Assembly (NCBI RefSeq): GCF_023611505.1
Contig: NZ_CP097843.1
Span: forward strand, 1,984,001-2,048,000
Source: Streptococcus oralis
GTDB taxonomy: Bacteria > Bacillota > Bacilli > Lactobacillales > Streptococcaceae
Reading direction: 5' to 3'
Length of the DNA: 64,000 nucleotides
Both the position numbers and the translations under genes were made by a program. This document shows, piece by piece, positions 1 to 64,000 of this stretch (positions are counted from its first letter, which is position 1; every line of letters begins with the position of its first letter). The notes beneath the pieces were generated by a model that saw nothing but the letters and a program-made list of their open reading frames with translations, searched no databases and was not told where the DNA came from.

Positions 1-529
1 TCTGGTGAGCCATAAACTCAGCTTTCCCTACGATCCCTGCATCGTAGCTAGAGAACCAAGTATAAGCTCCTCCTGTACCGTCTCCGACATTCGCTCCAGG
101 CTTTGTCCCACTTAAATCAACACTATCTTCACCATACGTCGCAAGAGTAACTGGAAAATTACTTTTACTAGAGGTTTTAACACCTCCCATATTGTGAGCT
201 TTCCAGAAGGAAGTACCATTAGGATTCGTAAAATTGAAGCCATTCTCTATCATTGTTTGAGTGATAGAAGCTGAAGGTAGGAAACCTCCTGCCTTCCAAG
301 ACAGGATATAGGCTTCCTTGTGCTTTTTTACAAATTCATCGATGGAACCATCAGCTGAAGAAACTGTGGAGTCGCCAGTTGAAGATGTTGTTTCTACAGC
401 ACCACAATCATTTCTTCCATTATTAGTTACAGCTCCCATTATCCCAACTAACATGGTTATCCCAACATTGATAATTAATAGGAGAGCCACAAAAGGAATG
501 AGGATCTTCAGTTTAAATATTTTTTTCAT
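1..529 (-). CDS. secreted cell-wall hydrolase of the conjugation apparatus (partial, C-terminus outside window)
   Basis: The gene starts at ATG 529 with a GAGG ribosome site 6 bases upstream and runs off the left edge. The N-terminus has one membrane segment (about residues 6-30) and then a Ser/Thr-rich linker. The region from about residue 60 reads like a glucosaminidase/lysozyme-like domain (SITQTMIENGF, followed by NPNGTSFWKAHNMGG), as found in the bifunctional glucosaminidase-CHAP hydrolases (TrsG/VirB1 type) that open peptidoglycan for the mating channel. It is the last visible gene of the VirB4 operon, which fits that role. The presence of a C-terminal CHAP domain is an expectation, not seen. 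Confidence 0.7.
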   Translation of the reverse strand, partial: MKKIFKLKILIPFVALLLIINVGITMLVGIMGAVTNNGRNDCGAVETTSSTGDSTVSSADGSIDEFVKKHKEAYILSWKAGGFLPSASITQTMIENGFNFTNPNGTSFWKAHNMGGVKTSSKSNFPVTLATYGEDSVDLSGTKPGANVGDGTGGAYTWFSSYDAGIVGKAEFMAHQ

Positions 530-544
530 GGATACCTCGCTTAT

Positions 545-796
545 TTACCACAATCCTAATATTGTTCGCAAAATTCCATAAAAAACTAAAAATACAATAA
601 ATCCTATTCCAATCTTCTTGAGACCGTTCAAAAACTCCTTATCTCGTTCTTTTTGTGCTTCCAGTCGTTTTGGATCAGATTCTCCCTCTGAAGCGAAATA
701 ATCTCTTTCTTGTTGCATGCGATATTTACGAATCAATACGTATTGATCAAATCTCTGCTTAGTCCTGGCAATCATTCCTAGTTTATTTTTGGCCAT
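545..796 (-). CDS. small C-terminally membrane-anchored conjugation protein (TrsF-like position)
   Basis: This 83-residue protein has a basic, charged N-terminal two-thirds (KQRFDQYVLIRKYRMQQER) and one membrane segment near the C-terminus (about residues 63-80). It lies 19 bases after the VirB4 gene and 15 bases before the hydrolase gene, in one operon. Its place matches trsF in staphylococcal conjugative plasmids; sequence homology was not tested. No catalytic motif is visible. Confidence 0.7.
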   Translation of the reverse strand: MAKNKLGMIARTKQRFDQYVLIRKYRMQQERDYFASEGESDPKRLEAQKERDKEFLNGLKKIGIGFIVFLVFYGILRTILGLW

Positions 797-815
797 TCTG
801 GTTTACCTTCCTTTC

Positions 816-2762
816 TTACTCAATACCGCCATAGCGCTCAACTTCAGGGGCTAACAGCTGTTGGTTAAAGACCAGATTTCCTACCCCTGCAATATTCATG
901 AATAACTGTCCTTTCTTCAGACGAGGCAAAGTCTCTAGTTCAGACTGGTTCATTGATCCAGATAAGGCGTTAGCTAGTAGAGGAACACTGGTTTCGTCCG
1001 TCTGAGCAAAAACTCTATATTGCATCAGACCAAAAATCCTCTGGACTGCCGTTACGTACGGATCCTTATGAGTGCCAATCCCCGTCTCAAACAGAATCCC
1101 TCGCAGTGAATTAACAGACAATACAACACCAGCAAAGTTTTCCCCCATTGTATCAATCATATCAGCCAGAAGGTTGACACTACTTTCATGCTTAGGGTCA
1201 ATGAGTGTCTGTGCCCCACTAATATTGACAATATAGTGCTGCATATCCATCTCCGTTAAGTCAGGACGTCTCTTCAGTAATTGCTTACAGCGTTTTCCGT
1301 TATTGACAATATCAGCCGAGACAAGTGAAAGAACAGAGAATATTTGAACATTTAACAAATGAGGGGCATTCTTCAAACCTGAGAAGTCAAATGTCACAAC
1401 TTGCTCTGAAGAAATATCTTGAAATTTGGTTGTCCCCTCGAAAATTTCTGCGTTTGTTGTCAATAGTTCGTTAAACGTGTTGTAAATACGCTTAACAGCC
1501 TTGTGTTCGGCTTTATCCGTACTAGTTTGTTCCAGTCGACGTTTGTAGGCATCAACAAACAAAATAAAATCAGACAGAATAGGATACTCTTCCTTCACAA
1601 TATCCGTCGCTTTCAGTTTTTCTGGATTCAATGAAGGATTTCGAGCCCACATATTTCCCTCAATATAAAACTCATTCAGGAGAGTTCCAAATGTGATTAA
1701 ATCGTCTCCTGTCACTTCATTATTCAGGAGTTTATAGATACTCTTCAGTTTCTCGATATGAAGGTTGTAGGATTTCTTCTTATCGATTTCAGTTCCTGCT
1801 TCATTGGTCACTGTTGGAAATACCTGGAAGATATTGATACGGTTAGCCTCACCTGATAAATCAAGAATCAATCCATGTTGTTTTCGTGTCTGATCAAGAA
1901 ACTGGCCAGTAGCATCAAAGTTACGAATATAATGCCCCTTCGCATAGAGACCGTCTGTGTGTTTCATAAGAAAAGATCGTTGTCCCATCTTTGGATTTCC
2001 AGATAGGATCATAAAGGATCGTGTTCTTTTCTCGTCACGTTCTAGAAAATTGAAATTTACCGCTCCGTTCGTTGGAGTCCATCCAAGATAGAAGCCTTTC
2101 TCATCTTCTAGCTTCGTATGATTAAAGAAATATCCACCAGCTATTGAGTGAGCTGGAGTCGGTATCCCTCTTCGATGATTGGGCAAATCAATCTGATATT
2201 CGGCTGGAATAAATGGAGCATGGTATTCAAAATCTAATTCTCCAGACAGAATAGTGGATTTGAATTTCGACGTTTTGTCTTTGACTTCTTCAACCTTCTT
2301 GAATAACTCTTCTTTGATTGATGCAAACACAAAGACACGAATATACATCCCATACATAGCTATATTCCGCTTATCAATTTCACGGCTTAGTTTATTAAGA
2401 TTGTCAATCTCATCTAGTTCTTTCCGATTATTGGTTAGTTTGCTATTGTTTGTAATCCGTGTTGACTTCTCTTCAATAGAGTCCTCAATCTCTTTTTGAA
2501 GCTGTCTATTATCCTCCTTGTACAGTGACAGGAAGGAACGTGTTCCAGGAAGCAACAACAATTCAGAAAGCCAAAAACGATCCATTCCTTCAGTTGGATA
2601 CTCATAATAGTGTAAGACCGTATGGCATCCATCTCCACTTATCCAGAAACGATCATCCTTTTTAAAATCAATATTTCCTTGCGGTTGAATCTGGCTAAGG
2701 AAAGCAAGGTCATATCCTTCATTCTTTAATTGTCTTTGTCTACGTTTTGATAAATCAGGCAT
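816..2762 (-). CDS. VirB4/TrsE-family conjugation protein with degenerate Walker motifs
   Basis: The predicted protein has 648 residues. The start at 2762 is chosen because AGGAGA sits 8 bases upstream, right after the stop of the previous gene; an upstream in-frame start at 2786 would overlap that gene. The N-terminal half fits the VirB4 fold (YEYPTEGMDRFWLSELLLLP) with a charged insertion about residues 95-130. The P-loop position (about residue 252) reads GNPKMGQRS, where a canonical GxxxxGK[ST] is expected, so the lysine is missing. The Walker B position (about residue 514) reads YIVNISGAQTL where a DE pair is expected. The family normally powers pilus assembly and transfer; this copy looks unable to hydrolyse ATP. 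Confidence 0.82.
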   Translation of the reverse strand: MPDLSKRRQRQLKNEGYDLAFLSQIQPQGNIDFKKDDRFWISGDGCHTVLHYYEYPTEGMDRFWLSELLLLPGTRSFLSLYKEDNRQLQKEIEDSIEEKSTRITNNSKLTNNRKELDEIDNLNKLSREIDKRNIAMYGMYIRVFVFASIKEELFKKVEEVKDKTSKFKSTILSGELDFEYHAPFIPAEYQIDLPNHRRGIPTPAHSIAGGYFFNHTKLEDEKGFYLGWTPTNGAVNFNFLERDEKRTRSFMILSGNPKMGQRSFLMKHTDGLYAKGHYIRNFDATGQFLDQTRKQHGLILDLSGEANRINIFQVFPTVTNEAGTEIDKKKSYNLHIEKLKSIYKLLNNEVTGDDLITFGTLLNEFYIEGNMWARNPSLNPEKLKATDIVKEEYPILSDFILFVDAYKRRLEQTSTDKAEHKAVKRIYNTFNELLTTNAEIFEGTTKFQDISSEQVVTFDFSGLKNAPHLLNVQIFSVLSLVSADIVNNGKRCKQLLKRRPDLTEMDMQHYIVNISGAQTLIDPKHESSVNLLADMIDTMGENFAGVVLSVNSLRGILFETGIGTHKDPYVTAVQRIFGLMQYRVFAQTDETSVPLLANALSGSMNQSELETLPRLKKGQLFMNIAGVGNLVFNQQLLAPEVERYGGIE

Positions 2763-2772
2763 GCTATCTCTC

Positions 2773-3420
2773 CTACACTTTCTCATTCATATTGTTGTAT
2801 TGCTTTATAATCTGAATTTTCTTCCTGTAGCTGATATCTTGTGGAACAAAATCATTATTTCCATAGGTTTTAGCCTTACGAACCAATTCGTCCAATTCGG
2901 TTGTTGTAGGTGCAAATAGCCACAGTATGAACTCTGTATTATAGACTTCTTGTCGGATGCTTTCTTCAACTTTAATTTGGCTTTGAAGCCAAATTTCACG
3001 ATCCTTGAGTTGTAAAAAACGTCTATCATTTATTGATAACTTAGACATTTCTTGTCGCACTAAATCCAAATGATGGCGTAAGTCAGAAATTTGCGTATCT
3101 GTATTTGTTGGTAAAGTTGTCGTCTCCACTTGGATATTCGATCCAAATCGAGTCAACCAGGTTTCAAAATTTTCAATGGTTCTCATAACCTCGTTATAAG
3201 ACATCGATCCTAAATCTTTACCTGGTATCTCCATCAGCTGCAAGTAGCCATAATCAACTAACTGGATATAAGCCTGGCTGTTCGGAATGATTGATTTTAC
3301 ATCTAACAACTCAACGCAAGAATGTAAATCAAAATATTCCTGCGTTTGTTTCTTTGTTTCTTGAAGACGTCCCAGAGGGCGTTTCTCGTTTTTTGAGGGT
3401 TGAATTTGTTTAATCGCCAT
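2773..3420 (-). CDS. TrsD-like conjugation protein
   Basis: This is a 215-residue soluble protein with a coiled-coil-prone centre (about residues 110-150). The N-terminal half includes TQEYFDL and IQLVDYGYLQLMEIPG, resembling the N-terminal domain of VirB4 proteins. Its gene lies immediately before virB4 and overlaps the preceding stop codon by one base (TAATG), indicating translational coupling. In pSK41-type systems the protein at this place is TrsD. It may be a partner of VirB4, or the split-off N-terminal domain of an ancestral VirB4; sequence alone does not decide. Confidence 0.6.
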   Translation of the reverse strand: MAIKQIQPSKNEKRPLGRLQETKKQTQEYFDLHSCVELLDVKSIIPNSQAYIQLVDYGYLQLMEIPGKDLGSMSYNEVMRTIENFETWLTRFGSNIQVETTTLPTNTDTQISDLRHHLDLVRQEMSKLSINDRRFLQLKDREIWLQSQIKVEESIRQEVYNTEFILWLFAPTTTELDELVRKAKTYGNNDFVPQDISYRKKIQIIKQYNNMNEKV

Positions 3421-3728
3421 TATGGTTTTCTCCTTCTGATATAATTCAAGCTAATATAACGTTTTCTTCTTCGTCTGAAGAAAAGAAACATGCTGTGCCA
3501 ATTCTTTTTGCCACCGTTAGCTGGTAACACCAGATACAAACTCAGAACTGGTGTTAAAAAAATGAATGCGAACATCTGTATCCACTGGCTTTTGGGAAAG
3601 ATTTTTAAGCCAACGCTCAAAGCGATTACTCCAGTAATTCCTACAAAAGCAATATCCAGGATAAGAAGGCCTATAATCTTGACTTTAGCGTAGATGTCTC
3701 TAGGTACACCGTATTTTTCATCGTACAT
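3420..3728 (-). CDS. TrsC/TcpE-like small inner-membrane conjugation protein
   Basis: The protein has 102 residues with two membrane segments (about residues 20-45 and 48-72) and a very basic C-terminus (FFRRRRKRYISLNYIRRRKP). ATG at 3728 is preferred over an upstream GTG at 3761 because AAGGAGA lies 8 bases before it. The two-helix layout and the place before TrsD and VirB4 match VirB3/TcpE/TrsC proteins, which dock the VirB4 ATPase to the channel. It is the first gene after the promoter at 3772-3800 and so heads the operon that runs to the left edge. Confidence 0.65.
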   Translation of the reverse strand: MYDEKYGVPRDIYAKVKIIGLLILDIAFVGITGVIALSVGLKIFPKSQWIQMFAFIFLTPVLSLYLVLPANGGKKNWHSMFLFFRRRRKRYISLNYIRRRKP

Positions 3729-3771
3729 TAATTTCTCCTTTATATTTGTTTTGACACTCACATTATAATGA

Positions 3772-3800
3772 ATAATCGAAAATATCTTTTAAAGGGACAA
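3772..3800 (-). promoter_or_regulatory. transfer-regulon promoter copy 1
   Basis: On the minus strand TTGTCCCTTTAA begins at 3800, and GATTAT lies 17 bases after the TTGTCC (3772-3777). It precedes the TrsC-like gene. It is one of seven copies of the same arrangement in this element. Confidence 0.65.
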
Positions 3801-3832
3801 TAGCATTTTCACCATCATCCTTCAGGAAAGAA

Positions 3833-3864
3833 TTGTACAAAAAGTTATATACTTTTTTGAACAA
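3833..3864. promoter_or_regulatory. 32-bp palindromic operator-like site, copy 1
   Basis: This is a near-complete palindrome: TTGTACAAAAAGTTAT followed by its slightly mismatched reverse complement. It sits 33 bases upstream of the TTGTCC box of promoter copy 1. Related sites occur at 6876-6907, 10378-10409 and 20739-20770. Confidence 0.6.
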
Positions 3865-3866
3865 TA

Positions 3867-3893
3867 AAAGAAGCCTCAATCTTGAGACTTCTT
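3867..3893 (-). terminator. terminator of the BRCT gene
   Basis: On the minus strand GAAGTCTCAAGATTGAGGCTTC folds into a hairpin followed by TTTTATTG. The stem overlaps the last codons of the BRCT protein gene. Confidence 0.75.
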
Positions 3894-4157
3894 GACTAAA
3901 TCAAAGAATGATTCTTCAGAAAGGAAAGTGATGGATTGACCTTCTGATATTCTTCTAAGCGCTGCATCATGCTTTTTAGACCGTTTATCTGGATCAAAAA
4001 GATCCAACTGCTTGTGTCCTAAAACCAATATATCTGTTTTATTAGATACATAGCTTTGCACGACAGCTCCTTTACTTTCTAAAAATCGTATGGCTTCTTC
4101 TCGAGTTAGAGGACGTAGGCTTCCTGTGATAACAATGTTCTTTTCTGTTAAATCCAT
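3876..4157 (-). CDS. single-domain BRCT protein
   Basis: The whole 93-residue protein is one BRCT domain. NIVITGSLRPLTREEAIRFL gives the first strand and helix, then KGAVVQSYVSNKTDILVLG follows, with a C-terminal helix ending FFDLVKK. The pattern is closest to the BRCT domain at the end of bacterial NAD-dependent DNA ligase, but no ligase is present. BRCT domains bind protein or nicked/branched DNA. Lying between the VirB6-like gene and the VirB4 operon, it is likely co-transcribed with the VirB6-like gene (8 bases apart). Its role in transfer is unknown. Confidence 0.85.
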   Translation of the reverse strand: MDLTEKNIVITGSLRPLTREEAIRFLESKGAVVQSYVSNKTDILVLGHKQLDLFDPDKRSKKHDAALRRISEGQSITFLSEESFFDLVKKSQD

Positions 4158-4165
4158 AGTTCAGC

Positions 4166-6205
4166 CTATTCTTCTTCATCGTCACTCTCAGCACCTGTTA
4201 TATGACGTCCTCCCTGCATACGCTGTCCTGCTTGTTGCATTTGTTGGTTCATGTAATTCATTTGATTCATGCTCTGTTGAAATTTTTGTTGAGAAGAATC
4301 AGGCTGTGCTGGTGGTTGTGATTCTGAAACTGGTGCATCTGCAGGTGGATTTGGATCTTGAATTGGGGACTCCATTTCTTCAGCTGAAGGAGTTGGATCG
4401 ACAATAGGTGCATCTGTTGTTCCTGGATCAATTGGAGGCTCAGGAATATCAATTGGTCCAGGCTGCTGATCAATTCCAGGAACAGCATCATTTTTCAGAG
4501 CGTTATAGGTCGCATTTTGAGCAGAGGCAGCTTTATCATCCAGCTTATCTAAAGCGCTACCAACTGCCCCTTTCGTATTTTGCATGGCTTCAAAAGCTTT
4601 CCATTCTGCCAAATCAACCATATTACTTACACCACCTTTGGCCGCATTCATCAAGCCCTGGTCTTTTACAGAGTTCAAAGCACCTTGAATACCACCTCCA
4701 GTTCTGGCAAGGCTATTTCCTAGAATCTGACTTCCTTTAGACAAGGCATCTGGAGCTTTTTTAGCCATATCCATACCAAATTGGCCAAGTGCCATACCAC
4801 CATTAAAGAGACCACCTGCTCCAGCCGCAAAGGCATTCCCCATCATCATAGCACCTAGCAATTGTTGAGCTGTTTCACTATGACCAGTCGAAACTCCAAG
4901 CCAGCGCTCGATCATGGCCACTCCTTGCATTGCTGCAAAGAATACTCCAACATAGACAAAGGCAGCGGCGAGACACTGTTCCCACATATTGAGTCCATCA
5001 AAGAATCCGCCAGAAAGCTTAGATACTGCTGAAACAGAAAGGATTGGTAAATCTCTGAAAATCTCAAGTGTTACACGCATAATGATAACTTCAAAGAAAA
5101 TTCCTGCTAAAGCACCACCAATCGTTCTTAACAGCTCTTTGTATTTCTTTGAGTTTGATAGGGAGCTATAACCAAGAATCGGAGAAATCATTGCTTCAAT
5201 CAGAATATCAAAAACTGATTTGACGAGCTTGATGATCATGCTGACCAATAGAACAATCAGGATAATGTACTGAAGAAACATCCCTATCCAGTTGACTTTA
5301 TAGCGCATATAAACGGATTCAAAGGCACTCAATTGATTAATGAGGCGATGTTCTGTGATGCTTTCAACTCCAGTATTATTGGAATTCAACTTATGGAGGA
5401 ACAAGCCTTTAATACCAGGTATTTTGTCTTCGCCCTCTATATCCTCCAACATTTTTGGATTTGTTGTACCATAGTTTGCCCCAAAATCAATCTTGGTCGC
5501 AAAATCAGTCGTGTCCCGCTGTTCAGGGTTATCCGTGATATTATTGACAGGGGTAGAGCCCTCTTGAACAGGCTTGATATAGCCATAGTCATCCATTGGA
5601 AACAACTCCGTAGAAAAATCCTTGTAGATCAAGACTTTTAAGTCTACCACATTATTTTTCATGGGTTGAAGAGCCAAGGAGGAAGTCGGTTGACTGCCAG
5701 ATGGCGCTTCACTAGTGACCGTCTGGATAGACATGGCATCCTGTGCCACTGCTGTTGAGATAGTGGTCAAAGCTAGTGGCAATACAGCAGTTACAGCCGT
5801 TACCAAAAGGAAATTCGTGATGACTCCTTTGTATTTGACTGGCTTTGTAAAAACTCCTGCGACGGCCGACACGACCAAAATCAGAGTAAACAAGGACGTC
5901 CCCAATAGCTGAAACCAGTAAAAGAACTGGCCTATAATCGTCTTCTGGTCGCCCAGATAACCGAAGAGGCCAAAGAGCTTAAACATATTATTAAAAACAT
6001 GTTCTAGGCTGGAAGTGATTTGATAAAGAGCCTTCGCAATCCCTCCTGGTAAATAGGTGAGAAATGCCATAAATGCAGGAGTCGGTTCTAAATAGTTATT
6101 CCAATAGGAATAGAACTCTGCCAGCTTTTTTGCATTCTCACCAGTAATCTTGCCATTGAGATCTTTGACCTCATTCACCAAATCTGAAAAGGTTTGATAG
6201 TGCAC
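4166..6205 (-). CDS. VirB6/TrsL-like polytopic channel protein
   Basis: The predicted length is 679 residues using GTG at 6205 with AGAAGG 7 bases upstream. The longer reading frame (to 6307) would run through the promoter at 6249-6278, so it is rejected. Several membrane segments cluster at about residues 75-165 and again at 310-480, separated by an extracellular region (about 170-300). The C-terminal 130 residues are Pro/Gln-rich and acidic (NQMNYMNQQMQQAGQRMQ, then ESDDEEE) and probably cytoplasmic. The architecture matches VirB6/TrbL-type proteins that form the membrane channel. It is driven by its own copy of the shared promoter. Confidence 0.75.
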   Translation of the reverse strand: MHYQTFSDLVNEVKDLNGKITGENAKKLAEFYSYWNNYLEPTPAFMAFLTYLPGGIAKALYQITSSLEHVFNNMFKLFGLFGYLGDQKTIIGQFFYWFQLLGTSLFTLILVVSAVAGVFTKPVKYKGVITNFLLVTAVTAVLPLALTTISTAVAQDAMSIQTVTSEAPSGSQPTSSLALQPMKNNVVDLKVLIYKDFSTELFPMDDYGYIKPVQEGSTPVNNITDNPEQRDTTDFATKIDFGANYGTTNPKMLEDIEGEDKIPGIKGLFLHKLNSNNTGVESITEHRLINQLSAFESVYMRYKVNWIGMFLQYIILIVLLVSMIIKLVKSVFDILIEAMISPILGYSSLSNSKKYKELLRTIGGALAGIFFEVIIMRVTLEIFRDLPILSVSAVSKLSGGFFDGLNMWEQCLAAAFVYVGVFFAAMQGVAMIERWLGVSTGHSETAQQLLGAMMMGNAFAAGAGGLFNGGMALGQFGMDMAKKAPDALSKGSQILGNSLARTGGGIQGALNSVKDQGLMNAAKGGVSNMVDLAEWKAFEAMQNTKGAVGSALDKLDDKAASAQNATYNALKNDAVPGIDQQPGPIDIPEPPIDPGTTDAPIVDPTPSAEEMESPIQDPNPPADAPVSESQPPAQPDSSQQKFQQSMNQMNYMNQQMQQAGQRMQGGRHITGAESDDEEE

Positions 6206-6248
6206 TAAAGGTACCTTCTTTCTTTTTAAGATACCCCTATCATATTCG

Positions 6249-6278
6249 ATAATGGCAAAATCGTTTTTAAAGGGACAA
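6249..6278 (-). promoter_or_regulatory. transfer-regulon promoter copy 2
   Basis: TTGTCCCTTTAA on the minus strand is followed by CATTAT, with 18 bases after TTGTCC. It lies about 45 bases upstream of the GTG chosen for the VirB6-like gene. Confidence 0.65.
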
Positions 6279-6291
6279 TGAAATTCTGACA

Positions 6292-6322
6292 AGAAAAAAA
6301 GCCTCAAGTAATTGAGACTTTT
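6292..6322 (-). terminator. terminator after the lipoprotein gene
   Basis: On the minus strand AAGTCTCAA and TTGAGGCTT form a stem with a four-base loop, followed by seven T. It lies directly downstream of the lipoprotein stop codon. Confidence 0.8.
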
Positions 6323-6327
6323 GTAAG

Positions 6328-6828
6328 TTAATCTGCGATTCCATTGAAATCATAGAAAGCATTGTCTTCTTTGTAGCCACGACGTAGTTCAATGATTCGG
6401 ATTTTTTTACCACCCTCGGTCAAGACCACTTGATAATAAGAGCGAGCTTCTTCAGGTTTATCTATATCTTTATAATCAACAGCTATTGTAAAGTTATCCT
6501 TTCCTTTCAGCTGACTCTCTAAACTAACAATAGTCCCTCTGAAAGCGGCTGGAATCCTCTTCACTTGTTCTTCTGAAAGAACACTATACTTAATGTCTCT
6601 ATCATCACCATTTGAGACTGTCTTATTCTCTTTATCAAATTTTACGGTAGATCCTGCTCCACCCGTAAAAACACCGCTCTCATAACCATCTTCTGGAGAA
6701 GAGCCTGTATAGCTATCCTTTAGCACATTTTTAGCAATAGAATCAGGTGATTTTTGACCACATGCTCCTAGTAAAATCAAGGCTAACCCTACTAAAACAA
6801 TTCTTAAAAAGTGCTTTGCTTTCATCAT
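6328..6828 (-). CDS. lipoprotein of unknown function
   Basis: This 166-residue protein has a type II signal peptide: basic start, hydrophobic core, then the lipobox LLGAC with Cys at about residue 23. The mature part is mixed alpha/beta and ends in a basic segment (KKIRIIELRRGYKEDNAF). It is probably anchored to the outer face of the membrane. It has its own consensus promoter (TTGCAA, 17 bp, TATAAT) overlapping a palindromic operator-like site, and its own terminator, so it is controlled separately from the flanking transfer genes. Entry exclusion or a channel accessory role is conceivable but unproven. Confidence 0.75.
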   Translation of the reverse strand: MMKAKHFLRIVLVGLALILLGACGQKSPDSIAKNVLKDSYTGSSPEDGYESGVFTGGAGSTVKFDKENKTVSNGDDRDIKYSVLSEEQVKRIPAAFRGTIVSLESQLKGKDNFTIAVDYKDIDKPEEARSYYQVVLTEGGKKIRIIELRRGYKEDNAFYDFNGIAD

Positions 6829-6854
6829 TTTTTCTCCTAATCATTATTTACCTC

Positions 6855-6883
6855 ATTATAACAAACATCATTTTTTCTTGCAA
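6855..6883 (-). promoter_or_regulatory. promoter of the lipoprotein gene
   Basis: The -35 TTGCAA (6878-6883) and -10 TATAAT (6855-6860) are separated by 17 bases on the minus strand. This differs from the seven TTGTCC promoters in the element. Confidence 0.75.
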
Positions 6884-6907
6884 GTGTTTATATAACTTAT
6901 TGTACAT
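6876..6907. promoter_or_regulatory. 32-bp palindromic operator-like site, copy 2 (one half degenerate)
   Basis: The minus strand reads GTACAATAAGTTATATAA, matching one half and the core of the palindrome at 3833-3864. It overlaps the -35 of the lipoprotein promoter, a position expected of a repressor site. Confidence 0.5.
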
Positions 6908-6911
6908 CTTT

Positions 6912-9900
6912 TTAGATAACTTCATCTGCAAAGAAATCATCTCCGTCATCATAATAATCATAGTCACCGTGAATAACACTAGCTGCAGCTGCCTGGAATA
7001 ATTCATCTGTAGATGTAAATGATTGGGATTGTACCTTTTGTCCTTTACTGTGACGACCTGATAGTTTAGGAGTTTCGCCATTGTTGCTGAGGAGAGGCAT
7101 AGTCAAACGTTGCCTCCAGTCTATGATGTTGTTGAAGGCTGTACCAGCATCAACTGCTATCTCCTGAAGCTCTAGCTCACGGTGTGCACTTTCGACTGGA
7201 ATATCCGCAAGAGTCATCGATGTATCAAACTCCTCTTGTAAGAACATGTACTTGTAAGGGAAGCTGTTCTTATCATGTGCGAAGATTGGATCCGTTGTGA
7301 CCTTACGTCCAACATTATCCCGTCCCTTGACCCCACGTAAGATAACCGCTTCTCCTTCCTGGAGCTTGGCCAATTGCGTTGGTGTCAACAATTCTTGTTT
7401 TGGATTCTCGACAGCTACGTTTGGATTGGCTTCGTCCAGAATATTGCTGGAACGCCGTCTTCTGGTGATGGTACGTGTACCCAACTCAGCACTAAATTTC
7501 TTATTGGTATCTGGAGACGTTGTTTTGATGTAAACCTTCAACGAACAGTTATCCATAATCGTTTGAGCAACATTTTGACCATAGACATCATATAGTTGCT
7601 CCAGGTTTTGAATCCATAGGTAATAGAGAATGTTTTGCCCCAATCCAATGGAGATTTTCTTATCCATGTGAGGAATGGCTGGCATGTTTGTAAACTCATC
7701 CAAGATATGGAGAATGCGATTGATACATTTCCGACCATTTGATAAGGCAAGCTCATAGTTAGCATTGAATAGCTGATCTAAGAGTAAAGAAACAATCCCA
7801 TTATACTCTGTTCGGTTTGGCGGTGTTACCAGGTAGATGACTTTGGGTTTATCTGAATAGACCAGTTCAATATCCGACTCCTGAAGAAGATTTTGGGTAT
7901 CTTCTTTATCCTTTAAGACGGTTATATCGATATGATCTAAAATCGGCTTCTTGGTATACTCATCTAGTTCTAGACTATCTCCATCTTTTCGATAGACTTT
8001 CTCAGCTGAGAATTGAAAGACTTGATCCCGAACTGAAGACTGACCATTGTTCTTATGATTGAAATCAATCGTTACCGTAAACTGATCTGGAAGTTTAGGC
8101 TCGATGGCATAGGTCAGATATCCTTCCCCATCAACAAGAGCTGTAGCTTGCTTCACATAGTCAACTTTCTTTTCGACTTTCCCCCATTTCTTCAATCCTG
8201 TAATCGTTACTTTAGCAGTCTTGTGCTTGAACTCGTTTTTGAGTTGGCTATTGGTGCTTGATCTCAGCTTGACAGACAATCGACGTGGGAAGCCAACAGA
8301 CTCTAAATCAATAGAGTTTTTAGAAGTCAGTTTGGCCACATTGTCTTGTAAGAACAAGTTGATCCCTGTCATCATGCTAGAGTAGACATTACCTTTAGTC
8401 TCATCACCACCAAAATCTGAAGCACGAAATTCAATATCCGCCATTTGTCTAAATTTCGAGAATTGTTTTTGATTGACCTGTCTCAAATTATCAAAATAGA
8501 CTGTGATTTTTGACTTCTTCGACACTTGTTGTTCTCTGCTTGGATTCTCGACGATTTCTCCAGCACCATCCACAAAAACTTCTTCAGATCCCATTGTCGC
8601 CAAGAATTTCGCAACGTTAGGGATGGTAATGGTATCCCAGGCATCATCTTCACCATTTTGATAGGTTTCATTAGCTCGATCCATCAAAGCCATTGTCAGA
8701 GCATTAAACAGGGATATAGAAGACTTACGGAAGTATTCCGCATTTCCCTTCTCTCCTCCCTTTTGTTTGGGATAAATGGATTCTGCGACTGCGTTGACAT
8801 AGGTTTGAGTCTTCTCATAGTAACCCTTCTTTGCGGCTGCTATGGCCAAAGCTAGGGGATTGTAAGACATAGACCAATCCATATTTTGGAAAGAAAGAAC
8901 ATTAACTTCATAGCCACGTTGTCTCATGAGTTTATAGGAGGCTTGATAATGCTCCCCTTTCGGATCTGCAAGAACCATCGATGGCTGCAATTCCGCACGA
9001 CTATTGATTTCAATGGCTGGAGTGATCTGACCTTCCCCCTTACCTGAACGAGTCATCCCAATCCCTAACAGATTCGTTGGCTTATCTTCAATGTAGTAGT
9101 AACCTGAAGGAAAAGCTAACATGCCTAAAATCCGTTCCGCATTGGTCACATATCGACTGATTTTCCTATTTTGCCATAAGATTTGGGTTCTGAGTGTTTG
9201 CCCTGCTAAATCATGAGTCAGCTCATGAAATACTGGAGCCCCACCTTCACCTGGATAAGTTAAAGCTTTATTCGGAATCTTTTTGTATTGACGACGAATT
9301 TCATCAATCGTCACAAATCGGTCATCTCCCTCTTCATTATTGTTATAGTCTCGAAACTGCTCGAAGTTTATCCAGGCAGATTTCCAGGCGATAACTAAGC
9401 CCAATAGAAAGATTGGAAATGCTAAAATCGGTGCTATCAAGAAGACTTTAGCGTTCAATAAACTTTGAAATAAGAGGCTGTTTAAGTCAAAGTTTACGGC
9501 CTTACTAGCATCTTTAAACGACCAAATACTAAAATAGAGAAAGCGGATTGTAGCTCTCAAAACAGTAACCAGGTAATTGGTTAAGATAAAAGCAATAAAG
9601 CTAAAACCTAATCCCATATAAACGAAGCTGCGGTAACTTTTAAAATAAAGAATGGGTTTCATTTCTTTATCAAAACGTTTCCGTTCTCGTTTAACAAAAG
9701 GGAGGGTATAGAATATCCTGAAGAAAACATTCCAAAGAATGAGAGAGACAAGCGCAAAGATTTTAGGTAAGAATGACTTCATTCCATTGAGCAGCCCTCT
9801 AACTGATTTGAACCATACTTGTTTCCAATCAATTCCTTTACGATTTTTCCAACCTCTTTTTATTGCTTGCCTTAGACTACTCTTTCCTGCTAATAACCTT

Positions 9901-10040
9901 TGATAGCTTCTTAAAAAATACGGCTGGAAGAGTTTGAATAGGTAATAACCTGCTACCCCTAGAAAAAGGAAGGTATTGAGCCAACTGGCTCGAATCAGTT
10001 GGATAAGGGTATAAAATACTACTTCAAATAACTCAAACAA
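6912..10040 (-). CDS. type IV coupling protein VirD4/TraG (TrsK-like)
   Basis: This is a 1042-residue membrane-bound ATPase that recruits the relaxase-DNA complex to the secretion channel. Membrane segments lie in the first 240 residues (about 15-35, 90-110, 135-165, 200-225). The Walker A motif GMTRSGKGEG is near residue 330, followed by VLADPKGEHY. Walker B is ILDEFTNMPAIPHMDK. Between them, about residues 560-700, is a beta-rich insertion not needed for the ATPase core. It is longer than the usual 600-700 residues because of that insertion and an acidic Asp/Tyr-rich tail. It is co-transcribed with the 81-residue protein upstream. Confidence 0.92.
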   Translation of the reverse strand: MFELFEVVFYTLIQLIRASWLNTFLFLGVAGYYLFKLFQPYFLRSYQRLLAGKSSLRQAIKRGWKNRKGIDWKQVWFKSVRGLLNGMKSFLPKIFALVSLILWNVFFRIFYTLPFVKRERKRFDKEMKPILYFKSYRSFVYMGLGFSFIAFILTNYLVTVLRATIRFLYFSIWSFKDASKAVNFDLNSLLFQSLLNAKVFLIAPILAFPIFLLGLVIAWKSAWINFEQFRDYNNNEEGDDRFVTIDEIRRQYKKIPNKALTYPGEGGAPVFHELTHDLAGQTLRTQILWQNRKISRYVTNAERILGMLAFPSGYYYIEDKPTNLLGIGMTRSGKGEGQITPAIEINSRAELQPSMVLADPKGEHYQASYKLMRQRGYEVNVLSFQNMDWSMSYNPLALAIAAAKKGYYEKTQTYVNAVAESIYPKQKGGEKGNAEYFRKSSISLFNALTMALMDRANETYQNGEDDAWDTITIPNVAKFLATMGSEEVFVDGAGEIVENPSREQQVSKKSKITVYFDNLRQVNQKQFSKFRQMADIEFRASDFGGDETKGNVYSSMMTGINLFLQDNVAKLTSKNSIDLESVGFPRRLSVKLRSSTNSQLKNEFKHKTAKVTITGLKKWGKVEKKVDYVKQATALVDGEGYLTYAIEPKLPDQFTVTIDFNHKNNGQSSVRDQVFQFSAEKVYRKDGDSLELDEYTKKPILDHIDITVLKDKEDTQNLLQESDIELVYSDKPKVIYLVTPPNRTEYNGIVSLLLDQLFNANYELALSNGRKCINRILHILDEFTNMPAIPHMDKKISIGLGQNILYYLWIQNLEQLYDVYGQNVAQTIMDNCSLKVYIKTTSPDTNKKFSAELGTRTITRRRRSSNILDEANPNVAVENPKQELLTPTQLAKLQEGEAVILRGVKGRDNVGRKVTTDPIFAHDKNSFPYKYMFLQEEFDTSMTLADIPVESAHRELELQEIAVDAGTAFNNIIDWRQRLTMPLLSNNGETPKLSGRHSKGQKVQSQSFTSTDELFQAAAASVIHGDYDYYDDGDDFFADEVI

Positions 10041-10044
10041 GCGA

Positions 10045-10290
10045 CTACCCCCTTACACCTTCCAAGAACCATTCCATTTTTCGAGTATAGAAGCTCGAAA
10101 AGAGAAATATGTGAAACTGTAGCCTTGGAGAGGCTTTCTCATAACGGTTAAAGTAATTTTCTAACCATTTCTCCCCATCCAACTGTAGAACATTCAATCG
10201 ACTAGATCGACTTTGTTCTAAGTAATTGGTCACCTGAAGAGATTCTGCAATCAATTCATCAGACAGATAATTGTATTTTTGTCTTGCCAT
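10045..10290 (-). CDS. small protein encoded ahead of the coupling protein
   Basis: This is an 81-residue soluble protein, rich in charged and aromatic residues (LENYFNRYEKASPRLQFHIF). AAGGAG precedes the ATG and the stop is 4 bases before the coupling-protein start. I do not recognise the family. Its position as the first gene after promoter copy 3 suggests an adaptor or chaperone for the coupling protein, which is inference only. Confidence 0.65.
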   Translation of the reverse strand: MARQKYNYLSDELIAESLQVTNYLEQSRSSRLNVLQLDGEKWLENYFNRYEKASPRLQFHIFLFSSFYTRKMEWFLEGVRG

Positions 10291-10338
10291 TGTTGCACTC
10301 CTTTCTTATTATTTCTTAATTCCCCTCTATTCTAAGGG

Positions 10339-10368
10339 ATAATATCAAATTCTTTGTTAAAGGGACAA
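10339..10368 (-). promoter_or_regulatory. transfer-regulon promoter copy 3
   Basis: TTGTCCCTTTAA on the minus strand is followed, 18 bases after TTGTCC, by TATTAT. It drives the 81-residue protein and the coupling protein. Confidence 0.68.
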
Positions 10369-10377
10369 AAGATATTG

Positions 10378-10409
10378 TTATATCATAAGTTATATAACTT
10401 TTTGTACAA
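10378..10409. promoter_or_regulatory. 32-bp palindromic operator-like site, copy 3
   Basis: The plus strand reads AAGTTATATAACTTTTTG and then TACAA, matching the core and right half of the palindrome; the left half is degenerate. It ends 10 bases upstream of promoter copy 3. Confidence 0.55.
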
Positions 10410-10410
10410 C

Positions 10411-10440
10411 AAAAAAGCACACAAGTGTTCTTGTATGCTT
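10411..10440 (-). terminator. terminator after ssb
   Basis: On the minus strand AAGCATACAAG pairs with CTTGTGTGCTT across a four-base loop, followed by six T. It lies just after the ssb stop codon. Confidence 0.8.
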
Positions 10441-10449
10441 TCAATCCCT

Positions 10450-10884
10450 TTAGAATGGGGATTCTACATCCATTGGTTCAGGATAAGATGGAGGAATAGA
10501 ACTTGGTATCGGCTGAGAAAAGCCCTGTTGGTCCTGCTTACGTCGGTTAGATGCTTCCCTATTTTCAAGGAAAGAAATTCCTCCTTGTTGATTTGGGGAA
10601 ATAAACTGATACGTCCGACGTTGACCTTGTTCATCATTATAAGGTCGTTGGATAATTTCTCCTTTTAAGAGGATTGGAGAGCCTTTAGATAGGCTCTGAG
10701 CCATCAATTCTGCTTGTTTTCCGTATACTTGCACATGGAAGAAACTAGAAATTGGTTTATTTGTATCATCATTCATACTCGAATCACAAACAAACTCAAA
10801 TTTGAAACTGGCATGACCATTTTTAGTTTGACCTACTGCATCACTTGGGATGAATGCAACACGTCCAGAAGCGATAAATACTTG
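10450..10884 (-). CDS. ssb: single-stranded DNA-binding protein
   Basis: This 144-residue protein has an N-terminal OB fold (about residues 1-100; FHVQVYGKQAELMAQSLSKG is the typical strand 4 to helix region). A Gln/Pro-rich linker follows, and the tail ends in an acidic tip DVESPF, matching the C-terminal peptide with which SSB recruits partner enzymes. ATG at 10884 is chosen for its AAAGGAG site. Element-encoded SSBs coat transferred strands in the recipient. The start of the domain lacks the usual MINNVVL-type strand, so it is a divergent branch. Confidence 0.85.
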   Translation of the reverse strand, partial: QVFIASGRVAFIPSDAVGQTKNGHASFKFEFVCDSSMNDDTNKPISSFFHVQVYGKQAELMAQSLSKGSPILLKGEIIQRPYNDEQGQRRTYQFISPNQQGGISFLENREASNRRKQDQQGFSQPIPSSIPPSYPEPMDVESPF

Positions 10885-10906
10885 CATTTTTTCTCCTTTC
10901 AATAAA

Positions 10907-10939
10907 GACCACAAGAGAGTCTTTATTCAACTTGTGGTC
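10907..10939 (-). terminator. terminator-like hairpin after the adhesin gene
   Basis: On the minus strand GACCACAAG and CTTGTGGTC form a perfect 9-bp stem with a 15-base loop, followed by TTTATTG. It lies between the adhesin stop and the ssb start. Confidence 0.65.
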
Positions 10940-10963
10940 ATCATTTCATTTTAGTTCGTCAAA

Positions 10964-13900
10964 TTAGTTTTCTTTCGACTTACGAAAGCCTGCAAGACTC
11001 AACAATCCCAAAATCATTCCCACAACTGGAAGCATGCTTGCTGCTGTTCCAGTGTTTGGAAGTGATGGCTGCGGTTGTGGCTTGCCTGGTTCTTTAGGCT
11101 CTGGTTTTGGAGGCTCTGGCGTTGTGGTTGTCACTTTCGCCGTCATCTCTTGTAAATTGACTGTATTGATAAAGGTATTCTCAACTTCTCCAGCCGAGAT
11201 ACGTTGTACTTCGATTGTGAAGTCCGCATCGAAGCTACCCTTAACTCCTAAAGAGTTTAGGAAGTCCTGGTTGATAACGTAAGACCATTTGCCTGCTTTC
11301 TCGTCCCATTTGACGGCTACAATCTTCTTGAGGAAGTCAGGATTTGTATCCTGGTTCACTTCAAACAAGAAGGCATAAGCTGTACCTTTGGCAATCTTGT
11401 CACCAGCCTTGACTACTTTGCCATCCTTCAGGATGACATCATATGGCAAGATAAGGTCTTTAGCAGCTGTATACTCTGTCCCCTTGAAAATCCCTGACCA
11501 CTTACCTGTGAATCGATCATGAACCACATCCAACTGGTCACTACCATCATATTGGAAGAGGCCATCATGTTTGGTTGGAACGGTTACACCGTCAAGTAGA
11601 TAGCGGATGTATTGGCCAATCTGTACTTCTTGGCCATCCAAGACTTTTTTATTATCTTTTTGATCCAGGGCATGTTTCTCTGGCTTCACATCGGGAACCG
11701 AGACAGTGACAAGGTTTGATTGATAGCTATTGCCAAAGTCGATTTGCTTAAAGCTATTTTCAACTTTATCCCCTGCTTTAACCAGGAGCTTAGCTGGGAG
11801 ATCAATCGTCACGTTTTTATTTTGCTTCACGTAATTTTGGTAGAAACTCTGAGAGTTCTTCGGTGTCCAAAGATAGAACTCACCTTTAGGGTTAAAGTTT
11901 AATTCTTTCAGAATCTTATTGATTGCATCTGTACGTCCTTTGTCTGAAAGGACGTGATGCATCTCAAAGAGATCTTTCACATCTTGTCCTGCAGCAGTCA
12001 TCTTGATATTGCTGTGGTCAACTGTGAAGGCATTGTCTTGAACATCATCCAGGATAGCAAACTTCTTACCAAGTGCTTGCGCTGAAGCAAGAGTTTTGGT
12101 GTATGGGCTGTAATCTGTCATTAAGCGGAAGGTCACGTTACGATCAAATGTTGTCGCATTATTGATATCCTTACCAGAGCGATCCAGAACCGATTTTACT
12201 GGTTTAGGTGGCTTCGGTGTGTAGTTCGTAACAGTGTTTGAGAAAACTTCGTAGTTATTCACTAACACTTTATAGGTGTTATCATAGAAACCTTTATCAT
12301 AGATTGGCTTCCAGGTAATCACAGGAGCTTCTAAGCGTTTCCCTTCGTAAGTCGCAGTAAAGGTATACGTATTCTTTACTGCATCATAGATAACGCCCCA
12401 CCCTGCTTTCTCTGCAGCTGCCTTTGTAACAGCTACATCAGGAACTGCTCCAGCTTCAAGTGGATCAATGATGGTAATCTTGTCCCCTTTTTTCAGGTTC
12501 GCATAGATATTGTCATGATTCAAGGTGTAGGTCTGAGTAGCATTTTTAACAACTGTTTGACCGTTTGTGTTGGTCTTATCTGTATCTGCTACAGATTTGC
12601 TGACAACTGGCTTATACTGCAATTTATAGCCGTGATAGTTTGCTGATAACTTCTGATTTTTCGTCTCAGAAAGTGTTTTAAGAGCCAAGGTTGGCTTAGC
12701 TGGATTTTTCGCTTTAACCAATTCAGCTGATACAGGTTCAGTCTGAACTGGCTTCACGGTTGTTTTTGTGATAGTTGCAGTAGCTGGAACTTCAACGACT
12801 GGCGCTACAACCTTTGTATTCAAAGCAAACCAATAGGTTTGGCCATTTGGACTTTCTGGTCCATCCCATTGAATGAATTCGGTTGTGAAGGCTGTCCCTT
12901 CCTTAAAGACTCCAAGAGCAGCACCCTTGTACTGATATGCTGAAGAGGAAGTATCCCAAAGATGACCTACCTCTTCCTCACGATTATAGTCTTCTGCATA
13001 AACATAGCCATAATCCTTGTTTTGAGTAACAGTTGAGCCATTGATTTCAACATGTGTCCCATTGATGGCTTTTGCACCTTCCCACCCGATAGGGTTGTGG
13101 TTTAGAGACGAGTAGGTTAAGGCTGCAGGTGTCTTTTCAGAAGCCTTGAAAGCTACTTCTTGGCCTTCCTCATTGTTGTAGTAGTAGGTATCTGTAACCA
13201 GGAAGTTCATGTAGTCCGCAGCTCCACCTGTTCCATCGTTTCGAGCTACTACAAAGCCCTCAGTCGGATCATTTAAGACATAGACATCATTTAGGCCCGT
13301 TTTACCTTGGTTTACAATTTGAAATTTTCGATGGATACGAGAAATATTGTGTTGTTTCCCATCCTCGGTTGTGACTGTTAAGCCGTTTAACCCAGTATAA
13401 TCAATTTCTGTTGTCCAACCATTGCCCACATCTTTGTATTTCAAGACTTTGGTTGAGTCTAGAACACGAGTATAGCCTGATGTTCCATTTGATGAAGCGA
13501 TGTAATCTTTGGTAGTTACCTGCGCTCCTGAAGCAGAGGATTCTACTGTTGCTTCAGGATTAGCTGTTGCAAGACTTAGAGCCTGTAAGACAACCTCTTT
13601 TGTGAACCCTTCCGTACTTGTTTTAGATTGAAGTTCATTGTATTTCTTCTGCCATTCAGCCTGGTTCTGCTTAGCTTTATCAAAGGCCGTTTGGTTTTGT
13701 TTGGCAATTTTGTTGGCTTCATCTACTGAAGAAACTTCCTGTGTTTTAGAAGTTAAAAGTACACCAGATTTTTTCAAATCTGCTGACTTACGATCAGCAT
13801 CTTGATTGACTTGATCACTAGCATTCTTCTTCTCTGTGTAGGCAGCCATCAGGGCTTTGTTAAGCTCCACTTTGCCTTTTGCAGTCGCAATAGCCTGGTC

Positions 13901-14671
13901 ATTTTGTTTCTTCAATGCTTCTACTTCTGCGACTGAAGAGACCGTACGTGTAACGACTTTAACGTCAACCTTTTCTTTCTTCAGCTGTTCAGATACGCTT
14001 TCTACCGCTTTGTTTAGAGCAGTAGCTTGTTCAACAGTAGCATCATACTTAGCTTTTTCACCCAGGTATTTTGTTACTGCTTGTTGGTTATCTGACAAGA
14101 CCTGTTTAGCTGTTTGAGTAGCTTTCTTGTTTTGGTCTGCTGAACCATCTGTGGCAGTCGAACCTTCATTCGTCACTGTGACAGTTGTTGCCCCTTCATG
14201 CTTGGCTTTTTCATCAGCTACAAATTGATTGTTAGCGTGAATAGCTTCCTGTGCTTCCTGGAAGGCTTCATTGTTTTTGACTTGTTTTGTAGTCGTTTCT
14301 TCCAGTTCCTTGACTTGCTTGTCCTGATCTTGTTTAATCTCAGACTTAGACTGTTCAAGTTTGGGAGCAGTGGTATCTGTTCCCTTATCAACACTTGATG
14401 TTTCAGATACAACTACTCCAGCTTTTTTGGCCTTGTCAGCAGCCTTTGTGACTGCTCCATTATCAATCGCTACAGACTGGCTTCCTGTTGTTTTGCCAGC
14501 TTGTTTAGCGTATGCGTTGTTGTCGTTTTTAGTTTCAGGCTGTACTGCTTCATCCGCAAATGCTGAACCTGCAGAGAAGGCTACAATACCTGCAACTGCA
14601 ATTCCTGATACTAAGCCTTTAGCCCATTTTTTCTTACGGAAATATCCGTGTCCTTTTGTTTTTTCTGTCAT
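10964..14671 (-). CDS. antigen I/II-family LPXTG surface adhesin
   Basis: The 1235-residue precursor has a long signal region (FRKKKWAKGLVSGIAVAG, cleavage near AFADEA). An Ala-rich alpha-helical repeat region spans about residues 130-345, with repeated units of the form SSVAEVEALKKQN and SSVDEANKIAKQN. A V-type lectin-like domain follows at about 360-625, then a short Pro-containing stretch. Beta-rich C domains lie at about 690-1170, a proline-rich wall spacer (PEPPKPEPKEPGKPQPQPS) after them, and LPNTG with a hydrophobic anchor and charged tail at the end. The layout matches SspB/BspA-type adhesins that bind salivary glycoproteins and other bacteria. It is shorter than the 1500-residue oral SspA/B because the proline repeats are reduced. 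Confidence 0.88.
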   Translation of the reverse strand: MTEKTKGHGYFRKKKWAKGLVSGIAVAGIVAFSAGSAFADEAVQPETKNDNNAYAKQAGKTTGSQSVAIDNGAVTKAADKAKKAGVVVSETSSVDKGTDTTAPKLEQSKSEIKQDQDKQVKELEETTTKQVKNNEAFQEAQEAIHANNQFVADEKAKHEGATTVTVTNEGSTATDGSADQNKKATQTAKQVLSDNQQAVTKYLGEKAKYDATVEQATALNKAVESVSEQLKKEKVDVKVVTRTVSSVAEVEALKKQNDQAIATAKGKVELNKALMAAYTEKKNASDQVNQDADRKSADLKKSGVLLTSKTQEVSSVDEANKIAKQNQTAFDKAKQNQAEWQKKYNELQSKTSTEGFTKEVVLQALSLATANPEATVESSASGAQVTTKDYIASSNGTSGYTRVLDSTKVLKYKDVGNGWTTEIDYTGLNGLTVTTEDGKQHNISRIHRKFQIVNQGKTGLNDVYVLNDPTEGFVVARNDGTGGAADYMNFLVTDTYYYNNEEGQEVAFKASEKTPAALTYSSLNHNPIGWEGAKAINGTHVEINGSTVTQNKDYGYVYAEDYNREEEVGHLWDTSSSAYQYKGAALGVFKEGTAFTTEFIQWDGPESPNGQTYWFALNTKVVAPVVEVPATATITKTTVKPVQTEPVSAELVKAKNPAKPTLALKTLSETKNQKLSANYHGYKLQYKPVVSKSVADTDKTNTNGQTVVKNATQTYTLNHDNIYANLKKGDKITIIDPLEAGAVPDVAVTKAAAEKAGWGVIYDAVKNTYTFTATYEGKRLEAPVITWKPIYDKGFYDNTYKVLVNNYEVFSNTVTNYTPKPPKPVKSVLDRSGKDINNATTFDRNVTFRLMTDYSPYTKTLASAQALGKKFAILDDVQDNAFTVDHSNIKMTAAGQDVKDLFEMHHVLSDKGRTDAINKILKELNFNPKGEFYLWTPKNSQSFYQNYVKQNKNVTIDLPAKLLVKAGDKVENSFKQIDFGNSYQSNLVTVSVPDVKPEKHALDQKDNKKVLDGQEVQIGQYIRYLLDGVTVPTKHDGLFQYDGSDQLDVVHDRFTGKWSGIFKGTEYTAAKDLILPYDVILKDGKVVKAGDKIAKGTAYAFLFEVNQDTNPDFLKKIVAVKWDEKAGKWSYVINQDFLNSLGVKGSFDADFTIEVQRISAGEVENTFINTVNLQEMTAKVTTTTPEPPKPEPKEPGKPQPQPSLPNTGTAASMLPVVGMILGLLSLAGFRKSKEN

Positions 14672-14697
14672 TTAATTGTTTCCCTTTCCATTTCACC

Positions 14698-15504
14698 TTA
14701 AAACATTTTCTTCTTGTAGACGTAGCTGACTGCCGTCAACAACATAGCCCCAATAGCACCCAGAATGCTTTCTGCCGTTCCTGTGTTTGGAAGTGTTTTT
14801 AACTTCCCATCTTTATCAGTAACAGAGATAGTCTTATCTTCATTGACAGTACCTCCGACCTCTTCAGGAGCAACCACTGAACCATCTGAAAGAACTACGT
14901 TTCCGCCTTGGGTGCTAACAATTGACGCACCTGTATTTGTTTCAACAGGCTCTTTTGTCACATCATGAACTACTTGACCTGTTGAGGTTGAAGTGGTTCC
15001 AATTTGTGACTTCCCTTGCTGGTTCGCTTGATCAGTAGTTTTTGGCTTTTCATCCGGAACACCATCTAAACTACCTGCATTATCCTTGTCTTGTGGCTTA
15101 TCTGAAGGTGCTGGTTTATCAGCTGGCACTCCGTCAAGGCTACCTGCGTTGTCTTTGTCTTGTGGTTTATCTGATGGTGTTGGAACACCATCGAGACTAC
15201 CTGCATTATCCTTGTCTTGTGGCTTATCTGAAGGTGCTGGTTTATCAGCTGGCACTCCGTCAAGACTTCCTGCGTTATCCTTGTCTGAGGGAGCTGTTGG
15301 ATCAACTGGAGTAACTGAAGGAGCCGTTGCTTGATCTGCAGTTCCTTCAGTCTGTGTTGTAGTTGGCTTTGTTGGAGAAACGATTTCTGTCGTTGGAGCA
15401 GAAGAATCGATTGGTGCAAGCTCGTCTGCCGATGCAAATCCACCAGCTTGTGCAAGTGCGATAGTTGAAAGTGCTAATGTAGCTAATACTTGTTTCTTGT
15501 TCAT
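14698..15504 (-). CDS. LPXTG surface protein with tandem repeats
   Basis: This 268-residue precursor has a signal peptide (cleavage near GFASADE), a Thr/Pro/Ser-rich region and four tandem repeats built around DKDNAGSLDGVP, with PSDKPQ linkers (about residues 77-155). After a Thr/Gly-rich segment come LPNTG, a hydrophobic anchor and a KKK tail. It has no recognisable folded domain. It is probably a wall-anchored stalk or mating-surface protein expressed with the adhesin next to it. The repeats are likely to vary in number between strains. Confidence 0.8.
   Translation of the reverse strand: MNKKQVLATLALSTIALAQAGGFASADELAPIDSSAPTTEIVSPTKPTTTQTEGTADQATAPSVTPVDPTAPSDKDNAGSLDGVPADKPAPSDKPQDKDNAGSLDGVPTPSDKPQDKDNAGSLDGVPADKPAPSDKPQDKDNAGSLDGVPDEKPKTTDQANQQGKSQIGTTSTSTGQVVHDVTKEPVETNTGASIVSTQGGNVVLSDGSVVAPEEVGGTVNEDKTISVTDKDGKLKTLPNTGTAESILGAIGAMLLTAVSYVYKKKMF
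15060..15290. repeat. tandem repeat encoding DNAGSLDGVP units
   Basis: Four near-identical units of about 57-69 bp encode PSDKPQDKDNAGSLDGVP with a variable ADKPA insert. Adjacent copies are nearly identical at the nucleotide level, suggesting recent expansion. Confidence 0.85.
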
Positions 15505-15520
15505 TGTGATTTTTCCTTTT

Positions 15521-16594
15521 CTAATTTTTAAGATAATTTGATTCTTTTGGTTCTGTTTCTACAACAAATCCATATTTTGAAGAATCAGAAGCTTTTACAT
15601 CAAAAGTTAATCTAACGCTAGATGATTTATCCCCTCTTTTGACAGACAGGATATAGGAAACCGTATATCTTTGAGTTTCTGAATCATAATTCAATTTCTC
15701 TAAAATAACGGACTGTAAAATTCCTTCTTTCGGTTTGGTAAATTTTGCATCACCTTCAGAAAGAAAATCTACTAGGTTTTCTTTTTTGCCCGAGTAATAA
15801 GAAGGTAAGAAATAACGGCTAAATACATCAACCTCATTTTTCGTTGAAATGATAAGTTGGGTATTTTTTTGTTCCTGGTATAAGAAATTTACTTTTTCGG
15901 ACTGGCTTGATAGTTGAGCGAAAGCAAAAAATACGCAAATGATATTTATTACTGACAACACTCCCAAACCACCTAAAAATAGATAAATTTTCTTCAGGGA
16001 AACTGACTGCTTTTGAACAATAGGAGGGGCAACAGTTATTTGACCTCCTGCTTTTAGATCATGTGATGGACGATTTGGTTGTGAAACAGCCATCGTCTCA
16101 CCTTCAGCTGGGAAAAGAGGAAGAGAAGAATTGGACAATCCCATACTTTGTTTATATACAGGATAAATCTGGTTCTCAAAATACTCCCTTTTTTCTTGAT
16201 AGCTGTAATTTGCAAATTCAGAGCGAGTAAGTATCGCTTGAATGAGGGGAAGCAGGAGATTTTCATAGTCTTCAGTAATCAGAAATGGACTAGCATAAAC
16301 CTCCCCTTCTGTCACCACGCTTTTCCCTTCTAGATGGGCGATTGCCACTTTTTTCAGCTGAAACTGACCATACATCTGTTTCAACTCTCTAAATAACAAC
16401 TCGGCCTGTTGAAATGTTAGGTAGGGTAAACTTTTTGAAATCGGCTGAGAATAATCAGAAAGATGATCCAATCCCTCAATGATATCAAGTAATTCACTAT
16501 CATCTTCTGGACCTCTTCCATCTTCCCAGGTGATTTCTAAAAATAGATCATCTGTAATCGTACAGCAACCTTTATTAAAGAGTGAAAAAGCCAT
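15521..16594 (-). CDS. VirB8/TcpC-like bitopic conjugation protein
   Basis: This is a 357-residue protein. A cytoplasmic domain (about 1-190) is followed by one membrane segment (about 208-232, YLFLGGLGVLSVINIICVFF). The extracellular region includes about residues 255-350, with FLSEGDAKFTKPKEG and a strand pattern like the NTF2-like domain of TcpC/VirB8. VirB8-type proteins scaffold the channel. The acidic, unusual N-terminal cytoplasmic domain is not one I recognise. The gene lies between the pilin-like gene and the LPXTG genes and is probably driven by promoter copy 4. Confidence 0.55.
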   Translation of the reverse strand: MAFSLFNKGCCTITDDLFLEITWEDGRGPEDDSELLDIIEGLDHLSDYSQPISKSLPYLTFQQAELLFRELKQMYGQFQLKKVAIAHLEGKSVVTEGEVYASPFLITEDYENLLLPLIQAILTRSEFANYSYQEKREYFENQIYPVYKQSMGLSNSSLPLFPAEGETMAVSQPNRPSHDLKAGGQITVAPPIVQKQSVSLKKIYLFLGGLGVLSVINIICVFFAFAQLSSQSEKVNFLYQEQKNTQLIISTKNEVDVFSRYFLPSYYSGKKENLVDFLSEGDAKFTKPKEGILQSVILEKLNYDSETQRYTVSYILSVKRGDKSSSVRLTFDVKASDSSKYGFVVETEPKESNYLKN

Positions 16595-16607
16595 AAATCA
16601 CCACCCC

Positions 16608-16946
16608 TTAACTTTTCACGAAATCAAAAATCCATTCAATAATACTTGGTCCCGCTGAAACACCAATAATTGCAATTGCAATAGACACCCAATTTTTTTT
16701 CATTGAGGCTTTTAACTCCCGTCCACCAAACGCATAAATGAGCGAAGTGACAACGGCAGCTAGACCAAATAGCGCAACACTGACTAGCTGAACTTTTGTA
16801 ATTCCTTGTCTTGCCAAGTTATCCGACTTAGCAAATGGATCGTCCGCATAGATTGTAGATCCTGTTAGGAATAGGGAAAGGCTCAATAAAAACATCTGTG
16901 ATTTTGTTTTTACTTGCTGAAGTTGTCTTGTCAAATAGTTTTTCAT
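16608..16946 (-). CDS. VirB2-like pilin/TrbC-type small membrane protein
   Basis: The predicted length is 112 residues from ATG 16946 with AGGAGG 6 bases upstream; an in-frame upstream extension to 17135 overlaps the promoter and is rejected. It has a signal peptide (cleavage near IYADDPF) and two membrane segments (about residues 50-72 and 82-106), separated by a short basic loop. This size and topology match VirB2/TrbC pilin-like proteins. It is the first gene after promoter copy 4 and precedes the VirB8-like gene. Confidence 0.65.
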   Translation of the reverse strand: MKNYLTRQLQQVKTKSQMFLLSLSLFLTGSTIYADDPFAKSDNLARQGITKVQLVSVALFGLAAVVTSLIYAFGGRELKASMKKNWVSIAIAIIGVSAGPSIIEWIFDFVKS

Positions 16947-16987
16947 AGAAATCCTCCTTTGTTTTTTTGACAACGTTAGTATAATAG

Positions 16988-17017
16988 ATAATTGAAAAAA
17001 ATTTTTTAAAGGGACAA
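16988..17017 (-). promoter_or_regulatory. transfer-regulon promoter copy 4
   Basis: TTGTCCCTTTAA on the minus strand is followed, 18 bases after TTGTCC, by AATTAT. It lies between the Clp-like gene and the pilin-like gene. Confidence 0.68.
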
Positions 17018-17037
17018 TCATTTTTTTAAGGTGAATT

Positions 17038-18888
17038 TTAAGAAAATAATGCTTCACCAAATGACGTTTTTTCAGCTTCGACATCGAATAATATTTTTCT
17101 TTTATCTTCACGATGGTGTTCATCTGGCGAATCACCTTCTACCCAAAGATGAAAATGATACTCTTGGTTGTGATCAGATAAGTTCAGAAACTCTTTAGAA
17201 ATTAAAGGGAGAACCTTATGTTTAATCACTCTTTCCAGTGGTCGTGCACCATCTTTTATATTTGTTCCTATATCCAATAAATAAGTAACCAAACTTTCTT
17301 CATAAGAAAGAGTCAACCTTTGATTCTTCATTCTTTCTTCGATTTCTGATAGATGTTTGACAATAATTTCCTTATTCACTTCCTCGTCTAACATGTTGAA
17401 AATCAATTTATATTCAATTCGATTGAGAAATTCTGGTCTGAACCTAGTTTCTAACTCCAACGTCATGCTCTTTTCAAACTGAACTTTATCCCTGTCGGTT
17501 AGCTTTTTAAAATTCCCTTTTAATTCGTACTGCTTAATAATTTTTTGAGAACCAATATTCGTAGTAATAATAATAATCGTATTCTTAAAACTCACTTGCC
17601 TTCCAGTTGAATCAGTCAAACGTCCTGCATCAAGCACCTGCAAAAATAAATCTACAACTTCTGAGTGTGCTTTCTCCACTTCATCGATCAGGATAACGCT
17701 ATAAGGTTTTTGTTTAACCTTCTCAGTCAATTGACCTTTCGTTCTAGTTTGACGATCGCCAATCAGCTTTGTAATATCTCCTTTTTGCTTATACTCAGAC
17801 ATATCAAAACGAATGATTGCCTCTTCATCATCAAACATTCCCTCTGCTAGTGCCAAAGCAAGCTCTGTTTTCCCAACTCCTGAAGTGCCTAGAAACATGA
17901 AGGAAGATAGGGGCTTTCTTTGATCCTGTAAACCAGCTTGTGCAACAGTTATAGCGTTCACAACAGCATCTACAGCCTCATCTTGGCCTTTAACACGTCG
18001 TGATAGCTTTTCTTTTAAACCATCTAGCCTTTCCTTGTCACCTTTCAAAATCGTCGTGACAGGAATACCTGTTTTATTTTTCAGCACCTCTGCAATTTCT
18101 TGCTTCCCGACATGGGCTAATTCATTTGTAGAACAAATTGTCGCTGCTTCATCTATTAAGTCGAAGGCTTTATCAGGTAAAAATTGATCTGGTATGTAGC
18201 GAACAGATAGAAGTACAGCTTGTTTTACAGCGTCGGAACTAATAGACACCTGGTGAAATTTTTCATAAATAGTTTTAGCTTGTTCAAGAATTTCAATCGC
18301 TTGAGTAGTTGTCGGTTCAGAAACCATAATTGGCTGCATCCTTCGCTCTAGCGCTCGGTCCGTTTCGATATATTCATGAAATTCATCTAAAGTAGTTGCG
18401 CCAATCAATTGAATCTCACCACGTGACAAAACTGGCTTAATAATATTTCCAGCATCCAGAGCCCCTTTATCTGAACCTCCAGCACCAACAATTGTATGAA
18501 TTTCATCAATAAAGAGAAGGTTTTCTCCTTTGGTTTCTACCATCTCCTCAATAATTTTTTTAAACTTAACAATAAATCCTCCATCCTCATCTGACATTAA
18601 ACTAGATAATTCCAAAGATCGCACTGTCAAGTTTTTTAATTTTGGAGATACCTGGTTTCGTAAAATGGCCAAAGCAAATCCTTCAACAATGGCTGTTTTA
18701 CCAACTCCAGCTTCTCCCACTAAAATTGGATTGTTCTTGGTTCTCCTGAGAAGAGAGGTCTGAACAGCTTCTACTTCTTTATCACGTCCGTACACCTGAT
18801 AATCTTCTGCTTTTTTTGAAACTTTTTCTGTCAAATTATCTGTATAACGATCTAAATAGGGTGTTTTTTTCTTTTCTTCAGTAGTCAC
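17038..18888 (-). CDS. Clp-type double AAA+ ATPase of the conjugation locus
   Basis: This 616-residue protein has two AAA+ modules. The first has Walker A GEAGVGKT near residue 54 and Walker [10 protein letters not shown], with an arginine finger region DRALERR. The second has GTSGVGKT near 333 and [11 protein letters not shown]. It is ClpC/ClpE-like, but the N-terminal substrate domain is missing and the middle domain is very short; no ClpP-binding loop was identified. GTG start at 18888 follows AGAGGTGA and lies 2 bases after topB. Such unfoldases remodel protein complexes; with a motif-less VirB4 nearby, it may supply energy for assembly (inference). Confidence 0.85.
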
Positions 18889-18890
18889 AC

Positions 18891-20636
18891 TTAATCACCT
18901 CTTTCTTTTACTTCTTTGATTTGAAGAGTGAGCTTATCTTTTATCGCATCCACAAATTCTCTTGGATTAATTTTCCCTTCTCCTATCTGAGATAGAAACA
19001 TTTCCCAGCCTCCTGTTGTCCCTGGATCAGAAAACTCATTGTCATAGAGATAATTGATAAGTAGATAGGCTTTGTTGGTAGGCGTTAGTTGACCTGTTTT
19101 TTTATCTTTAACAACATAACCCTTACTTTGAATTTTTTTAATGATTTCTCCTCTAGTGGCTTGTGTTCCCAAGCCATATTTAGGAAATATTTGGCCAATC
19201 AATTGGCTTTCTGTTAATCTTTTGGGTGGTTTTGTTTCACCCTCTATAATCTGAACTTTCGTCTCAATTTTATCTCCCACTTGATAATCAGGAACTTCAA
19301 CAGGACCTCGTACCTTTCGTGAACTCCATTCAGCCCATCCCAACTTATGAAGCGTTCTACCCTTTGTTTTAAAAACAAAACCATTATTTTCTACTTCAAT
19401 TGTTTTGGTTGAATAATAACAATCATCCGCAAACATCAAGATTGCCTGCTTCACAACTGCTTCATAAATCAGTCGTTGGTCAGTTTTTAAATTTGAAAGG
19501 TTTGGAACTTTTTCAGTCGGAATCAAGGCTGAGTGGCTTGTACCAGATACTTTTTCATCATTAACATAATCTTCTCTAGGCTCCAAAAACGCTGGCTGAA
19601 AATGACAATTAATGGCCCTTTGATAGACAGATAGATTTTCTTTTAAATCATCAAATTCAAAGTGACTGATGTATTCTGAGTCTGGTCGTGGATAGGAGAG
19701 AAAACCTTTCAAATACAGTCCCTCTACAATACTCTCTGTTTTACTTGAGTCAAATTTCCAGGCGCTTGCTGCAAAACTTTGTAATGCAGACAAGGTAAAT
19801 AGTTGTGGAGCTGATTTCTGATGTTTTTCTACCTCAACTGAAGAAATAATAGAGGTGGCTGATAATCCCCTTGAAGAGGCTAAAATAGCTTCACTATCTT
19901 TAGTTTTATCTTTGGTAGTAAAGAATACCCCATTTTCCTTATCCTCCAGCTGAAGTTTCCAATATTTTTCTGGAGTAAAGTTGCGAATCTCTAAATCATT
20001 CTCACAAACTAGTCTGACCGCTGGTGTTTGAACTCGACCAACCGATAGATGGCTACCTTTTGTTCGAGGGAGTTGTCCTCTTGCTTGAAGATCAATCGTT
20101 GCAAGAGGTGATAAGTTCATTCCTACCAACCAATCACTTTGTGCACGTGCTTCAGCTTCTAAATAGTAATTGTAGGTTTCTGAAGGTTCCTTTAATTCCT
20201 GAAAAGCTTTTTGAAGAGCTTTCTTCGTCATGGAGCTTGCCCAAAGCCGTTTCCAAATTTTCTCCTTGCCTCCTGGTATGTGCGATAAAATAGAGTACGC
20301 AATCCGCTCTCCTTCTCTATCAGCATCCGTCCCAATAATCACTTGATCCGCTGCTACCACTTCATCATAGATTCTCTTAAATTTTTCTCTGGAACCCTTG
20401 TCCTCTTTCAGATGTTGCTTAAATGAAACATTTGTAAGAGGTAATTTATCAAGTGACCAGTTGTCTGGTTCGCTGTATTCAAATAGGTGCCCTTCAGCAG
20501 CCACCACATGTACTTCAGCTGGAAAATAGAGTGACTGCCTGATGGCATAGACACCTTTCTTTTTACTAAATTCTCCCAAAGCTGTAGCATAAGCTTCTGC
20601 CTGTTTCTCTTTTTCAGCCAGAATAACTATAACCAT
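18891..20636 (-). CDS. topB: DNA topoisomerase III (type IA)
   Basis: This is a 581-residue type IA topoisomerase. The N-terminal TOPRIM domain has the catalytic Glu in ILAEKEKQA and the acidic triad in GTDADREGE (about residues 100-108). The active-site Tyr is in GFLSYPRPDSEY near residue 315. The C-terminal core ends in GLGTQATRGEIIKKI. It lacks long zinc-finger tails, as usual for element-encoded TopB/TrsI proteins, which resolve DNA during transfer and replication. It is the first gene after promoter copy 5 and is followed at 2 bases by the Clp-type ATPase gene. Confidence 0.93.
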   Translation of the reverse strand: MVIVILAEKEKQAEAYATALGEFSKKKGVYAIRQSLYFPAEVHVVAAEGHLFEYSEPDNWSLDKLPLTNVSFKQHLKEDKGSREKFKRIYDEVVAADQVIIGTDADREGERIAYSILSHIPGGKEKIWKRLWASSMTKKALQKAFQELKEPSETYNYYLEAEARAQSDWLVGMNLSPLATIDLQARGQLPRTKGSHLSVGRVQTPAVRLVCENDLEIRNFTPEKYWKLQLEDKENGVFFTTKDKTKDSEAILASSRGLSATSIISSVEVEKHQKSAPQLFTLSALQSFAASAWKFDSSKTESIVEGLYLKGFLSYPRPDSEYISHFEFDDLKENLSVYQRAINCHFQPAFLEPREDYVNDEKVSGTSHSALIPTEKVPNLSNLKTDQRLIYEAVVKQAILMFADDCYYSTKTIEVENNGFVFKTKGRTLHKLGWAEWSSRKVRGPVEVPDYQVGDKIETKVQIIEGETKPPKRLTESQLIGQIFPKYGLGTQATRGEIIKKIQSKGYVVKDKKTGQLTPTNKAYLLINYLYDNEFSDPGTTGGWEMFLSQIGEGKINPREFVDAIKDKLTLQIKEVKERGD

Positions 20637-20675
20637 ATCATTCTCCTTCTACTTCATTTTCTGTCATTGTAAGCT

Positions 20676-20705
20676 ATAATTAAAAAATATTTTGTAAAGG
20701 GACAT
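20676..20705 (-). promoter_or_regulatory. transfer-regulon promoter copy 5
   Basis: ATGTCCCTTTA on the minus strand (one mismatch to the consensus) is followed 18 bases later by AATTAT. It drives topB and the Clp-type gene. Confidence 0.63.
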
Positions 20706-20738
20706 TGACACAGAATAGAACGAGTTGGTATCAAAAAA

Positions 20739-20770
20739 CAGCACATAAAGTTATATAACTTTTTACACAA
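20739..20770. promoter_or_regulatory. 32-bp palindromic operator-like site, copy 4
   Basis: The core AAAGTTATATAACTTT is perfectly palindromic, and the outer arms are partly degenerate. It sits 34 bases upstream of promoter copy 5, the same relation as copy 1. Confidence 0.6.
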
Positions 20771-20797
20771 AAAAGAGGCTCACAAAGAGCACTCTTT
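20769..20797 (-). terminator. terminator of the primase/LtrC operon
   Basis: On the minus strand AAAGAGTGCTC pairs with GAGCCTCTTT (one bulge) and is followed by six T. It lies directly after the stop codon of the 1959-residue protein. Confidence 0.72.
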
Positions 20798-23700
20798 CTA
20801 GACTTTAAGCCCCTTATTTGGGCTTTGGATAAAATTTTGATTTTGTACCACCTGTCTGTTTAACTGGTAAGGCTTTGTATGTTGTTCAACACTTTTTACA
20901 ATCTTAGATACTGTTCCATGAATCCGTTTCATAGATTGCGCTAGTTGTTGATCGTCAAGAGAGGTCAAATTATCAGTCCAAATTGCCATATAGCGAATGG
21001 CTTTCTCAGAGGTATCTAACCCAAAATGCTTAGAAACGAGATAACTTGTCATCTCAGCTTCAAGTTCTCTACGATCTTTTGAGACATCCTCCTTATACGA
21101 GTTAGCAAGTTTAGGATTATGTAGACTAGCATGCGCCAACTCATGAATGGTTGTTGCAACGACTTCTCCAGGAGTATTATCTGGATTCAAAAGTATTTTT
21201 TGTTCATCTGGATAAAAAGCTCCCTTCGCACTCCTCAACTCTTTTGCATCGTCTTGATAGATGGTTACACCGATACTATTTGCATAATCGGAAAGTCCTT
21301 CTAGCACTTCTTTAGTACGAACATGATCCATATTAAAATCATAATGACGATTTGGCATCGCTTTTGGATAAAATTCAGGCTTCAAGGTTGTTTGAGACAA
21401 CTCAAATACCTTATACGTAGCGAATTTAGCTAAGCCAGTATTTGAATCTCTTTCATGGAAAAAGCGAGATTTCAATTTTCCTTCCTTCTTCAAAGCCTTT
21501 TCTTCAGGTGTCGCTTCAGAAAGTCTTTTATATTTTGGATTTCCTTTTCCATTTTTCACCTGATTCCCATTTTCATCCAATACAGGAATCATTTCAACCA
21601 TCATAGGTCTAAACAAGGTAATATGCGATTTTTCTCCTGTCTTAACCGAAAGATTGTTATGAACAACTTCTCTTGTTCGACCTGTTTTTTTATTGGTATA
21701 GGTATTTCTAGTTTCAAATACCTGATCTGAAGTAATTCCAAGAACTTCCCCCATCGATTGCCATTGATTATAGGTTGCGACTGCATTCGCTCCTGGCCAC
21801 TGTTCCTGAATCAAAGCGACATTTCTAGGTGAGAGTTCTGGAAACTTACTCATAAAATTCAGATACTCTTCTAACCGTTCTGGCGTTTCTGTGTACTCTC
21901 TCACTTTTTGAAAAGCAACCTCACTCAATTCATGAGGCGTTAAAGCAGCATAATCAATACTACTTGAATTTACTTCAGGAGTCTCCAAATCCGAAATAGG
22001 TTCCTCTTTCAGAATCTCCTCTACACGCTGAAGCAAATTAGTTTTAGTTTCTTGCTTAGAAGATTGAAAAGCTACCGTTTTTCTAGTGTCAGGAGTTTGA
22101 CCTTCTCCTTCTTCTATCAATCGAGATGATTCATTTGCTTCCTGGGAAATTTCCTTATTCACCACTCTATTTTCCAGCTGAGAAAGAATTTCTTCATCCA
22201 TCGATGCTAGTTCAGATTGACCGTTGAGTCGACGATAGCCTAACCCTAGCATTTGAGAAATTGGTGTAGTCTCATCTCCAATATCATAACGAATTCCCTC
22301 CTTAATCACTTCACCACCTGGAGCATAGACATCAAACTTAATTTTGGTAGGAGGGATATAGTCTTCAGTATTGCCTGCAGTTACTTGTTTCATTCCTTCT
22401 TGATGAATTGGATAAAAGTCCTGATTGGCCTTATATAGCTCCCTAGCGAAATCTTGATAAGATATCAGCTCTGTCTCTTTAAATGGCAATTTCGGCCCAT
22501 CTGGGCGATCCTCAGACCATTGGAGACGTACATGGTAGTTTTCCTTATAAATATGGTCTTGTTGCCATTCTTTATAAAAATCTGAATTTGTATCTAGGAG
22601 ATGATCTTCTCCAGCTGCTGTGACAATCTGATCAAATTCATCATTGTATTTCTTCGCATAGTCAAGATATTGATTCCAGGCTTGATGAAATTCGTCTGGC
22701 GTTTTTGAGATATCACTAGGCACACCTAAATTATAGACAGTATCTAAGACTTGAGTAAAGGTAGCTGAATCAAGTGAGGTTTTATTCAGTGTATTCTCTG
22801 GAGCTGGTGGTTCAGGTTCTTCAGAAACCTCCTCATACTGTTTATTTTTTAAGACAGATAACATTTCCTCGCCACCATCTTTAACATATTCCTCATTAAT
22901 TGACAGTTGCTCAATGTGACCATCTCTTTCTCTATAGACACCGAGAATTGTGCCAGTATCTATATCTTCCAGTTGCTTACTTAAATCACCCTTCACTCTC
23001 ATTAAAGATGCAGGGACATGAGTAAATTCCTTTTCTTTGAATAACAATAACAAATCAGTATCTTCTGGTCTAATTGCTTTTGAAAGATCCAGATTATTAA
23101 ATTTCTTTACAGATGAAAGATCGTTAAACACAAAGGAGTCTGACTCTATCACCTCAGGTAATAAGTTCAAAACTTTTAGTTTATCCGACATTCCCTGCGC
23201 AAATTTTAAATCTTTGAAATGCCCTTTTCCAGCTGCAACATCTTCAACAAATGACTCAGACAAATGTTCTACCCACTCATTATATACAGGTGTTACTCCA
23301 GTTAAGTGCATCCAATTTTTCTTGTCAAATTTAACATTTAGAATTTGGAATTGCTTTTCTTCTGGATTCTTATAAACATAATGGATACTTGTCCCTGACA
23401 TTTCTTTTAGATACCATTGAGCCGAGTCTCTCATTGCGTTTGCGTATAAATTTAACGTCCGCATGTTTTTTCTGAATATTTTATTTGACATTCGATCCTC
23501 ATCGATGGTAAAATGAAGATGAACATTGGCAGGAAAATCAGGTTGAGAATTTTTCTCAACGGGCTGCGGTGCTGTCCCTGGAGTTTCCACTCCTAAAAAA
23601 CTGGAATTGCGATTCAATAGTTCGCCCCCAGTGTTATTAGAAAGCTCTTGATTTTGATCATGAGCTTTTTTTGTAATCTCGTTTAAAAACTCTTCATCTT

Positions 23701-26677
23701 CTTTCAATCCACTATTGAAAGTCCAGTAATCTAGTTCAAAATAATTCGACTTTTTCAAGAAGTTCTCTAAGTCGTCAAAAACGTAGTTTTCTCGCAGTAA
23801 CGCTTTATTTTCATCAAAAAGAGACTCCCAATCTTTAACAACAATGTATTTTAAACTATCATAACCCATTTGAGTAGCTAGAAACTCCGTTTTACCTGGT
23901 TCTGAATGGTATTTAAAAACAATATTATCTTCTTTCTGGCTAAGTGAACCATATTGGCGATAGCCAAACTGACCATCCTCAAATAAATAGAATTCAAGCT
24001 CACCGTCGCTTTGATAAACACGCCAATAATCGCTGTATAGCTCATCTTGTTTTAGAACAATCACTGGTCTAACTGGCTCCACTTCTTCTGAATCCTCCAT
24101 TATCTTAATAGGATGAGTCTCAAGACGTGACATCAAGTTATCCAATAATTCTCGATTTAAAACCACTTCTCCCTCTTGTTCTTCCAAATAGTGGAACAAT
24201 GTGTTTGGTGTTGTCACAAAACCATGGGCAAAGTCTCTTGTTCCCGATTCAATCAATGGATACTCCAGCATTCGCTCAACCGATTGTGATAGATTATCAA
24301 GGGTTCTTTCACCAAAATAAACGCCGAAACTGTCACTTGAGAGGCTTTCTATCTGCTTGTTGGTACTGTAGGCTGCTATAGCAAGTTCACCAATAAATCG
24401 GGTTGAAATATCTACTCCCAAAGTTCTCTGATGAGGTTTCAATGCTTGATACAAGGAATCTTGCTCAGGAGTCCCTTTTTTCTTGTATAAATCAATCGTT
24501 TGATCATCAATAGAGGTCAAAAGTGAATGAATGGGAGACAACACTTCCATTTTTTTATCGCTGAGATATTTTGTAGGATGGCTATTTCCTAACTTTGCAA
24601 AGACATCATACAGATAGAAATCTGGTGCAAATTCGATTGATAATTCTCCAGATTGAATCCGATTATTTAAACTCTTTGTTAATGCTTCATTTTCCCGTTT
24701 TACCTCTTCATAGCTCATCAATCTTCCAGCATTCTCCTCTGTAGTGGTAATAGATTCTTGATTATCTGGAGTTTGTTTTTCTTCAACCGTCTTATCTATA
24801 CTAGTCGAATCAATGACGACTGTTTTTTTATTTTCTATCGAAAATGTGAGATTGTCCCAATTTTTTTCTAACCACCCTGCTTCGCCTTGATTTTTTTCAA
24901 TAGGCTCTGGTTGTGGTGAGATTGATTTTTCCTGATTCGAGGGCGTTAATCCTACATTTTCTTGCCTTTGTTTGGCAAGTAATTCATCCACCTTCAGTCT
25001 TTCCTCATCTGTTTTCGGATGATACTTGATTTGTGAAGATAATTGAAACTCTCCTTCTTCAGTCAACTCCAGAGCAACTCTTCGTAACCCTTTTACAAAA
25101 TACGTATTTGGTTGTTTTTGCCACTGGTTCACTAGCCCCTTATCAATTAAGGCTTGAGTTGCTGGTTGAATGCTCGTTTTACCCATTTGTTCAGATATGG
25201 CCTCAAGTCTAGTCAACTCTTCTTGATAGCGTTTGAGAGTAGCTTTGGTAAAGAACGACTCCCCACGTTTAGCCTTTTCTAACTCTTCACGGATTCTAGG
25301 TATATTTTGAACACTCATCTCCAGACCACTTCCCTGACGATTCAACCCCATTTCTTTCAAATGTTGTTGGTGCTCCAGGCGCTCTACTCGCTCTTCCTGT
25401 TGCCTAATCTCATCCATCTTTGAGAAGACTTGACCTTCTATTTGTTCTTGCCTACGCATAAAGCTAGCACCGCCTCGCTTATCATTCATAGGTTGCCCAT
25501 TTGTCACTGCTTGGTGGGAATAAGCTCTTGAAATGGCCTCGTCTTGTTCACCCCTTAGTCTTTCCAATTTTCGACGTGCCTGGGCAAGACGACTGTTGTC
25601 AGGCTTTTCTTCCTGTTGATTCTTGAGAACATCATTCCAGTCCGTTTTATCTTGCCCTGGTCTTAGTTCTGGTAGATCCGAATTGATAACGGCTCCTTTT
25701 GCTTCCAATTCTTGAATGAATGTTCTACCTGCTTTATCATTATCTAAAGCTAGGGTGATTAAATCCGCATTTTTCCCATCTTCAAAAAAGTGATGATCAA
25801 TAGCCACTTGAAGTCCATCTGCCATTTGTTCAGGTGTCCATCTTAGTGGTTGTCCTGAAATTTCAGCTTGAATTTGAGATAAATGACGGCCAATAGTCGA
25901 TTCTTTCAAACCATCCATAGAAACTAATCTGACGTCCTGAAGACTATCTTTGTGCAATTCATAGTAGGACATTAAATCAATTGGACTCTCAGTAAAAATC
26001 AATCGTTTTGGACTGCCAATATCGACATGAATACCTGTCATAGGATCGGAGTTTTTCATAATCACTTTAGCATATCCATGTTTTGGCCACTTCTCCCAAT
26101 TCTCCTGGATTCCTTGTAAAGAGGCTCCAACAACTTCACCTGAAGAAGAAAGGGATTTGAATACAATAACTGGCTCAATCGTATTTGTCGTAACTCCAGC
26201 AGTGCCTTCCGCAAAGTAGTCAAGTTTGGCGTTAGCTTGAGCTAAAACACCCTGTTCCAAAAAATAATCAATCGTTTCATCTGATAGACCACGTTGATTT
26301 CGTAAGTAGTCTCGTCCAGCTGATAACGGCTTCTCGTATTTCTCAAGATAGTATTTAAAATCTTCTTGAGGTCTTTCAACCATTTGAAATTCTTTAAATT
26401 TTCCATCGTTTAGAAAATCTACAGCTTGGTTAAATCCTACTTCCTTTATTGTCTCAACCAAAGAAATCACACCTCCACCTGTGTTTCTAGAAAACCATTT
26501 CCATAAATTTTTATCAGGTGAAATAACTAGGCTATCATGTTCTTTCCATCGATAGTCTCGTCCAGATCGAACCAGCTCCATCTGGAGCTCGTTTGCAACA
26601 TCCAAAATATCTCTAGAACGTGCAAATTCAACACGTTCTCTACGAGTTTTCCCACGTCTTGATTCTTGTTCTGTCAT
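20798..26677 (-). CDS. polyvalent DNA-primase / LtrC-ArdC fusion protein
   Basis: This is a 1959-residue multidomain protein. Residues 1-75 resemble a CHC2-like primase entry domain without the zinc cysteines (WKWFSRNTGGGVISLVE). Residues about 110-180 look like DUF3991. A TOPRIM domain follows, with LIFTESPIDL near 229 and ALDNDKAGR near 313. Coiled-coil and repeated alpha/beta polyvalent domains fill 340-1600. The C-terminal part (about 1640-1940) is an ArdC/LtrC-type antirestriction and metallopeptidase region with zinc motif HELAH near 1842. Such proteins are thought to enter the recipient with the DNA, priming the complementary strand and protecting it. It sits directly downstream of the relaxase operon. 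Confidence 0.85.
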   Translation of the reverse strand: MTEQESRRGKTRRERVEFARSRDILDVANELQMELVRSGRDYRWKEHDSLVISPDKNLWKWFSRNTGGGVISLVETIKEVGFNQAVDFLNDGKFKEFQMVERPQEDFKYYLEKYEKPLSAGRDYLRNQRGLSDETIDYFLEQGVLAQANAKLDYFAEGTAGVTTNTIEPVIVFKSLSSSGEVVGASLQGIQENWEKWPKHGYAKVIMKNSDPMTGIHVDIGSPKRLIFTESPIDLMSYYELHKDSLQDVRLVSMDGLKESTIGRHLSQIQAEISGQPLRWTPEQMADGLQVAIDHHFFEDGKNADLITLALDNDKAGRTFIQELEAKGAVINSDLPELRPGQDKTDWNDVLKNQQEEKPDNSRLAQARRKLERLRGEQDEAISRAYSHQAVTNGQPMNDKRGGASFMRRQEQIEGQVFSKMDEIRQQEERVERLEHQQHLKEMGLNRQGSGLEMSVQNIPRIREELEKAKRGESFFTKATLKRYQEELTRLEAISEQMGKTSIQPATQALIDKGLVNQWQKQPNTYFVKGLRRVALELTEEGEFQLSSQIKYHPKTDEERLKVDELLAKQRQENVGLTPSNQEKSISPQPEPIEKNQGEAGWLEKNWDNLTFSIENKKTVVIDSTSIDKTVEEKQTPDNQESITTTEENAGRLMSYEEVKRENEALTKSLNNRIQSGELSIEFAPDFYLYDVFAKLGNSHPTKYLSDKKMEVLSPIHSLLTSIDDQTIDLYKKKGTPEQDSLYQALKPHQRTLGVDISTRFIGELAIAAYSTNKQIESLSSDSFGVYFGERTLDNLSQSVERMLEYPLIESGTRDFAHGFVTTPNTLFHYLEEQEGEVVLNRELLDNLMSRLETHPIKIMEDSEEVEPVRPVIVLKQDELYSDYWRVYQSDGELEFYLFEDGQFGYRQYGSLSQKEDNIVFKYHSEPGKTEFLATQMGYDSLKYIVVKDWESLFDENKALLRENYVFDDLENFLKKSNYFELDYWTFNSGLKEDEEFLNEITKKAHDQNQELSNNTGGELLNRNSSFLGVETPGTAPQPVEKNSQPDFPANVHLHFTIDEDRMSNKIFRKNMRTLNLYANAMRDSAQWYLKEMSGTSIHYVYKNPEEKQFQILNVKFDKKNWMHLTGVTPVYNEWVEHLSESFVEDVAAGKGHFKDLKFAQGMSDKLKVLNLLPEVIESDSFVFNDLSSVKKFNNLDLSKAIRPEDTDLLLLFKEKEFTHVPASLMRVKGDLSKQLEDIDTGTILGVYRERDGHIEQLSINEEYVKDGGEEMLSVLKNKQYEEVSEEPEPPAPENTLNKTSLDSATFTQVLDTVYNLGVPSDISKTPDEFHQAWNQYLDYAKKYNDEFDQIVTAAGEDHLLDTNSDFYKEWQQDHIYKENYHVRLQWSEDRPDGPKLPFKETELISYQDFARELYKANQDFYPIHQEGMKQVTAGNTEDYIPPTKIKFDVYAPGGEVIKEGIRYDIGDETTPISQMLGLGYRRLNGQSELASMDEEILSQLENRVVNKEISQEANESSRLIEEGEGQTPDTRKTVAFQSSKQETKTNLLQRVEEILKEEPISDLETPEVNSSSIDYAALTPHELSEVAFQKVREYTETPERLEEYLNFMSKFPELSPRNVALIQEQWPGANAVATYNQWQSMGEVLGITSDQVFETRNTYTNKKTGRTREVVHNNLSVKTGEKSHITLFRPMMVEMIPVLDENGNQVKNGKGNPKYKRLSEATPEEKALKKEGKLKSRFFHERDSNTGLAKFATYKVFELSQTTLKPEFYPKAMPNRHYDFNMDHVRTKEVLEGLSDYANSIGVTIYQDDAKELRSAKGAFYPDEQKILLNPDNTPGEVVATTIHELAHASLHNPKLANSYKEDVSKDRRELEAEMTSYLVSKHFGLDTSEKAIRYMAIWTDNLTSLDDQQLAQSMKRIHGTVSKIVKSVEQHTKPYQLNRQVVQNQNFIQSPNKGLKV

Positions 26678-26688
26678 ATAAAATCTCC

Positions 26689-26949
26689 TTAAAATCCTTC
26701 ATACTGTGGTTTATACGGCTCTTTCTCTGCTTGTAGAAACGTTTCTGGATCTAAGTGAACCAATTCCCCTACTGAAAAAGATTCAAATAGCTCAGAATTT
26801 TCCTTAAAATCTAGAACCATTTCTAAATCAGAATTTCTTCCTTGACCCTCAAAATGCACTTGCTTGTTATCAGCATTCATTGCCGTAATTAACCATTCAG
26901 CTGAGAAATCAAAGTCTTCAACTGCAACATCTGGAAATAATAGCTTCAT
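26689..26949 (-). CDS. small acidic protein encoded ahead of the primase
   Basis: This 86-residue acidic protein is mostly beta-strand and loop (DFSAEWLITAMNADNKQ, then LVHLDPETFLQ). It has an AAGGAG site and lies 11 bases before the large primase gene, and is the first gene after promoter copy 6. I do not recognise the family. Confidence 0.65.
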   Translation of the reverse strand: MKLLFPDVAVEDFDFSAEWLITAMNADNKQVHFEGQGRNSDLEMVLDFKENSELFESFSVGELVHLDPETFLQAEKEPYKPQYEGF

Positions 26950-26989
26950 TTTTCTTCTCCTTTCTCTTTTTATCCTTCTATTCTATTCA

Positions 26990-27019
26990 ATAACCAAAAA
27001 ATCCCAGTTAAAGGGACAA
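26990..27019 (-). promoter_or_regulatory. transfer-regulon promoter copy 6
   Basis: TTGTCCCTTTAA on the minus strand is followed, 18 bases after TTGTCC, by GGTTAT. It drives the small acidic protein and the primase/LtrC gene. Confidence 0.66.
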
Positions 27020-27036
27020 TATAATTCCATTTTTCA

Positions 27037-27066
27037 ACAAAAAAAGTCATTGCTTTTACAATGACT
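27037..27066 (-). terminator. terminator of the relaxase operon
   Basis: On the minus strand AGTCATTG and CAATGACT form a perfect 8-bp stem around a six-base loop, followed by seven or more T. It starts one base after the relaxase stop codon. Confidence 0.88.
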
Positions 27067-27067
27067 C

Positions 27068-29437
27068 TTATATACTGTGCCCCTTCTCCTCCAGATCTTG
27101 TCTCTCATCACTTCTCTCACGTTCCATGAGGGCTTTTTTATTTGCACGTTGGGCCCTTTGAAGAGAATTGGTCAAATTTCTCATAAAATCTGTATTGATG
27201 ATTGCTTTACCTTGCGATTGTTGGACGTTTTTTCTTTGCAGATTCTTCCTTTCTTGCATTTTATGTGAAACAGCTTGAGCCAACTGACTTTTCTGATTAC
27301 TTTCCTCCTCCGGCAATAATTTTTGATAGAGTGATTTGAGTTCAGAAAATCCTTTCGCATTCTCCTGTTTTAATTTTTTAATAGTCACTTGATCAGTCGT
27401 TTGTGAAATTTCTTTGTTTCGACTGTAAATCTGATGTTTCAGCTGAAAAATTGAGATATGGGTCTGTAGCTCTTCTATGTAGCTATCTTTCGTAACAGGA
27501 TAGCCCTTTAGAATAGTCAGCACTCCTTCATCTTGAAGAGGTTGAACTGCCGCTAATTCTCCCTTCAAACGTTTGATAGGTGCTTGAATTGCTAATGAAT
27601 CAGCCTTTTCTACTGAAAATGAAACACTATCTTCTAACTGGTTAGCAAGAGATTGTTTTAGAGATTGGTCTGCTTCACCTAGTTTATAATTTGGAGTCAG
27701 TTGCAATTCAGTCAGCTTCAGTCTTTGAAGAATCTCCTGCTTTTTCAATTCAACAAATGGCTTATCGGTTTCAAGTGGTTGAATTTGATCAAAAAGAGTT
27801 TTACGAACTAATAAACTACTCTGTTTTTCCTCCAATAAGCTCAATTTTAAAGCATAGCGGAATGTTCCTAACTCATTCCGCTCTCTTAATGATCGATCAC
27901 TTTTCTTTTTAGCCGCTTCTACAAGATCTTTCAAATCAGCTGAAGAAAATAGCGACAAGTCTCTTAAACTAAGTTGCTTCTCCAGTAAGTCTTCTTTCAT
28001 TTGACTCACATCATAAACTAATTCCCTAACATATTCAGGACGTCCCAAACCTGTTCCGTGTTTATCATAAGCAGTATAGACTGGTTTTGTGATTTCAATA
28101 GGTTTTGCTCCATCTTTCAAATCATAACCCAGTTTTTTCCAGGCATCTAGTGTTTTGATGACACTTGCGTTAGGATCCTGGGCTAAAATTAATTTTTGAT
28201 TCTTTACTGAGAAATTGGCCAAATTTTTTTCCAGCCGAACGTCAGCTATTTCAGGAGCATTCTCACGAAATAGGTGCAAGATCTTATTTGCTAGTCGTTC
28301 TCTCAATTCCTTCTCTCGACTCGCTATTAATTGCTGCAGATGATAGCCTGCAGCCTCCTGTTGTGTTTTCTCAACACGACCATCAAGTTTCCGAATCTTT
28401 TCGTAGGTTGATTTTTTTCCAGCCGAATAAGCTCCTCTATAGGTTTCTAGGAAGTCCTTCGTTTCTTTCAGGAATTCTTGATAGAGCTCTTTCCCATCAT
28501 TTTCTAAATAGGAATCCAGATAGCGATCAATGAAGAATTTACTGACTGCAAAATCTCTTGCATTTGAGCCATAGCGCCATTTTTTATCCATAGGCAAATG
28601 GTTGTAAGCCTGCTCCAAAAAATTTTTTTCAGCCGAAGAACGAACCTTCTGATCTCTAAATACAGAATTGATCAACTCACTTCTGATATTCGCCAAGATT
28701 TGTTCTCGTCGAACAATTATTCCTCTAGTCTGTTCATTCAACAGACCATGAAAAACATCACTTTTAAAACGCTCAATGGTTTTCTGGGAAAAGTTACCTC
28801 TATATTCCATTCTTCCACGAGGTCGATAGAAAAATTTATCTCTTGCAGATTCAACTTCAGATAAACCAAAATGCACATGAATATTGTCCGTGTTCAAGTG
28901 AATGTTAGCCCACCAAAATGATGAATCAGATAAGCCTTCTTTTTCAATCAACCTTGGCAATGCTTCACGTATGACAGACTTGATAGCTTGCTGATCGACT
29001 TTCCCAGTTTCCAGATCATATAATCCCTCCTTAGCCAAAAAATCATTATCAAAAGAGATAACACCCTGCCATAGAAGAGAGCCATTTTGATAAGCCTGTT
29101 CTAACTTACTTTTCAATTCAGTTACTTTGCTACGCTGCAAGTAATTGGCCTCTTTTGTAAAAATAGCTGTCATCTCTTCATTTTGATTTTCAGTAGCATA
29201 AGAGCGATTCATATAATTGATGTATTCCTGGAAATTAAGTTTTGTTTCTGGAACCTCAGCTTGGATTTTTTGTAGTTCATCTTCAGTTAGAGATTCAATA
29301 TTTTGTCTGTGTGTTTCTAAATTTAATTCATTATCAACCTCAACAGCTTCGTCTCTATTGGTGTAGTCTACAAAGCCACTATTTGCTTCAGTGTATTGCA
29401 GCATGAAAGTAATACTTGGACTAGAAGATACGTTCAT
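27068..29437 (-). CDS. MobL-type relaxase
   Basis: This is a 789-residue DNA-nicking and strand-transfer protein. The N-terminal 300 residues hold the relaxase domain. SITFMLQYTEANSGFVDYTN and NYMNRSYAT are typical of MobL (MOBP2-like) relaxases, the HUH metal-binding motif is NIHVHFGLSE near residue 182, and SFWWANIHLNTD precedes it. Tyr residues near the N-terminus are candidate nucleophiles. The remaining 450 residues are helical and charged. It is the last gene of an operon that begins next to the candidate oriT at 31936-32347, and it ends at a strong terminator. Confidence 0.88.
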   Translation of the reverse strand: MNVSSSPSITFMLQYTEANSGFVDYTNRDEAVEVDNELNLETHRQNIESLTEDELQKIQAEVPETKLNFQEYINYMNRSYATENQNEEMTAIFTKEANYLQRSKVTELKSKLEQAYQNGSLLWQGVISFDNDFLAKEGLYDLETGKVDQQAIKSVIREALPRLIEKEGLSDSSFWWANIHLNTDNIHVHFGLSEVESARDKFFYRPRGRMEYRGNFSQKTIERFKSDVFHGLLNEQTRGIIVRREQILANIRSELINSVFRDQKVRSSAEKNFLEQAYNHLPMDKKWRYGSNARDFAVSKFFIDRYLDSYLENDGKELYQEFLKETKDFLETYRGAYSAGKKSTYEKIRKLDGRVEKTQQEAAGYHLQQLIASREKELRERLANKILHLFRENAPEIADVRLEKNLANFSVKNQKLILAQDPNASVIKTLDAWKKLGYDLKDGAKPIEITKPVYTAYDKHGTGLGRPEYVRELVYDVSQMKEDLLEKQLSLRDLSLFSSADLKDLVEAAKKKSDRSLRERNELGTFRYALKLSLLEEKQSSLLVRKTLFDQIQPLETDKPFVELKKQEILQRLKLTELQLTPNYKLGEADQSLKQSLANQLEDSVSFSVEKADSLAIQAPIKRLKGELAAVQPLQDEGVLTILKGYPVTKDSYIEELQTHISIFQLKHQIYSRNKEISQTTDQVTIKKLKQENAKGFSELKSLYQKLLPEEESNQKSQLAQAVSHKMQERKNLQRKNVQQSQGKAIINTDFMRNLTNSLQRAQRANKKALMERERSDERQDLEEKGHSI

Positions 29438-29455
29438 TATTTTCCTCTCTTTGAA

Positions 29456-30016
29456 TTAAAATAATCCATTTTTCCTTAAAAGAGCGTAGTCTTTTAATAA
29501 CGGTTGTAATTCTTCAGGTTCAACTTGAAAATCATTAATCCACCGTCCTGATTGAGAAATATGTAATTCTTTTTGCTCTTCAACAAATTGCATGGGTATC
29601 AATAAAATATTTGGTTTTTCTAACTCTGAACCACTTTCTCGTTCTAAAAAGGCGACAATAAAATCTTGATTCCCTTTTGTCCTAAATTGCCAGTGATGGG
29701 AGTTCCCATTTTTCCTTTTATATAATGAGCTATATTTTACATCAATCGTTAGACCATCTAGCCAAAAATCATATACTGGATTATTTTTCTTGAAATACTT
29801 ATTCGCATCCGTTGCATCTGGAACATACTTTTGAAAAAGCTCCTCGGCCATTCCCCCGAGTTTAGCTGTCCTAGAACCATATTGAATTTTATCTTGAATT
29901 TTCAGGCAACCGCTCTTAATCAATTTCAAATGAGCTATATGAGTAGGCAGCCCTGACTGTCTCACCGCTTCATGAAAATCTCCTGTTTCTAAATAGATCT
30001 TAACAACATCTACCAT
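29456..30016 (-). CDS. putative PD-(D/E)xK-fold nuclease-like protein in the mobilization operon
   Basis: This 186-residue protein has an N-terminal helical DNA-binding-like part (about 1-55). It is followed by YDFWLDGLTIDVKYSS near residues 80-92, then HWQFRTKGNQDFIVAFLE. The D...xDVK spacing and following strand-helix layout resemble the PD-(D/E)xK nuclease core found in restriction and mobile-element proteins. That assignment rests on motif reading only. It is encoded between the accessory protein and the relaxase, so it may act on or protect the transfer intermediate. Confidence 0.5.
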   Translation of the reverse strand: MVDVVKIYLETGDFHEAVRQSGLPTHIAHLKLIKSGCLKIQDKIQYGSRTAKLGGMAEELFQKYVPDATDANKYFKKNNPVYDFWLDGLTIDVKYSSLYKRKNGNSHHWQFRTKGNQDFIVAFLERESGSELEKPNILLIPMQFVEEQKELHISQSGRWINDFQVEPEELQPLLKDYALLRKNGLF

Positions 30017-30026
30017 TTACTATACC

Positions 30027-30476
30027 TCAATGAGAATGTTTAATTGTTTGACCACGTGCAACATCTTCTTGAATAACATCGTTAATCCGTGCCATTAATT
30101 CATGCTGTGTAGGATCCAGTCGTGAATGAATAGATTCCAAATCTTGAACATCAAAATCATCTTTCGTAATAGCATGAAAGTTGGTTAGTGTTAAATAGAG
30201 AATTTGATCAAGTTGACGATGAATTGCCTTGTTGTCATTTCCAGAATCAAAGGCATCCCCCAAATTTTTTTCCAGCTGAGTCAGTCGCTCATAGAAATTT
30301 TTTCCTTCTCCTAATTCAATAAAGAGTTTATAAAAAACTTCAATCAAAGTGACAAGCGTTGCTGAATTATTTCGATATTGTTTCTGCAAAGCAGACGATT
30401 CTTTCAAGTAGGATTTTATTTCCTTAAATTTTTCATGTGTTTCTTCGCTAAAATATAAGCTAAGTCTTGGATTCAT
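30027..30476 (-). CDS. MobC-like relaxosome accessory protein
   Basis: This 149-residue protein begins NPRLSLYFSEETHEKFKEIK, a ribbon-helix-helix type opening, followed by long amphipathic helices. It lies in the same operon as the relaxase, 10 bases upstream of the nuclease-like gene. Proteins like this bind oriT DNA and help load the relaxase. The specific family is not certain. Confidence 0.6.
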   Translation of the reverse strand: MNPRLSLYFSEETHEKFKEIKSYLKESSALQKQYRNNSATLVTLIEVFYKLFIELGEGKNFYERLTQLEKNLGDAFDSGNDNKAIHRQLDQILYLTLTNFHAITKDDFDVQDLESIHSRLDPTQHELMARINDVIQEDVARGQTIKHSH

Positions 30477-30486
30477 TTTTCCCTCC

Positions 30487-31275
30487 TCAATTTTTCTGAG
30501 ATGATCCTGTCAAATAATTGATTTTATATCCTGGTTGAATATTAAAGATATATACATCAAATGAGATCTCATCATCTTCAATGCTCTGTGCTTCCATACG
30601 AACTCCTCTAGCAACTAATTCCACATTTCTAAATATAGGAGTTACTCGATAGCGAACATGGTGGTTCGTATTTTTTATGTAGTTAGCAATTTTATTTTCA
30701 TAGTAAACCATTGATAATTGTTCGTCTTCAAAATTTGCATTTAAAGCACGTGTACCTGTAAATAAATTTTTAGCATTCGCATTCTCTCCACTTAATTGAA
30801 AACCGATTAAGTGAGAACGATTATATAAATAATCTTCTTTCCCGTTGAAAATTATTTTTTTATTTTTCCATCCTGTGGGTGTGATAGACGAAATAGATTC
30901 TCTATCTTCAGTTGGCATCAAATCTTTTCCCAACATCGCTTCAGCAATTCCTACACGATTTAAAAAATCTAGATCAGAATATTTTTCCCAGCTGCCACTT
31001 TCTAAACTCAATTCGCTTTTTGTAAATTGTGATTTTTCATTGACGATAATCACTTGATTTTTTCCGTCATACTCCTTCGATTTCAAATCATCATTTTTCA
31101 GAGTAGAATTCAAATTTGAGTTGGGATTTTTTTCTTCAGCTGAATCGGCTATATTCAATTGATTCGGGATATCATTTTGTGTCAAGCCAGATTTGATAGC
31201 ATTAAAATTGTTGGGTTGTACGATAAAGATGGCAAGAAAAATGAGAATGATGAACAGAGATTTATTCTTCTTCAT
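30487..31275 (-). CDS. secreted DNA/RNA non-specific endonuclease (EndA-like)
   Basis: The predicted length is 262 residues from ATG 31275; a TTG two codons upstream is an alternative. An N-terminal signal/anchor helix (about 5-25) is followed by a low-complexity linker. The nuclease domain has YNRSHLIGFQLSGENANAKN near residue 150, the variant of the DRGH active site seen in streptococcal secreted DNases, followed by LFTGTRALN. The product is expected to act outside the cell or at the membrane. Its place inside the relaxase operon is unexpected; possible roles are clearing extracellular DNA during mating or DNA-uptake interference. Confidence 0.85.
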   Translation of the reverse strand: MKKNKSLFIILIFLAIFIVQPNNFNAIKSGLTQNDIPNQLNIADSAEEKNPNSNLNSTLKNDDLKSKEYDGKNQVIIVNEKSQFTKSELSLESGSWEKYSDLDFLNRVGIAEAMLGKDLMPTEDRESISSITPTGWKNKKIIFNGKEDYLYNRSHLIGFQLSGENANAKNLFTGTRALNANFEDEQLSMVYYENKIANYIKNTNHHVRYRVTPIFRNVELVARGVRMEAQSIEDDEISFDVYIFNIQPGYKINYLTGSSQKN

Positions 31276-31277
31276 TT

Positions 31278-31625
31278 TCAAACACCACCTGACCGTCGTT
31301 CAGCTTCAAGTGCAGATACATCATCCATAAAATGTAACCAATTTGTGGTTAGTTCATTTACAATATCTTGTTTAACATTTAAAGCAGAAAGAGAAATTTC
31401 ATTCTTCAACATCAATTCTAAAATCTGACTTTGTTGTTTTTTGATATCGGACAATGTTTCCGAAAATTGATTATCGTACAAATTCAATCCGTCATTCATT
31501 ACGATATTTTGAACTTGCGACAACATAAATTCATTAAAGCTTGGATAGTTATATTTTTTTGAAATAGCCTGAAGTTGTTCAAACATATCGTCGGGAACAT
31601 TTCGAATTAAAAAATTTTTAGTCAT
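31278..31625 (-). CDS. ribbon-helix-helix type accessory protein
   Basis: This 115-residue protein starts with NFLIRNVPDDMFEQLQAISK, matching the strand-helix opening of Arc/MetJ-type DNA-binding proteins, and then has a long helical tail. ATG 31625 is preferred over an upstream start at 31646 because of GGTGG upstream. It overlaps the end of the next RHH gene by 8 bases. Probably an oriT-binding regulator or relaxosome component. Confidence 0.65.
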   Translation of the reverse strand: MTKNFLIRNVPDDMFEQLQAISKKYNYPSFNEFMLSQVQNIVMNDGLNLYDNQFSETLSDIKKQQSQILELMLKNEISLSALNVKQDIVNELTTNWLHFMDDVSALEAERRSGGV

Positions 31626-31935
31626 CACTTTCCACCTCTCCTTCATACTCTAACCAGCGTGAAATATGATCACCATAGCAATCCATTTTTTCTTCAAATT
31701 CAGATAGTATCCTTGTCTGTTTTTTCATTTGTTCCAGAACATGGTCAGAAGCTAATTTCATATTTTCTAAATGAGCCACATACAAATCTTGAGCACGATT
31801 AAATTTTCCGTACTCAATTTTTTCACGACAGATTGAGAGCAGAAAATCATTTAATGATTTGGCTTTATTTTTTTTTGCAAGAGCTTTTAGATAGCTAACC
31901 TCTTCCTGTGTTAATCCTCTAATGAGAAGGTTCAT
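31618..31935 (-). CDS. ribbon-helix-helix type protein, first gene of the mobilization operon
   Basis: This 105-residue protein begins NLLIRGLTQEEVSYLKALAK and continues with SLNDFLLSICREKI, the pattern of ribbon-helix-helix proteins. A helical tail follows. GGAGG is 6 bases upstream of ATG 31935. The gene abuts the palindrome-rich region 31936-32347, so the protein is a good candidate to bind it both as relaxosome part and as autoregulator. Confidence 0.7.
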   Translation of the reverse strand: MNLLIRGLTQEEVSYLKALAKKNKAKSLNDFLLSICREKIEYGKFNRAQDLYVAHLENMKLASDHVLEQMKKQTRILSEFEEKMDCYGDHISRWLEYEGEVESDD

Positions 31936-32153
31936 CTGTATCCTCCATCTTATTATTTATTGTCCTAAAAGCAGGACTTCTTTTTTCTTTTGTCGAAGCA
32001 AAAGCAAAAAGAAGCAAAAAAGAAAACTTCAACCTCGCAACATCACGAACCGATTCGGTTCTATTTTTGCGGTTTTTCAACACACTAACACACACAGAGG
32101 GACTAAGGTCCTTTTTAGGTGTGTTGTGGTAGAAAAGAGCATAAGGGAAACTG

Positions 32154-32187
32154 ATATCACGTGCCGTGATATGTTGATAGTATCAAC
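32154..32187. repeat. adjacent perfect palindromes in the candidate oriT
   Basis: ATATCACG-TGC-CGTGATAT is followed with no gap by GTTGATA-G-TATCAAC. Both are exact, and the two are flanked by the direct repeat TGATATCA at 32152 and 32196. Confidence 0.9.
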
Positions 32188-32221
32188 GTTTCCAATGATA
32201 TCAATTTTCTCGGTTTCACCT

Positions 32222-32310
32222 ACTTACACACACATGCTATACTTACCTTTACACACTTTATAGGTGTTATACTTACACTGTATTTCTTCTTTACATACTT
32301 TTACTTACAC
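32222..32310. repeat. iteron-like direct repeats
   Basis: ACTTACAC or ACTTACC occurs at 32222, 32241, 32271 and 32303 in the same orientation, two of them within TATACTTAC. Spacing is 19, 30 and 32 bp. Confidence 0.7.
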
Positions 32311-32347
32311 CGTTTTTGACTTCGTTTAGAAGTTCAAAACTCAAAGA

Positions 32348-32635
32348 TTAAGACTGATCTTCAGCTGGAAAGTTTCCTTCTTCACGATTTTTCTTCGCTG
32401 CTAAACGTTGTTCTTTTTCATCTTCTTTGATGAGGTTTAATTCCATTTTTAACTCTTCAAAAATTGATTCATACGACTGATTTTTATTTTTCTTCAATTG
32501 AATTTGAACATAAATTTTACCAATTTGTTTTTGAAGATTCTCTTCTGCTTCTTTACGTTCCTGTTCCAAAAGGGCAACTCTTTTCTTTGCCTCTTCTAGT
32601 TGATTATCAATTTTTTTTAAATCATTTTTGGCCAT
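32348..32635 (-). CDS. coiled-coil protein beside the candidate oriT
   Basis: This 95-residue protein is almost entirely predicted coiled coil (about residues 5-80; LEEAKKRVALLEQERKEAEE) with an acidic C-terminus. It has GGAG upstream and lies 33 bases after the next gene in the same operon. Such short coiled-coil proteins in conjugative plasmids often act as oligomerising accessory factors. No specific family is recognised. Confidence 0.65.
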   Translation of the reverse strand: MAKNDLKKIDNQLEEAKKRVALLEQERKEAEENLQKQIGKIYVQIQLKKNKNQSYESIFEELKMELNLIKEDEKEQRLAAKKNREEGNFPAEDQS

Positions 32636-32668
32636 GATTACTTCTCCTTTTTTCTAATTTCGTATTTC

Positions 32669-33025
32669 TTATTTCCTTAATTTATTTCCTGCAAAGCTGG
32701 TAATTTTTTCTTTTATAATTTGGAAGTTGCTCCACAAATCGCCATCTAATTTTTTCAAATCAATCACATAAACTTCATGATCATTTTTCTTGATGGTTAG
32801 TGTGAAAGAACGTTCATCAATTTTAATTTCCTGTAGAACGAGGTACATTGAAGAAAACATTTCTCCTTTATACCCTGGATCACTATGATAGGTTATTCCA
32901 TATTCATCAATATCCAGCGCAACCCATTTTTGTTTTCTAAGCAAACCTTTTGTACTTGTGAATACAGTACGATGCTTTCTAACTGGTTGATTCTCCCTTG
33001 GTGCTAATTTAAGTTGTTCTTTCAT
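32669..33025 (-). CDS. conserved-looking protein of unknown function, regulon gene
   Basis: This 118-residue protein has a basic N-terminus (RENQPVRKHRTVFTSTKG) and a beta-rich body (YLVLQEIKIDERSFTLTIKK), then a C-terminal helix. The fold could be PH-like or a small beta barrel. It is driven by promoter copy 7 and so belongs to the presumed transfer regulon. Function unknown. Confidence 0.6.
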   Translation of the reverse strand: MKEQLKLAPRENQPVRKHRTVFTSTKGLLRKQKWVALDIDEYGITYHSDPGYKGEMFSSMYLVLQEIKIDERSFTLTIKKNDHEVYVIDLKKLDGDLWSNFQIIKEKITSFAGNKLRK

Positions 33026-33066
33026 TTTTCTGCCTTTCTTTTTTTTGATTGATTCTAGTATAAAAG

Positions 33067-33096
33067 ATAACTAAAAAAAATTTTTTAAAGGGACAA
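33067..33096 (-). promoter_or_regulatory. transfer-regulon promoter copy 7
   Basis: TTGTCCCTTTAA on the minus strand is followed, 18 bases after TTGTCC, by AGTTAT. It drives the two genes next to the candidate oriT. Confidence 0.66.
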
Positions 33097-33100
33097 ACAT

Positions 33101-33136
33101 AAAAAATAAACCCCCTTAATTCAAAAATTAAGGAGA
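33101..33136 (-). terminator. terminator of the long right-hand operon
   Basis: On the minus strand CCTTAATT and AATTAAGG form a stem with a four-base loop, followed by a T-rich run (TTTATTTTTT). It lies after the 93-residue membrane protein gene. Confidence 0.75.
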
Positions 33137-33146
33137 TTCATTCTCT

Positions 33147-33428
33147 TTATTCACTATCGTTCATCTTATCCCACAAGGGTTGGAACCAAATAGAGCTTAA
33201 CAATGGACGATATAATATCTTTGTCAAAATTGTAGAAATTAAAATACTAAACCATAGTACACTCATGGTATCGTAATAATAAAGAATTGTAGAAGAGTTA
33301 AGATTTACAAACCACTGATAAGTAAGAAAGGCCGACACAGTAAGTAAAATATATAGAGTGAAGCAACAATCAATCATTATAAAAAACATTACATGGTAAA
33401 GCTTTTTAAAACTTTTCTTTGATTTCAT
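33147..33428 (-). CDS. small membrane protein
   Basis: This 93-residue protein has two membrane segments (about residues 10-35 and 48-70) and short polar ends. It is the last gene of the long right-hand operon and is followed by a terminator. No family is recognised; topology alone suggests an envelope or channel accessory protein. Confidence 0.6.
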   Translation of the reverse strand: MKSKKSFKKLYHVMFFIMIDCCFTLYILLTVSAFLTYQWFVNLNSSTILYYYDTMSVLWFSILISTILTKILYRPLLSSIWFQPLWDKMNDSE

Positions 33429-33444
33429 TTTATTTTACCTCACT

Positions 33445-34455
33445 TTAATTCATTTCTACAGTTTCAATAGGGTTTGAAAATTCAAATGTTCCATCTTTGA
33501 CTGCCTGTTTTTTCTTGTCCAAAGACTCCAATTTAGCCTTCAACTTTTCAATGTTTTTATAGGCTGTTTCGATGGTTCTATTCTTCGTTTCGATGTTTGT
33601 ATCCAGAGTAGCAATATTCTTTTGATTGGCTTCGAGATCATCACCTGTTAGATATTTTGCTTCTGCTTGAAGACTCGCTTTTCGTGAGTTATCATCTTCA
33701 ATAGATTCCTTCAATTGAGAAATTGATGTTGTCAATTTTTGAGACTGTTCATTCTGGAAATTGATCTCTTTTTCGATTTCCTGAAGAGTAAATTCTTCTC
33801 TGGAGACAACTTCAATAGCTTTGATTTCAAGCTGAGGATTTTGAGGGGTTACAAAGAATTGTACAGTGTCCTCTTCTCCAGATTTCTTCTGAGAAACCTT
33901 TTTAGAATCACTGGATGGCGATGAAATATTCACATCAATTGAGCTAGAAGAGACTGTCTGATTCGTCACATCGATCGCAAATGCACCAAAGTTTTTCGGA
34001 ACTCCTTTAATAATAACTGATACTTTATTATCAATGATTGGCACAACATCCATCTCTATTTTTGAGTCTTTATGTTGCGCATAGAGTTTCCATTTCAATC
34101 GTCTGGCATCAATGCCCCGATCTATCGAAGTCGTAGCATCTTTCGTCTCAAATTGTAAAACGATAATTCCAGTATCTGGTGAATATTCCTGGCTGACCAG
34201 TTTCATCTCACCGCTGCCATTCGCAAAAACTTGCTTTGTTTTGAGTTGTTCTGAAGTATAGGTTTGTCTTTGTGGTGAGAAAATAGCTCCCATCAAAAGA
34301 CTTAACCAGGTCACAAACAACATTGAAAAAATGACTAGTTTTCTCTTAATAATATTCTCTTGAAACCAAACTTTAGTCTTAATAAATGGCTTCAAAATTG
34401 GGCTAGATTTTATCTTTTCAATCCAGCGTTTGAATATTTCAATTAAAGTAGACAT
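33445..34455 (-). CDS. bitopic membrane protein with extracellular domain and coiled coil
   Basis: The predicted length is 336 residues from ATG 34455, chosen for AAGGAG 7 bases upstream. An N-terminal cytoplasmic segment is followed by one membrane helix (about 47-68). A beta-rich extracellular domain spans about 75-175, then a Ser-rich linker and a coiled coil (about 225-320). The C-terminus is short. The layout resembles surface-exposed stalk proteins of mating systems. No family assignment. Confidence 0.65.
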   Translation of the reverse strand: MSTLIEIFKRWIEKIKSSPILKPFIKTKVWFQENIIKRKLVIFSMLFVTWLSLLMGAIFSPQRQTYTSEQLKTKQVFANGSGEMKLVSQEYSPDTGIIVLQFETKDATTSIDRGIDARRLKWKLYAQHKDSKIEMDVVPIIDNKVSVIIKGVPKNFGAFAIDVTNQTVSSSSIDVNISSPSSDSKKVSQKKSGEEDTVQFFVTPQNPQLEIKAIEVVSREEFTLQEIEKEINFQNEQSQKLTTSISQLKESIEDDNSRKASLQAEAKYLTGDDLEANQKNIATLDTNIETKNRTIETAYKNIEKLKAKLESLDKKKQAVKDGTFEFSNPIETVEMN

Positions 34456-34456
34456 T

Positions 34457-34985
34457 TTATTTCTCCTTCCTGATTTTTTCATAAAACTGATTTGTTAAAG
34501 AGGTTATATTCGTCTTTTTTTCAGTAACCCACATTCCATATAAAGATAAAGAAAAAACTATAATAGCTACACAAATAGTTGCAAACATATCTCTCATTAA
34601 CTCGACACTTCCAAAATAAAATGATTCAAAGACTGTCATAAAAGAAACTTCTTTTACTCCTACTAATTTAAGAAAAGTTGGACTCATATTAACTAAATTT
34701 ACAATTACATACGCATTAAATCCTAAAAAGAGATTTACTGATACTAAAACTAGCGAAATAAAACCAGATACACCTCCTAAAATTGCAAGAACTCGATACT
34801 TCACATTTGTTGCAAACAACATATCAAAAGTTGATACATCGTCGAAACTTTTTTGTTCACTCGATTGTTCATTCGATAATATATATTTTTTTATACCTCT
34901 CAAATGTTTGTTAGCTCTTTTCTGCTTCAAACTAGATGATTTTGCTGATGTGTGATAAAGAAGTAGTAGAAGTGTAAAAAATTTT
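34457..34985 (-). pseudogene. membrane-protein gene cut at its 5' end by the inserted mobilizable element
   Basis: The readable protein keeps three membrane segments in its C-terminal 130 residues (AILGGVSGFISLVLVSVNLF; YVIVNLVNMSPTFLKLVGV; ATICVAIIVFSLSLYGMW) and ends 1 base before the next gene. The open frame continues a few codons into the GC-rich element, where it picks up a chance ATG at 35011 with no ribosome site. The original 5' end is therefore missing or on the other side of the insertion. It belongs to the same operon as 33445-34455. Confidence 0.6.
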
Positions 34986-34991
34986 GCCGTT

Positions 34992-35024
34992 CCTATCCGG
35001 CGTTTGCGCATTGCGCCGGATAGG
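34992..35024. terminator. strong hairpin at the recombinase end of the inner element
   Basis: CCTATCCGGCG and CGCCGGATAGG form a perfect 11-bp stem with an 11-base loop, just beyond the recombinase stop codon. It may act as terminator or as part of the element end. Confidence 0.6.
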
Positions 35025-35032
35025 TCGGGCGG

Positions 35033-36643
35033 TCATTCGGGCAGGTCTACCTTGCCAACGAAAGAGTAATAAATATCAATGTCCTGTCTGCGTGTGCCGT
35101 TCTCGTCATAGCTGCACTCATGCACAACGATTTTCTCCACAAACTCACGCAAAAGGGTAGGGGTAAGTTCTTCAAAGCTGGTGTACTTGCGGACAACATT
35201 CATAAACTTTTCTGCGTTTACCGTGGCTTCCTGCGCTTTGGAAAGCTCTGCCCGGATAGCGGCGGCTCTCTCTTTCAGTTCTTTCTGCTCGGCTTCATAG
35301 TCTGCCGACAGCTCCGTGAAACGCTCGTCTGAAATGCGCCCGGTCACGCTGTCCTCATACAGCCGCTTGAAGATAGCGGATAACTCGCTGATACGCTTCT
35401 CGGCGGCTTCCAGCTCCTTTTTCCTTGCGGCGTTCCTGCGCTTGCCCCCGTCCTCGTTCTGCTCGATCAGCAGCTTCATAAACCGGGCTTCGTGCTTCGC
35501 TGCATAGCTGGTGACTTTCCGCAGATTGTCGGTCACTCCGGCGGTCAACAGGTCGGTGCGGATAAAGTGCGCCGTACAGTCACGGGTACGCTTCTTGTAG
35601 CTCCCGCAGATATAACAATCCTGCTTGCGGGTGGCGTTCTGGTAACGCTGCTGGTAAAGGACGCTGCCGCAGTCGGCACAAAAGAGTATGCCGGAGAATA
35701 AGCCCACTTCATCATAGCGGTTCGGGCGTTTGCGCTGCTTGCGTAACTCCTGCACACGCTCCCACATCTGGGTGTCAATGATAGGCTCATGGTGGTTCTC
35801 GAAAATCGCCTGTTTCTCAATGGGGTTCTCTACGCTGTGCTTGGTCTTGTAGGACGGCTTCTCCGTCTTGAAGTTTACCAGACAGCCCGTGTACTCCCTG
35901 TTTTCAAGGATATGTACCACGGTATTGGTCGCCCACTTGCACTCATAGCCGGGGTGGTAGCGGCGGGTGCTTCCCGTCCGACGGTATTCCAGCGTTCCCG
36001 GCGTGGGGATCTCCTGCTCTGTGAGCATACGGGCTATCTTGGTCGGCCCGTTCCCGGCAAGGCACAAGCTGTAAATCTGCCGCACAACAGGGGCGGCTTC
36101 CCCGTCAATGATAAAATTTTCGTCCTCGTCCATAAAGTAGCCGTATACGGGTTTGCTCGTGACGGGCTTCCCGCTCATACCCTTAGACCGTTTTACTGCT
36201 TTGATTTTCTTGCTCGTATCTCTCACCAGCCATTCGTTAAAAATGTTCCGCAGAGGGGCAAAATCATTGTCGCCCTGTGCGCTGTCCACTCCGTCATTGA
36301 TAGCGATAAAGCGGACGCCTTTCTGTGGGAAAATCATTTCCGTATACATTCCCACTTGCAGATAGTTTCGCCCTAACCGTGACATATCCTTGACGATAAC
36401 GGTGCCGACTTTTCCGGCTTCAATGTCCGCAAGCATGGCTTGAAAACCGGGTCTTTGGAAGTTCGCCCCAGAATAACCGTCATCTGTGTACCATTGCAGA
36501 TTGGAAAAGCCGTTCTGCTTCGCATAGGTTTCAAGAATACGCTTCTGGTTTGAAATAGAATTGCTCTCACCTTGCAGCTCGTCCTCGTGGGATAATCTCG
36601 GATAAAGGGCGGTAATAAGGTTTCGGGTGGTCTGTCTTAACAT
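35033..36643 (-). CDS. large serine recombinase (integrase/excisionase of the inner element)
   Basis: The predicted length is 536 residues from ATG 36643, for which GGAGGA lies 5 bases upstream; the upstream ATG at 36655 overlaps that site. The N-terminal resolvase domain has the catalytic Ser in YPRLS (residue 18) and the conserved KDMSRLGRNY. A recombinase domain follows with KPVYGYFMDEDENF and NREYTG. The zinc ribbon is CADCGSVLY...CYICGS, and the C-terminal half has coiled coil plus a DUF4368-like end. Such enzymes integrate and excise circular intermediates without long target repeats. Confidence 0.93.
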   Translation of the reverse strand: MLRQTTRNLITALYPRLSHEDELQGESNSISNQKRILETYAKQNGFSNLQWYTDDGYSGANFQRPGFQAMLADIEAGKVGTVIVKDMSRLGRNYLQVGMYTEMIFPQKGVRFIAINDGVDSAQGDNDFAPLRNIFNEWLVRDTSKKIKAVKRSKGMSGKPVTSKPVYGYFMDEDENFIIDGEAAPVVRQIYSLCLAGNGPTKIARMLTEQEIPTPGTLEYRRTGSTRRYHPGYECKWATNTVVHILENREYTGCLVNFKTEKPSYKTKHSVENPIEKQAIFENHHEPIIDTQMWERVQELRKQRKRPNRYDEVGLFSGILFCADCGSVLYQQRYQNATRKQDCYICGSYKKRTRDCTAHFIRTDLLTAGVTDNLRKVTSYAAKHEARFMKLLIEQNEDGGKRRNAARKKELEAAEKRISELSAIFKRLYEDSVTGRISDERFTELSADYEAEQKELKERAAAIRAELSKAQEATVNAEKFMNVVRKYTSFEELTPTLLREFVEKIVVHECSYDENGTRRQDIDIYYSFVGKVDLPE

Positions 36644-36660
36644 AGTGTCCTCCATTTCCG

Positions 36661-36715
36661 ACAGCCAGCCCCACTATTCCGTATGACTATCATACCACAC
36701 GCCGGGGCTGGCTGT
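36661..36715. promoter_or_regulatory. nested inverted repeats around the recombinase promoter
   Basis: ACAGCCAGCCCC and GGGGCTGGCTGT form a perfect 12-bp inverted repeat with 31 bases between. Inside lies GTATGA-CTA-TCATAC, itself a perfect palindrome, containing TATGAT as a plausible -10 on the minus strand. The recombinase ATG is 18 bases further. Confidence 0.65.
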
Positions 36716-36743
36716 ACAGTCCTTTCTGCTTCTTTACGTCCCG

Positions 36744-36926
36744 TCAAATTGCCGATTTTTGTGTAGCAGCTTCCGCTTCCAGCACTTTCAGCATTTTATC
36801 GGCGGCGGTGGCGGTGGTGTCCTGCTTGAAATAGCCGGAAACGACAAGGACAGAATTACCTATGCGGATTTCCGTCACGCAATCCGGGCGGCGGGTGCTG
36901 CGGTCATTCTTTGGGGTGTTGGTCAT
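36744..36926 (-). CDS. TnpW-like small transposon protein
   Basis: The predicted length is 60 residues from ATG 36926 with AAAGGAG upstream; it overlaps the end of the DnaC-like gene (ATGA). The core VTEIRIGNSVLVVSGYFKQD is the pattern of the small TnpW-type proteins encoded next to serine recombinases in Tn4451-like elements. Function is unproven; a directionality-factor role has been considered for such neighbours, which is inference. Confidence 0.7.
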   Translation of the reverse strand: MTNTPKNDRSTRRPDCVTEIRIGNSVLVVSGYFKQDTTATAADKMLKVLEAEAATQKSAI

Positions 36927-37780
36927 AGGCGGCTCTCCTTTCTGTTCATCAGCTTTTTCAGTTGTCCCATTTTCTCCTGCGCCGTGGCTTTTCGGAAGTT
37001 GCTCCCGGTAAAGCGGACAGGAGAACACATTTCAATCAGACGGTCATAAATGCGGGCGTGGGCGGTGTCCTCCGGGTGCTGCAAGTCCTCCAGCGTGAGA
37101 TTAGTCGTGACGATCAGCGGCCTGCCGCTGCGGTAACGGCTGTCAATCACGTTGTAGACCTGCTCTAAGCCGTATTCCGTTCCCCGTTCCATTCCAAAAT
37201 CGTCAAGGATAAGCAGCGGGAAGCTGCAAAGTCGGGAGATATATTCATTCCTGCCCTCAAAGCTGGCGGCAAGGTCACCCAATATCAATGCAAAGTTTGT
37301 CATGCACACGGGGATTTCACGCTCCATAAGGGCATTTGCGATACAGCCCGCAAAATAGCTCTTGCCTGTGCCAACGCCGCCCCATAGCAGATAGCCAATG
37401 TTGCGCTCTTTCATGGTTTCCCAGTTCTCCACATAGAAATGGGCGTGTTCCATTTGCGGGCACTTGCCGTTGTCGTTCTCAAACGTCCAGCCCTGCATAG
37501 CCGGGTCTGTAAAGCCCCGCCGCTTCAACCGCTCGACAGTTTCAAGGTGACTGCGCTGTTTCTCTGCGGCTTCCCGTTCCTCACGCTCTGCCCGCTGGCA
37601 GTCACATTCTGCCGGGTGGCGGTCACGCCCCAGCCATGCGGCGGTTTCTTTGGGGAAATAGCCCTCTTTGGGCTTGTGGCACTTCCCGCAGTATAAAAGC
37701 CCGTCCTCGCCGGTGTAGTCCTCCGGCTCCGGCGTGGTGTCGGTCATATTCAAAATCATTTCATCAAATCCATTCGTCAT
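36923..37780 (-). CDS. DnaC/IstB-like replication ATPase
   Basis: This is a 285-residue P-loop protein. An N-terminal zinc-binding segment (CGKCHKPKEGYF ... CDCQRAE, about residues 31-62) precedes the AAA+ domain with Walker A GGVGTGKS (about 134-141), Walker B LLILDDFG and sensor VTTNL. This is the DnaC/phage helicase-loader architecture. It overlaps the replisome-organizer gene upstream by four bases (ATGA) and probably loads host helicase at the element's own origin. Confidence 0.9.
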   Translation of the reverse strand: MTNGFDEMILNMTDTTPEPEDYTGEDGLLYCGKCHKPKEGYFPKETAAWLGRDRHPAECDCQRAEREEREAAEKQRSHLETVERLKRRGFTDPAMQGWTFENDNGKCPQMEHAHFYVENWETMKERNIGYLLWGGVGTGKSYFAGCIANALMEREIPVCMTNFALILGDLAASFEGRNEYISRLCSFPLLILDDFGMERGTEYGLEQVYNVIDSRYRSGRPLIVTTNLTLEDLQHPEDTAHARIYDRLIEMCSPVRFTGSNFRKATAQEKMGQLKKLMNRKESRL

Positions 37781-38535
37781 AAGCTCTCGCCCTCCTTACA
37801 GGTATAATCGGGTATGCCCTTTTTCGGGGCTTTCTTGGCTGCGTCCTCCTGCGCCCACTTGAAAATCGTGGCTGCATGGCTCTTGTATTTCCTCCCGCTG
37901 GAAGCGATATGGCAGGATAGGCGGTCAATGTAATACTCCCACTTGCCGGGAAGCTCTGTTTTCAGCCCGTCAAGCTCCGTATCGGAAAGAATGACATTGT
38001 GGTATCTGCCATAGGCGGCGGGGGCGGGGTGTCCCGTTTCTAACTCTCTCTCTTTTTCTATTTCTATATCTATCTCTTTCTCTATCTCTATCTCTGGTGG
38101 ACAAATGTCCGCTCGATATGGTGGACATTTGTCCGCCCCTGTCTGCGGCAGGGCTTTTTGTTCCTGCAAAGCCAGCCGCGCCCTGCGCTTGCGCTCCCCC
38201 TCGGTAGAGGACTGGCCGATTAAAAGCTCAATGTTGCTCATGTAGAGTGCGCCGCTTGGCAAAGGCTCCACAAGCCCCAGCTTCATAAAGATTTTCAAAG
38301 CTCTCTCTACGGTACCTACCTGCTGGCGGGTAATGGTCGCAATCATCTGGGCGGTGTAGGGGATATTCTCGTCAAGCTGCAATTTCCCGCCGTTTTTCAG
38401 CGATTTCAAGTACAGCTTCAAGAGAATGTTGGAATAGATAACGCCGTCCTGCATACTTTCCAGCAGAACGATTGCATCATCGTCAAAATAGCTCTCTTTC
38501 AGCTTGAGGTAGTAATATTTGCGGTTATCTGCCAT
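37777..38535 (-). CDS. replisome-organizer / replication initiator protein
   Basis: The predicted length is 252 residues from ATG 38535, chosen for AAGGAGG upstream. The N-terminal domain (about 1-120; YYYLKLKESYFDDDAIVLLE) is the phage replisome-organizer N-terminal winged-helix type. The middle has an unusual stretch of alternating Ile and Glu (IEIEKEIDIEIEKERELE). The C-terminal domain is DnaD-like (SDTELDGLKTELPGKWEYYI). With the adjacent DnaC-like protein it should start replication of the excised element. Confidence 0.85.
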   Translation of the reverse strand: MADNRKYYYLKLKESYFDDDAIVLLESMQDGVIYSNILLKLYLKSLKNGGKLQLDENIPYTAQMIATITRQQVGTVERALKIFMKLGLVEPLPSGALYMSNIELLIGQSSTEGERKRRARLALQEQKALPQTGADKCPPYRADICPPEIEIEKEIDIEIEKERELETGHPAPAAYGRYHNVILSDTELDGLKTELPGKWEYYIDRLSCHIASSGRKYKSHAATIFKWAQEDAAKKAPKKGIPDYTCKEGESL

Positions 38536-38716
38536 AGGCTGCGTCCTCCTTTTTCCAGCGTTTGGAATAATAGCGAGGGCATAGTATGATAACCGCCCGG
38601 AAGCTCTGTTTGCAGTCACGGGTGCAGCCCCGGCATAGGTCGTTGTAAGTGATACGGTTGCGGTGGTTGAGGAAGAAAGACCATTCCAGCCGCCGCTTCT
38701 TGCTCATTCTCGGCAA
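38525..38716 (-). CDS. small Cys-containing basic protein of the inner element
   Basis: This 63-residue protein uses a TTG start at 38716, which is at proper distance (6-7 bases) from AAAGGAGC; the internal ATG at 38707 is too far. The sequence YNDLCRGCTRDCKQSF carries a Cys cluster that may bind zinc. It overlaps the initiator gene by 11 bases. Proteins of this kind recur in related clostridial elements by recollection, without known function. Confidence 0.6.
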   Translation of the reverse strand: MPRMSKKRRLEWSFFLNHRNRITYNDLCRGCTRDCKQSFRAVIILCPRYYSKRWKKEDAAYGR

Positions 38717-38780
38717 TGGTAAGCTCCTTTCTGCCGTTCCTATCGGTGTAGCGGGATAGGGGGCATTTTCTGTATGTTCT

Positions 38781-38894
38781 CGGTATCATTTTCGGGCTTT
38801 TTCTGCCCTGTAAGCCCCGTTTGGAAGTCGGGGAGTATTGCGGTAAGGGTTCATATCATACCTGTATTTTTGTAGGGTTTCGGTATCATTTCGG
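38781..38894. repeat. direct repeat 100 bp apart between mobA and the small Cys protein
   Basis: CGGTATCATT followed by TTCGGG or TCGGGG occurs at 38781 and exactly 100 bp later at 38881. The 38717-38902 gap contains no gene that I can support. Confidence 0.55.
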
Positions 38895-38902
38895 GGCGGT
38901 CT

Positions 38903-40534
38903 TTAACGCTCCTGTTCACGCTTTTTCTGCTGGCTCGGTGCGCCCCTTAAAATCTGGTCGATATTGCGTCTGACTGTCTGAAGCTCCTGCGCCCGCTGGC
39001 GTTTCTCCCGGTAGTCGTTATATCCGGCGTTCTTCTGGACGGTAAGCTGCTCAATCTCCCTTTGCAGGGCTTTGCTGGCTGGCAGCTTGGTTATTCCATG
39101 CTCCCGGAAATAACGGGCGGCTGTGTCCGCTATGATAAAATCGCTTTCGTGCTGTTCCCGGTAGGCTCTCCGGGCTTTCTCCGATTTCTGCGCTTTCAGA
39201 CCGTCACGGGCGGGCTTCGTGCCGATATAGCCCAAAAGGTTGCGCTGCAATTCCTTTTTCTCCCGGATAGCGGCTTCCAGCCCTTTCAGTCCGGCAAGGC
39301 TCTCCTGCGTGGCGGTGTTGGCTGCGGAAATGGCAGCGTCCAGCTCGTCCGGGGAAGAAAAGCCATACTGCTGGTAGAGCATGAGGGTAGCCGACATCTG
39401 TTTGAGGTTGTGCATGGTCGCCCACTTCTCATAGCCCCGTCCTTTCCCCTCGGCTCGCTTGGCGGCTATGTCTACCATGCGCTGTACAGCGTCATTGTTC
39501 GGGGCGTTTTTCGCTTCTTTTTTCGTCCGTAAGCGGTCTTTGATACTGCCGGGGTATTCCGCTATGGCTGCGGGTTTTTCGGCGGCTCTGGCGGCGTTCT
39601 GCTCCAAAACGGAGAGGACAGCAGCCCGGTCAAAATCGTCCCCCAGCTTCCGGGCGGTAATTGGCTTCGTCCTGTCCGGCGTGAGGTAACTTAGCCGCCC
39701 CCGGCTCTCCTTGACGGTCACACCATGCCGGAGAAGCAGGGCGGCAAACTCATCAAAGCCGGAAGCAGCGGCAAGGGCTTCCCGGATAGTCCGGCGCAGC
39801 TTCGCCTTATCCGTTTCAAACTTGGTCTGCCGGGGCGCGATACCGTCCGCAGCAATAGGGGCGTTGGCTCTGTCAAGGGCAGCCTGTCCTTTCTTCTGCG
39901 CCCAATACTCACGCTCGGTAATGCGTTCTTTGCTGCCGTTCAAAAGGTCTATCTGGTAAAGCCCCTCGCTGTGGCACATCTCCATGACTTCGGCTTTCAG
40001 ATAGTTCATAGCTGCGTCCGTACAGCGGTGCTTGCAGCCTGCTTTCCTGTCCGCTGGCCTGTCCATGTGGGGCAGCATGGGAACCTCCGCAATCCGCAGA
40101 CTGTTAATGACGATATGCACATGGATATTTTCGGTGTGGCTGTGTCCGTCCGGGTGGGTGCAGACAAGGGCCTGGTGTCCGGGGAAATGCTCGGCGCAGA
40201 ACTTCTCGCCCAGCTCCTGCGCCCGATCAACGGTCAAGCCGTTGTCCGGGCCGTCCCGTGGGTCAAAGCTGATGATGTAGTGGTGGCTCTTTACGTCCTC
40301 CCGTTTCTGGTTCTTGCCGTAGCGGAGATTGGAGCGCATACAGGCAACGGCAAAATCCTCCCCGCCACAATTCAGAGAGGATATGCGGTAGTCTACCCTC
40401 GGTATGAGCCGCCCGTCTGCGTCAAGGGTGGGCTTCATGGTAAACTCGTCATGCTCGAATGTGAGGTATTTTTCAGCGTCCCCGTAGTTGGCATTTTTAG
40501 AGCTGATATGTTTGAGTATCGCCAACGGCTTCAC
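38903..40534 (-). CDS. MobA/VirD2-type relaxase of the inner element
   Basis: This is a 543-residue relaxase with GTG start at 40534, overlapping mobC by 38 bases. The N-terminal relaxase domain (about 1-270) has YLTFEHDEFT, HHYIISFDPRD and the metal-binding HTENIHVHIVINS near residue 133. The rest is helical and charged with an Ala-rich centre. This is a mobilization protein of the MOBP group common in Clostridiales elements. It would let the inner element move using the secretion system of the surrounding ICE or another helper. Confidence 0.9.
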   Translation of the reverse strand: MKPLAILKHISSKNANYGDAEKYLTFEHDEFTMKPTLDADGRLIPRVDYRISSLNCGGEDFAVACMRSNLRYGKNQKREDVKSHHYIISFDPRDGPDNGLTVDRAQELGEKFCAEHFPGHQALVCTHPDGHSHTENIHVHIVINSLRIAEVPMLPHMDRPADRKAGCKHRCTDAAMNYLKAEVMEMCHSEGLYQIDLLNGSKERITEREYWAQKKGQAALDRANAPIAADGIAPRQTKFETDKAKLRRTIREALAAASGFDEFAALLLRHGVTVKESRGRLSYLTPDRTKPITARKLGDDFDRAAVLSVLEQNAARAAEKPAAIAEYPGSIKDRLRTKKEAKNAPNNDAVQRMVDIAAKRAEGKGRGYEKWATMHNLKQMSATLMLYQQYGFSSPDELDAAISAANTATQESLAGLKGLEAAIREKKELQRNLLGYIGTKPARDGLKAQKSEKARRAYREQHESDFIIADTAARYFREHGITKLPASKALQREIEQLTVQKNAGYNDYREKRQRAQELQTVRRNIDQILRGAPSQQKKREQER

Positions 40535-40895
40535 CTACTTTCTGCAAGACTTCAAACTTCAAGGCGGCAAGGTCGGCGGCGGCTCCCCGCACTTCCTTTT
40601 CCAGCCCCCGGTAGGGGCTTCCGTATTCGTTCAGGCTCCGGGCAATCTGGTTTAAGTTGCCGCCGATTTTCCCGTACTCTGCCGTGAGCTTGGAGAGGGC
40701 GGCAAGCAGCCCGTCATTGACCGGGGAAACGGTGACAATGGGGCGTATGGTCGCTTTCCGTATGGCTTGCCGGATAAACTCGGACTGGCTGATTTCATAA
40801 GCCGCCAGCCGCCCGGTGAAGTCGGCGTATTCTTCATCGGTCATGCGGGTCTTTACCACATGACGGCGGTGGGGCGTATTGTATTTCTTTCGCAT
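40497..40895 (-). CDS. MobC-type relaxosome accessory protein
   Basis: The predicted length is 132 residues from ATG 40895 with AGGAGG 9 bases upstream. The RHH-type opening (VVKTRMTDEEYADFTGRLAA, SQSEFIRQAI) is followed by the MobC region YGKIGGNLNQIARSLNEYG, which is highly typical of bacterial mobilization proteins (MobC domain). It helps the MobA relaxase to open oriT DNA. Confidence 0.9.
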   Translation of the reverse strand: MRKKYNTPHRRHVVKTRMTDEEYADFTGRLAAYEISQSEFIRQAIRKATIRPIVTVSPVNDGLLAALSKLTAEYGKIGGNLNQIARSLNEYGSPYRGLEKEVRGAAADLAALKFEVLQKVGEAVGDTQTYQL

Positions 40896-41428
40896 GGTCT
40901 GTGACCTCCTTTCTCGCCCGACAGGGCGCATAGCAGGGTTTGGGGAAGGCACTCCCCAACAAGATTCCCGCAGGGGCAAAAATAAGCGGAGAGCGAATTT
41001 TGGCACCTCGGTAGAATCTTGCTCTGAAAAACTCCGGCGTTCCCCGGCTCCCGTCCTTTCCGCTAACAAAACGTTTCAAAAGGGCTTTGCTACCCGCTAT
41101 TCCGGCTTATCTTGAAAATTTTCCTTTCACTACCTACAACACCACGCAAAGCAAAATGGACGGAGATTTTTAGAATTTCCCCTCTATTCCCTACAACACC
41201 ACGCAAGCCGGAATAGGCGGACAATGGCAGTATTTTTTTCTTTGATACCCTCTACGGATAAGTAAGGGATTTTGCCAACTGCGGCGGCTATTTTCCCTTT
41301 TGTTTTTTCATACTGGGGATTTTCAAAAATGCCAAACAGGAACGAAAAAAAGCAGCAAATCTGTTGAATAGATTTACTGCTTTCTGGTTGCCGGCGAAGC
41401 GGCGGTTATTCAGTTGTAGGCGGTAGGG
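40896..41428. other. candidate oriT region of the inner mobilizable element
   Basis: This gene-free 533-bp region upstream of mobC-mobA contains the hairpin TTGGGGA/TCCCCAA (40940-40959). A perfect 11-bp inverted repeat TATTCCGGCTT/AAGCCGGAATA (41098-41108 and 41205-41215) encloses the start of one 17-bp direct repeat CCTACAACACCACGCAA (41133-41149) and contains the second (41190-41206). Its place before the mobilization genes supports oriT. A terminator hairpin follows at 41344-41383. Confidence 0.55.
41344..41383 (-). terminator. terminator after the small HTH gene
   Basis: On the minus strand AAAGCAGTAAATCT and AGATTTGCTGCTTT form a 14-bp stem with one wobble and a seven-base loop, followed by T residues. 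Confidence 0.75.
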
Positions 41429-41632
41429 CTATCTCCCAAAGCGGAACTTGAAAATAGCTGTGAGAAGCGTCTGGGTGATGTAGTCCTCTGTATCTTGGTC
41501 TACCCGTCCATTCACACGGGCGGCACATTGTATGCGGCGGCGGTAATACTGCAATACAGTTCCCACCGCTTCCGGCTCCCCGCTGGCGGCTTGGACGATT
41601 GTTTCATAGGGGAGAAGCCTATTATTTCTCAT
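41429..41632 (-). CDS. small helix-turn-helix protein of the inner element
   Basis: The predicted length is 67 residues from ATG 41632 (GGAGGG 8 bases upstream); the gene overlaps the end of the sigma-like gene. It starts NNRLLPYETIVQAASGEPEA, the pattern of the short helix-turn-helix proteins that accompany sigma-like genes in Tn916-like and clostridial elements, ending in YITQTLLTAIFKFRFG. It probably acts with the sigma-like protein in regulating transfer. Confidence 0.7.
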   Translation of the reverse strand: MRNNRLLPYETIVQAASGEPEAVGTVLQYYRRRIQCAARVNGRVDQDTEDYITQTLLTAIFKFRFGR

Positions 41633-42068
41633 ATGCCATTCCCTCCATTTCCGCTTGGAGCTGCCGTAGGGCTTTTCGGATATGGTAGCCCGCTGTGCTG
41701 CGGCTGCGCCCGTACTGTCTGCCAATTTCGTGCTGTGGAATACGCTTGAAAAAGGACAGGTAAATCATTTCCCGCTCCCGTTCGTCCAGCCGTGACAGGG
41801 CTTCCGCAAGTAAACCGCTGCTGAAAATGACCGTATCGCCGCAAAGGGTAAGTATGTATTCCTCGTCCGGCTCCGGGGCTTGGAAATATTCATCTGTCGT
41901 GCCTAAAGGGTAGTGCTTTTCGTCTGTGAGGTATTCAAGGGATATTTCTCTTTTGTGCTTCCTGCTCCGTGTCCTCGCTGCGTTGATCGTTGCATTTCGG
42001 ATAACGACTTTGCAAAAGGCATGGAAAGTGTACTCGATATGTTCCCGATATTCTTCTGTACAGGTCAT
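41622..42068 (-). CDS. sigma-70 region 4-like regulator of the inner element
   Basis: This 148-residue protein has a C-terminal helix-turn-helix (about residues 90-140; LSRLDEREREMIYLSFFKRI then RSRSTAGYHIRKALRQLQ) typical of sigma region 4. The N-terminal part contains REISLEYLTDEKHYP. No region 2 is present, so it is more likely an accessory regulator than a complete sigma factor. A broken piece of a related gene lies at 43138-43179. Confidence 0.75.
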   Translation of the reverse strand: MTCTEEYREHIEYTFHAFCKVVIRNATINAARTRSRKHKREISLEYLTDEKHYPLGTTDEYFQAPEPDEEYILTLCGDTVIFSSGLLAEALSRLDEREREMIYLSFFKRIPQHEIGRQYGRSRSTAGYHIRKALRQLQAEMEGMAYEK

Positions 42069-42177
42069 GGAAAATCCCCCTTTCCTCCCAAAAGGGCTGT
42101 GGCTGGTTAGTAGTTGCTTTTTATGATAGTAAGGGGCGGCAGCACTTTAGGCTGTCGCTCCTTGACTGCCTAACTGC

Positions 42178-42248
42178 AAAACCGGGCGGGGCTGTCAACG
42201 GCGGGCGAAGCCCGTTCATCTTGACCGTTGACTGGCTCGGCCGGGTTT
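42178..42248. repeat. stacked inverted repeats between backbone and cargo
   Basis: GTCAACGG (42194) pairs with CCGTTGAC (42225), enclosing CGGGC-GAA-GCCCG (42202-42214). Outer AAACCGGG and CCGGGTTT segments extend the stem imperfectly. The position marks the boundary between GC-rich backbone and the lower-GC cargo. Confidence 0.65.
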
Positions 42249-42272
42249 GCTATTTATCCGGCAAACTTGAAT

Positions 42273-43040
42273 TTATTTTAAGCTATCACGTTTTACCTTT
42301 TTAAGCCTTACTATCATTACCATAGGAATTTCTTTATTGTTTTTGAAACATTCTTCATAAAATCCATCAATGACAAATCCAGCTCTGAAACAAAGGTTAA
42401 AAATATCTTGTATGGAACGATGATAATAAATCTGCTCCTCCGGCTGCCCTTCGATCGCTATATCATAGTAACTGTGCGGTGTCATATATTTTTCAGTCAA
42501 TGTGATAAAACAAGGGTGCTGCGTTGCAAAGACAAAAATCCCGTTTTCCTCCAATAGTTCATAAACAGCCATAAAAAGCGGTTCAATATCCGTAATATCC
42601 ATAATTGCCATATTAGAAACTGCTTTCGTAAAGGCTCGATTTCTTTTTAATCCTAATAAGCTTTCTCTATTGGTCGCATCCGCTACGCAAAACTCAATTT
42701 GTTTTGCATATTGTGATCGCCGTCTTTTAGCCAATTCTATCATTTTTTTGCTGTAATCAAAAGCGACGACCGAAGCGCCTCTCTGTGCAAGATACGAAGA
42801 ATAATTTCCATTGCCGCACGCAATATCCAAAATGTAATCCGAAGGATCAGGAGAGAGAAGTTCCGTTACTTTGGGACGTACTACCTCTCTGTGAAATTCA
42901 TTGGATTCGTCACCCATTGCATCATCCCAAAATTGTGCGTTTTTCTCCCAGATCTTTTTGCTTTCCTCTGTTCCCATGTTCTCTCCCACTCCCAAAATTT
43001 GCCTTTTTGCTTCCATTAAATCTTCCTTACTATATTCCAT
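42273..43040 (-). CDS. class I SAM-dependent methyltransferase
   Basis: This is a 255-residue protein. The SAM-binding motif I is YILDIACGNGNYSSYLA (about residue 68), motif II follows near VVAFDYSKKMIELA, and the acidic motif is CVADATN. The C-terminal part ends VMIVRLKKVKR. The substrate cannot be told from sequence; small-molecule or rRNA methylation is possible. No Erm-type N/C signature is visible, so I do not call it a macrolide gene. It is the outermost gene of the low-GC cargo and has its own GGAGGG ribosome site. Confidence 0.82.
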   Translation of the reverse strand: MEYSKEDLMEAKRQILGVGENMGTEESKKIWEKNAQFWDDAMGDESNEFHREVVRPKVTELLSPDPSDYILDIACGNGNYSSYLAQRGASVVAFDYSKKMIELAKRRRSQYAKQIEFCVADATNRESLLGLKRNRAFTKAVSNMAIMDITDIEPLFMAVYELLEENGIFVFATQHPCFITLTEKYMTPHSYYDIAIEGQPEEQIYYHRSIQDIFNLCFRAGFVIDGFYEECFKNNKEIPMVMIVRLKKVKRDSLK

Positions 43041-43137
43041 TGTTACCCTCCATAACTTCTGATTGTTGCCGTCTTGACTATTATGTATCTTTTCTTTCCA
43101 AAATGGTATAGGCTTTTATTTTTATAATGCTGCAAAA

Positions 43138-43179
43138 CTTTTCTTCTGTAAGGTATTCAAAGGATATTTCCCTTTGCCG
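43138..43179 (-). pseudogene. fragment of a second sigma-like gene
   Basis: The minus strand encodes RQREISFEYLTEEK, closely matching REISLEYLTDEK within the intact sigma-like gene at 41622-42068. The DNA is also similar (GTAAGGTATTCAAAGGATAT here against GTGAGGTATTCAAGGGATAT at about 41924). The similarity stops abruptly on both sides. It is a relic of a rearrangement that brought the cargo in. Confidence 0.7.
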
Positions 43180-43253
43180 CCGCTATTGGAAAGCCAAAAG
43201 CAGCGGCTTTTTTACGCGATATGACCGAAAAGACTAGAAAGCAGGATATGTCA

Positions 43254-43708
43254 TCATTTGTCATTTCTTCTCAATGTAATAACTGCATGGCATATCAAGC
43301 CAAATACAAGAGAAAAACAGCCACCGCCAAATAGTGATGCTCCCCACCCTGCACCCGACATTGTCATAAAACCGCCAACAAAGAAAATACCAATGCCAAG
43401 AAATATCCCGACACCATAAAAAAGTCCAATTGCCATATCATACTTATTAAATTGTCGTTTCTCTTTTTTTCACATGTTTCCATTTTTGTTATTACCTCCT
43501 TCGCAAAATCGTCCATGTGGACTCCAAAAAGAAAACAAATTTTTTTCAACGTATTTAAATCGGGTTCATTAACATCTCTCTCCCAATTCGATAGCGCCTG
43601 CCGGGTAACATTCAATTTCCCAGCCAGTTCTTCCTGTGTCATTCCCGATTGTGTTCGCAGATGACGTATTTGCTTTCCTGTTGTAATATCCGTCTGTTTC
43701 TGGTTCAA
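43254..43708 (-). pseudogene. XRE-family regulator with membrane tail, broken by a frameshift
   Basis: The N-terminal 70 residues are a clear HTH_3/XRE domain (IRHLRTQSGMTQEELAGKLN, ALSNWERDVNEPDLNTLKK). After a run of seven A (plus-strand T at 43464-43470) the frame passes into a stop at 43364. Adding one base restores KKEKRQFNKYDMAIGLFYGV and two membrane segments to a stop at 43254, giving about 150 residues. The original protein was probably a membrane-tethered regulator. A sequencing error in the homopolymer is the alternative. Confidence 0.7.
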
Positions 43709-43789
43709 AATGGTTCCTCCTCTCTGATGCTGATTTTATCAATGATATTTCGCAATAGCCAGCAATGAACGTTTGCATTGCGCAAGATG

Positions 43790-45709
43790 TTACATTATCT
43801 TCTGAAACATATGCCGGATCTTGTCTAAACGGCTGTTCGGGCGGCGTGGCTGAAACACAGGCTCGCCGGAAGTTTCCTGATACCCTTTTAATTCTGTAAT
43901 GCAGACACTTCTTCCATTTGTATAAAAATTCAAATCATTTCTATATTCACCAATACAACGGGCAGGGATTTCCCCCTTAAAAATAACTTCATCTTTTTCA
44001 AGTCTGGTTGATTCAATGATTGCGCAATACTTTGGTGCGTCATTATAAGCCCGTGAAAGATATTCCTGCGGTGCAAAAAGGGTAAAGGAAAGGTATGGTT
44101 CCAACAGTTGTGTTCCTGCTTTTTTCAATGCCTGCTCCAACACGACAGGCGCAAGAAAACGAAAATCAGCGGGGGTGCTGACCGGGCTGTAATAAACTCC
44201 ATAATCAAAACAAATTTGGCAGTCTGTCACTCCCCAGCCATATAAGCCCTGCTCCATTCCATAACGCACACCCTCCATGACGGCATTTTGAAAACTTTGG
44301 TTTAAATAGCCGAGAGATACCTCGCTTTTATATTGTGTTCCGCTTCCAACAGGAAGCGGTGTTACAGTCAAACCAATAGATGCCCAAAACGGATTCGGCG
44401 GCACTTCAATATGAATCGTGTAGCTCGCTTTTTTTTGCGGTCTTTCCAGATAAATAACCGAAGGCTCTTTCATAGCCACGCCCACATGATATTTTTCTTC
44501 TAATAGCGAACAAATAACTTCTAACTGTACTTTTCCCAAAAAAGATAATATAATCTCATGTGTAACAGTATCAATGTCAAAATGCAAAAGAGGGTCTGTA
44601 TCAGCAATCTCTGTGAGGGCATTTAACAGGGCTTCCCTTTGCTCCGGCTTTTGCGGCTCTACCGTTGTCCGAAGTAATGGCATGGGATTATCAATCCGTG
44701 TTTTGTGAGGCAGGAGTTTTTCATTTCCCAGAATGTCGTTCAGTTTCAAAGTATCATCAGCTAAAATAACAATTTCTCCCGGACAGGCATGGTCAACCGG
44801 GACGATTTCACCATTTGACGGAATACACATTTCTGTAATCTTTATTTTTTCCTTTTTTGACAGCAGCAGGGTATCCCGTAAATGGAGCGTCCCATGATAC
44901 AGGCGTAAATAAGAAAGCCGTTTTTTCCGCTCTGTATACTCAACCTTAAAAACATATCCACATAATTCAGACTGAATATCGTCTGTTTCTGTAATGAAAG
45001 TTTCTGTAATCGCTTCAATCAGTTTTTCTGTTCCTAAATTGTCTTTTGCACTCCCATGATAAACAGGAAACAAAGAGCAGCATCTGGTTCTTTTGCACTT
45101 TTCATATTGTAATTCCTGTATATCCAAAGAATCCTCTGCAACATATCGTTCTAATAGTTCATCGCTTCCGGAAATAATCATATCCCATTTGTCCAAATCA
45201 GAAATATCGGTCATGGTTATCTTTGGCGACAGGGAAACCTCCTGCATGACAATCATATCACTGGTAAGTTTATCTTTAATGCTTTGGTAAACACGCCGCA
45301 GGTCGATCCCATTTTGGTCTATCTTATTTATAAAGATAATTGTCGGAATGTCCATTTTCTGAAGCGCATGGAATAATATACGGGTTTGTGCCTGTACGCC
45401 GTCTTTTGCCGAAATGACTAAAACAGCTCCGTCAAGGACAGATAAAGAGCGGTATGCTTCGGTTAAAAAATCCATATGACCGGGAGTGTCCACGATATTG
45501 ATTTTATAATCATTCCAGCAAAAAGAAGTAACCGCTGTCTGAATGGTAATTCCGCGCTGCCGTTCCAAAATCATAGTGTCTGTTCTTGTAGTTCCTTTAT
45601 CCACGTTTCCTTGTTCCGCAATCGCTCCACTGGTGTACAGCAGGCTTTCCGTCAATGTTGTTTTTCCTGCGTCTACATGGGCGAGAATTCCAATATTGAT
45701 TATTTTCAT
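43790..45709 (-). CDS. tet(32): ribosomal protection tetracycline-resistance protein, Tet(32)-like
   Basis: This is a 639-residue EF-G-like GTPase that dislodges tetracycline from the ribosome. The G motifs are all intact: [15 protein letters not shown] (G1), RGITIQTAV (G2), DTPGHMDF (G3) and [10 protein letters not shown] (G4). It is full length for the family, ending [18 protein letters not shown]. By memory of family members the sequence is neither Tet(M), Tet(O) nor Tet(W), and the middle ([20 protein letters not shown]) matches Tet(32). The allele call needs an alignment, since Tet mosaics are common. AAAGGAGG precedes the ATG, downstream of an attenuator leader. Confidence 0.85.
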
Positions 45710-45747
45710 GTGATTGTCCTCCTTTTACAGCCCCAAAAGGGCATAAA

Positions 45748-45784
45748 AATCCCCAGCAGTAAAATACTTTTACCACTGGGGATT
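45748..45784 (-). terminator. attenuator terminator in the tet leader
   Basis: On the minus strand AATCCCCAGTGGTAAAAG pairs with the TTTTACTGCTGGGGATT arm and is followed by TTTT, 39 bases before the tet ATG. It is the terminator form typical of ribosomal-protection gene leaders. Confidence 0.8.
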
Positions 45785-45950
45785 ATAATTTGCGGACATA
45801 CACATATACAGCATACACCTGTTTGTGATTGCTGTTTTTCGGATATGTCAAAATTGATAAGGCAAAAGTATTCTTAAATTGGGTACAAAAAACCAAGCCC
45901 CCACAAAAGGGACTATCATAATCCTTTGTTCCCACTATTTGATTATAGTT

Positions 45951-45974
45951 TTATTTAAGAATACCTTGCCGCAT
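45951..45974 (-). CDS. seven-residue leader peptide of the tet attenuator
   Basis: ATG followed by six codons and TAA encodes MRQGILK, with AGGAG 8 bases upstream (45983-45987). Its last codons lie in GTATTCTTAAAT, which is an exact inverted repeat of ATTTAAGAATAC further downstream (45869-45880), so translation of the peptide would affect leader folding. Confidence 0.6.
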   Translation of the reverse strand: MRQGILK

Positions 45975-46003
45975 ATTTTTTACTCCTTTTTTGGAATGAT
46001 GCT

Positions 46004-46009
46004 ATTATA
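46004..46009 (-). promoter_or_regulatory. -10 box of the tet promoter
   Basis: TATAAT on the minus strand lies about 30 bases upstream of the leader peptide ATG. I see no good -35 hexamer at the usual distance (TTTCTT at 46027-46032 is the best). Confidence 0.6.
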
Positions 46010-46071
46010 TCACATTAGTTTTAGGAAAGAAAGTACCTAAAAGAAATTTTTCTTCCCCTTATATGTAACAA

Positions 46072-46314
46072 TCATACCGACTTTCTGGCGTTCAGAATGG
46101 TTTCTGCTGTCTGCTGTGGTGTTTGGTTGGAATTGTCCAGCCAAAAGCCGATCCGTGGTGTTGTCTGCATAAATGTATCGTATAAGGTTTCAACCGTAAA
46201 GCCGGAATAGCCTGTTTTCTCCCTGTATCGTTCCCTTCCTTTTATTGTTTCCACATCTGGACAAAGAACGACAACCTCAACAGGGTATTTATGCGGCACA
46301 AAAAATATGTACAT
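46072..46314 (-). pseudogene. C-terminal fragment of a P-loop kinase-like protein
   Basis: The frame encodes 80 residues resembling the distal part of an adenylate kinase/phosphotransferase-like NTPase (VVVLCPDVETIKGRERYR, then LYDTFMQTTPRIGFWLDNSN). The expected N-terminal P-loop is missing and there is no ribosome site before the ATG at 46314. It looks truncated where the low-GC cargo meets other DNA. It is not expected to be functional. Confidence 0.55.
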
Positions 46315-46430
46315 GTAACTAATTCAACACATTTATAATTTGAATAGGGACATTATAGCATTTACTAAATACAAATTCAATGTATACGGAAATAAAGATA
46401 TAAGGAGTGGGAAGGATTCCGCCGTAGTCG

Positions 46431-46472
46431 GCATTGTAGGAAAATCCAAAAGTTTAGATTTTCCCACAATGC
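46431..46472. repeat. near-perfect 16-bp inverted repeat at the right edge of the inner element
   Basis: GCATTGTAGGAAAATC and GATTTTCCCACAATGC differ at one position and flank a 10-base loop. There is no T-run, so a terminator is unlikely. Further weak symmetry (GATTCCG at 46415, CGGAAT at 46493) lies outside. It may be a recombinase site, a small inserted element or an old terminus. Confidence 0.75.
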
Positions 46473-46561
46473 TTATCTTTTGGTCTTTGGTTCGGAATAG
46501 TGTAGTGCTGGCGGTCTATCTCTTGTTTTCGGTTGCTTGCTTCCTTACCGTACATGAGCAT
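46454..46561 (-). CDS. 35-residue ORF cut short at the insertion edge
   Basis: ATG 46561 overlaps the stop of the preceding gene (TAATG), an arrangement also used elsewhere in the ICE, so translation is likely to be coupled. The peptide (MLMYGKEASNRKQEIDRQ...) stops inside the inverted repeat at 46431-46472. It may be the 5' stump of an ICE gene interrupted by the inner element; the partner at 34457-34985 cannot be confirmed as its continuation. Confidence 0.4.
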   Translation of the reverse strand: MLMYGKEASNRKQEIDRQHYTIPNQRPKDKHCGKI

Positions 46562-46782
46562 TAGTTCTTCTCATGTTTCTTATATCCTTTCCAAATAAAT
46601 GAAACCTTACTTTTCGGCCAAACACTTTTTAGTAGCATTAAGAACGCTAATGGCAGCCTTTTCGTTTTGATTTCATTTCCAAAGTTATCACATATAGTTA
46701 TCTTGAAGAGTGGCACAAACCAGATCGCAATCAGGACAGTTCCAACCACCCCATGCGCAATAGCATTTAAAAATTGATACAT
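46561..46782 (-). CDS. small membrane protein of the ICE
   Basis: This 73-residue protein has one or two membrane segments (about residues 8-27, possibly 45-58) and a basic tail ending KGYKKHEKN. GGAGG is present upstream of the ATG. It lies between the thioredoxin-like gene and the insertion. Not recognised. Confidence 0.55.
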   Translation of the reverse strand: MYQFLNAIAHGVVGTVLIAIWFVPLFKITICDNFGNEIKTKRLPLAFLMLLKSVWPKSKVSFIWKGYKKHEKN

Positions 46783-46849
46783 ACTACCTCCTTAGACATA
46801 CTTCAATCTGTGAAAAGCTGTCTCGGCCCATTTACTTAGCTTTACCCTT

Positions 46850-47296
46850 TTAGTCATTTATGGCCTCCTGAATACTTTTCTCATCTGCTACAATCTTTTC
46901 CTCCGAATCTCTTGAAGCATATAGATATTTCTTTATTTTTCCCTTACGAATCTTGATGATAGTTGCAGCTTTTTCAACCTGGTATTTTTCTACCAACTTT
47001 TGACCTTCTTCTGTCTGAGTGTCAATGTAAAATGTAGGATAGGAACCTTTATTGGCTGCATCTACAACTACGCTTTTCCCAGCCTGACAGTAAGGACAAT
47101 TTTTTTTATAAAATACTAGGTTTACATTTTGATCAAGCACAGTATTCTGGTATTCCTTCTGAGTAAGGTGAGGATCATAATCTAAGATAAAATAATCTTT
47201 ATACAGCCTATATCCTCCTAAAACTGCGAGACTCACAAGTAAAATGACAAGAAGAGCCCCTAGAGCTAACTTAACATGCGTAAAAAGCTCTTTCAT
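46850..47296 (-). CDS. membrane-anchored thioredoxin-like protein
   Basis: This 148-residue protein has an N-terminal membrane anchor (about 10-32) and an extracytoplasmic thioredoxin-fold domain with the redox motif CPYC near residue 65 (VNLVFYKKNCPYCQAGKS). The cis-Pro segment of classical thioredoxins is replaced by VEKAATIIKIRKG, so a cis-proline is missing. It could handle disulfides in exported ICE proteins, such as adhesin or channel parts. The ATG overlaps the stop of the preceding gene (ATGA). Confidence 0.8.
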   Translation of the reverse strand: MKELFTHVKLALGALLVILLVSLAVLGGYRLYKDYFILDYDPHLTQKEYQNTVLDQNVNLVFYKKNCPYCQAGKSVVVDAANKGSYPTFYIDTQTEEGQKLVEKYQVEKAATIIKIRKGKIKKYLYASRDSEEKIVADEKSIQEAIND

Positions 47297-47715
47297 CCTA
47301 TCTCCTCCTCATCCACAAAATCAAATATGGAACCTTGAACATAATCAATCTTGGCCAATTCTTTTATTTCTAATTTCAAGTTAGTGAACGTTGTCATCAC
47401 TTCTTGAAAGAGTAAAGGATCAAATTCCTCGGAATCCAATACACGGACAATTGGCAACATTGGATAATGATCTCTCAACTCCTCCTGCAGATAATCTGAA
47501 ATCATTTTATCATTCGAGATAACACTATCTACTCTAATGATCGCTGGAATGCTAGAAATACTCTCCTCGTTTTGATAAAAAGTTAAAGCAACATCCCCTG
47601 CAGAAACAGACTCAAATTTTAAGTTATCCGATGAAAGTTTAAAATAATAAGCCAATGGTTCCTGACCAACCCCTGTTAGGTAGTATCCTCTAATAATTTT
47701 GAATAACTCTGACAT
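47293..47715 (-). CDS. ICE protein of unknown function
   Basis: This 140-residue acidic protein has no membrane segment and mixed alpha/beta character (YYLTGVGQEPLAYYFKLSSD; VRVLDSEEFDPLLFQEVM). It is translationally coupled to the thioredoxin-like gene downstream. I do not recognise a family. Confidence 0.6.
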   Translation of the reverse strand: MSELFKIIRGYYLTGVGQEPLAYYFKLSSDNLKFESVSAGDVALTFYQNEESISSIPAIIRVDSVISNDKMISDYLQEELRDHYPMLPIVRVLDSEEFDPLLFQEVMTTFTNLKLEIKELAKIDYVQGSIFDFVDEEEIG

Positions 47716-47730
47716 CGACCTTTCTCCTTC

Positions 47731-47934
47731 CTAACAAACTTTTAAAAGTCTAAACGGAGCTTGATACACATCAGGATAGTGAATCAATCTCTTTTTTCTT
47801 TGTTCAGGAAGTGGTTTACGGTAATGCTTTTGAAGATACTGAAAAGCTAGTCCTAATGTATCAAAAACTAAAACTTTATTCTCCCCATTACAAATATAGT
47901 CACCTAATTCAAAACTGAAAATTACGTACTTCAT
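47731..47934 (-). CDS. small ICE protein of unknown function
   Basis: The predicted length is 67 residues from ATG 47934; a GTG at 47946 overlapping the previous stop is an alternative. The sequence YVIFSFELGDYICNGENKVL suggests a small beta-rich domain followed by a helical segment with basic residues (QKHYRKPLPEQRKKR). No family is recognised. Confidence 0.55.
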   Translation of the reverse strand: MKYVIFSFELGDYICNGENKVLVFDTLGLAFQYLQKHYRKPLPEQRKKRLIHYPDVYQAPFRLLKVC

Positions 47935-47942
47935 TCTTCTTC

Positions 47943-48104
47943 TCACTTTCTATTTTCGCCAACCATTGCCAATAGATCTGTCTCTAATTCAATATCATAT
48001 CCGTTTTCTAAACGAACTCGTTGACGAATCCCTATAAGTGAGAAAACTAATAAAGATCCTCCAACAAATATAAGACTAAATAGTCCAGCTAAAATCAAAA
48101 TCAT
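47943..48104 (-). CDS. 53-residue single-pass membrane protein
   Basis: The ATG at 48104 follows GGAGGA at 6 bases. The first 26 residues are one membrane segment (LILAGLFSLIFVGGSLLVFS), followed by a polar tail rich in acidic and basic residues (RVRLENGYDIELETDLLAMV). It ends beside the next gene's start. Small proteins with this layout often tether or regulate a membrane partner; its role is unknown. Confidence 0.55.
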   Translation of the reverse strand: MILILAGLFSLIFVGGSLLVFSLIGIRQRVRLENGYDIELETDLLAMVGENRK

Positions 48105-48131
48105 ATCATTCCTCCATAGATTATTTTATAT

Positions 48132-48170
48132 ACATTTATATCTTGGTAATAATCGTAGATATAAATGTAA
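48132..48170. repeat. 13-bp perfect inverted repeat downstream of the replication gene
   Basis: TACATTTATATCT and AGATATAAATGTA are exact complements separated by 13 bases. There is no T-run, so a protein-binding site or replication-related structure is more likely than a terminator. Confidence 0.75.
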
Positions 48171-48192
48171 GGCAGTCTGCGGGTTTTTAAAA

Positions 48193-49695
48193 TTATCCAA
48201 TATCAAGCTCAAATAGAGATAGTTGTTGTGTTTGTTTAAAGCCATCTTTAACCCTTTCTATCACTCTCTGAGTGAACTCTATACTTTCTTCAAAGAAAGC
48301 AGCAATATTGGCCATATAAGCCTCCTGACGTTCTTTCTTCACCTGGATAAGGGAAAGCAAGATTGCTTTGATAGAGGCTAATCTGATGCCTCCTCCACGA
48401 CCGTGTTTGACTGTGAAGAAGATCTTTTGTTCTGCTTTGAGAACTTTCAATACTTTGTCTAATGAGCGCTCAGGAATGTTCAACTTCTCTCGTATCTCTT
48501 TTTTCGTCGTCTGGATAAATGGATCCTCAGATTGATAGAAGCCTTCTAAATAGGCCATGACATCTGTTTTCCATTCATGAAGATGACTATTCTTTCTGTC
48601 TGCACGTTTCTTCTTAAACTTGTACCAACGTTGCTTCACAAAGAGATCTGAAGCCTTGAGTTCCTGATTGACCCATGCTTTACATAAAGTCATCACATAG
48701 TCACGACTAGCAGCTTCATATTTTCCTGAGTAGGCGCTTGTGATAATCTTATGATATTCAGCTGAAGAGAGTGGTTCGTCTAGATTCGCATTAAAACTAG
48801 AAAGAACCTCCTCACACTCTTCCTGATCGATTCCTGAAGAGAAGTTCGCTAAAGCTAGCGTGAAAAGAACGTTGTTTCTTCCCATCAAGGCTTTTCCACC
48901 TTTGATATTCCCCTCTCTCATCAGCAATTGATACCAGGGTTCATCAATCTGTTTTACCCCTTCAGAACCTGAAATAACCGTCAAATTTGGCTTTTTACTT
49001 GGGAAGGGAAGGTCTGATTGCTTCATTGACCAATCTAACCACTCCTGGAATGAATAGGTATAGTCAGGTTCAAAGAATTCGACATTATCAGTTCGAGGAA
49101 TCCGAGCAATTCCAAAATGGTTACAGGTTATATCTACTGGTAAGGTTTGAGCAAAGTAATTTCTCAAATTTTGAGAGATTGCTTTGGCCACCTTCACCAC
49201 TCGAAATTGGGAATGAGCTGTAACATAGGCTGATTCTGAGAGGACAAAATAGGCTTGAAATCCTTTATCAGATTTTAGAATCAACGTCGGCATAAAACCC
49301 AGCTCCAGAGAAGCGGTTAAAATATCTCCTGTCGTCATTTCTTCAGCTGCAGAGGTAATATCGAAGTCAATGTAGAATGTGTTAATCTGTCTAAGATTAT
49401 CTTCAGAGTGTCCACGTGTAATCCGTCGACCAGCATCGCTATAGCTTCCGTAGCAATATACGTTAGGAGTCCAGTGTGTAAACTGATCCTGGTTCTCCAG
49501 CAATGATTCGACAGAGGTTAAAACAACACCACGTGCCTTCACCATATTCGCTTTTGAACGATAAGCAAATACAGACCCTCGTCTTCCTTCTTCAGATGAA
49601 GAGATGAGCTGTAGATGACTATTCTTAAATTTTTGTGTTCTTAATCCGTCTTTTGTGATGATGGATAAGCATTTTAATAAATCAATCTTTTTCAT
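48193..49695 (-). CDS. primase-like replication protein (PriCT-type) with C-terminal clamp-binding motif
   Basis: The predicted length is 500 residues from ATG 49695; an ATG six codons upstream (49713) is possible. The N-terminal half resembles an archaeo-eukaryotic-type primase domain (NTFYIDFDITS, then FMPTLILKSDKGFQAYFVLS and ITCNHFGIARIPRTDN). It is followed by a PriCT-like helical domain (about 260-330) and a C-terminal winged-helix segment with KKEIREKLNIPERSLDKVLK. The last residues are QLSLFELDIG, which fits the beta-clamp-binding consensus QL[SD]LF. It probably primes replication of the excised ICE. Confidence 0.75.
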   Translation of the reverse strand: MKKIDLLKCLSIITKDGLRTQKFKNSHLQLISSSEEGRRGSVFAYRSKANMVKARGVVLTSVESLLENQDQFTHWTPNVYCYGSYSDAGRRITRGHSEDNLRQINTFYIDFDITSAAEEMTTGDILTASLELGFMPTLILKSDKGFQAYFVLSESAYVTAHSQFRVVKVAKAISQNLRNYFAQTLPVDITCNHFGIARIPRTDNVEFFEPDYTYSFQEWLDWSMKQSDLPFPSKKPNLTVISGSEGVKQIDEPWYQLLMREGNIKGGKALMGRNNVLFTLALANFSSGIDQEECEEVLSSFNANLDEPLSSAEYHKIITSAYSGKYEAASRDYVMTLCKAWVNQELKASDLFVKQRWYKFKKKRADRKNSHLHEWKTDVMAYLEGFYQSEDPFIQTTKKEIREKLNIPERSLDKVLKVLKAEQKIFFTVKHGRGGGIRLASIKAILLSLIQVKKERQEAYMANIAAFFEESIEFTQRVIERVKDGFKQTQQLSLFELDIG

Positions 49696-49726
49696 GATTT
49701 TTAGCTCTCTCATATCCCTTCACTAG

Positions 49727-49972
49727 TTATAGTTTGAAGTCCAATACACTTATAAAATATGGTGCCAACTCTTTATATGAGAAGTAAATCATTACCCCTC
49801 CTACAATAATTAAAAAGATACTCACCATCCATTCCCAAGTAGTTAGATTTGGAAAGAAATCTTTCTCACCACTCCAGCTAAGTCTGATGTCTGTATTTTT
49901 AGCTATGATAAATACTCCACTGAACGAAATGCACACTCCTACAACAAACAATACAATAAATCCAAAAATCAT
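49727..49972 (-). CDS. small two-segment membrane protein
   Basis: This 81-residue protein has membrane segments at about residues 3-25 and 48-68, with a polar loop between (NTDIRLSWSGEKDFFPNLT). It lies upstream of the replication gene in the same direction. Not recognised. Confidence 0.55.
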   Translation of the reverse strand: MIFGFIVLFVVGVCISFSGVFIIAKNTDIRLSWSGEKDFFPNLTTWEWMVSIFLIIVGGVMIYFSYKELAPYFISVLDFKL

Positions 49973-50015
49973 GTAATTTCCTCCTACCTTCTTCTGAGGT
50001 TTTTTATTTTAACAC

Positions 50016-50327
50016 TTAAATTTTATTTAAGCTCTTAATGTGTGCATCATAAACACACTTTTTCAACTCGAAGAAAACGCTCATATTTTCTTCGATAAAC
50101 AAGCTCTTTTTCACCTCCCCGTCTGCGTAAAACAGACCGTTTAAGAGAAAATTTATTTTCTCTTGAAAAATGTCATCTAACATCAGCTTACTTTTCTCCA
50201 AGCAAGCTACCAAATGCGATGAATTGTTTGCGTAACGCATCGGCATCCCAAAAGCGCTTTCCACGCTTTTAAAATCAAAGCTAGTAAGGGGGCTTTGTGT
50301 AATTTTTTTCCAATCTGTATTTTTCAT
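50016..50327 (-). CDS. ICE protein of unknown function
   Basis: This 103-residue soluble protein is mainly helical and aromatic-rich (SHLVACLEKSKLMLDDIFQE; NMSVFFELKKCVYDAH). GGAGG precedes its ATG. Its gene is followed by a small AT-rich hairpin (CTTAAAT/ATTTAAG, 50017-50033) overlapping the stop codon region. No family is recognised. Confidence 0.55.
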   Translation of the reverse strand: MKNTDWKKITQSPLTSFDFKSVESAFGMPMRYANNSSHLVACLEKSKLMLDDIFQEKINFLLNGLFYADGEVKKSLFIEENMSVFFELKKCVYDAHIKSLNKI

Positions 50328-50351
50328 AGTTCTTTCCTCCTATGTTCATTC

Positions 50352-51023
50352 TCATTTATTCAATAATTCTTCTGATAACAACCTGGTCTCTTTTGCATGT
50401 TCAAAACCAGCAATATAGGCCTCATAATCAACATTAACTTTAACATTAATGGTTCTATTATTTAAACTTCCCATGCGACGATGTTGTTCTTCCAAAACTT
50501 CTGCTGGGATTTTTACCATCAAACCAAATTCTTCTGATGATTGAACCTGTCCCTGAAAACGTTGATCTACTCCATTTAAGAAACCAAGTAAGTACGATTT
50601 CTTATAGTCTTTCCATCTTGCTCTTGATACTGTAGGAAAAAGTCGTTTCAGCCGATATTTAAGGTATAAAAGCGCACCTTCGTAAACCTTACTACAAAAT
50701 TCAGCATCAGATTGATATCCAAAGAAAATTATCTGTGTGATGCCGTCTTCAGGAAGTCGTCTTCTTATCGTTTTACATCTAAAATTTTCACCTAAAATAC
50801 CTGCCAACTTTTCTTGCCACCATGGAAGTCTGTATTCCCATGTTCCTATTGTTTCACCAATATCTTTTTGAGTTTTACTATTCGTTAAATCATTCATAGA
50901 AAGATTATGCTTCACCATAAGTCTTTGAGCCATCAGAAGGGCAGTCTGCCCCTCTTCATCGTTTGGTGCATCGTAAGCTAACTCTAAAAGATTTTGTATC
51001 TTCTCAATAATTTTATTATCCAT
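50352..51023 (-). CDS. DUF2786-like protein
   Basis: The predicted length is 223 residues from ATG 51023, which lies two bases after the previous stop (TGATATG); ATG 51035 is an alternative. The N-terminal 45 residues (KIIEKIQNLLELAYDAPNDE, then ALLMAQRLMVKHNL) match the DUF2786 pattern found in phage and mobile-element proteins. The C-terminal part is basic (LKYRLKRLFPTVSRARWKDY) and could bind nucleic acid. Biochemical role unknown. Confidence 0.65.
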   Translation of the reverse strand: MDNKIIEKIQNLLELAYDAPNDEEGQTALLMAQRLMVKHNLSMNDLTNSKTQKDIGETIGTWEYRLPWWQEKLAGILGENFRCKTIRRRLPEDGITQIIFFGYQSDAEFCSKVYEGALLYLKYRLKRLFPTVSRARWKDYKKSYLLGFLNGVDQRFQGQVQSSEEFGLMVKIPAEVLEEQHRRMGSLNNRTINVKVNVDYEAYIAGFEHAKETRLLSEELLNK

Positions 51024-51024
51024 A

Positions 51025-51486
51025 TCAATCCACATGTTTATACTTTCTAGGCAAAGAACTAGCGTAATGTTTTGAATCATTGACCTTTGCATTATAAAAA
51101 ATCATATTATTCCCAATAATTTCTTGCCATTTAGGAATCTCCTCACGATAAATGCGATTAAGTCCATAAAAGTTCCTTACAATAAATCTAACGGCTCCAA
51201 TATGATCTCCTAAACCAACCACACACAACACATCATGTTCCATATCATATACCCAATGACTTTTTGAATTTGTCAGTATCTCCCAAGCAAATTCCCAATC
51301 TCTCTCAAGCCAATCATACCCTGGTCTGTAATAAACTTTTGTCTGACAAGATTCATCATTAAATCCATAAAAACAGTGGCTACACAGCGTTCTGTTTTTA
51401 TCTACCCACCAACAAGGACCATACTTTTCATTAATGCAAGGTGTAACCCAGTCGCAAGAACATCGTCTACAAATACCCGTTTCCAT
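51025..51486 (-). CDS. protein with N-terminal Cys-rich zinc-binding-like domain
   Basis: This 153-residue protein has eight Cys within the first 48 residues (CRRCSCDWVTPC..., CSHCFYGF), a spacing compatible with a zinc-binding fold. The rest is aromatic-rich and mixed (DWLERDWEFAWEILTNSK). It is encoded just ahead of the DUF2786-like protein and after the HTH protein. No family is recognised. Confidence 0.6.
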   Translation of the reverse strand: METGICRRCSCDWVTPCINEKYGPCWWVDKNRTLCSHCFYGFNDESCQTKVYYRPGYDWLERDWEFAWEILTNSKSHWVYDMEHDVLCVVGLGDHIGAVRFIVRNFYGLNRIYREEIPKWQEIIGNNMIFYNAKVNDSKHYASSLPRKYKHVD

Positions 51487-51489
51487 TTT

Positions 51490-51990
51490 CTATCCCTCAT
51501 TTATTCTCATACTTTTAGGTAGCTTTTTACTCGGTAAACAGTAACCTTCAGATAAGTCCCCTTTGCTATAAAATTCAGGACTATTTGTCATTATGTGATC
51601 ACTTCTTCTCCATCCTCGACGAAGTTGCTTGTAAGATAAAGAAACACGCTTCTCAATCTCTTTAAAACTAAATCCCAGCTTCAAATAGGTTGTTACAATA
51701 GCATCAGCATGTTCTTTGGACTCTTCGCTTCTTGTTCTTCGCTGAAAGTTTATCTGCTTATCTTCTTCATTTAATGCTATCTGATAGGCAATAAACAACT
51801 TCCGCATTTCCATAATTTTATGTTGCCAGGTCAAGCTGTAAGGTTGTCCTGAATATCGATTCACTAAGTCCTTTACGGGTTGTTTAAATTTCAGCTGAAG
51901 AGGATCAAACTCTCCAAGATCTGAGAATGGATCAATGAAACCTAATGGTTCGCTTTGAATTAATTCATTGTATAGCGCTTCTCTGTCCAT
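51490..51990 (-). CDS. helix-turn-helix protein, sigma region 4-like motif
   Basis: This 166-residue protein has a helix-turn-helix near residues 100-125 (YLKLGFSFKEIEKRVSLSYK then QLRRGWRR), similar to sigma region 4 or phage terminase/regulator helices. The N-terminal part is acidic and lacks sigma region 2. AAGGAGA lies 9 bases before ATG 51990. It is one of only a few HTH proteins in the ICE part of the window and a candidate regulator. Confidence 0.6.
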   Translation of the reverse strand: MDREALYNELIQSEPLGFIDPFSDLGEFDPLQLKFKQPVKDLVNRYSGQPYSLTWQHKIMEMRKLFIAYQIALNEEDKQINFQRRTRSEESKEHADAIVTTYLKLGFSFKEIEKRVSLSYKQLRRGWRRSDHIMTNSPEFYSKGDLSEGYCLPSKKLPKSMRINEG

Positions 51991-52009
51991 CCTAATATAT
52001 CTCCTTCTG

Positions 52010-52147
52010 TCAAATGCACGTCATTGAGTCAAATAAACTTAATTGGATGGTTTTAGGCGCTTGTTCGCTATTCCCAGTCTTGTCATGATCGATAACGTCA
52101 AAGATTTCTAGTGTGTCTAAATTCATTACAATCTCTAATCCTACCAT
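52010..52147 (-). CDS. 45-residue protein with a beta-clamp-binding motif, first gene of the right-hand operon
   Basis: ATG 52147 follows AAAGGAG at 7 bases. The 45-residue product contains IQLSLFDSM near the C-terminus, an exact match to the clamp-binding consensus QL[SD]LF, also present at the end of the replication protein at 48193-49695. It ends 19 bases before the HTH gene. A peptide this small with a clamp-binding motif could recruit or block the host sliding clamp. It is too short for standard gene callers. Confidence 0.5.
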   Translation of the reverse strand: MVGLEIVMNLDTLEIFDVIDHDKTGNSEQAPKTIQLSLFDSMTCI

Positions 52148-52182
52148 CGTTGAACTCCTTTCCAATAGATTTTTAAGCGAAC

Positions 52183-52210
52183 AAAAAAGAGAACAGATTT
52201 CTCTGTTCTC
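52183..52210 (-). terminator. terminator at the ICE-chromosome junction
   Basis: On the minus strand GAGAACAGA and TCTGTTCTC form a perfect 9-bp stem with a four-base loop followed by six T. It would stop transcription entering the ICE operon from pcsB. Confidence 0.85.
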
Positions 52211-52293
52211 CTAAAAATATTGAATTATTTGATTTTCTAAAAACTCTTACCACTTACTGATAGATTTCGGTCTTGCTTTCGATAAAAAATAAT
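52211..52293. other. probable ICE right attachment region
   Basis: These 83 AT-rich bases lie between the two terminators and contain no gene. The ICE-chromosome boundary (attR or attL) should lie here or just beside it. The crossover sequence cannot be named without the other end or an empty site. Confidence 0.4.
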
Positions 52294-52322
52294 AAAAGAG
52301 ACTCAAATCGAGCCTCTTTATT
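52294..52322 (-). terminator. pcsB terminator
   Basis: On the minus strand AAGAGGCTC and GAGTCTCTT form a stem with one wobble pair, followed by TTATTATTTTTT. It lies just after the pcsB stop codon. Confidence 0.8.
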
Positions 52323-52329
52323 TCATTCA

Positions 52330-53559
52330 TTAGTTTGGATAGATATAAGTAACATAACCTTCAGAAGTTGTAGTTGGATTGAACCATCCACGTTTGTTAC
52401 CGATTGTACGATCTCCACCATAGTTTGATTCTGATACTTGAATGCTAGTTGATGATGAAACAGCTGTAACAACCGCTACGTGTCCATATCCACCGTCATT
52501 CCAACATGCAATCGCACCAACTTGTGGAGTTGATCCAGTACGGAATCCTGCAGCCGCTGCACTTGTAGCCCACTGCGCTCCGTTACCCCAGTAATCTCCA
52601 GCCCAAGGTGCTAATGTTTTAGCTCCCCAAGTACATTCACCAGTTGGATAACTTGAAGCATTTGTACTGTATGTTGGACGTTGTCTAGTAGGAGTCGGAG
52701 TAGGTGCTGGGGTGTAGCTTGAGTCCTCGTCGTCAGATGCTGATGCTGATGCTGACGCTGATGTAGATGTTGCTTGCACTTGAGCTGAGAAACTTGTGTT
52801 TCCAGAAGCAACAACTGATTGTTGTTGACTTGTTTGACGTGCTTTATAAGCTGCCTCTGCTTCAGCTGCTGCTTTCGCTTCTGCCTCTGCTGCTGCTTTT
52901 TGTTCCAACAAGGTAGCTTTCTCGCCTTCTGCAGTAGCTTTCTCTGCAGCAAGGTTCAACTCAGCAACTTTTAACTCCGCCTGTTTTGTTGTCAATGTTT
53001 GTGCATCGTCAGCAAGCGTTTGTTGGTTCGCAATTACAGTATTGATTGCTTCATTATTTGCAACTTGTTTTTCTGAGATTGATTTTTTATCAGCTTTTTG
53101 TTGTTCCAACATTTTATTGTTAGCTGATACAATCTCGCTCATAGCCGCAACACGGGAAATAGCTTCTGTAATTGATTTTGAATTTACAATTGTATTGATA
53201 TAGCTAGTTGCAGCACCGTTTGTTTGTGCGCTACGTGCTTGTTTTTCCAAAGATTCATTACGAGCAACAATGTTCTTAGAGAGCTCTGTAATTTCTCCTT
53301 CAAGTTTTTTAGATTCCGCCTGTAGTGTTTCATTTTCAGCTTGCAAGTTTGTTTGCTGTGTTTGAATGGCTGTAACTTGCGTTTGGATTTCATCTACCTG
53401 TTTTTGAGCTTCTTTTTGTTGGGCTGTCAAGTCACTAATCTTACTATCTTGAGCAGCAATTTTTTCATCAGTTGTTTCAGCGTGAACAGTTGTTAACACC
53501 GACACTTGAGAGACTAATACTGTACTTAATAAAAGTGACGCTAAGATTTTTTTCTTCAT
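52330..53559 (-). CDS. pcsB: peptidoglycan hydrolase PcsB
   Basis: This 409-residue secreted protein has a signal peptide (cleavage near VHAETTD), a long coiled coil (about 28-260) and an Ala-rich and Ser/Pro-rich linker. The C-terminal CHAP domain (about 295-409) has the catalytic Cys in [10 protein letters not shown] and His in GGYGHVAVV. It splits septal peptidoglycan during division and is activated by the FtsEX complex. Essential in pneumococcus. A WalR-type site upstream fits the known control by WalRK. In the usual mitis-group order rpsB-tsf would follow; here the ICE does. Confidence 0.97.
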
Positions 53560-53594
53560 ATTGTGTAGATACTCCTTCTATTTAAGACATTACT

Positions 53595-53600
53595 AGTATA
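53595..53600 (-). promoter_or_regulatory. pcsB extended -10 promoter
   Basis: TGGTATACT on the minus strand is an extended -10. No good -35 is seen, consistent with activator dependence. Confidence 0.65.
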
Positions 53601-53621
53601 CCAAAAAAAGACATAATAAAT

Positions 53622-53638
53622 ATTACGCCTTTGTTACA
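53622..53638 (-). promoter_or_regulatory. WalR (VicR) binding site of pcsB
   Basis: TGTAAC-N5-CGTAAT on the minus strand matches the WalR direct-repeat consensus TGTWAH-N5-TGTWAH at all but one position, and is placed just upstream of the weak -35 of pcsB. Confidence 0.7.
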
Positions 53639-53652
53639 TTTTTATTTCTTTC

Positions 53653-54147
53653 TTATAGATAATATTTTTCAAAAATATACTGGAAAATCACCATCCACAA
53701 AAAGTTTAAAATCATTGATGGGACAAGACTGTAGACAATGAAAACTGGCATTGATTCTACTGTCAGTCCCATAGCAAGGGCCAGGAGATAACTACCCATA
53801 TCAAATAGGAAGCTCATCACAACTATTGTTAACATTCTCGTCCAACGGTTCAACAAAGTCACACTATTAAACTTGTGAAGTGAGGCACCTATCAAGATAA
53901 ATAAAAGCGTCGCAATTCCTATCAAGTGGAAAAAATAGATATCGTACACCAAACCTGCTATACAGCAATAAGCTAGATAGAAGTATTCTGATACCTCAAT
54001 TGTCTCAAACAAGAGAAATAAAAACAGGAAATGACTGGCTAAGTGAAAATGTGGATAAAAGGATTCTACTAATTGACCAATATGTGCATCAATTAGCACA
54101 AGAAAAGGAAGTAAAAAGAAAATACCAACTTGTTTTAACAGTCTCAT
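53653..54147 (-). CDS. mreD: rod shape-determining protein MreD
   Basis: This 164-residue protein has five membrane segments spanning almost the whole length, typical of MreD. It works with MreC in peripheral cell-wall elongation in ovococci. The gene lies 2 bases after mreC and before pcsB, the normal order in this group. Confidence 0.93.
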   Translation of the reverse strand: MRLLKQVGIFFLLPFLVLIDAHIGQLVESFYPHFHLASHFLFLFLLFETIEVSEYFYLAYCCIAGLVYDIYFFHLIGIATLLFILIGASLHKFNSVTLLNRWTRMLTIVVMSFLFDMGSYLLALAMGLTVESMPVFIVYSLVPSMILNFLWMVIFQYIFEKYYL

Positions 54148-54149
54148 TG

Positions 54150-54965
54150 CTAATTCCCCACTAACTCTACCACATGAAGATCTTTAGTATCAGCACTTAA
54201 CTTTACTGTTACCTCTCGTGTTAGATAATCACTGCTATGAGTTGTAGCAACAACCTCTCCAACAGGAATATCCTTAACATTAAAGTTTCCAAGCCCCCCT
54301 GTAGTCACCCTATCTCCAGCACTAATGTCGCTGTTACTGTTTAATTGACTAATTTTAAGAAGTTCGGTTTCTTTGTCATAACCAACGATAATTCCATAAA
54401 TTTCAGTAGAACCATGCAAGATTTTAACGGAAATTTTATCCGAATTTTCGGTATTTGTCAATAGGTTGACAGTCGTTGAATGATCCTCCACTTTTGAAAC
54501 ACTGCCAATCAAGCCCCCATTTGCAATGGCCAACATATTTTCAGAAGCACCCTTTGAACTTCCTACATCTATCGTTAACTCTTGCTTCCAAAATACCGGT
54601 GAACGCGTAATTACATCTGCTGCTATGTTTTTTGTAGCCTGCAATTTTGACTTCATATCCAGCAACTGACGTAGTTGTTCATTTTCATTTTTTAAACTTT
54701 CTGATTGATTAGATTCTACCTCTAGTTGATAGAGCTGTTTTTTTAGACTTTCGTTTTCATTGTAAGTCTGCGTCAAATGTCCCAAATCTGATTTGAAAGT
54801 ATCAAACCACTGAAAAGGTTTTTGAACAATTCTATCTACTAAGGAAATCCCATCTCCTAGTTTCGTCACAATAGCGCTTGAATAGGTTGTCACTAATAGA
54901 ACAGAAACTGCCAGAACTGTGACAAAAACGATGATTAGATATTTTGATTTTTTAAAACGGTTCAT
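54150..54965 (-). CDS. mreC: rod shape-determining protein MreC
   Basis: This 271-residue bitopic protein has one N-terminal membrane segment (about 9-30), a coiled coil (about 65-110) and a beta-rich extracellular domain with the MreC signature (AIANGGLIGSVSKV; VTTGGLGNFNVKDIPVGEVV). It is a peripheral peptidoglycan synthesis scaffold. Confidence 0.95.
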   Translation of the reverse strand: MNRFKKSKYLIIVFVTVLAVSVLLVTTYSSAIVTKLGDGISLVDRIVQKPFQWFDTFKSDLGHLTQTYNENESLKKQLYQLEVESNQSESLKNENEQLRQLLDMKSKLQATKNIAADVITRSPVFWKQELTIDVGSSKGASENMLAIANGGLIGSVSKVEDHSTTVNLLTNTENSDKISVKILHGSTEIYGIIVGYDKETELLKISQLNSNSDISAGDRVTTGGLGNFNVKDIPVGEVVATTHSSDYLTREVTVKLSADTKDLHVVELVGN

Positions 54966-55025
54966 ATTCCTACCTTTATACTAAAAATCTGCTACTGTGA
55001 ACTTCTTATCAATCCTACAAACCTG

Positions 55026-55820
55026 CTAAGATTTTAAGAAAAATAAGAAACATCCCAGTACCAAAATCACAAGAATTGCCAGTGTATCCTTTTGACTCCA
55101 TCTCAACTGTCTATACTGACTTCTACCCTTTCCTCCCTGATAGCCACGTGCTTCCATGGCTATTGCCAATGAATCTGCACGCTTTAAGCTCGTTGCAAAA
55201 AGAGGAATTAAAATTGGAATCATAGCCTTTACTTTTTGAACGATGCTTCCCTCGCCAAAGTCAACTCCACGAGCTTTTTGAGCATTCATAATTCTCGTCG
55301 TGTCATCCATCAAAGTTGGAACAAAACGCAAACTCATTGATAACATCAGACCAATTTCATGAACAGGAACTTTCACGCGTTTCAGCGGCGCTAAAAGAGA
55401 TTCAACTGCAGCTGCCAGACTCAAAGGCATGGTCGTTAAGGTTAGCAAAGTTGAAAAGAAAATAATCAACACAAAACGACAGAAAATAATCCCAGCTTGC
55501 TGCAAAGCATAATCCGTTATTCTTATAAAAGAAAACTCAAATAGGACATTTCCACTTGAAATGAAAAAGAGCTGAAAAAGAGTCGTAAAAGCAATCAGGA
55601 AGAACATGGATTTTAATCCCTGAACGAAAAATGAGAGAGAAACGCCTGACAAAGCGATAAATATACCTGTCGCTACAAACAGAATGAGATTGGTGAGAGG
55701 ATTATTGGCCCAAAATACAATCAAAATCAACAGGATCATAGCGAGCAATTTACTACGGGGATCCAAGCGATGAATGATGGAATCTCCTGGTATATAACGT
55801 CCTAAAATCATACTATCCAT
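55026..55820 (-). CDS. ecfT: energy-coupling factor transporter transmembrane protein EcfT
   Basis: This 264-residue protein has about five membrane segments. The coupling motif is [10 protein letters not shown], and the second is [13 protein letters not shown], matching the two ARG boxes of EcfT that contact the ATPases. It couples EcfA1/EcfA2 ATP hydrolysis to vitamin uptake by S components. It overlaps ecfA2 by eight bases. Confidence 0.95.
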
Positions 55821-56652
55821 TTAGCGACTCCTTAAACTCCTCTATCTTGATTGGCAGTTTTTTAAAAGCTACACCCCTATCTGCCAAACGTTTACAAAAG
55901 GCTGTGATTTTAGGCACACCTAACTGTACTTTTTCCATAGAGGCTACATCTTGGAAAACTTCGCACGGTTTGCCACTTTTGACCAAACGCCCCTTTTCCA
56001 TAACATAGACCTGATCAGCATATGCAGCTACATCATCCATCAAATGCGTTACCAAGACGATTGTCATTCCAGAAAGGTGGAGTTCTTTAAACAAGGTCAT
56101 CAATTCTTTTCTGCCCAAAGGATCTAGCCCTGCTGTCGGCTCATCCAAAACCAAGACAGTTGGCTCCATGGCCAGCATACCTGCTATAGCCACACGTCTC
56201 ATTTGGCCACCCGAAAGTTCAAAAGGACTGCGCTCAAAGAGTGACTCATCGATACCTACCAAGGCTAACTTTTCACGCGCAATTTTCTTGGCCTCTTCCT
56301 CAGAAACTCCAAAATTTTGCGGTCCAAATGCAACATCTTTCAAGACAGTCTCTTCAAAAATCTGATTTTCAGCAAATTGAAACACTAAACCAACTTGCTT
56401 TCGAATCTGACGAATTTCTTTATTGGTTGATGTAGGGGTAATGACGGTATCGAAAACTCGAACAGAACCCTTGCTTGGAAGCAATAGGCCATTTAAAAGC
56501 TGTAAGATAGTCGATTTCCCACTACCTGTATGTCCTATCAAAGCTGTATAGGAGCCATCCTCAATCATCAAAGAAACATCAGTCAAGGCTGATGAAGATA
56601 GGGGAGTCCCCTCTTGATAGGTAAAGCTCACATTTTCTAGAGTAATTCCCAT
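55813..56652 (-). CDS. ecfA2: energy-coupling factor ATPase EcfA2
   Basis: This 279-residue ABC ATPase has Walker [11 protein letters not shown]-loop VFQFAENQ, signature LSGGQMRR, and Walker [14 protein letters not shown]. Partner of EcfA1 and EcfT in group II ECF vitamin transport. The gene overlaps ecfA1 by 16 bases, showing tight translational coupling. Confidence 0.96.
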
Positions 56653-57464
56653 AACTTGTCCTCTAGCTCTCCTTCTGTCAAATAGCCATCCGGCAACTGA
56701 TAACCAGTCTCTCTCAAAGATTCTTTCAATTGATTAGTAAAGGGATCATCTAAGCCTATCTGGTCAAGATCAGCCCGAGAAAAAAGTTCTCTTGGGCTAC
56801 TGGTTGACTCCACTTGGCCTTTTTTCATGACCAAGACACGGTCACTCATCGCAACTTCCTCTAAATCATGTGTAATGGAGACGACTGTCATCTGGTGATC
56901 TTTTCGAATCTCTTGAACTGTCTGAATCAGTTCTCTGCGTCCCTCAGGATCCAACATACTTGTAGCCTCGTCCAGAATTAAAATAGCAGGTCTCAAGGCA
57001 ACAACTCCTGCAATAGCCACCCGTTGTTTTTGTCCACCAGATAAACGAGCTGGTTCTCTCTTCTTAAAGTCCAGCATACCTACCAACTCCAAAGATTCAG
57101 CCACTCTCTTCTTCATTTCTTCTCGAGGAAGTCCCTGATTTTCTAAGCCAAAGGCGACATCATCTTCAACAGTTGCCCCCACAAATTGATTATCTGGATT
57201 TTGAAAAACCATACCAATTTGACGACGCAAGTCCCAAACATTCTCAGAGGACAGCAATTGCCCATCTATCCAGATTTCCCCAGACTCTGCTTCGAGCAAG
57301 CCATCAATCAAACGGATAGTTGTTGACTTCCCACTCCCATTATGACCTACAATCGAAAGCCATTCTCCCCGTTTCACGTGAAACGAGACATTATTAACAT
57401 CATAATGATCCTGATCTTCCTTGTAACGAAAAGACAGATCTTTTACTTCAATAATCGATTTCAT
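56637..57464 (-). CDS. ecfA1: energy-coupling factor ATPase EcfA1
   Basis: This 275-residue ABC ATPase has Walker [11 protein letters not shown]-loop VFQNPDNQ, signature LSGGQKQR, Walker [14 protein letters not shown]. It forms the heterodimeric motor with EcfA2. Overlaps pgsA by four bases. Confidence 0.96.
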
Positions 57465-58006
57465 TTCGAACCAAATGTCCCTTTGAATAGATGAGCGCTA
57501 CCCTTGAAATAATCATAGCCAGAGTAGATAGTGAAAAACAAAGCGATATAAAGCAACAGCTGACCAATTAAATTCCAATGTAAGAGCAAAAAGATAATGG
57601 CAAACATCTGACTAAAGGTCTTGATTTTCCCTGGCATCGCTGCTGCTAGAACTGTCCCTCCCGTCTCAACAAGCAACAAACGCAAGCCTGTCACCGCAAG
57701 TTCACGACAGATGATAATAGCAACAACCCAAGCTGGAGCCATACCCAACTCAATCAACATGATAAAAGCTGACATAACCAATAGCTTATCGGCCATCGGA
57801 TCAGCAAACTTTCCAAAATTGCTGACTACATTCCATTTACGAGCAAGGTAGCCATCAAGATAATCCGTTATACTAGCAACTGCAAAGATAATAGCTGCCA
57901 GCAGGTGGCTACCTTGTGAATGGTCCAAAGTCAAAATAAGAATAAAGAGAGGTATAAAGAGAATTCTACCAATTGTTAATACATTAGGGATTTGTTCTTT
58001 TTTCAT
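57461..58006 (-). CDS. pgsA: CDP-diacylglycerol-glycerol-3-phosphate phosphatidyltransferase PgsA
   Basis: This 181-residue membrane enzyme makes phosphatidylglycerol phosphate. The CDP-alcohol phosphotransferase motif D-x2-DG-x2-AR-x8-G-x3-D-x3-D reads DYLDGYLARKWNVVSNFGKF and then ADPMADK, all residues intact. About six membrane segments. Sits in its usual place between ecfA1 and the RodZ-like gene. Confidence 0.97.
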   Translation of the reverse strand: MKKEQIPNVLTIGRILFIPLFILILTLDHSQGSHLLAAIIFAVASITDYLDGYLARKWNVVSNFGKFADPMADKLLVMSAFIMLIELGMAPAWVVAIIICRELAVTGLRLLLVETGGTVLAAAMPGKIKTFSQMFAIIFLLLHWNLIGQLLLYIALFFTIYSGYDYFKGSAHLFKGTFGSK

Positions 58007-58016
58007 TGGTTCTTCC

Positions 58017-58838
58017 TTAATCTGTAGTGAATGTAAGTGTTACAGTTCCAGTCTGAGTTGTCAGCTTCGAGGTATCGATTGTTTGATTGTCCACAGTCAA
58101 AGTAACTCCCTTTACCACACCCAAAGTAATAGTTACAGAATCTTTCGTTGAGACTGTTGCTTTTGCATTCTTATTGTCTGCGGATAGTGTCACACCACCT
58201 TCCAACTCACTTCCCGAAACACTAACCCAGCTAGTCGTATCTGAAACTGCCAGCTGAACAGTAGCTGTTTCCTTACTCGTTTTATAGAGAGCTTCAATGC
58301 GGTTTCCTTCGCCTGACACTGTAATAGTTGATTCCGTAGTAGAAGATGAACTAGACGTCTGACTACTAGAAGATGAACTAGTTGAGGTTGTGGAACTAGT
58401 TGAGCTCACAACACTATAATTTGCAGAAGAAGGACTTGGCTGAGTTTGGATGTAGTTCCAGACATAGTAAGTCACAAAAATTAAAATCGACAAAGCAAAT
58501 AGAACGAAATAAAACAAGGGGAGATAAGACGTTTTTTTCTTATTTGATCGTCTGCGACCAGACAAGTCTTCTTCATCAACATCTACCTCTTCATAAGTAA
58601 TCATACTACCCGAATCATAGGCATCCAAGACAATTCTCTCATCCAACTCTACTGCCCAGGCATATTTTCTTAAAAAAGAACGAGCGTAGAAGGTACTAGG
58701 AAGTTGATCAAAATCATCTGCCTCCATAGCTTCTAGAAAGTCCAACTGAATTTCAGTTTTTTCCTGTAATTCTTCCAGACTCAATCCCTGGTTAATTCTA
58801 GCTAAACGTAGAACCTCGCCAATTGTTTTTTTTCTCAT
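58017..58838 (-). CDS. rodZ: RodZ-like membrane-anchored HTH protein
   Basis: The predicted length is 273 residues from ATG 58838 (AAGGA 9 bases upstream; an ATG at 58847 overlaps the site). An N-terminal HTH_25-type domain (GEVLRLARINQGLSLEELQE, about 5-75) is followed by one membrane segment (about 107-130), a Ser/Thr-rich linker, and a C-terminal DUF4115-like beta domain. RodZ connects cell-wall elongation proteins in cocci. It differs from an ordinary regulator by the membrane anchor. Confidence 0.88.
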   Translation of the reverse strand: MRKKTIGEVLRLARINQGLSLEELQEKTEIQLDFLEAMEADDFDQLPSTFYARSFLRKYAWAVELDERIVLDAYDSGSMITYEEVDVDEEDLSGRRRSNKKKTSYLPLFYFVLFALSILIFVTYYVWNYIQTQPSPSSANYSVVSSTSSTTSTSSSSSSQTSSSSSTTESTITVSGEGNRIEALYKTSKETATVQLAVSDTTSWVSVSGSELEGGVTLSADNKNAKATVSTKDSVTITLGVVKGVTLTVDNQTIDTSKLTTQTGTVTLTFTTD

Positions 58839-58873
58839 ACGTACCATTCCTTCTTTCTAGTATTAGTCATCTT

Positions 58874-60157
58874 TTAAGCTGGAAAGATGGTAAAATCAAC
58901 TAGATCACCATCATCAATCAAACGATGTCCAGCTTCTAGAACATCCTCCAAAGTAATTTCCTGTAAAATTTTCGGAAAATCAAAAATTGTTTCTCCGAGA
59001 TCCATAGGATCGTATTGGGTTGCGATAAATTCCAAGGAGTTCATGCTACTGAAAAATTCTCCAAACATCTCACTCTTAACAAGATCAAGATGCTCCTCAG
59101 TAATATCTGCATCACTACTAAACTGACGAATCGCTTTCCGAAACTGGTGCGACAAAGAAACAGGTTCCTTGGTATCCATCGTCAATATCACAAAATGAAA
59201 GCGACTATTTACCTCAACCTCTAGTGACAATGACGCATCTAACTTCCCTGTCTCGTATAATCTTTGAAAACGATCTGAGGTCCAGCCAAACATCATCGTA
59301 AATAGCAATTTCAATAAAATATTGTAACGATAAGACTCCTCTTCTGTTATTTGATCAGTTCCTCTAATAGCAACAGCAAGTTTTGGTAAAGAAACTTCCA
59401 TCCGAAGGCTACCTGTTTGCTTTACAGGTTGCAAAGGTAGTTGCTCTTTTGAAACTGTAAACTGGTTTGAAACTCCCTTTTCCTTTTCTGAGAAGTATTC
59501 CTCAATGAGCTCCAAATCAATATTTCCAACTAAAAATAGAGACATGTTGACAGGTTTGTAAAACTCTGTAAAGTTCTCTTTTAAATTTGAAACTTGAATC
59601 TCAGAAATTGATTTTTCACTTCCAACAATATCTGTTGCTAAAGGAGTATCAGGATAAAGGTTGGCTAATGTTGCAAAAAACAAACGCGAGTCTGGATCAT
59701 CTTGGTACATTTCTCGTTCTTGCTGGATAATATCCTGTTCCCTCAAAACAGACTCTTCTGTCAAATGAACATCTCCGACTAACTCATCTAGCAAATCTAA
59801 ATTCTCTAATAGATGGTCAATTGTTGAAAAAAGATAGCTGGTTTTAGTAAAGCTTGTAAAGGCATTGCTTTCCGCACCTAATAGAGTAAAAGCAGCCATT
59901 ATGTCCTCAGAGTTTTCTCTTTCAAACAATTTATGTTCAAGAAAATGTGCAATTCCTGCTGGATGATGACGTAAACCTTTGTCTAAACTTGTATAAGTTG
60001 CATCTACGGAACCAAATTGAACCGTTACAACCCCATAAACCTCATTAAAATCTTGTTTAGGGAGTAAAGAAACTGTCAATCCATTTGACAATTGTGTTTT
60101 GTAGACTGTTTCCTTTACAGCAGGATAGTATTTTTCTTCAAAAGTAACCTTTGTCAT
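58874..60157 (-). CDS. M16-family zinc peptidase (catalytic type)
   Basis: This 427-residue protein has the inverted zinc motif HFLEHKLFE near residue 70 and the distal Glu in QQEREMYQD, so it appears catalytically active. It corresponds to YmfH-type proteins. It overlaps the paired non-catalytic subunit gene by four bases. The substrate is not known; in other firmicutes such pairs process peptides at the cell surface or in the cytoplasm. Confidence 0.9.
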   Translation of the reverse strand: MTKVTFEEKYYPAVKETVYKTQLSNGLTVSLLPKQDFNEVYGVVTVQFGSVDATYTSLDKGLRHHPAGIAHFLEHKLFERENSEDIMAAFTLLGAESNAFTSFTKTSYLFSTIDHLLENLDLLDELVGDVHLTEESVLREQDIIQQEREMYQDDPDSRLFFATLANLYPDTPLATDIVGSEKSISEIQVSNLKENFTEFYKPVNMSLFLVGNIDLELIEEYFSEKEKGVSNQFTVSKEQLPLQPVKQTGSLRMEVSLPKLAVAIRGTDQITEEESYRYNILLKLLFTMMFGWTSDRFQRLYETGKLDASLSLEVEVNSRFHFVILTMDTKEPVSLSHQFRKAIRQFSSDADITEEHLDLVKSEMFGEFFSSMNSLEFIATQYDPMDLGETIFDFPKILQEITLEDVLEAGHRLIDDGDLVDFTIFPA

Positions 60158-61404
60158 TCTACTCCTTCCATAAAGTAAATTGCTTGTAACTTCAAACTGT
60201 TGGCAGCTTTACATACCGCTTCTTTATCAACACTCTCTAATTTTGCCACCAATCGATCAATATCAAAGCTTGATTTTCCAAATAGAGCATTCAAATAGGC
60301 TCTTTCAACCAGGGTCTGTTGATTATCTTGAGCAATTAATAAAGATCTTCGAATCATCTCCTTGGTTTGTTCAAGTTCAAAATCTGTAAAGTTGCCCTTT
60401 TTCAGATCTAGCAATTGATGATTCATCATTTTTCTAGCCTGATTTCGATTTTCTCTATCAATACCCGCATACATCCTTAACAGACCACTAAACAAATCCA
60501 ATTGACTAGAGACTGAATAGGCTATTCCAGCATTTTCACGAACGTTTGTAAAAAGTTTCGAATGTGCAAATTCACCCAACAAACCATTCATGACAAGCAT
60601 GGGTAAATGCTCATCATCGCCATATTTTACAGGAGAATGATAGCCTAATTCCAAAATAGATTGCCCAACATTCCTCTGAACCATTCCCTCTCGTAGGACA
60701 TTCGAATAAGATTGATAATATTGGATAGGGACACAATTCTCTCTAGCTGTAAGGGATAATGATTTCAGCGATTCTGTAATTTCTACTTCATTAAAATCAC
60801 CTAAGAAAAAGAAATCAATTCGATCATTTTTCAGAGCATCTTGAAAGCAAGTGTAGCTGCTTTTTGGAGACTCATTTGAAATGCTATTTCGTAAATCACT
60901 GTATCTCAATTGAAGACGCTCATCATGGAAGAACAAGCTATCCAACTCCTTATGAGCAAAATAAAATGAATCATCCATATCAGTAGCTAAACTAGCCAAC
61001 AACTGTCTTCTTTCAATTTCAAATAGGGCTGGCTCAAAAGCATCATCTTGAACTAAGGGAGCAAATAAAGTCTGTTTCACCAATTCCAAAATTCGAGAAG
61101 TCAAGACATTCTTTTTACTTAAAAAATCATCCCTCACATAGGTAAACGTTAAGTCAAGAATATGTGCCTGTCCCCTACGATAAGCACTTGTGGAAATATC
61201 TGTTCCATATAAACTTGCCAAGTATCTGCGAAATACTTGAGATGTTGGGTAAACTTGATTTGCCGTCTCCAACATACTCGCGCTCAACATGCGTCCTGCT
61301 ATTGTCTCAAGAGATAAGGGAGCAGTAAAACGAATAGTGATTTTATTTGTTTTAAACTTTTTGGATTGAACAAAATGTTCTGAAATTCCAGGCACTAATT
61401 CCAT
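60154..61404 (-). CDS. M16-family peptidase-like protein (non-catalytic partner)
   Basis: This 416-residue protein has the M16 fold but no HxxEH motif, matching YmfF-type partners. GGAGGT upstream of ATG 61404; -10 TATAAT with extended TG at 61432-61437. It probably forms a heterodimer with the 427-residue peptidase encoded downstream. Confidence 0.88.
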   Translation of the reverse strand: MELVPGISEHFVQSKKFKTNKITIRFTAPLSLETIAGRMLSASMLETANQVYPTSQVFRRYLASLYGTDISTSAYRRGQAHILDLTFTYVRDDFLSKKNVLTSRILELVKQTLFAPLVQDDAFEPALFEIERRQLLASLATDMDDSFYFAHKELDSLFFHDERLQLRYSDLRNSISNESPKSSYTCFQDALKNDRIDFFFLGDFNEVEITESLKSLSLTARENCVPIQYYQSYSNVLREGMVQRNVGQSILELGYHSPVKYGDDEHLPMLVMNGLLGEFAHSKLFTNVRENAGIAYSVSSQLDLFSGLLRMYAGIDRENRNQARKMMNHQLLDLKKGNFTDFELEQTKEMIRRSLLIAQDNQQTLVERAYLNALFGKSSFDIDRLVAKLESVDKEAVCKAANSLKLQAIYFMEGVE

Positions 61405-61431
61405 ACCTTACCTCCTTACATATAGAGTTCT

Positions 61432-61437
61432 ATTATA
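61432..61437 (-). promoter_or_regulatory. extended -10 promoter of the M16 operon
   Basis: TGGTATAAT on the minus strand, 28 bases before the ATG at 61404. It is the start of the minus-strand chromosomal run to mreD. Confidence 0.7.
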
Positions 61438-61538
61438 CCACGAAAATCAAAATTTTTCTTGTTCTCTTTATAGCTTTAAAGAGTAAAACCGTTTTCATTT
61501 TGGCTAACTTTCCTTCAGCTATTTCAAGGAAAATATGG

Positions 61539-61544
61539 TATAAT
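61539..61544 (+). promoter_or_regulatory. extended -10 promoter of yaaA-recF
   Basis: TGGTATAAT on the plus strand, followed by GAGGTG and ATG at 61565. It is divergent from the M16 promoter; no -35 consensus is evident. Confidence 0.7.
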
Positions 61545-61564
61545 ACCAAAGATTGAGGTGAATT

Positions 61565-61933
61565 ATGGAATACAAATTATTTGAAGAATTTATCACGCTC
61601 CAAGCCCTCCTAAAAGAGCTTGGAATTATACAAAGCGGCGGTGCTATCAAATCCTTTCTAATGGAGCATCACGTTTACTTTAATGGTGAATTAGAAAATA
61701 GACGGGGGAAAAAAATTCGTGTTGGAGATACGATTGACATTCCTGATTTAAAAATTGACATCACCTTGACACAACCAAGTTTAAAAGAGCAAGAAGAATA
61801 TCAAGCAGATAAGATTGAGAAAGAGCGAATTGCTAAACTTGTCAAAGAGATGAATAAAGGTGTCAAGAAAGAAAAACAAAAAACTTCCTCATCGCCTAAA
61901 ACCAAACAAGTTCCACGTTTTCCAGGAAGATAA
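61565..61933 (+). CDS. yaaA: S4-domain RNA-binding protein YaaA
   Basis: This 122-residue protein has an S4-like domain in its first 70 residues ([20 protein letters not shown]) and a Lys-rich tail. It is encoded immediately upstream of recF in most firmicutes and probably binds ribosomal RNA. Stop and recF start are 2 bases apart. Confidence 0.93.
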
Positions 61934-61935
61934 CC

Positions 61936-63033
61936 ATGTGGCTCCAACATTTAACAATTAAAACTTTTCGAAACTACAAAGAGGCAAAAATTGATTTTAA
62001 TCCAAAATTAAACGTCTTTCTAGGTCAAAATGCACAAGGAAAAACTAATATTCTAGAAGCAATCTATTTCTTGGCCTTGACACGTAGTCATCGGACTCGT
62101 ACAGATAAAAATCTCATTCATTTTGATAACGAGCAACTCCGTCTTTCTGGCTTGCTACAGAAAAAAACAAGCTCTATTCCTCTAGAAATTGATTTAACGC
62201 CAAAAGGGCGTGTGACTAAAGTCAATCACTTAAAGCAAGCTCGCCTATCAGACTACATCGGACATATGAATGTTGTCCTCTTCGCACCTGAAGATCTCCA
62301 GTTAATTAAAGGAGCACCTTCTGTCCGTCGAAAGTTTATTGACATCGAACTGGGACAAATTAAACCAATCTACTTGTCAGACTTGTCAAACTATAACCAT
62401 ATACTCAAGCAAAGAAATACTTACCTAAAATCCAGCCAGAAGATTGATGAAACATTTCTGTCAGTATTAGATGATCAGTTAGTAGAGTATGGATGTCGCG
62501 TTATAAAGCATCGAATAAAATTTATTAAAGACTTAGAGAAATTTGGTCAAAAAAAACACTTAGAAATTTCAAATCAATCAGAAGAGTTGTCAATATCTTA
62601 TCAATCAACTGTCAACTTCACTAATGAAGAAGTCTTAATGGATTCTTTTAAAATGGCTTTAGAGAAAAGTAGATCAAGAGATTTATTCAAAAAGAATACT
62701 GGTGTTGGCCCTCATCGAGATGACATTGCTTTCTATATTAATGGTATGGATGCTAGTTTTGGAAGTCAAGGGCAACATCGTAGTCTTGTGCTTTCTATCA
62801 AACTAGCAGAGATTGAACTAATGGAAAGCATTACTAACGAGTCTCCAATACTCTTGCTTGACGATGTTATGAGCGAACTTGACAACACACGACAACTAAA
62901 ATTACTAGAAACCATTTCTCAATCTATCCAAACCTTTATTACAACAACAAGTTTAGACCACTTACAAAATTTGCCAGAAAACCTTAGTATTTTCAATATT
63001 CAAAACGGTAAAATTTCTGTAAATCAACCTTGA
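61936..63033 (+). CDS. recF: DNA replication/repair protein RecF
   Basis: This 365-residue SMC-like ATPase has Walker [10 protein letters not shown] near residue 30, signature [17 protein letters not shown], and Walker [13 protein letters not shown]. It loads RecA at gaps with RecO and RecR. Full length, intact motifs. Confidence 0.98.
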
Positions 63034-63046
63034 CAACTTTGTAAAT

Positions 63047-63080
63047 AAAAAAGAACTCCTGAAAATTAGGAGTTCTTTTT
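63047..63080. terminator. bidirectional terminator between recF and guaB
   Basis: AAAAAAGAACTCCT and AGGAGTTCTTTTTT form a perfect 14-bp stem with a seven-base loop and T-runs on both strands, serving the convergent recF and guaB genes. Confidence 0.93.
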
Positions 63081-63086
63081 TACTTC

Positions 63087-64000
<914 letters not shown>

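Follow-up and report, generated by a model that had tools for sequence, protein, structure and literature searches.

A shared operator candidate and a predicted 166-aa regulator of seven transfer promoters in a TnGBS1-type ICE of Streptococcus oralis

Seven operons of an ICE in Streptococcus oralis stand behind one shared DNA box, and the question raised by this locus is what reads that box and to what effect. The original prediction, made for the window (the whole 64,000-nt stretch of DNA analysed here), was that seven identical-pattern promoters with TTGTCC as -35 and NNTTAT as a poor -10 answer to either a dedicated activator or an alternative sigma factor. Our analyses partly confirmed the observation and partly supported its interpretation: a regulon under a dedicated regulator is well supported, and an activator fits better than a sigma factor because a TAnnnT hexamer lies at a fixed distance, a -35 hexamer is lacking and the Pfam matches of 31 homologues of the protein that co-varies with the box include no sigma family. 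Judged from sequence, it is likely that the ICE has seven promoters of the main polymerase and that its 166-aa HTH protein binds the box as an operator, switching the transfer operons on together.

The element and its seven promoters

The ICE is 57.8 kb long, of TnGBS1 type, and resides in a 2.06-Mb genome. Like TnGBS1 and TnGBS2, as these are presented in the available text of PMC4701971 and PMC3942029, it combines an ISLre2-type DDE transposase, insertion upstream of a sigma-A promoter and plasmid-like replication. A 9-bp target duplication (TGATAGATT) lies outside its ends, and its insertion point is 16 bp before the rpsB promoter TTGAAA-17-TAGAAT, within the 15–17 bp upstream of a sigma-A promoter -35 that characterizes TnGBS elements. 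Its MobL relaxase matches PF18555 only; placement in the TnGBS1 branch follows the description of the TnGBS1 relaxase as lacking PF03432 in the available text of PMC7168690. The nested cargo of the ICE includes a putative tetracycline-resistance gene.

L007:14808-16145: Mutator-like (ISLre2-related) DDE transposase (NF033529, E 1.4e-66, above cut-off)
27068..29437, minus strand: MobL relaxase (PF18555) of the ICE
32133..32233, no strand assigned: oriT candidate in the gap from the 95-aa gene to the first ribbon-helix-helix-like gene; the stretch is conserved and contains two inverted repeats
51490..51990, minus strand: 166-aa HTH protein, predicted box-reading regulator from co-variation with the box, distribution and predicted fold
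52187..52212, minus strand: terminator-like hairpin that separates the regulator operon from the ICE end
52235..52257, minus strand: right terminal repeat, its partner at L007:14469, left of the window

The exact 12-mer TTGTCCCTTTAA occurs six times on the minus strand, in copies ending at 3800, 6278, 10368, 17017, 27019 and 33096. The seventh box, at 20676-20705, is ATGTCCCTTTAC, with two mismatches, so the claim of an identical pattern stood for six copies and not for this one. NNTTAT was present at the expected offset in all seven, and the assignment of each copy to a distinct operon holds in outline.

3762..3800, minus strand: promoter 1, box TTGTCCCTTTAA at 3789-3800, TTAT, predicted -10 TATAAT at 3762-3767; operon of 113-aa and 215-aa genes and VirB4
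6239..6278, minus strand: promoter 2, box 6267-6278, predicted -10 TATGAT; VirB6-like gene, start 6205
10329..10368, minus strand: promoter 3, box 10357-10368, predicted -10 TAGAAT; 81-aa gene and coupling protein
16978..17017, minus strand: promoter 4, box 17006-17017, predicted -10 TATACT; 112-aa, TcpC-like, LPXTG, antigen I/II adhesin and SSB genes
20666..20705, minus strand: promoter 5, box ATGTCCCTTTAC at 20694-20705 (two mismatches), predicted -10 TACAAT; topoisomerase and Clp-like ATPase genes
26980..27019, minus strand: promoter 6, box 27008-27019, predicted -10 TAGAAT; 86-aa gene and 1959-aa primase-like polyvalent protein
33057..33096, minus strand: promoter 7, box 33085-33096, predicted -10 TATACT; 118-aa and 95-aa genes, oriT candidate, ribbon-helix-helix-like pair, nuclease and MobL relaxase

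The distance from the box to the first start codon of the operon is 69–78 nt at every site. A canonical -10 (TAnnnT) begins 4 nt past the conserved TTAT at 7/7 sites, a better hexamer than the NNTTAT first proposed, and the best TTGACA match at 16–18 nt reaches at most 3/6 in 96 of 98 distinct sites. Measured from this hexamer, the box falls at about -46 to -35. With TAnnnT at a fixed distance and no -35 element, it reads as an activator site, and the -35/-10 assignment first proposed is probably wrong.

Scanning of the whole genome, as the original prediction had proposed, located the exact 12-mer six times, all inside the ICE (reversed control, 0), and TGTCCCTTTA-N14/15-TTAT seven times, again all inside the ICE (controls, 0). 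With two mismatches allowed, the window gave 16 matches against a shuffle mean of 10.3, a count that 6 of 100 shuffles reach and hence not unusual.

The original prediction saw no copy ahead of the relaxase operon. This is wrong for the MobL of the ICE, whose gene closes the co-directional run begun at the 33096 site; the relaxase meant was probably that of a mobilizable element nested in the ICE (38903-40534). The run to MobL is interrupted by a 412-bp gap that holds the oriT candidate, and no minus-strand terminator-like site was found in that gap. The candidate was matched in 27 of 35 sequence sets and aligns with Ligilactobacillus and satellite sequences.

The 166-aa protein as predicted reader of the box

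The same two-block promoter precedes orthologous operons in other ICE lineages, in 75 of 83 upstream regions as opposed to 0 of 61 chromosomal controls; the equal chromosomal frequency that would have spoken against a regulon was not found. The box drifts in concert inside each ICE, and the 166-aa protein drifts together with it. Between two groups of ICEs, A and B, the predicted recognition helix (SLSYKQLRRGWRRSD in the present protein) and the boxes switch jointly, and 24 other proteins do not separate the groups, with the VirB-side proteins resting on few pairs and Rep showing a drop of 0.1 points with a length filter and 12 without it, via a partial match in G135.

Some database records name this protein "modification methylase Sau96I", a misleading name that the predicted regulator role replaces. 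The protein belongs to no Pfam family, and among the 20 Pfam families matched by 31 homologues at E up to 1 there is no sigma family, which speaks against a sigma factor with sigma-70 regions 2 and 4 as its identity. Nor does it fit an FlhCD-like two-component activator complex, being a single protein without a Pfam match to FlhC or FlhD. ArpU/RinA-type late-gene activators of Gram-positive phages are likewise small, element-encoded HTH proteins, thought to switch on late operons; unlike them, the 166-aa protein has no match to such a family model up to E 1 in either PHROGs or NCBIfam.

In the proposed mechanism, the host's main RNA polymerase would read seven promoters without a -35 element, using the TAnnnT hexamer as -10, and a 12–16-bp operator near -46 to -31 would stand in place of the -35. 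Binding of the 166-aa protein to the box would then activate, not repress, the transfer operons. The absence of a copy ahead of the right-hand operon, as originally noted, was borne out here, and a box lies within 700 bp of 0 of 66 regulator genes in this ICE and related elements, and a promoter search before the regulator gene returned 0 promoter-like sites. The regulator gene, having neither box nor recognizable promoter, may act early and the transfer genes late.

Several points count against activation by this protein. In a Mantel test of 16 ICEs, box distance tracks the ICE as a whole (r 0.79), so that the regulator is not singled out; p86, TopB and Clp have higher partial correlations with the box than the recognition helix has. 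The switch between A and B may reflect a single event, and two boxes of A type remain in G155. Structure models of the protein have a pTM of 0.46–0.50, and Foldseek returned no significant match for them. A Ligilactobacillus relative (35%) has no recognizable box, and two TnGBS2-like ICEs have a box and sit in genomes that lack the regulator gene. Nor does activation account for the conservation of TTATC.

Activation weighed against other readings

The 166-aa protein could instead read the box as a repressor, silencing the transfer operons until removed. Many ICEs are repressor-controlled, a protein bound at -46 to -31 could get in the way of polymerase, and the regulator gene stands apart from the operons under its supposed control. 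However, promoters without a -35 should need help, fixed box–hexamer spacing is typical of activators, and repressors often regulate their own genes, whereas these regulator genes have no box; repression is therefore unlikely.

Somewhat less probable is that an alternative sigma factor reads TTGTCC as -35 and the TTATC region as -10. The TTATC block is conserved in almost all sites, a consensus scan picks TTGTCC-18-TATTAT at one site, 10368, and ICEs of the ConjTn1549 family are reported, in the available text of PMC4701971, to encode a sigma factor. Yet a sigma factor would leave the fixed-distance TAnnnT hexamer without reason, T occupies the -12 position first proposed (position 24) in only 13 of 81 distinct sites, and no sigma family turns up for the co-varying protein. 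The sole Sigma70_r4 protein in Pfam scans (41622-42068) is part of the nested element, and the 30 other sequence sets lack it.

We give still less credence to another ICE protein or a host factor reading the box, with the 166-aa protein co-varying for another reason. No one protein stands out in the Mantel test, and the ribbon-helix-helix-like pair and a 149-aa protein are retained by most of the relatives covered; against this, 0 of 24 other proteins follow the A/B switch, and the DUF2786 protein (50352-51092) and a 186-aa protein (29456-30016) are missing from ICE stretches with boxes. It is hard to see how a host factor would differ between two ICEs of one genome, G030. That the box is chance or inherited sequence without regulatory meaning is very improbable: there is no clear window excess at two mismatches, but the box is confined to the ICE, separates operon upstream regions from chromosomal controls and drifts in concert.

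Satellites and known systems

The box of the ICE also occurs in satellites of ~10 kb that carry a transposase, Rep, an oriT-like sequence, VirB6 and a regulator gene of their own but lack a relaxase. Those in G114 and G047 are bounded by terminal repeats and 9-bp duplications and have no homologue of the relaxase, coupling protein or VirB4 of the ICE; the box stands directly before VirB6 in these two and in G060. They are thus, like SGI1, bounded relaxase-less elements with their own VirB6-type pore subunit behind the operator of a helper. Since they carry box, oriT-like sequence and VirB6, such satellites would be switched on alongside the helper ICE and mobilized by its relaxase. From these sequences, we infer a master activator encoded by the element and common to helper and satellite, which would be the Gram-positive equivalent of AcaCD/SGI1.

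A wider reading has somewhat less than even odds, and we put it forward tentatively. A new activator family may run TnGBS1 ICEs, its operator being common to relaxase-less satellites, with their oriT mimic and own VirB6, and to some TnGBS2-like ICEs, so that one protein could trigger pore remodelling and the simultaneous transfer of several elements; this would be a Gram-positive helper–satellite network, with the operator and recognition helix of each element evolving in step. If the satellites do respond to the switch of the helper, there would be consequences for the spread of nested cargo such as the resistance gene.

The available text of PMC4701971 and PMC3942029 describes no transfer regulator or operator for TnGBS1 or TnGBS2, and a specific protein, a 12–16-bp operator and natural helix and box variants make the question of the TnGBS transfer switch directly testable. 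In ConjTn1549 ICEs an encoded sigma factor may regulate transfer, according to the available text of PMC4701971; the 166-aa protein is likewise a predicted transcription factor encoded by an ICE, unlike that factor in showing no sigma family among its Pfam matches. The closest parallels are AcaCD of IncA/C plasmids, SetCD of SXT/R391 and the satellite SGI1, which has a TraG of VirB6 type but lacks a relaxase (available text of PMC4207636, PMC5389848 and PMC5704250). As in those systems, one element-encoded master activator, here predicted, would serve many transfer operons, and its operator is also found in satellites. In contrast to AcaCD, a two-protein Gram-negative activator, the candidate is a single protein of no Pfam family in Gram-positive ICEs, and, in contrast to SGI1, the satellites carry their own regulator gene, with activation proposed from sequence. 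If the satellites obey the same switch, the SGI1-type regulatory parasitism of conjugation in Gram-negative bacteria has a Gram-positive counterpart.

The box and the predicted promoters of the transfer operons

The 12-bp box precedes seven transfer operons on the minus strand of the ICE, at sites named here by their end positions (3800, 6278, 10368, 17017, 20705, 27019 and 33096). The original prediction held the seven copies to be identical; six of the sites carry exact TTGTCCCTTTAA, whereas the seventh reads ATGTCCCTTTAC. The genome scan proposed there found the exact box six times in 2,063,152 bp, every copy inside the ICE and none in the rest, and the reversed 12-mer, used as a control, had zero exact copies across the same 2,063,152 bp. 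With two mismatches allowed there was no clear excess in the window (16 copies versus 10.3 in shuffles); the box with TTAT at its offset occurs seven times, only in the ICE. The first base of the box lies 69–78 nt from the first start codon at all seven sites, and terminator-like hairpins were found upstream of five boxes (3800, 6278, 10368, 27019 and 33096) and not upstream of 17017 and 20705. The promoter 4 operon includes the gene for an antigen I/II-type adhesin (10964-14671), which would be turned on along with the pore.

NNTTAT had been taken as the -10 element, overlooking a TAnnnT hexamer 4 nt further on that was also absent from our own first search pattern (TATAAT, TATGAT, TAGAAT, TATACT, TACAAT, TAGAAT and TATACT at the seven sites). 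The T, A and last T of the hexamer are invariant in 98 distinct sites of the ICE and its relatives, partly due to the search matrix, which favours these bases. The best TTGACA match at 16–18 nt had 1–3 of six bases in 96 of those sites and four of six in two. We read the seven sites as sigma-A -10 elements without a -35 element, the box lying at about -46 to -35 here and extending to about -31 in relatives, in which GCA at its downstream side is likewise conserved. The originally proposed -35/-10 pair fits one site, 10368, in a consensus scan, but TAnnnT without a -35 is preferred. The promoter reading offers no explanation for the conserved TTATC at about -20 to -16.

Of 284 genomes in the genus, 37 encode MobL, the relaxase of this ICE, and stretches around matches in these and other genomes were used to compare 125 regions upstream of genes orthologous to the first gene of each of the seven operons (28 sequence sets, including our own ICE, with genome G127 counted twice). 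The downstream block of the promoter was present in 120 regions and both blocks in 117. Equal frequency before chromosomal genes, named originally as counting against the motif, was not observed, as both blocks occurred in 75 of 83 regions in 19 genomes outside the matrix lineages versus none of 61 chromosomal control regions. The upstream box varies from ICE to ICE and is mostly uniform inside each. A single box was also found before repA_N, ahead of the first operon, in four of 13 readable TnGBS2-like loci (stretches L040, L041, L042 and L043) and was absent from the other nine; the host genomes of two of the four lack the regulator gene.

Box types among the ICEs
TTGTCCCTTTAA (this ICE)
TTGTCC[CGT]CTTAACGCA
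TTGTCCGCTTACTGCA
T[TA]TTxCCCTTAACGCA and variants
TTGTCC[CT][GCT]TTAGAGCA
TTGTCCCATTAAAAAC
CTTACCCTTTAATGC
TTGCC[CT]ATTTAAGAAC

The probable 166-aa regulator and its pairing with the box

The boxes drift in concert within each ICE, and therefore their reader should be encoded by the element. The predicted reader is a 166-aa protein (51490-51990, minus strand) found in 41 of 284 genomes, comprising five others and 36 of the 37 with MobL, the exception being G212, a draft. It forms 37 clusters among 5.8 billion proteins, has no precomputed Pfam domain, and is named 'modification methylase Sau96I' in some records. Two structure models (pLDDT 80 and 83, pTM 0.46 and 0.50) combine a long helix with a trihelical HTH at the C terminus, a predicted fold weakly resembling serine recombinases and TrpR; HTH_Tnp_1 was touched by four of 31 homologues (best E 4.8e-4). 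Two database proteins, P0035 and P0036, combine the N-terminal part of the regulator with the final stretch of the second ribbon-helix-helix-like protein; these are either deletion derivatives or assembly errors.

Recognition helix type and box type co-occur across ICEs.

Helix types and their boxes
SLSYKQLRRGW[RK]RSD and SISYRQLRRGWKRSD: box CCCTTTAA
[SA]LFNTRLR..W.RSD and SLTNTRLRRNWSRSQ: box CC[CGT]CTTA
PFFSTRIRRNWKRSD: box CCGCTTACTGCA
PLSYKQLIRGRKRSD: box T[TA]TTxCCCTTAACGCA
NRSAKRLRSQWKRSQ: box CCCATTAA

Exceptions are two A-type boxes remaining in G155, one CCCTTTAA box in G280 and a weak box at the 86-aa gene (p86, promoter 6) in G030. A Mantel test over 16 ICEs does not settle the pairing, as box distance tracks the whole ICE (r 0.79) and the partial r of p86 (0.44), TopB (0.39) and Clp (0.39) exceeds that of the helix (0.32; permutation p 0.015). 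More telling is a single clade, in which we compared group A (ten ICEs) with group B (G155, G277 and G135). Regulator identity falls from A to B by 10.3 points overall and by 44.4 in the helix, whereas 24 other proteins do not split the groups (within-A minus A-B identity -5.2 to +5.4 points; for example, VirB4 93.7 versus 93.5, from few pairs, and MobL 83.5 versus 83.9). A 25th protein, DUF2786, lacks a B member and lies outside the comparison, and an apparent 12-point drop in Rep reflects a partial match in a comparison without a length filter. Exact TTGTCC is found in 45 of 47 boxes in A versus two of 15 in B, the downstream block remaining unchanged while the boxes switch with the helix; this switch may be a single event. 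Streptococcus danieliae (G030) has two ICEs in one genome whose helices and boxes differ correspondingly.

A putative cascade and its satellites

The regulator gene points inward from the ICE right end, behind a terminator-like hairpin, and no recognizable promoter was found for it. None of 66 regulator genes is preceded by a box, in agreement with the earlier observation of no copy ahead of the right-hand operon. From DNA layout and co-variation, we infer a cascade in which rousing of the element would lead to production of the regulator, which would bind -46 to -31 and recruit RNA polymerase to promoters unable to work alone. Pore, coupling protein, relaxosome and DNA-processing genes would thereby come on together, and satellites would respond along with the ICE.

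The satellites, small TnGBS1-like elements, came to light through single boxes located away from full ICEs.

Satellites and the oriT candidate
G114, L056:1625-11116: satellite, 9,492 bp, terminal repeats, 9-bp duplications, before rpsD
G047, L047:5105-15585: satellite, 10,481 bp, terminal repeats, 9-bp duplications, before rpsD
Streptococcus hyointestinalis G060, L195 from 10001 to about 19700 (ends approximate): satellite, layout as in G114 and G047
Window 32133-32233: oriT candidate, two inverted repeats, conserved (matched in 27 of 35 sequence sets)

The regulator of the G114 and G047 satellites has 89–91% identity to that of this ICE, whereas those of other ICE lineages have at most 62%. 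Both satellites also carry Rep, two ribbon-helix-helix-like proteins, a lipoprotein, a box, VirB6 (about 78% to the ICE) and transposase (62%). Homologues of the ICE relaxase, coupling protein and VirB4 were not found in them, nor was MobL in either genome. Satellites carry an oriT-like sequence with 82–84% identity to the candidate, which can be traced out to Ligilactobacillus murinus (L197 near 7583); its arms change in step, even in a Ligilactobacillus relative. Over 16 bp, the G060 satellite box, TTGTCCCCTTACTGCA, is the same as two boxes of the ICE in that genome, which has five, although the regulators of satellite and ICE share just 57% identity. Partial copies occur in G122, G169 and G212, all with MobL; those in G122 and G212, adjoined by ICE-like genes, may be hybrids.

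The ICE, its nested element and TnGBS

The terminal repeats lie at L007:14469, left of the window, and at window 52257, giving an ICE of 57,789 bp. It is assigned to TnGBS based on these repeats, its transposase (ISLre2 type), a flanking direct repeat of 9 bp, TGATAGATT, and its insertion site, which lies 16 bp upstream of the -35 element in the rpsB promoter. On the plus strand of the left end (L007 about 14568-14690), TTGACA-17-TATCAT looks by eye like a strong promoter; hairpins and a run of T come after it, possibly marking a small RNA.

Window about 35033-46300: mobilizable element nested in the ICE, carrying a serine recombinase, a MobA-type relaxase of its own, a MobC-like protein, a Sigma70_r4 protein and an EF-G-like protein

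The last of these looks like a ribosomal-protection tetracycline-resistance gene product. The portions of the literature searched printed the 12-mer in two unrelated papers only and contained no description of a TnGBS transfer regulator; that search covered sources other than Guerillot 2013, the main TnGBS paper, in which the regulator is possibly already described. The TnGBS1 relaxase is reported to lack PF03432 (PMC7168690), and the MobL relaxase (PF18555) predicted here fits TnGBS1.
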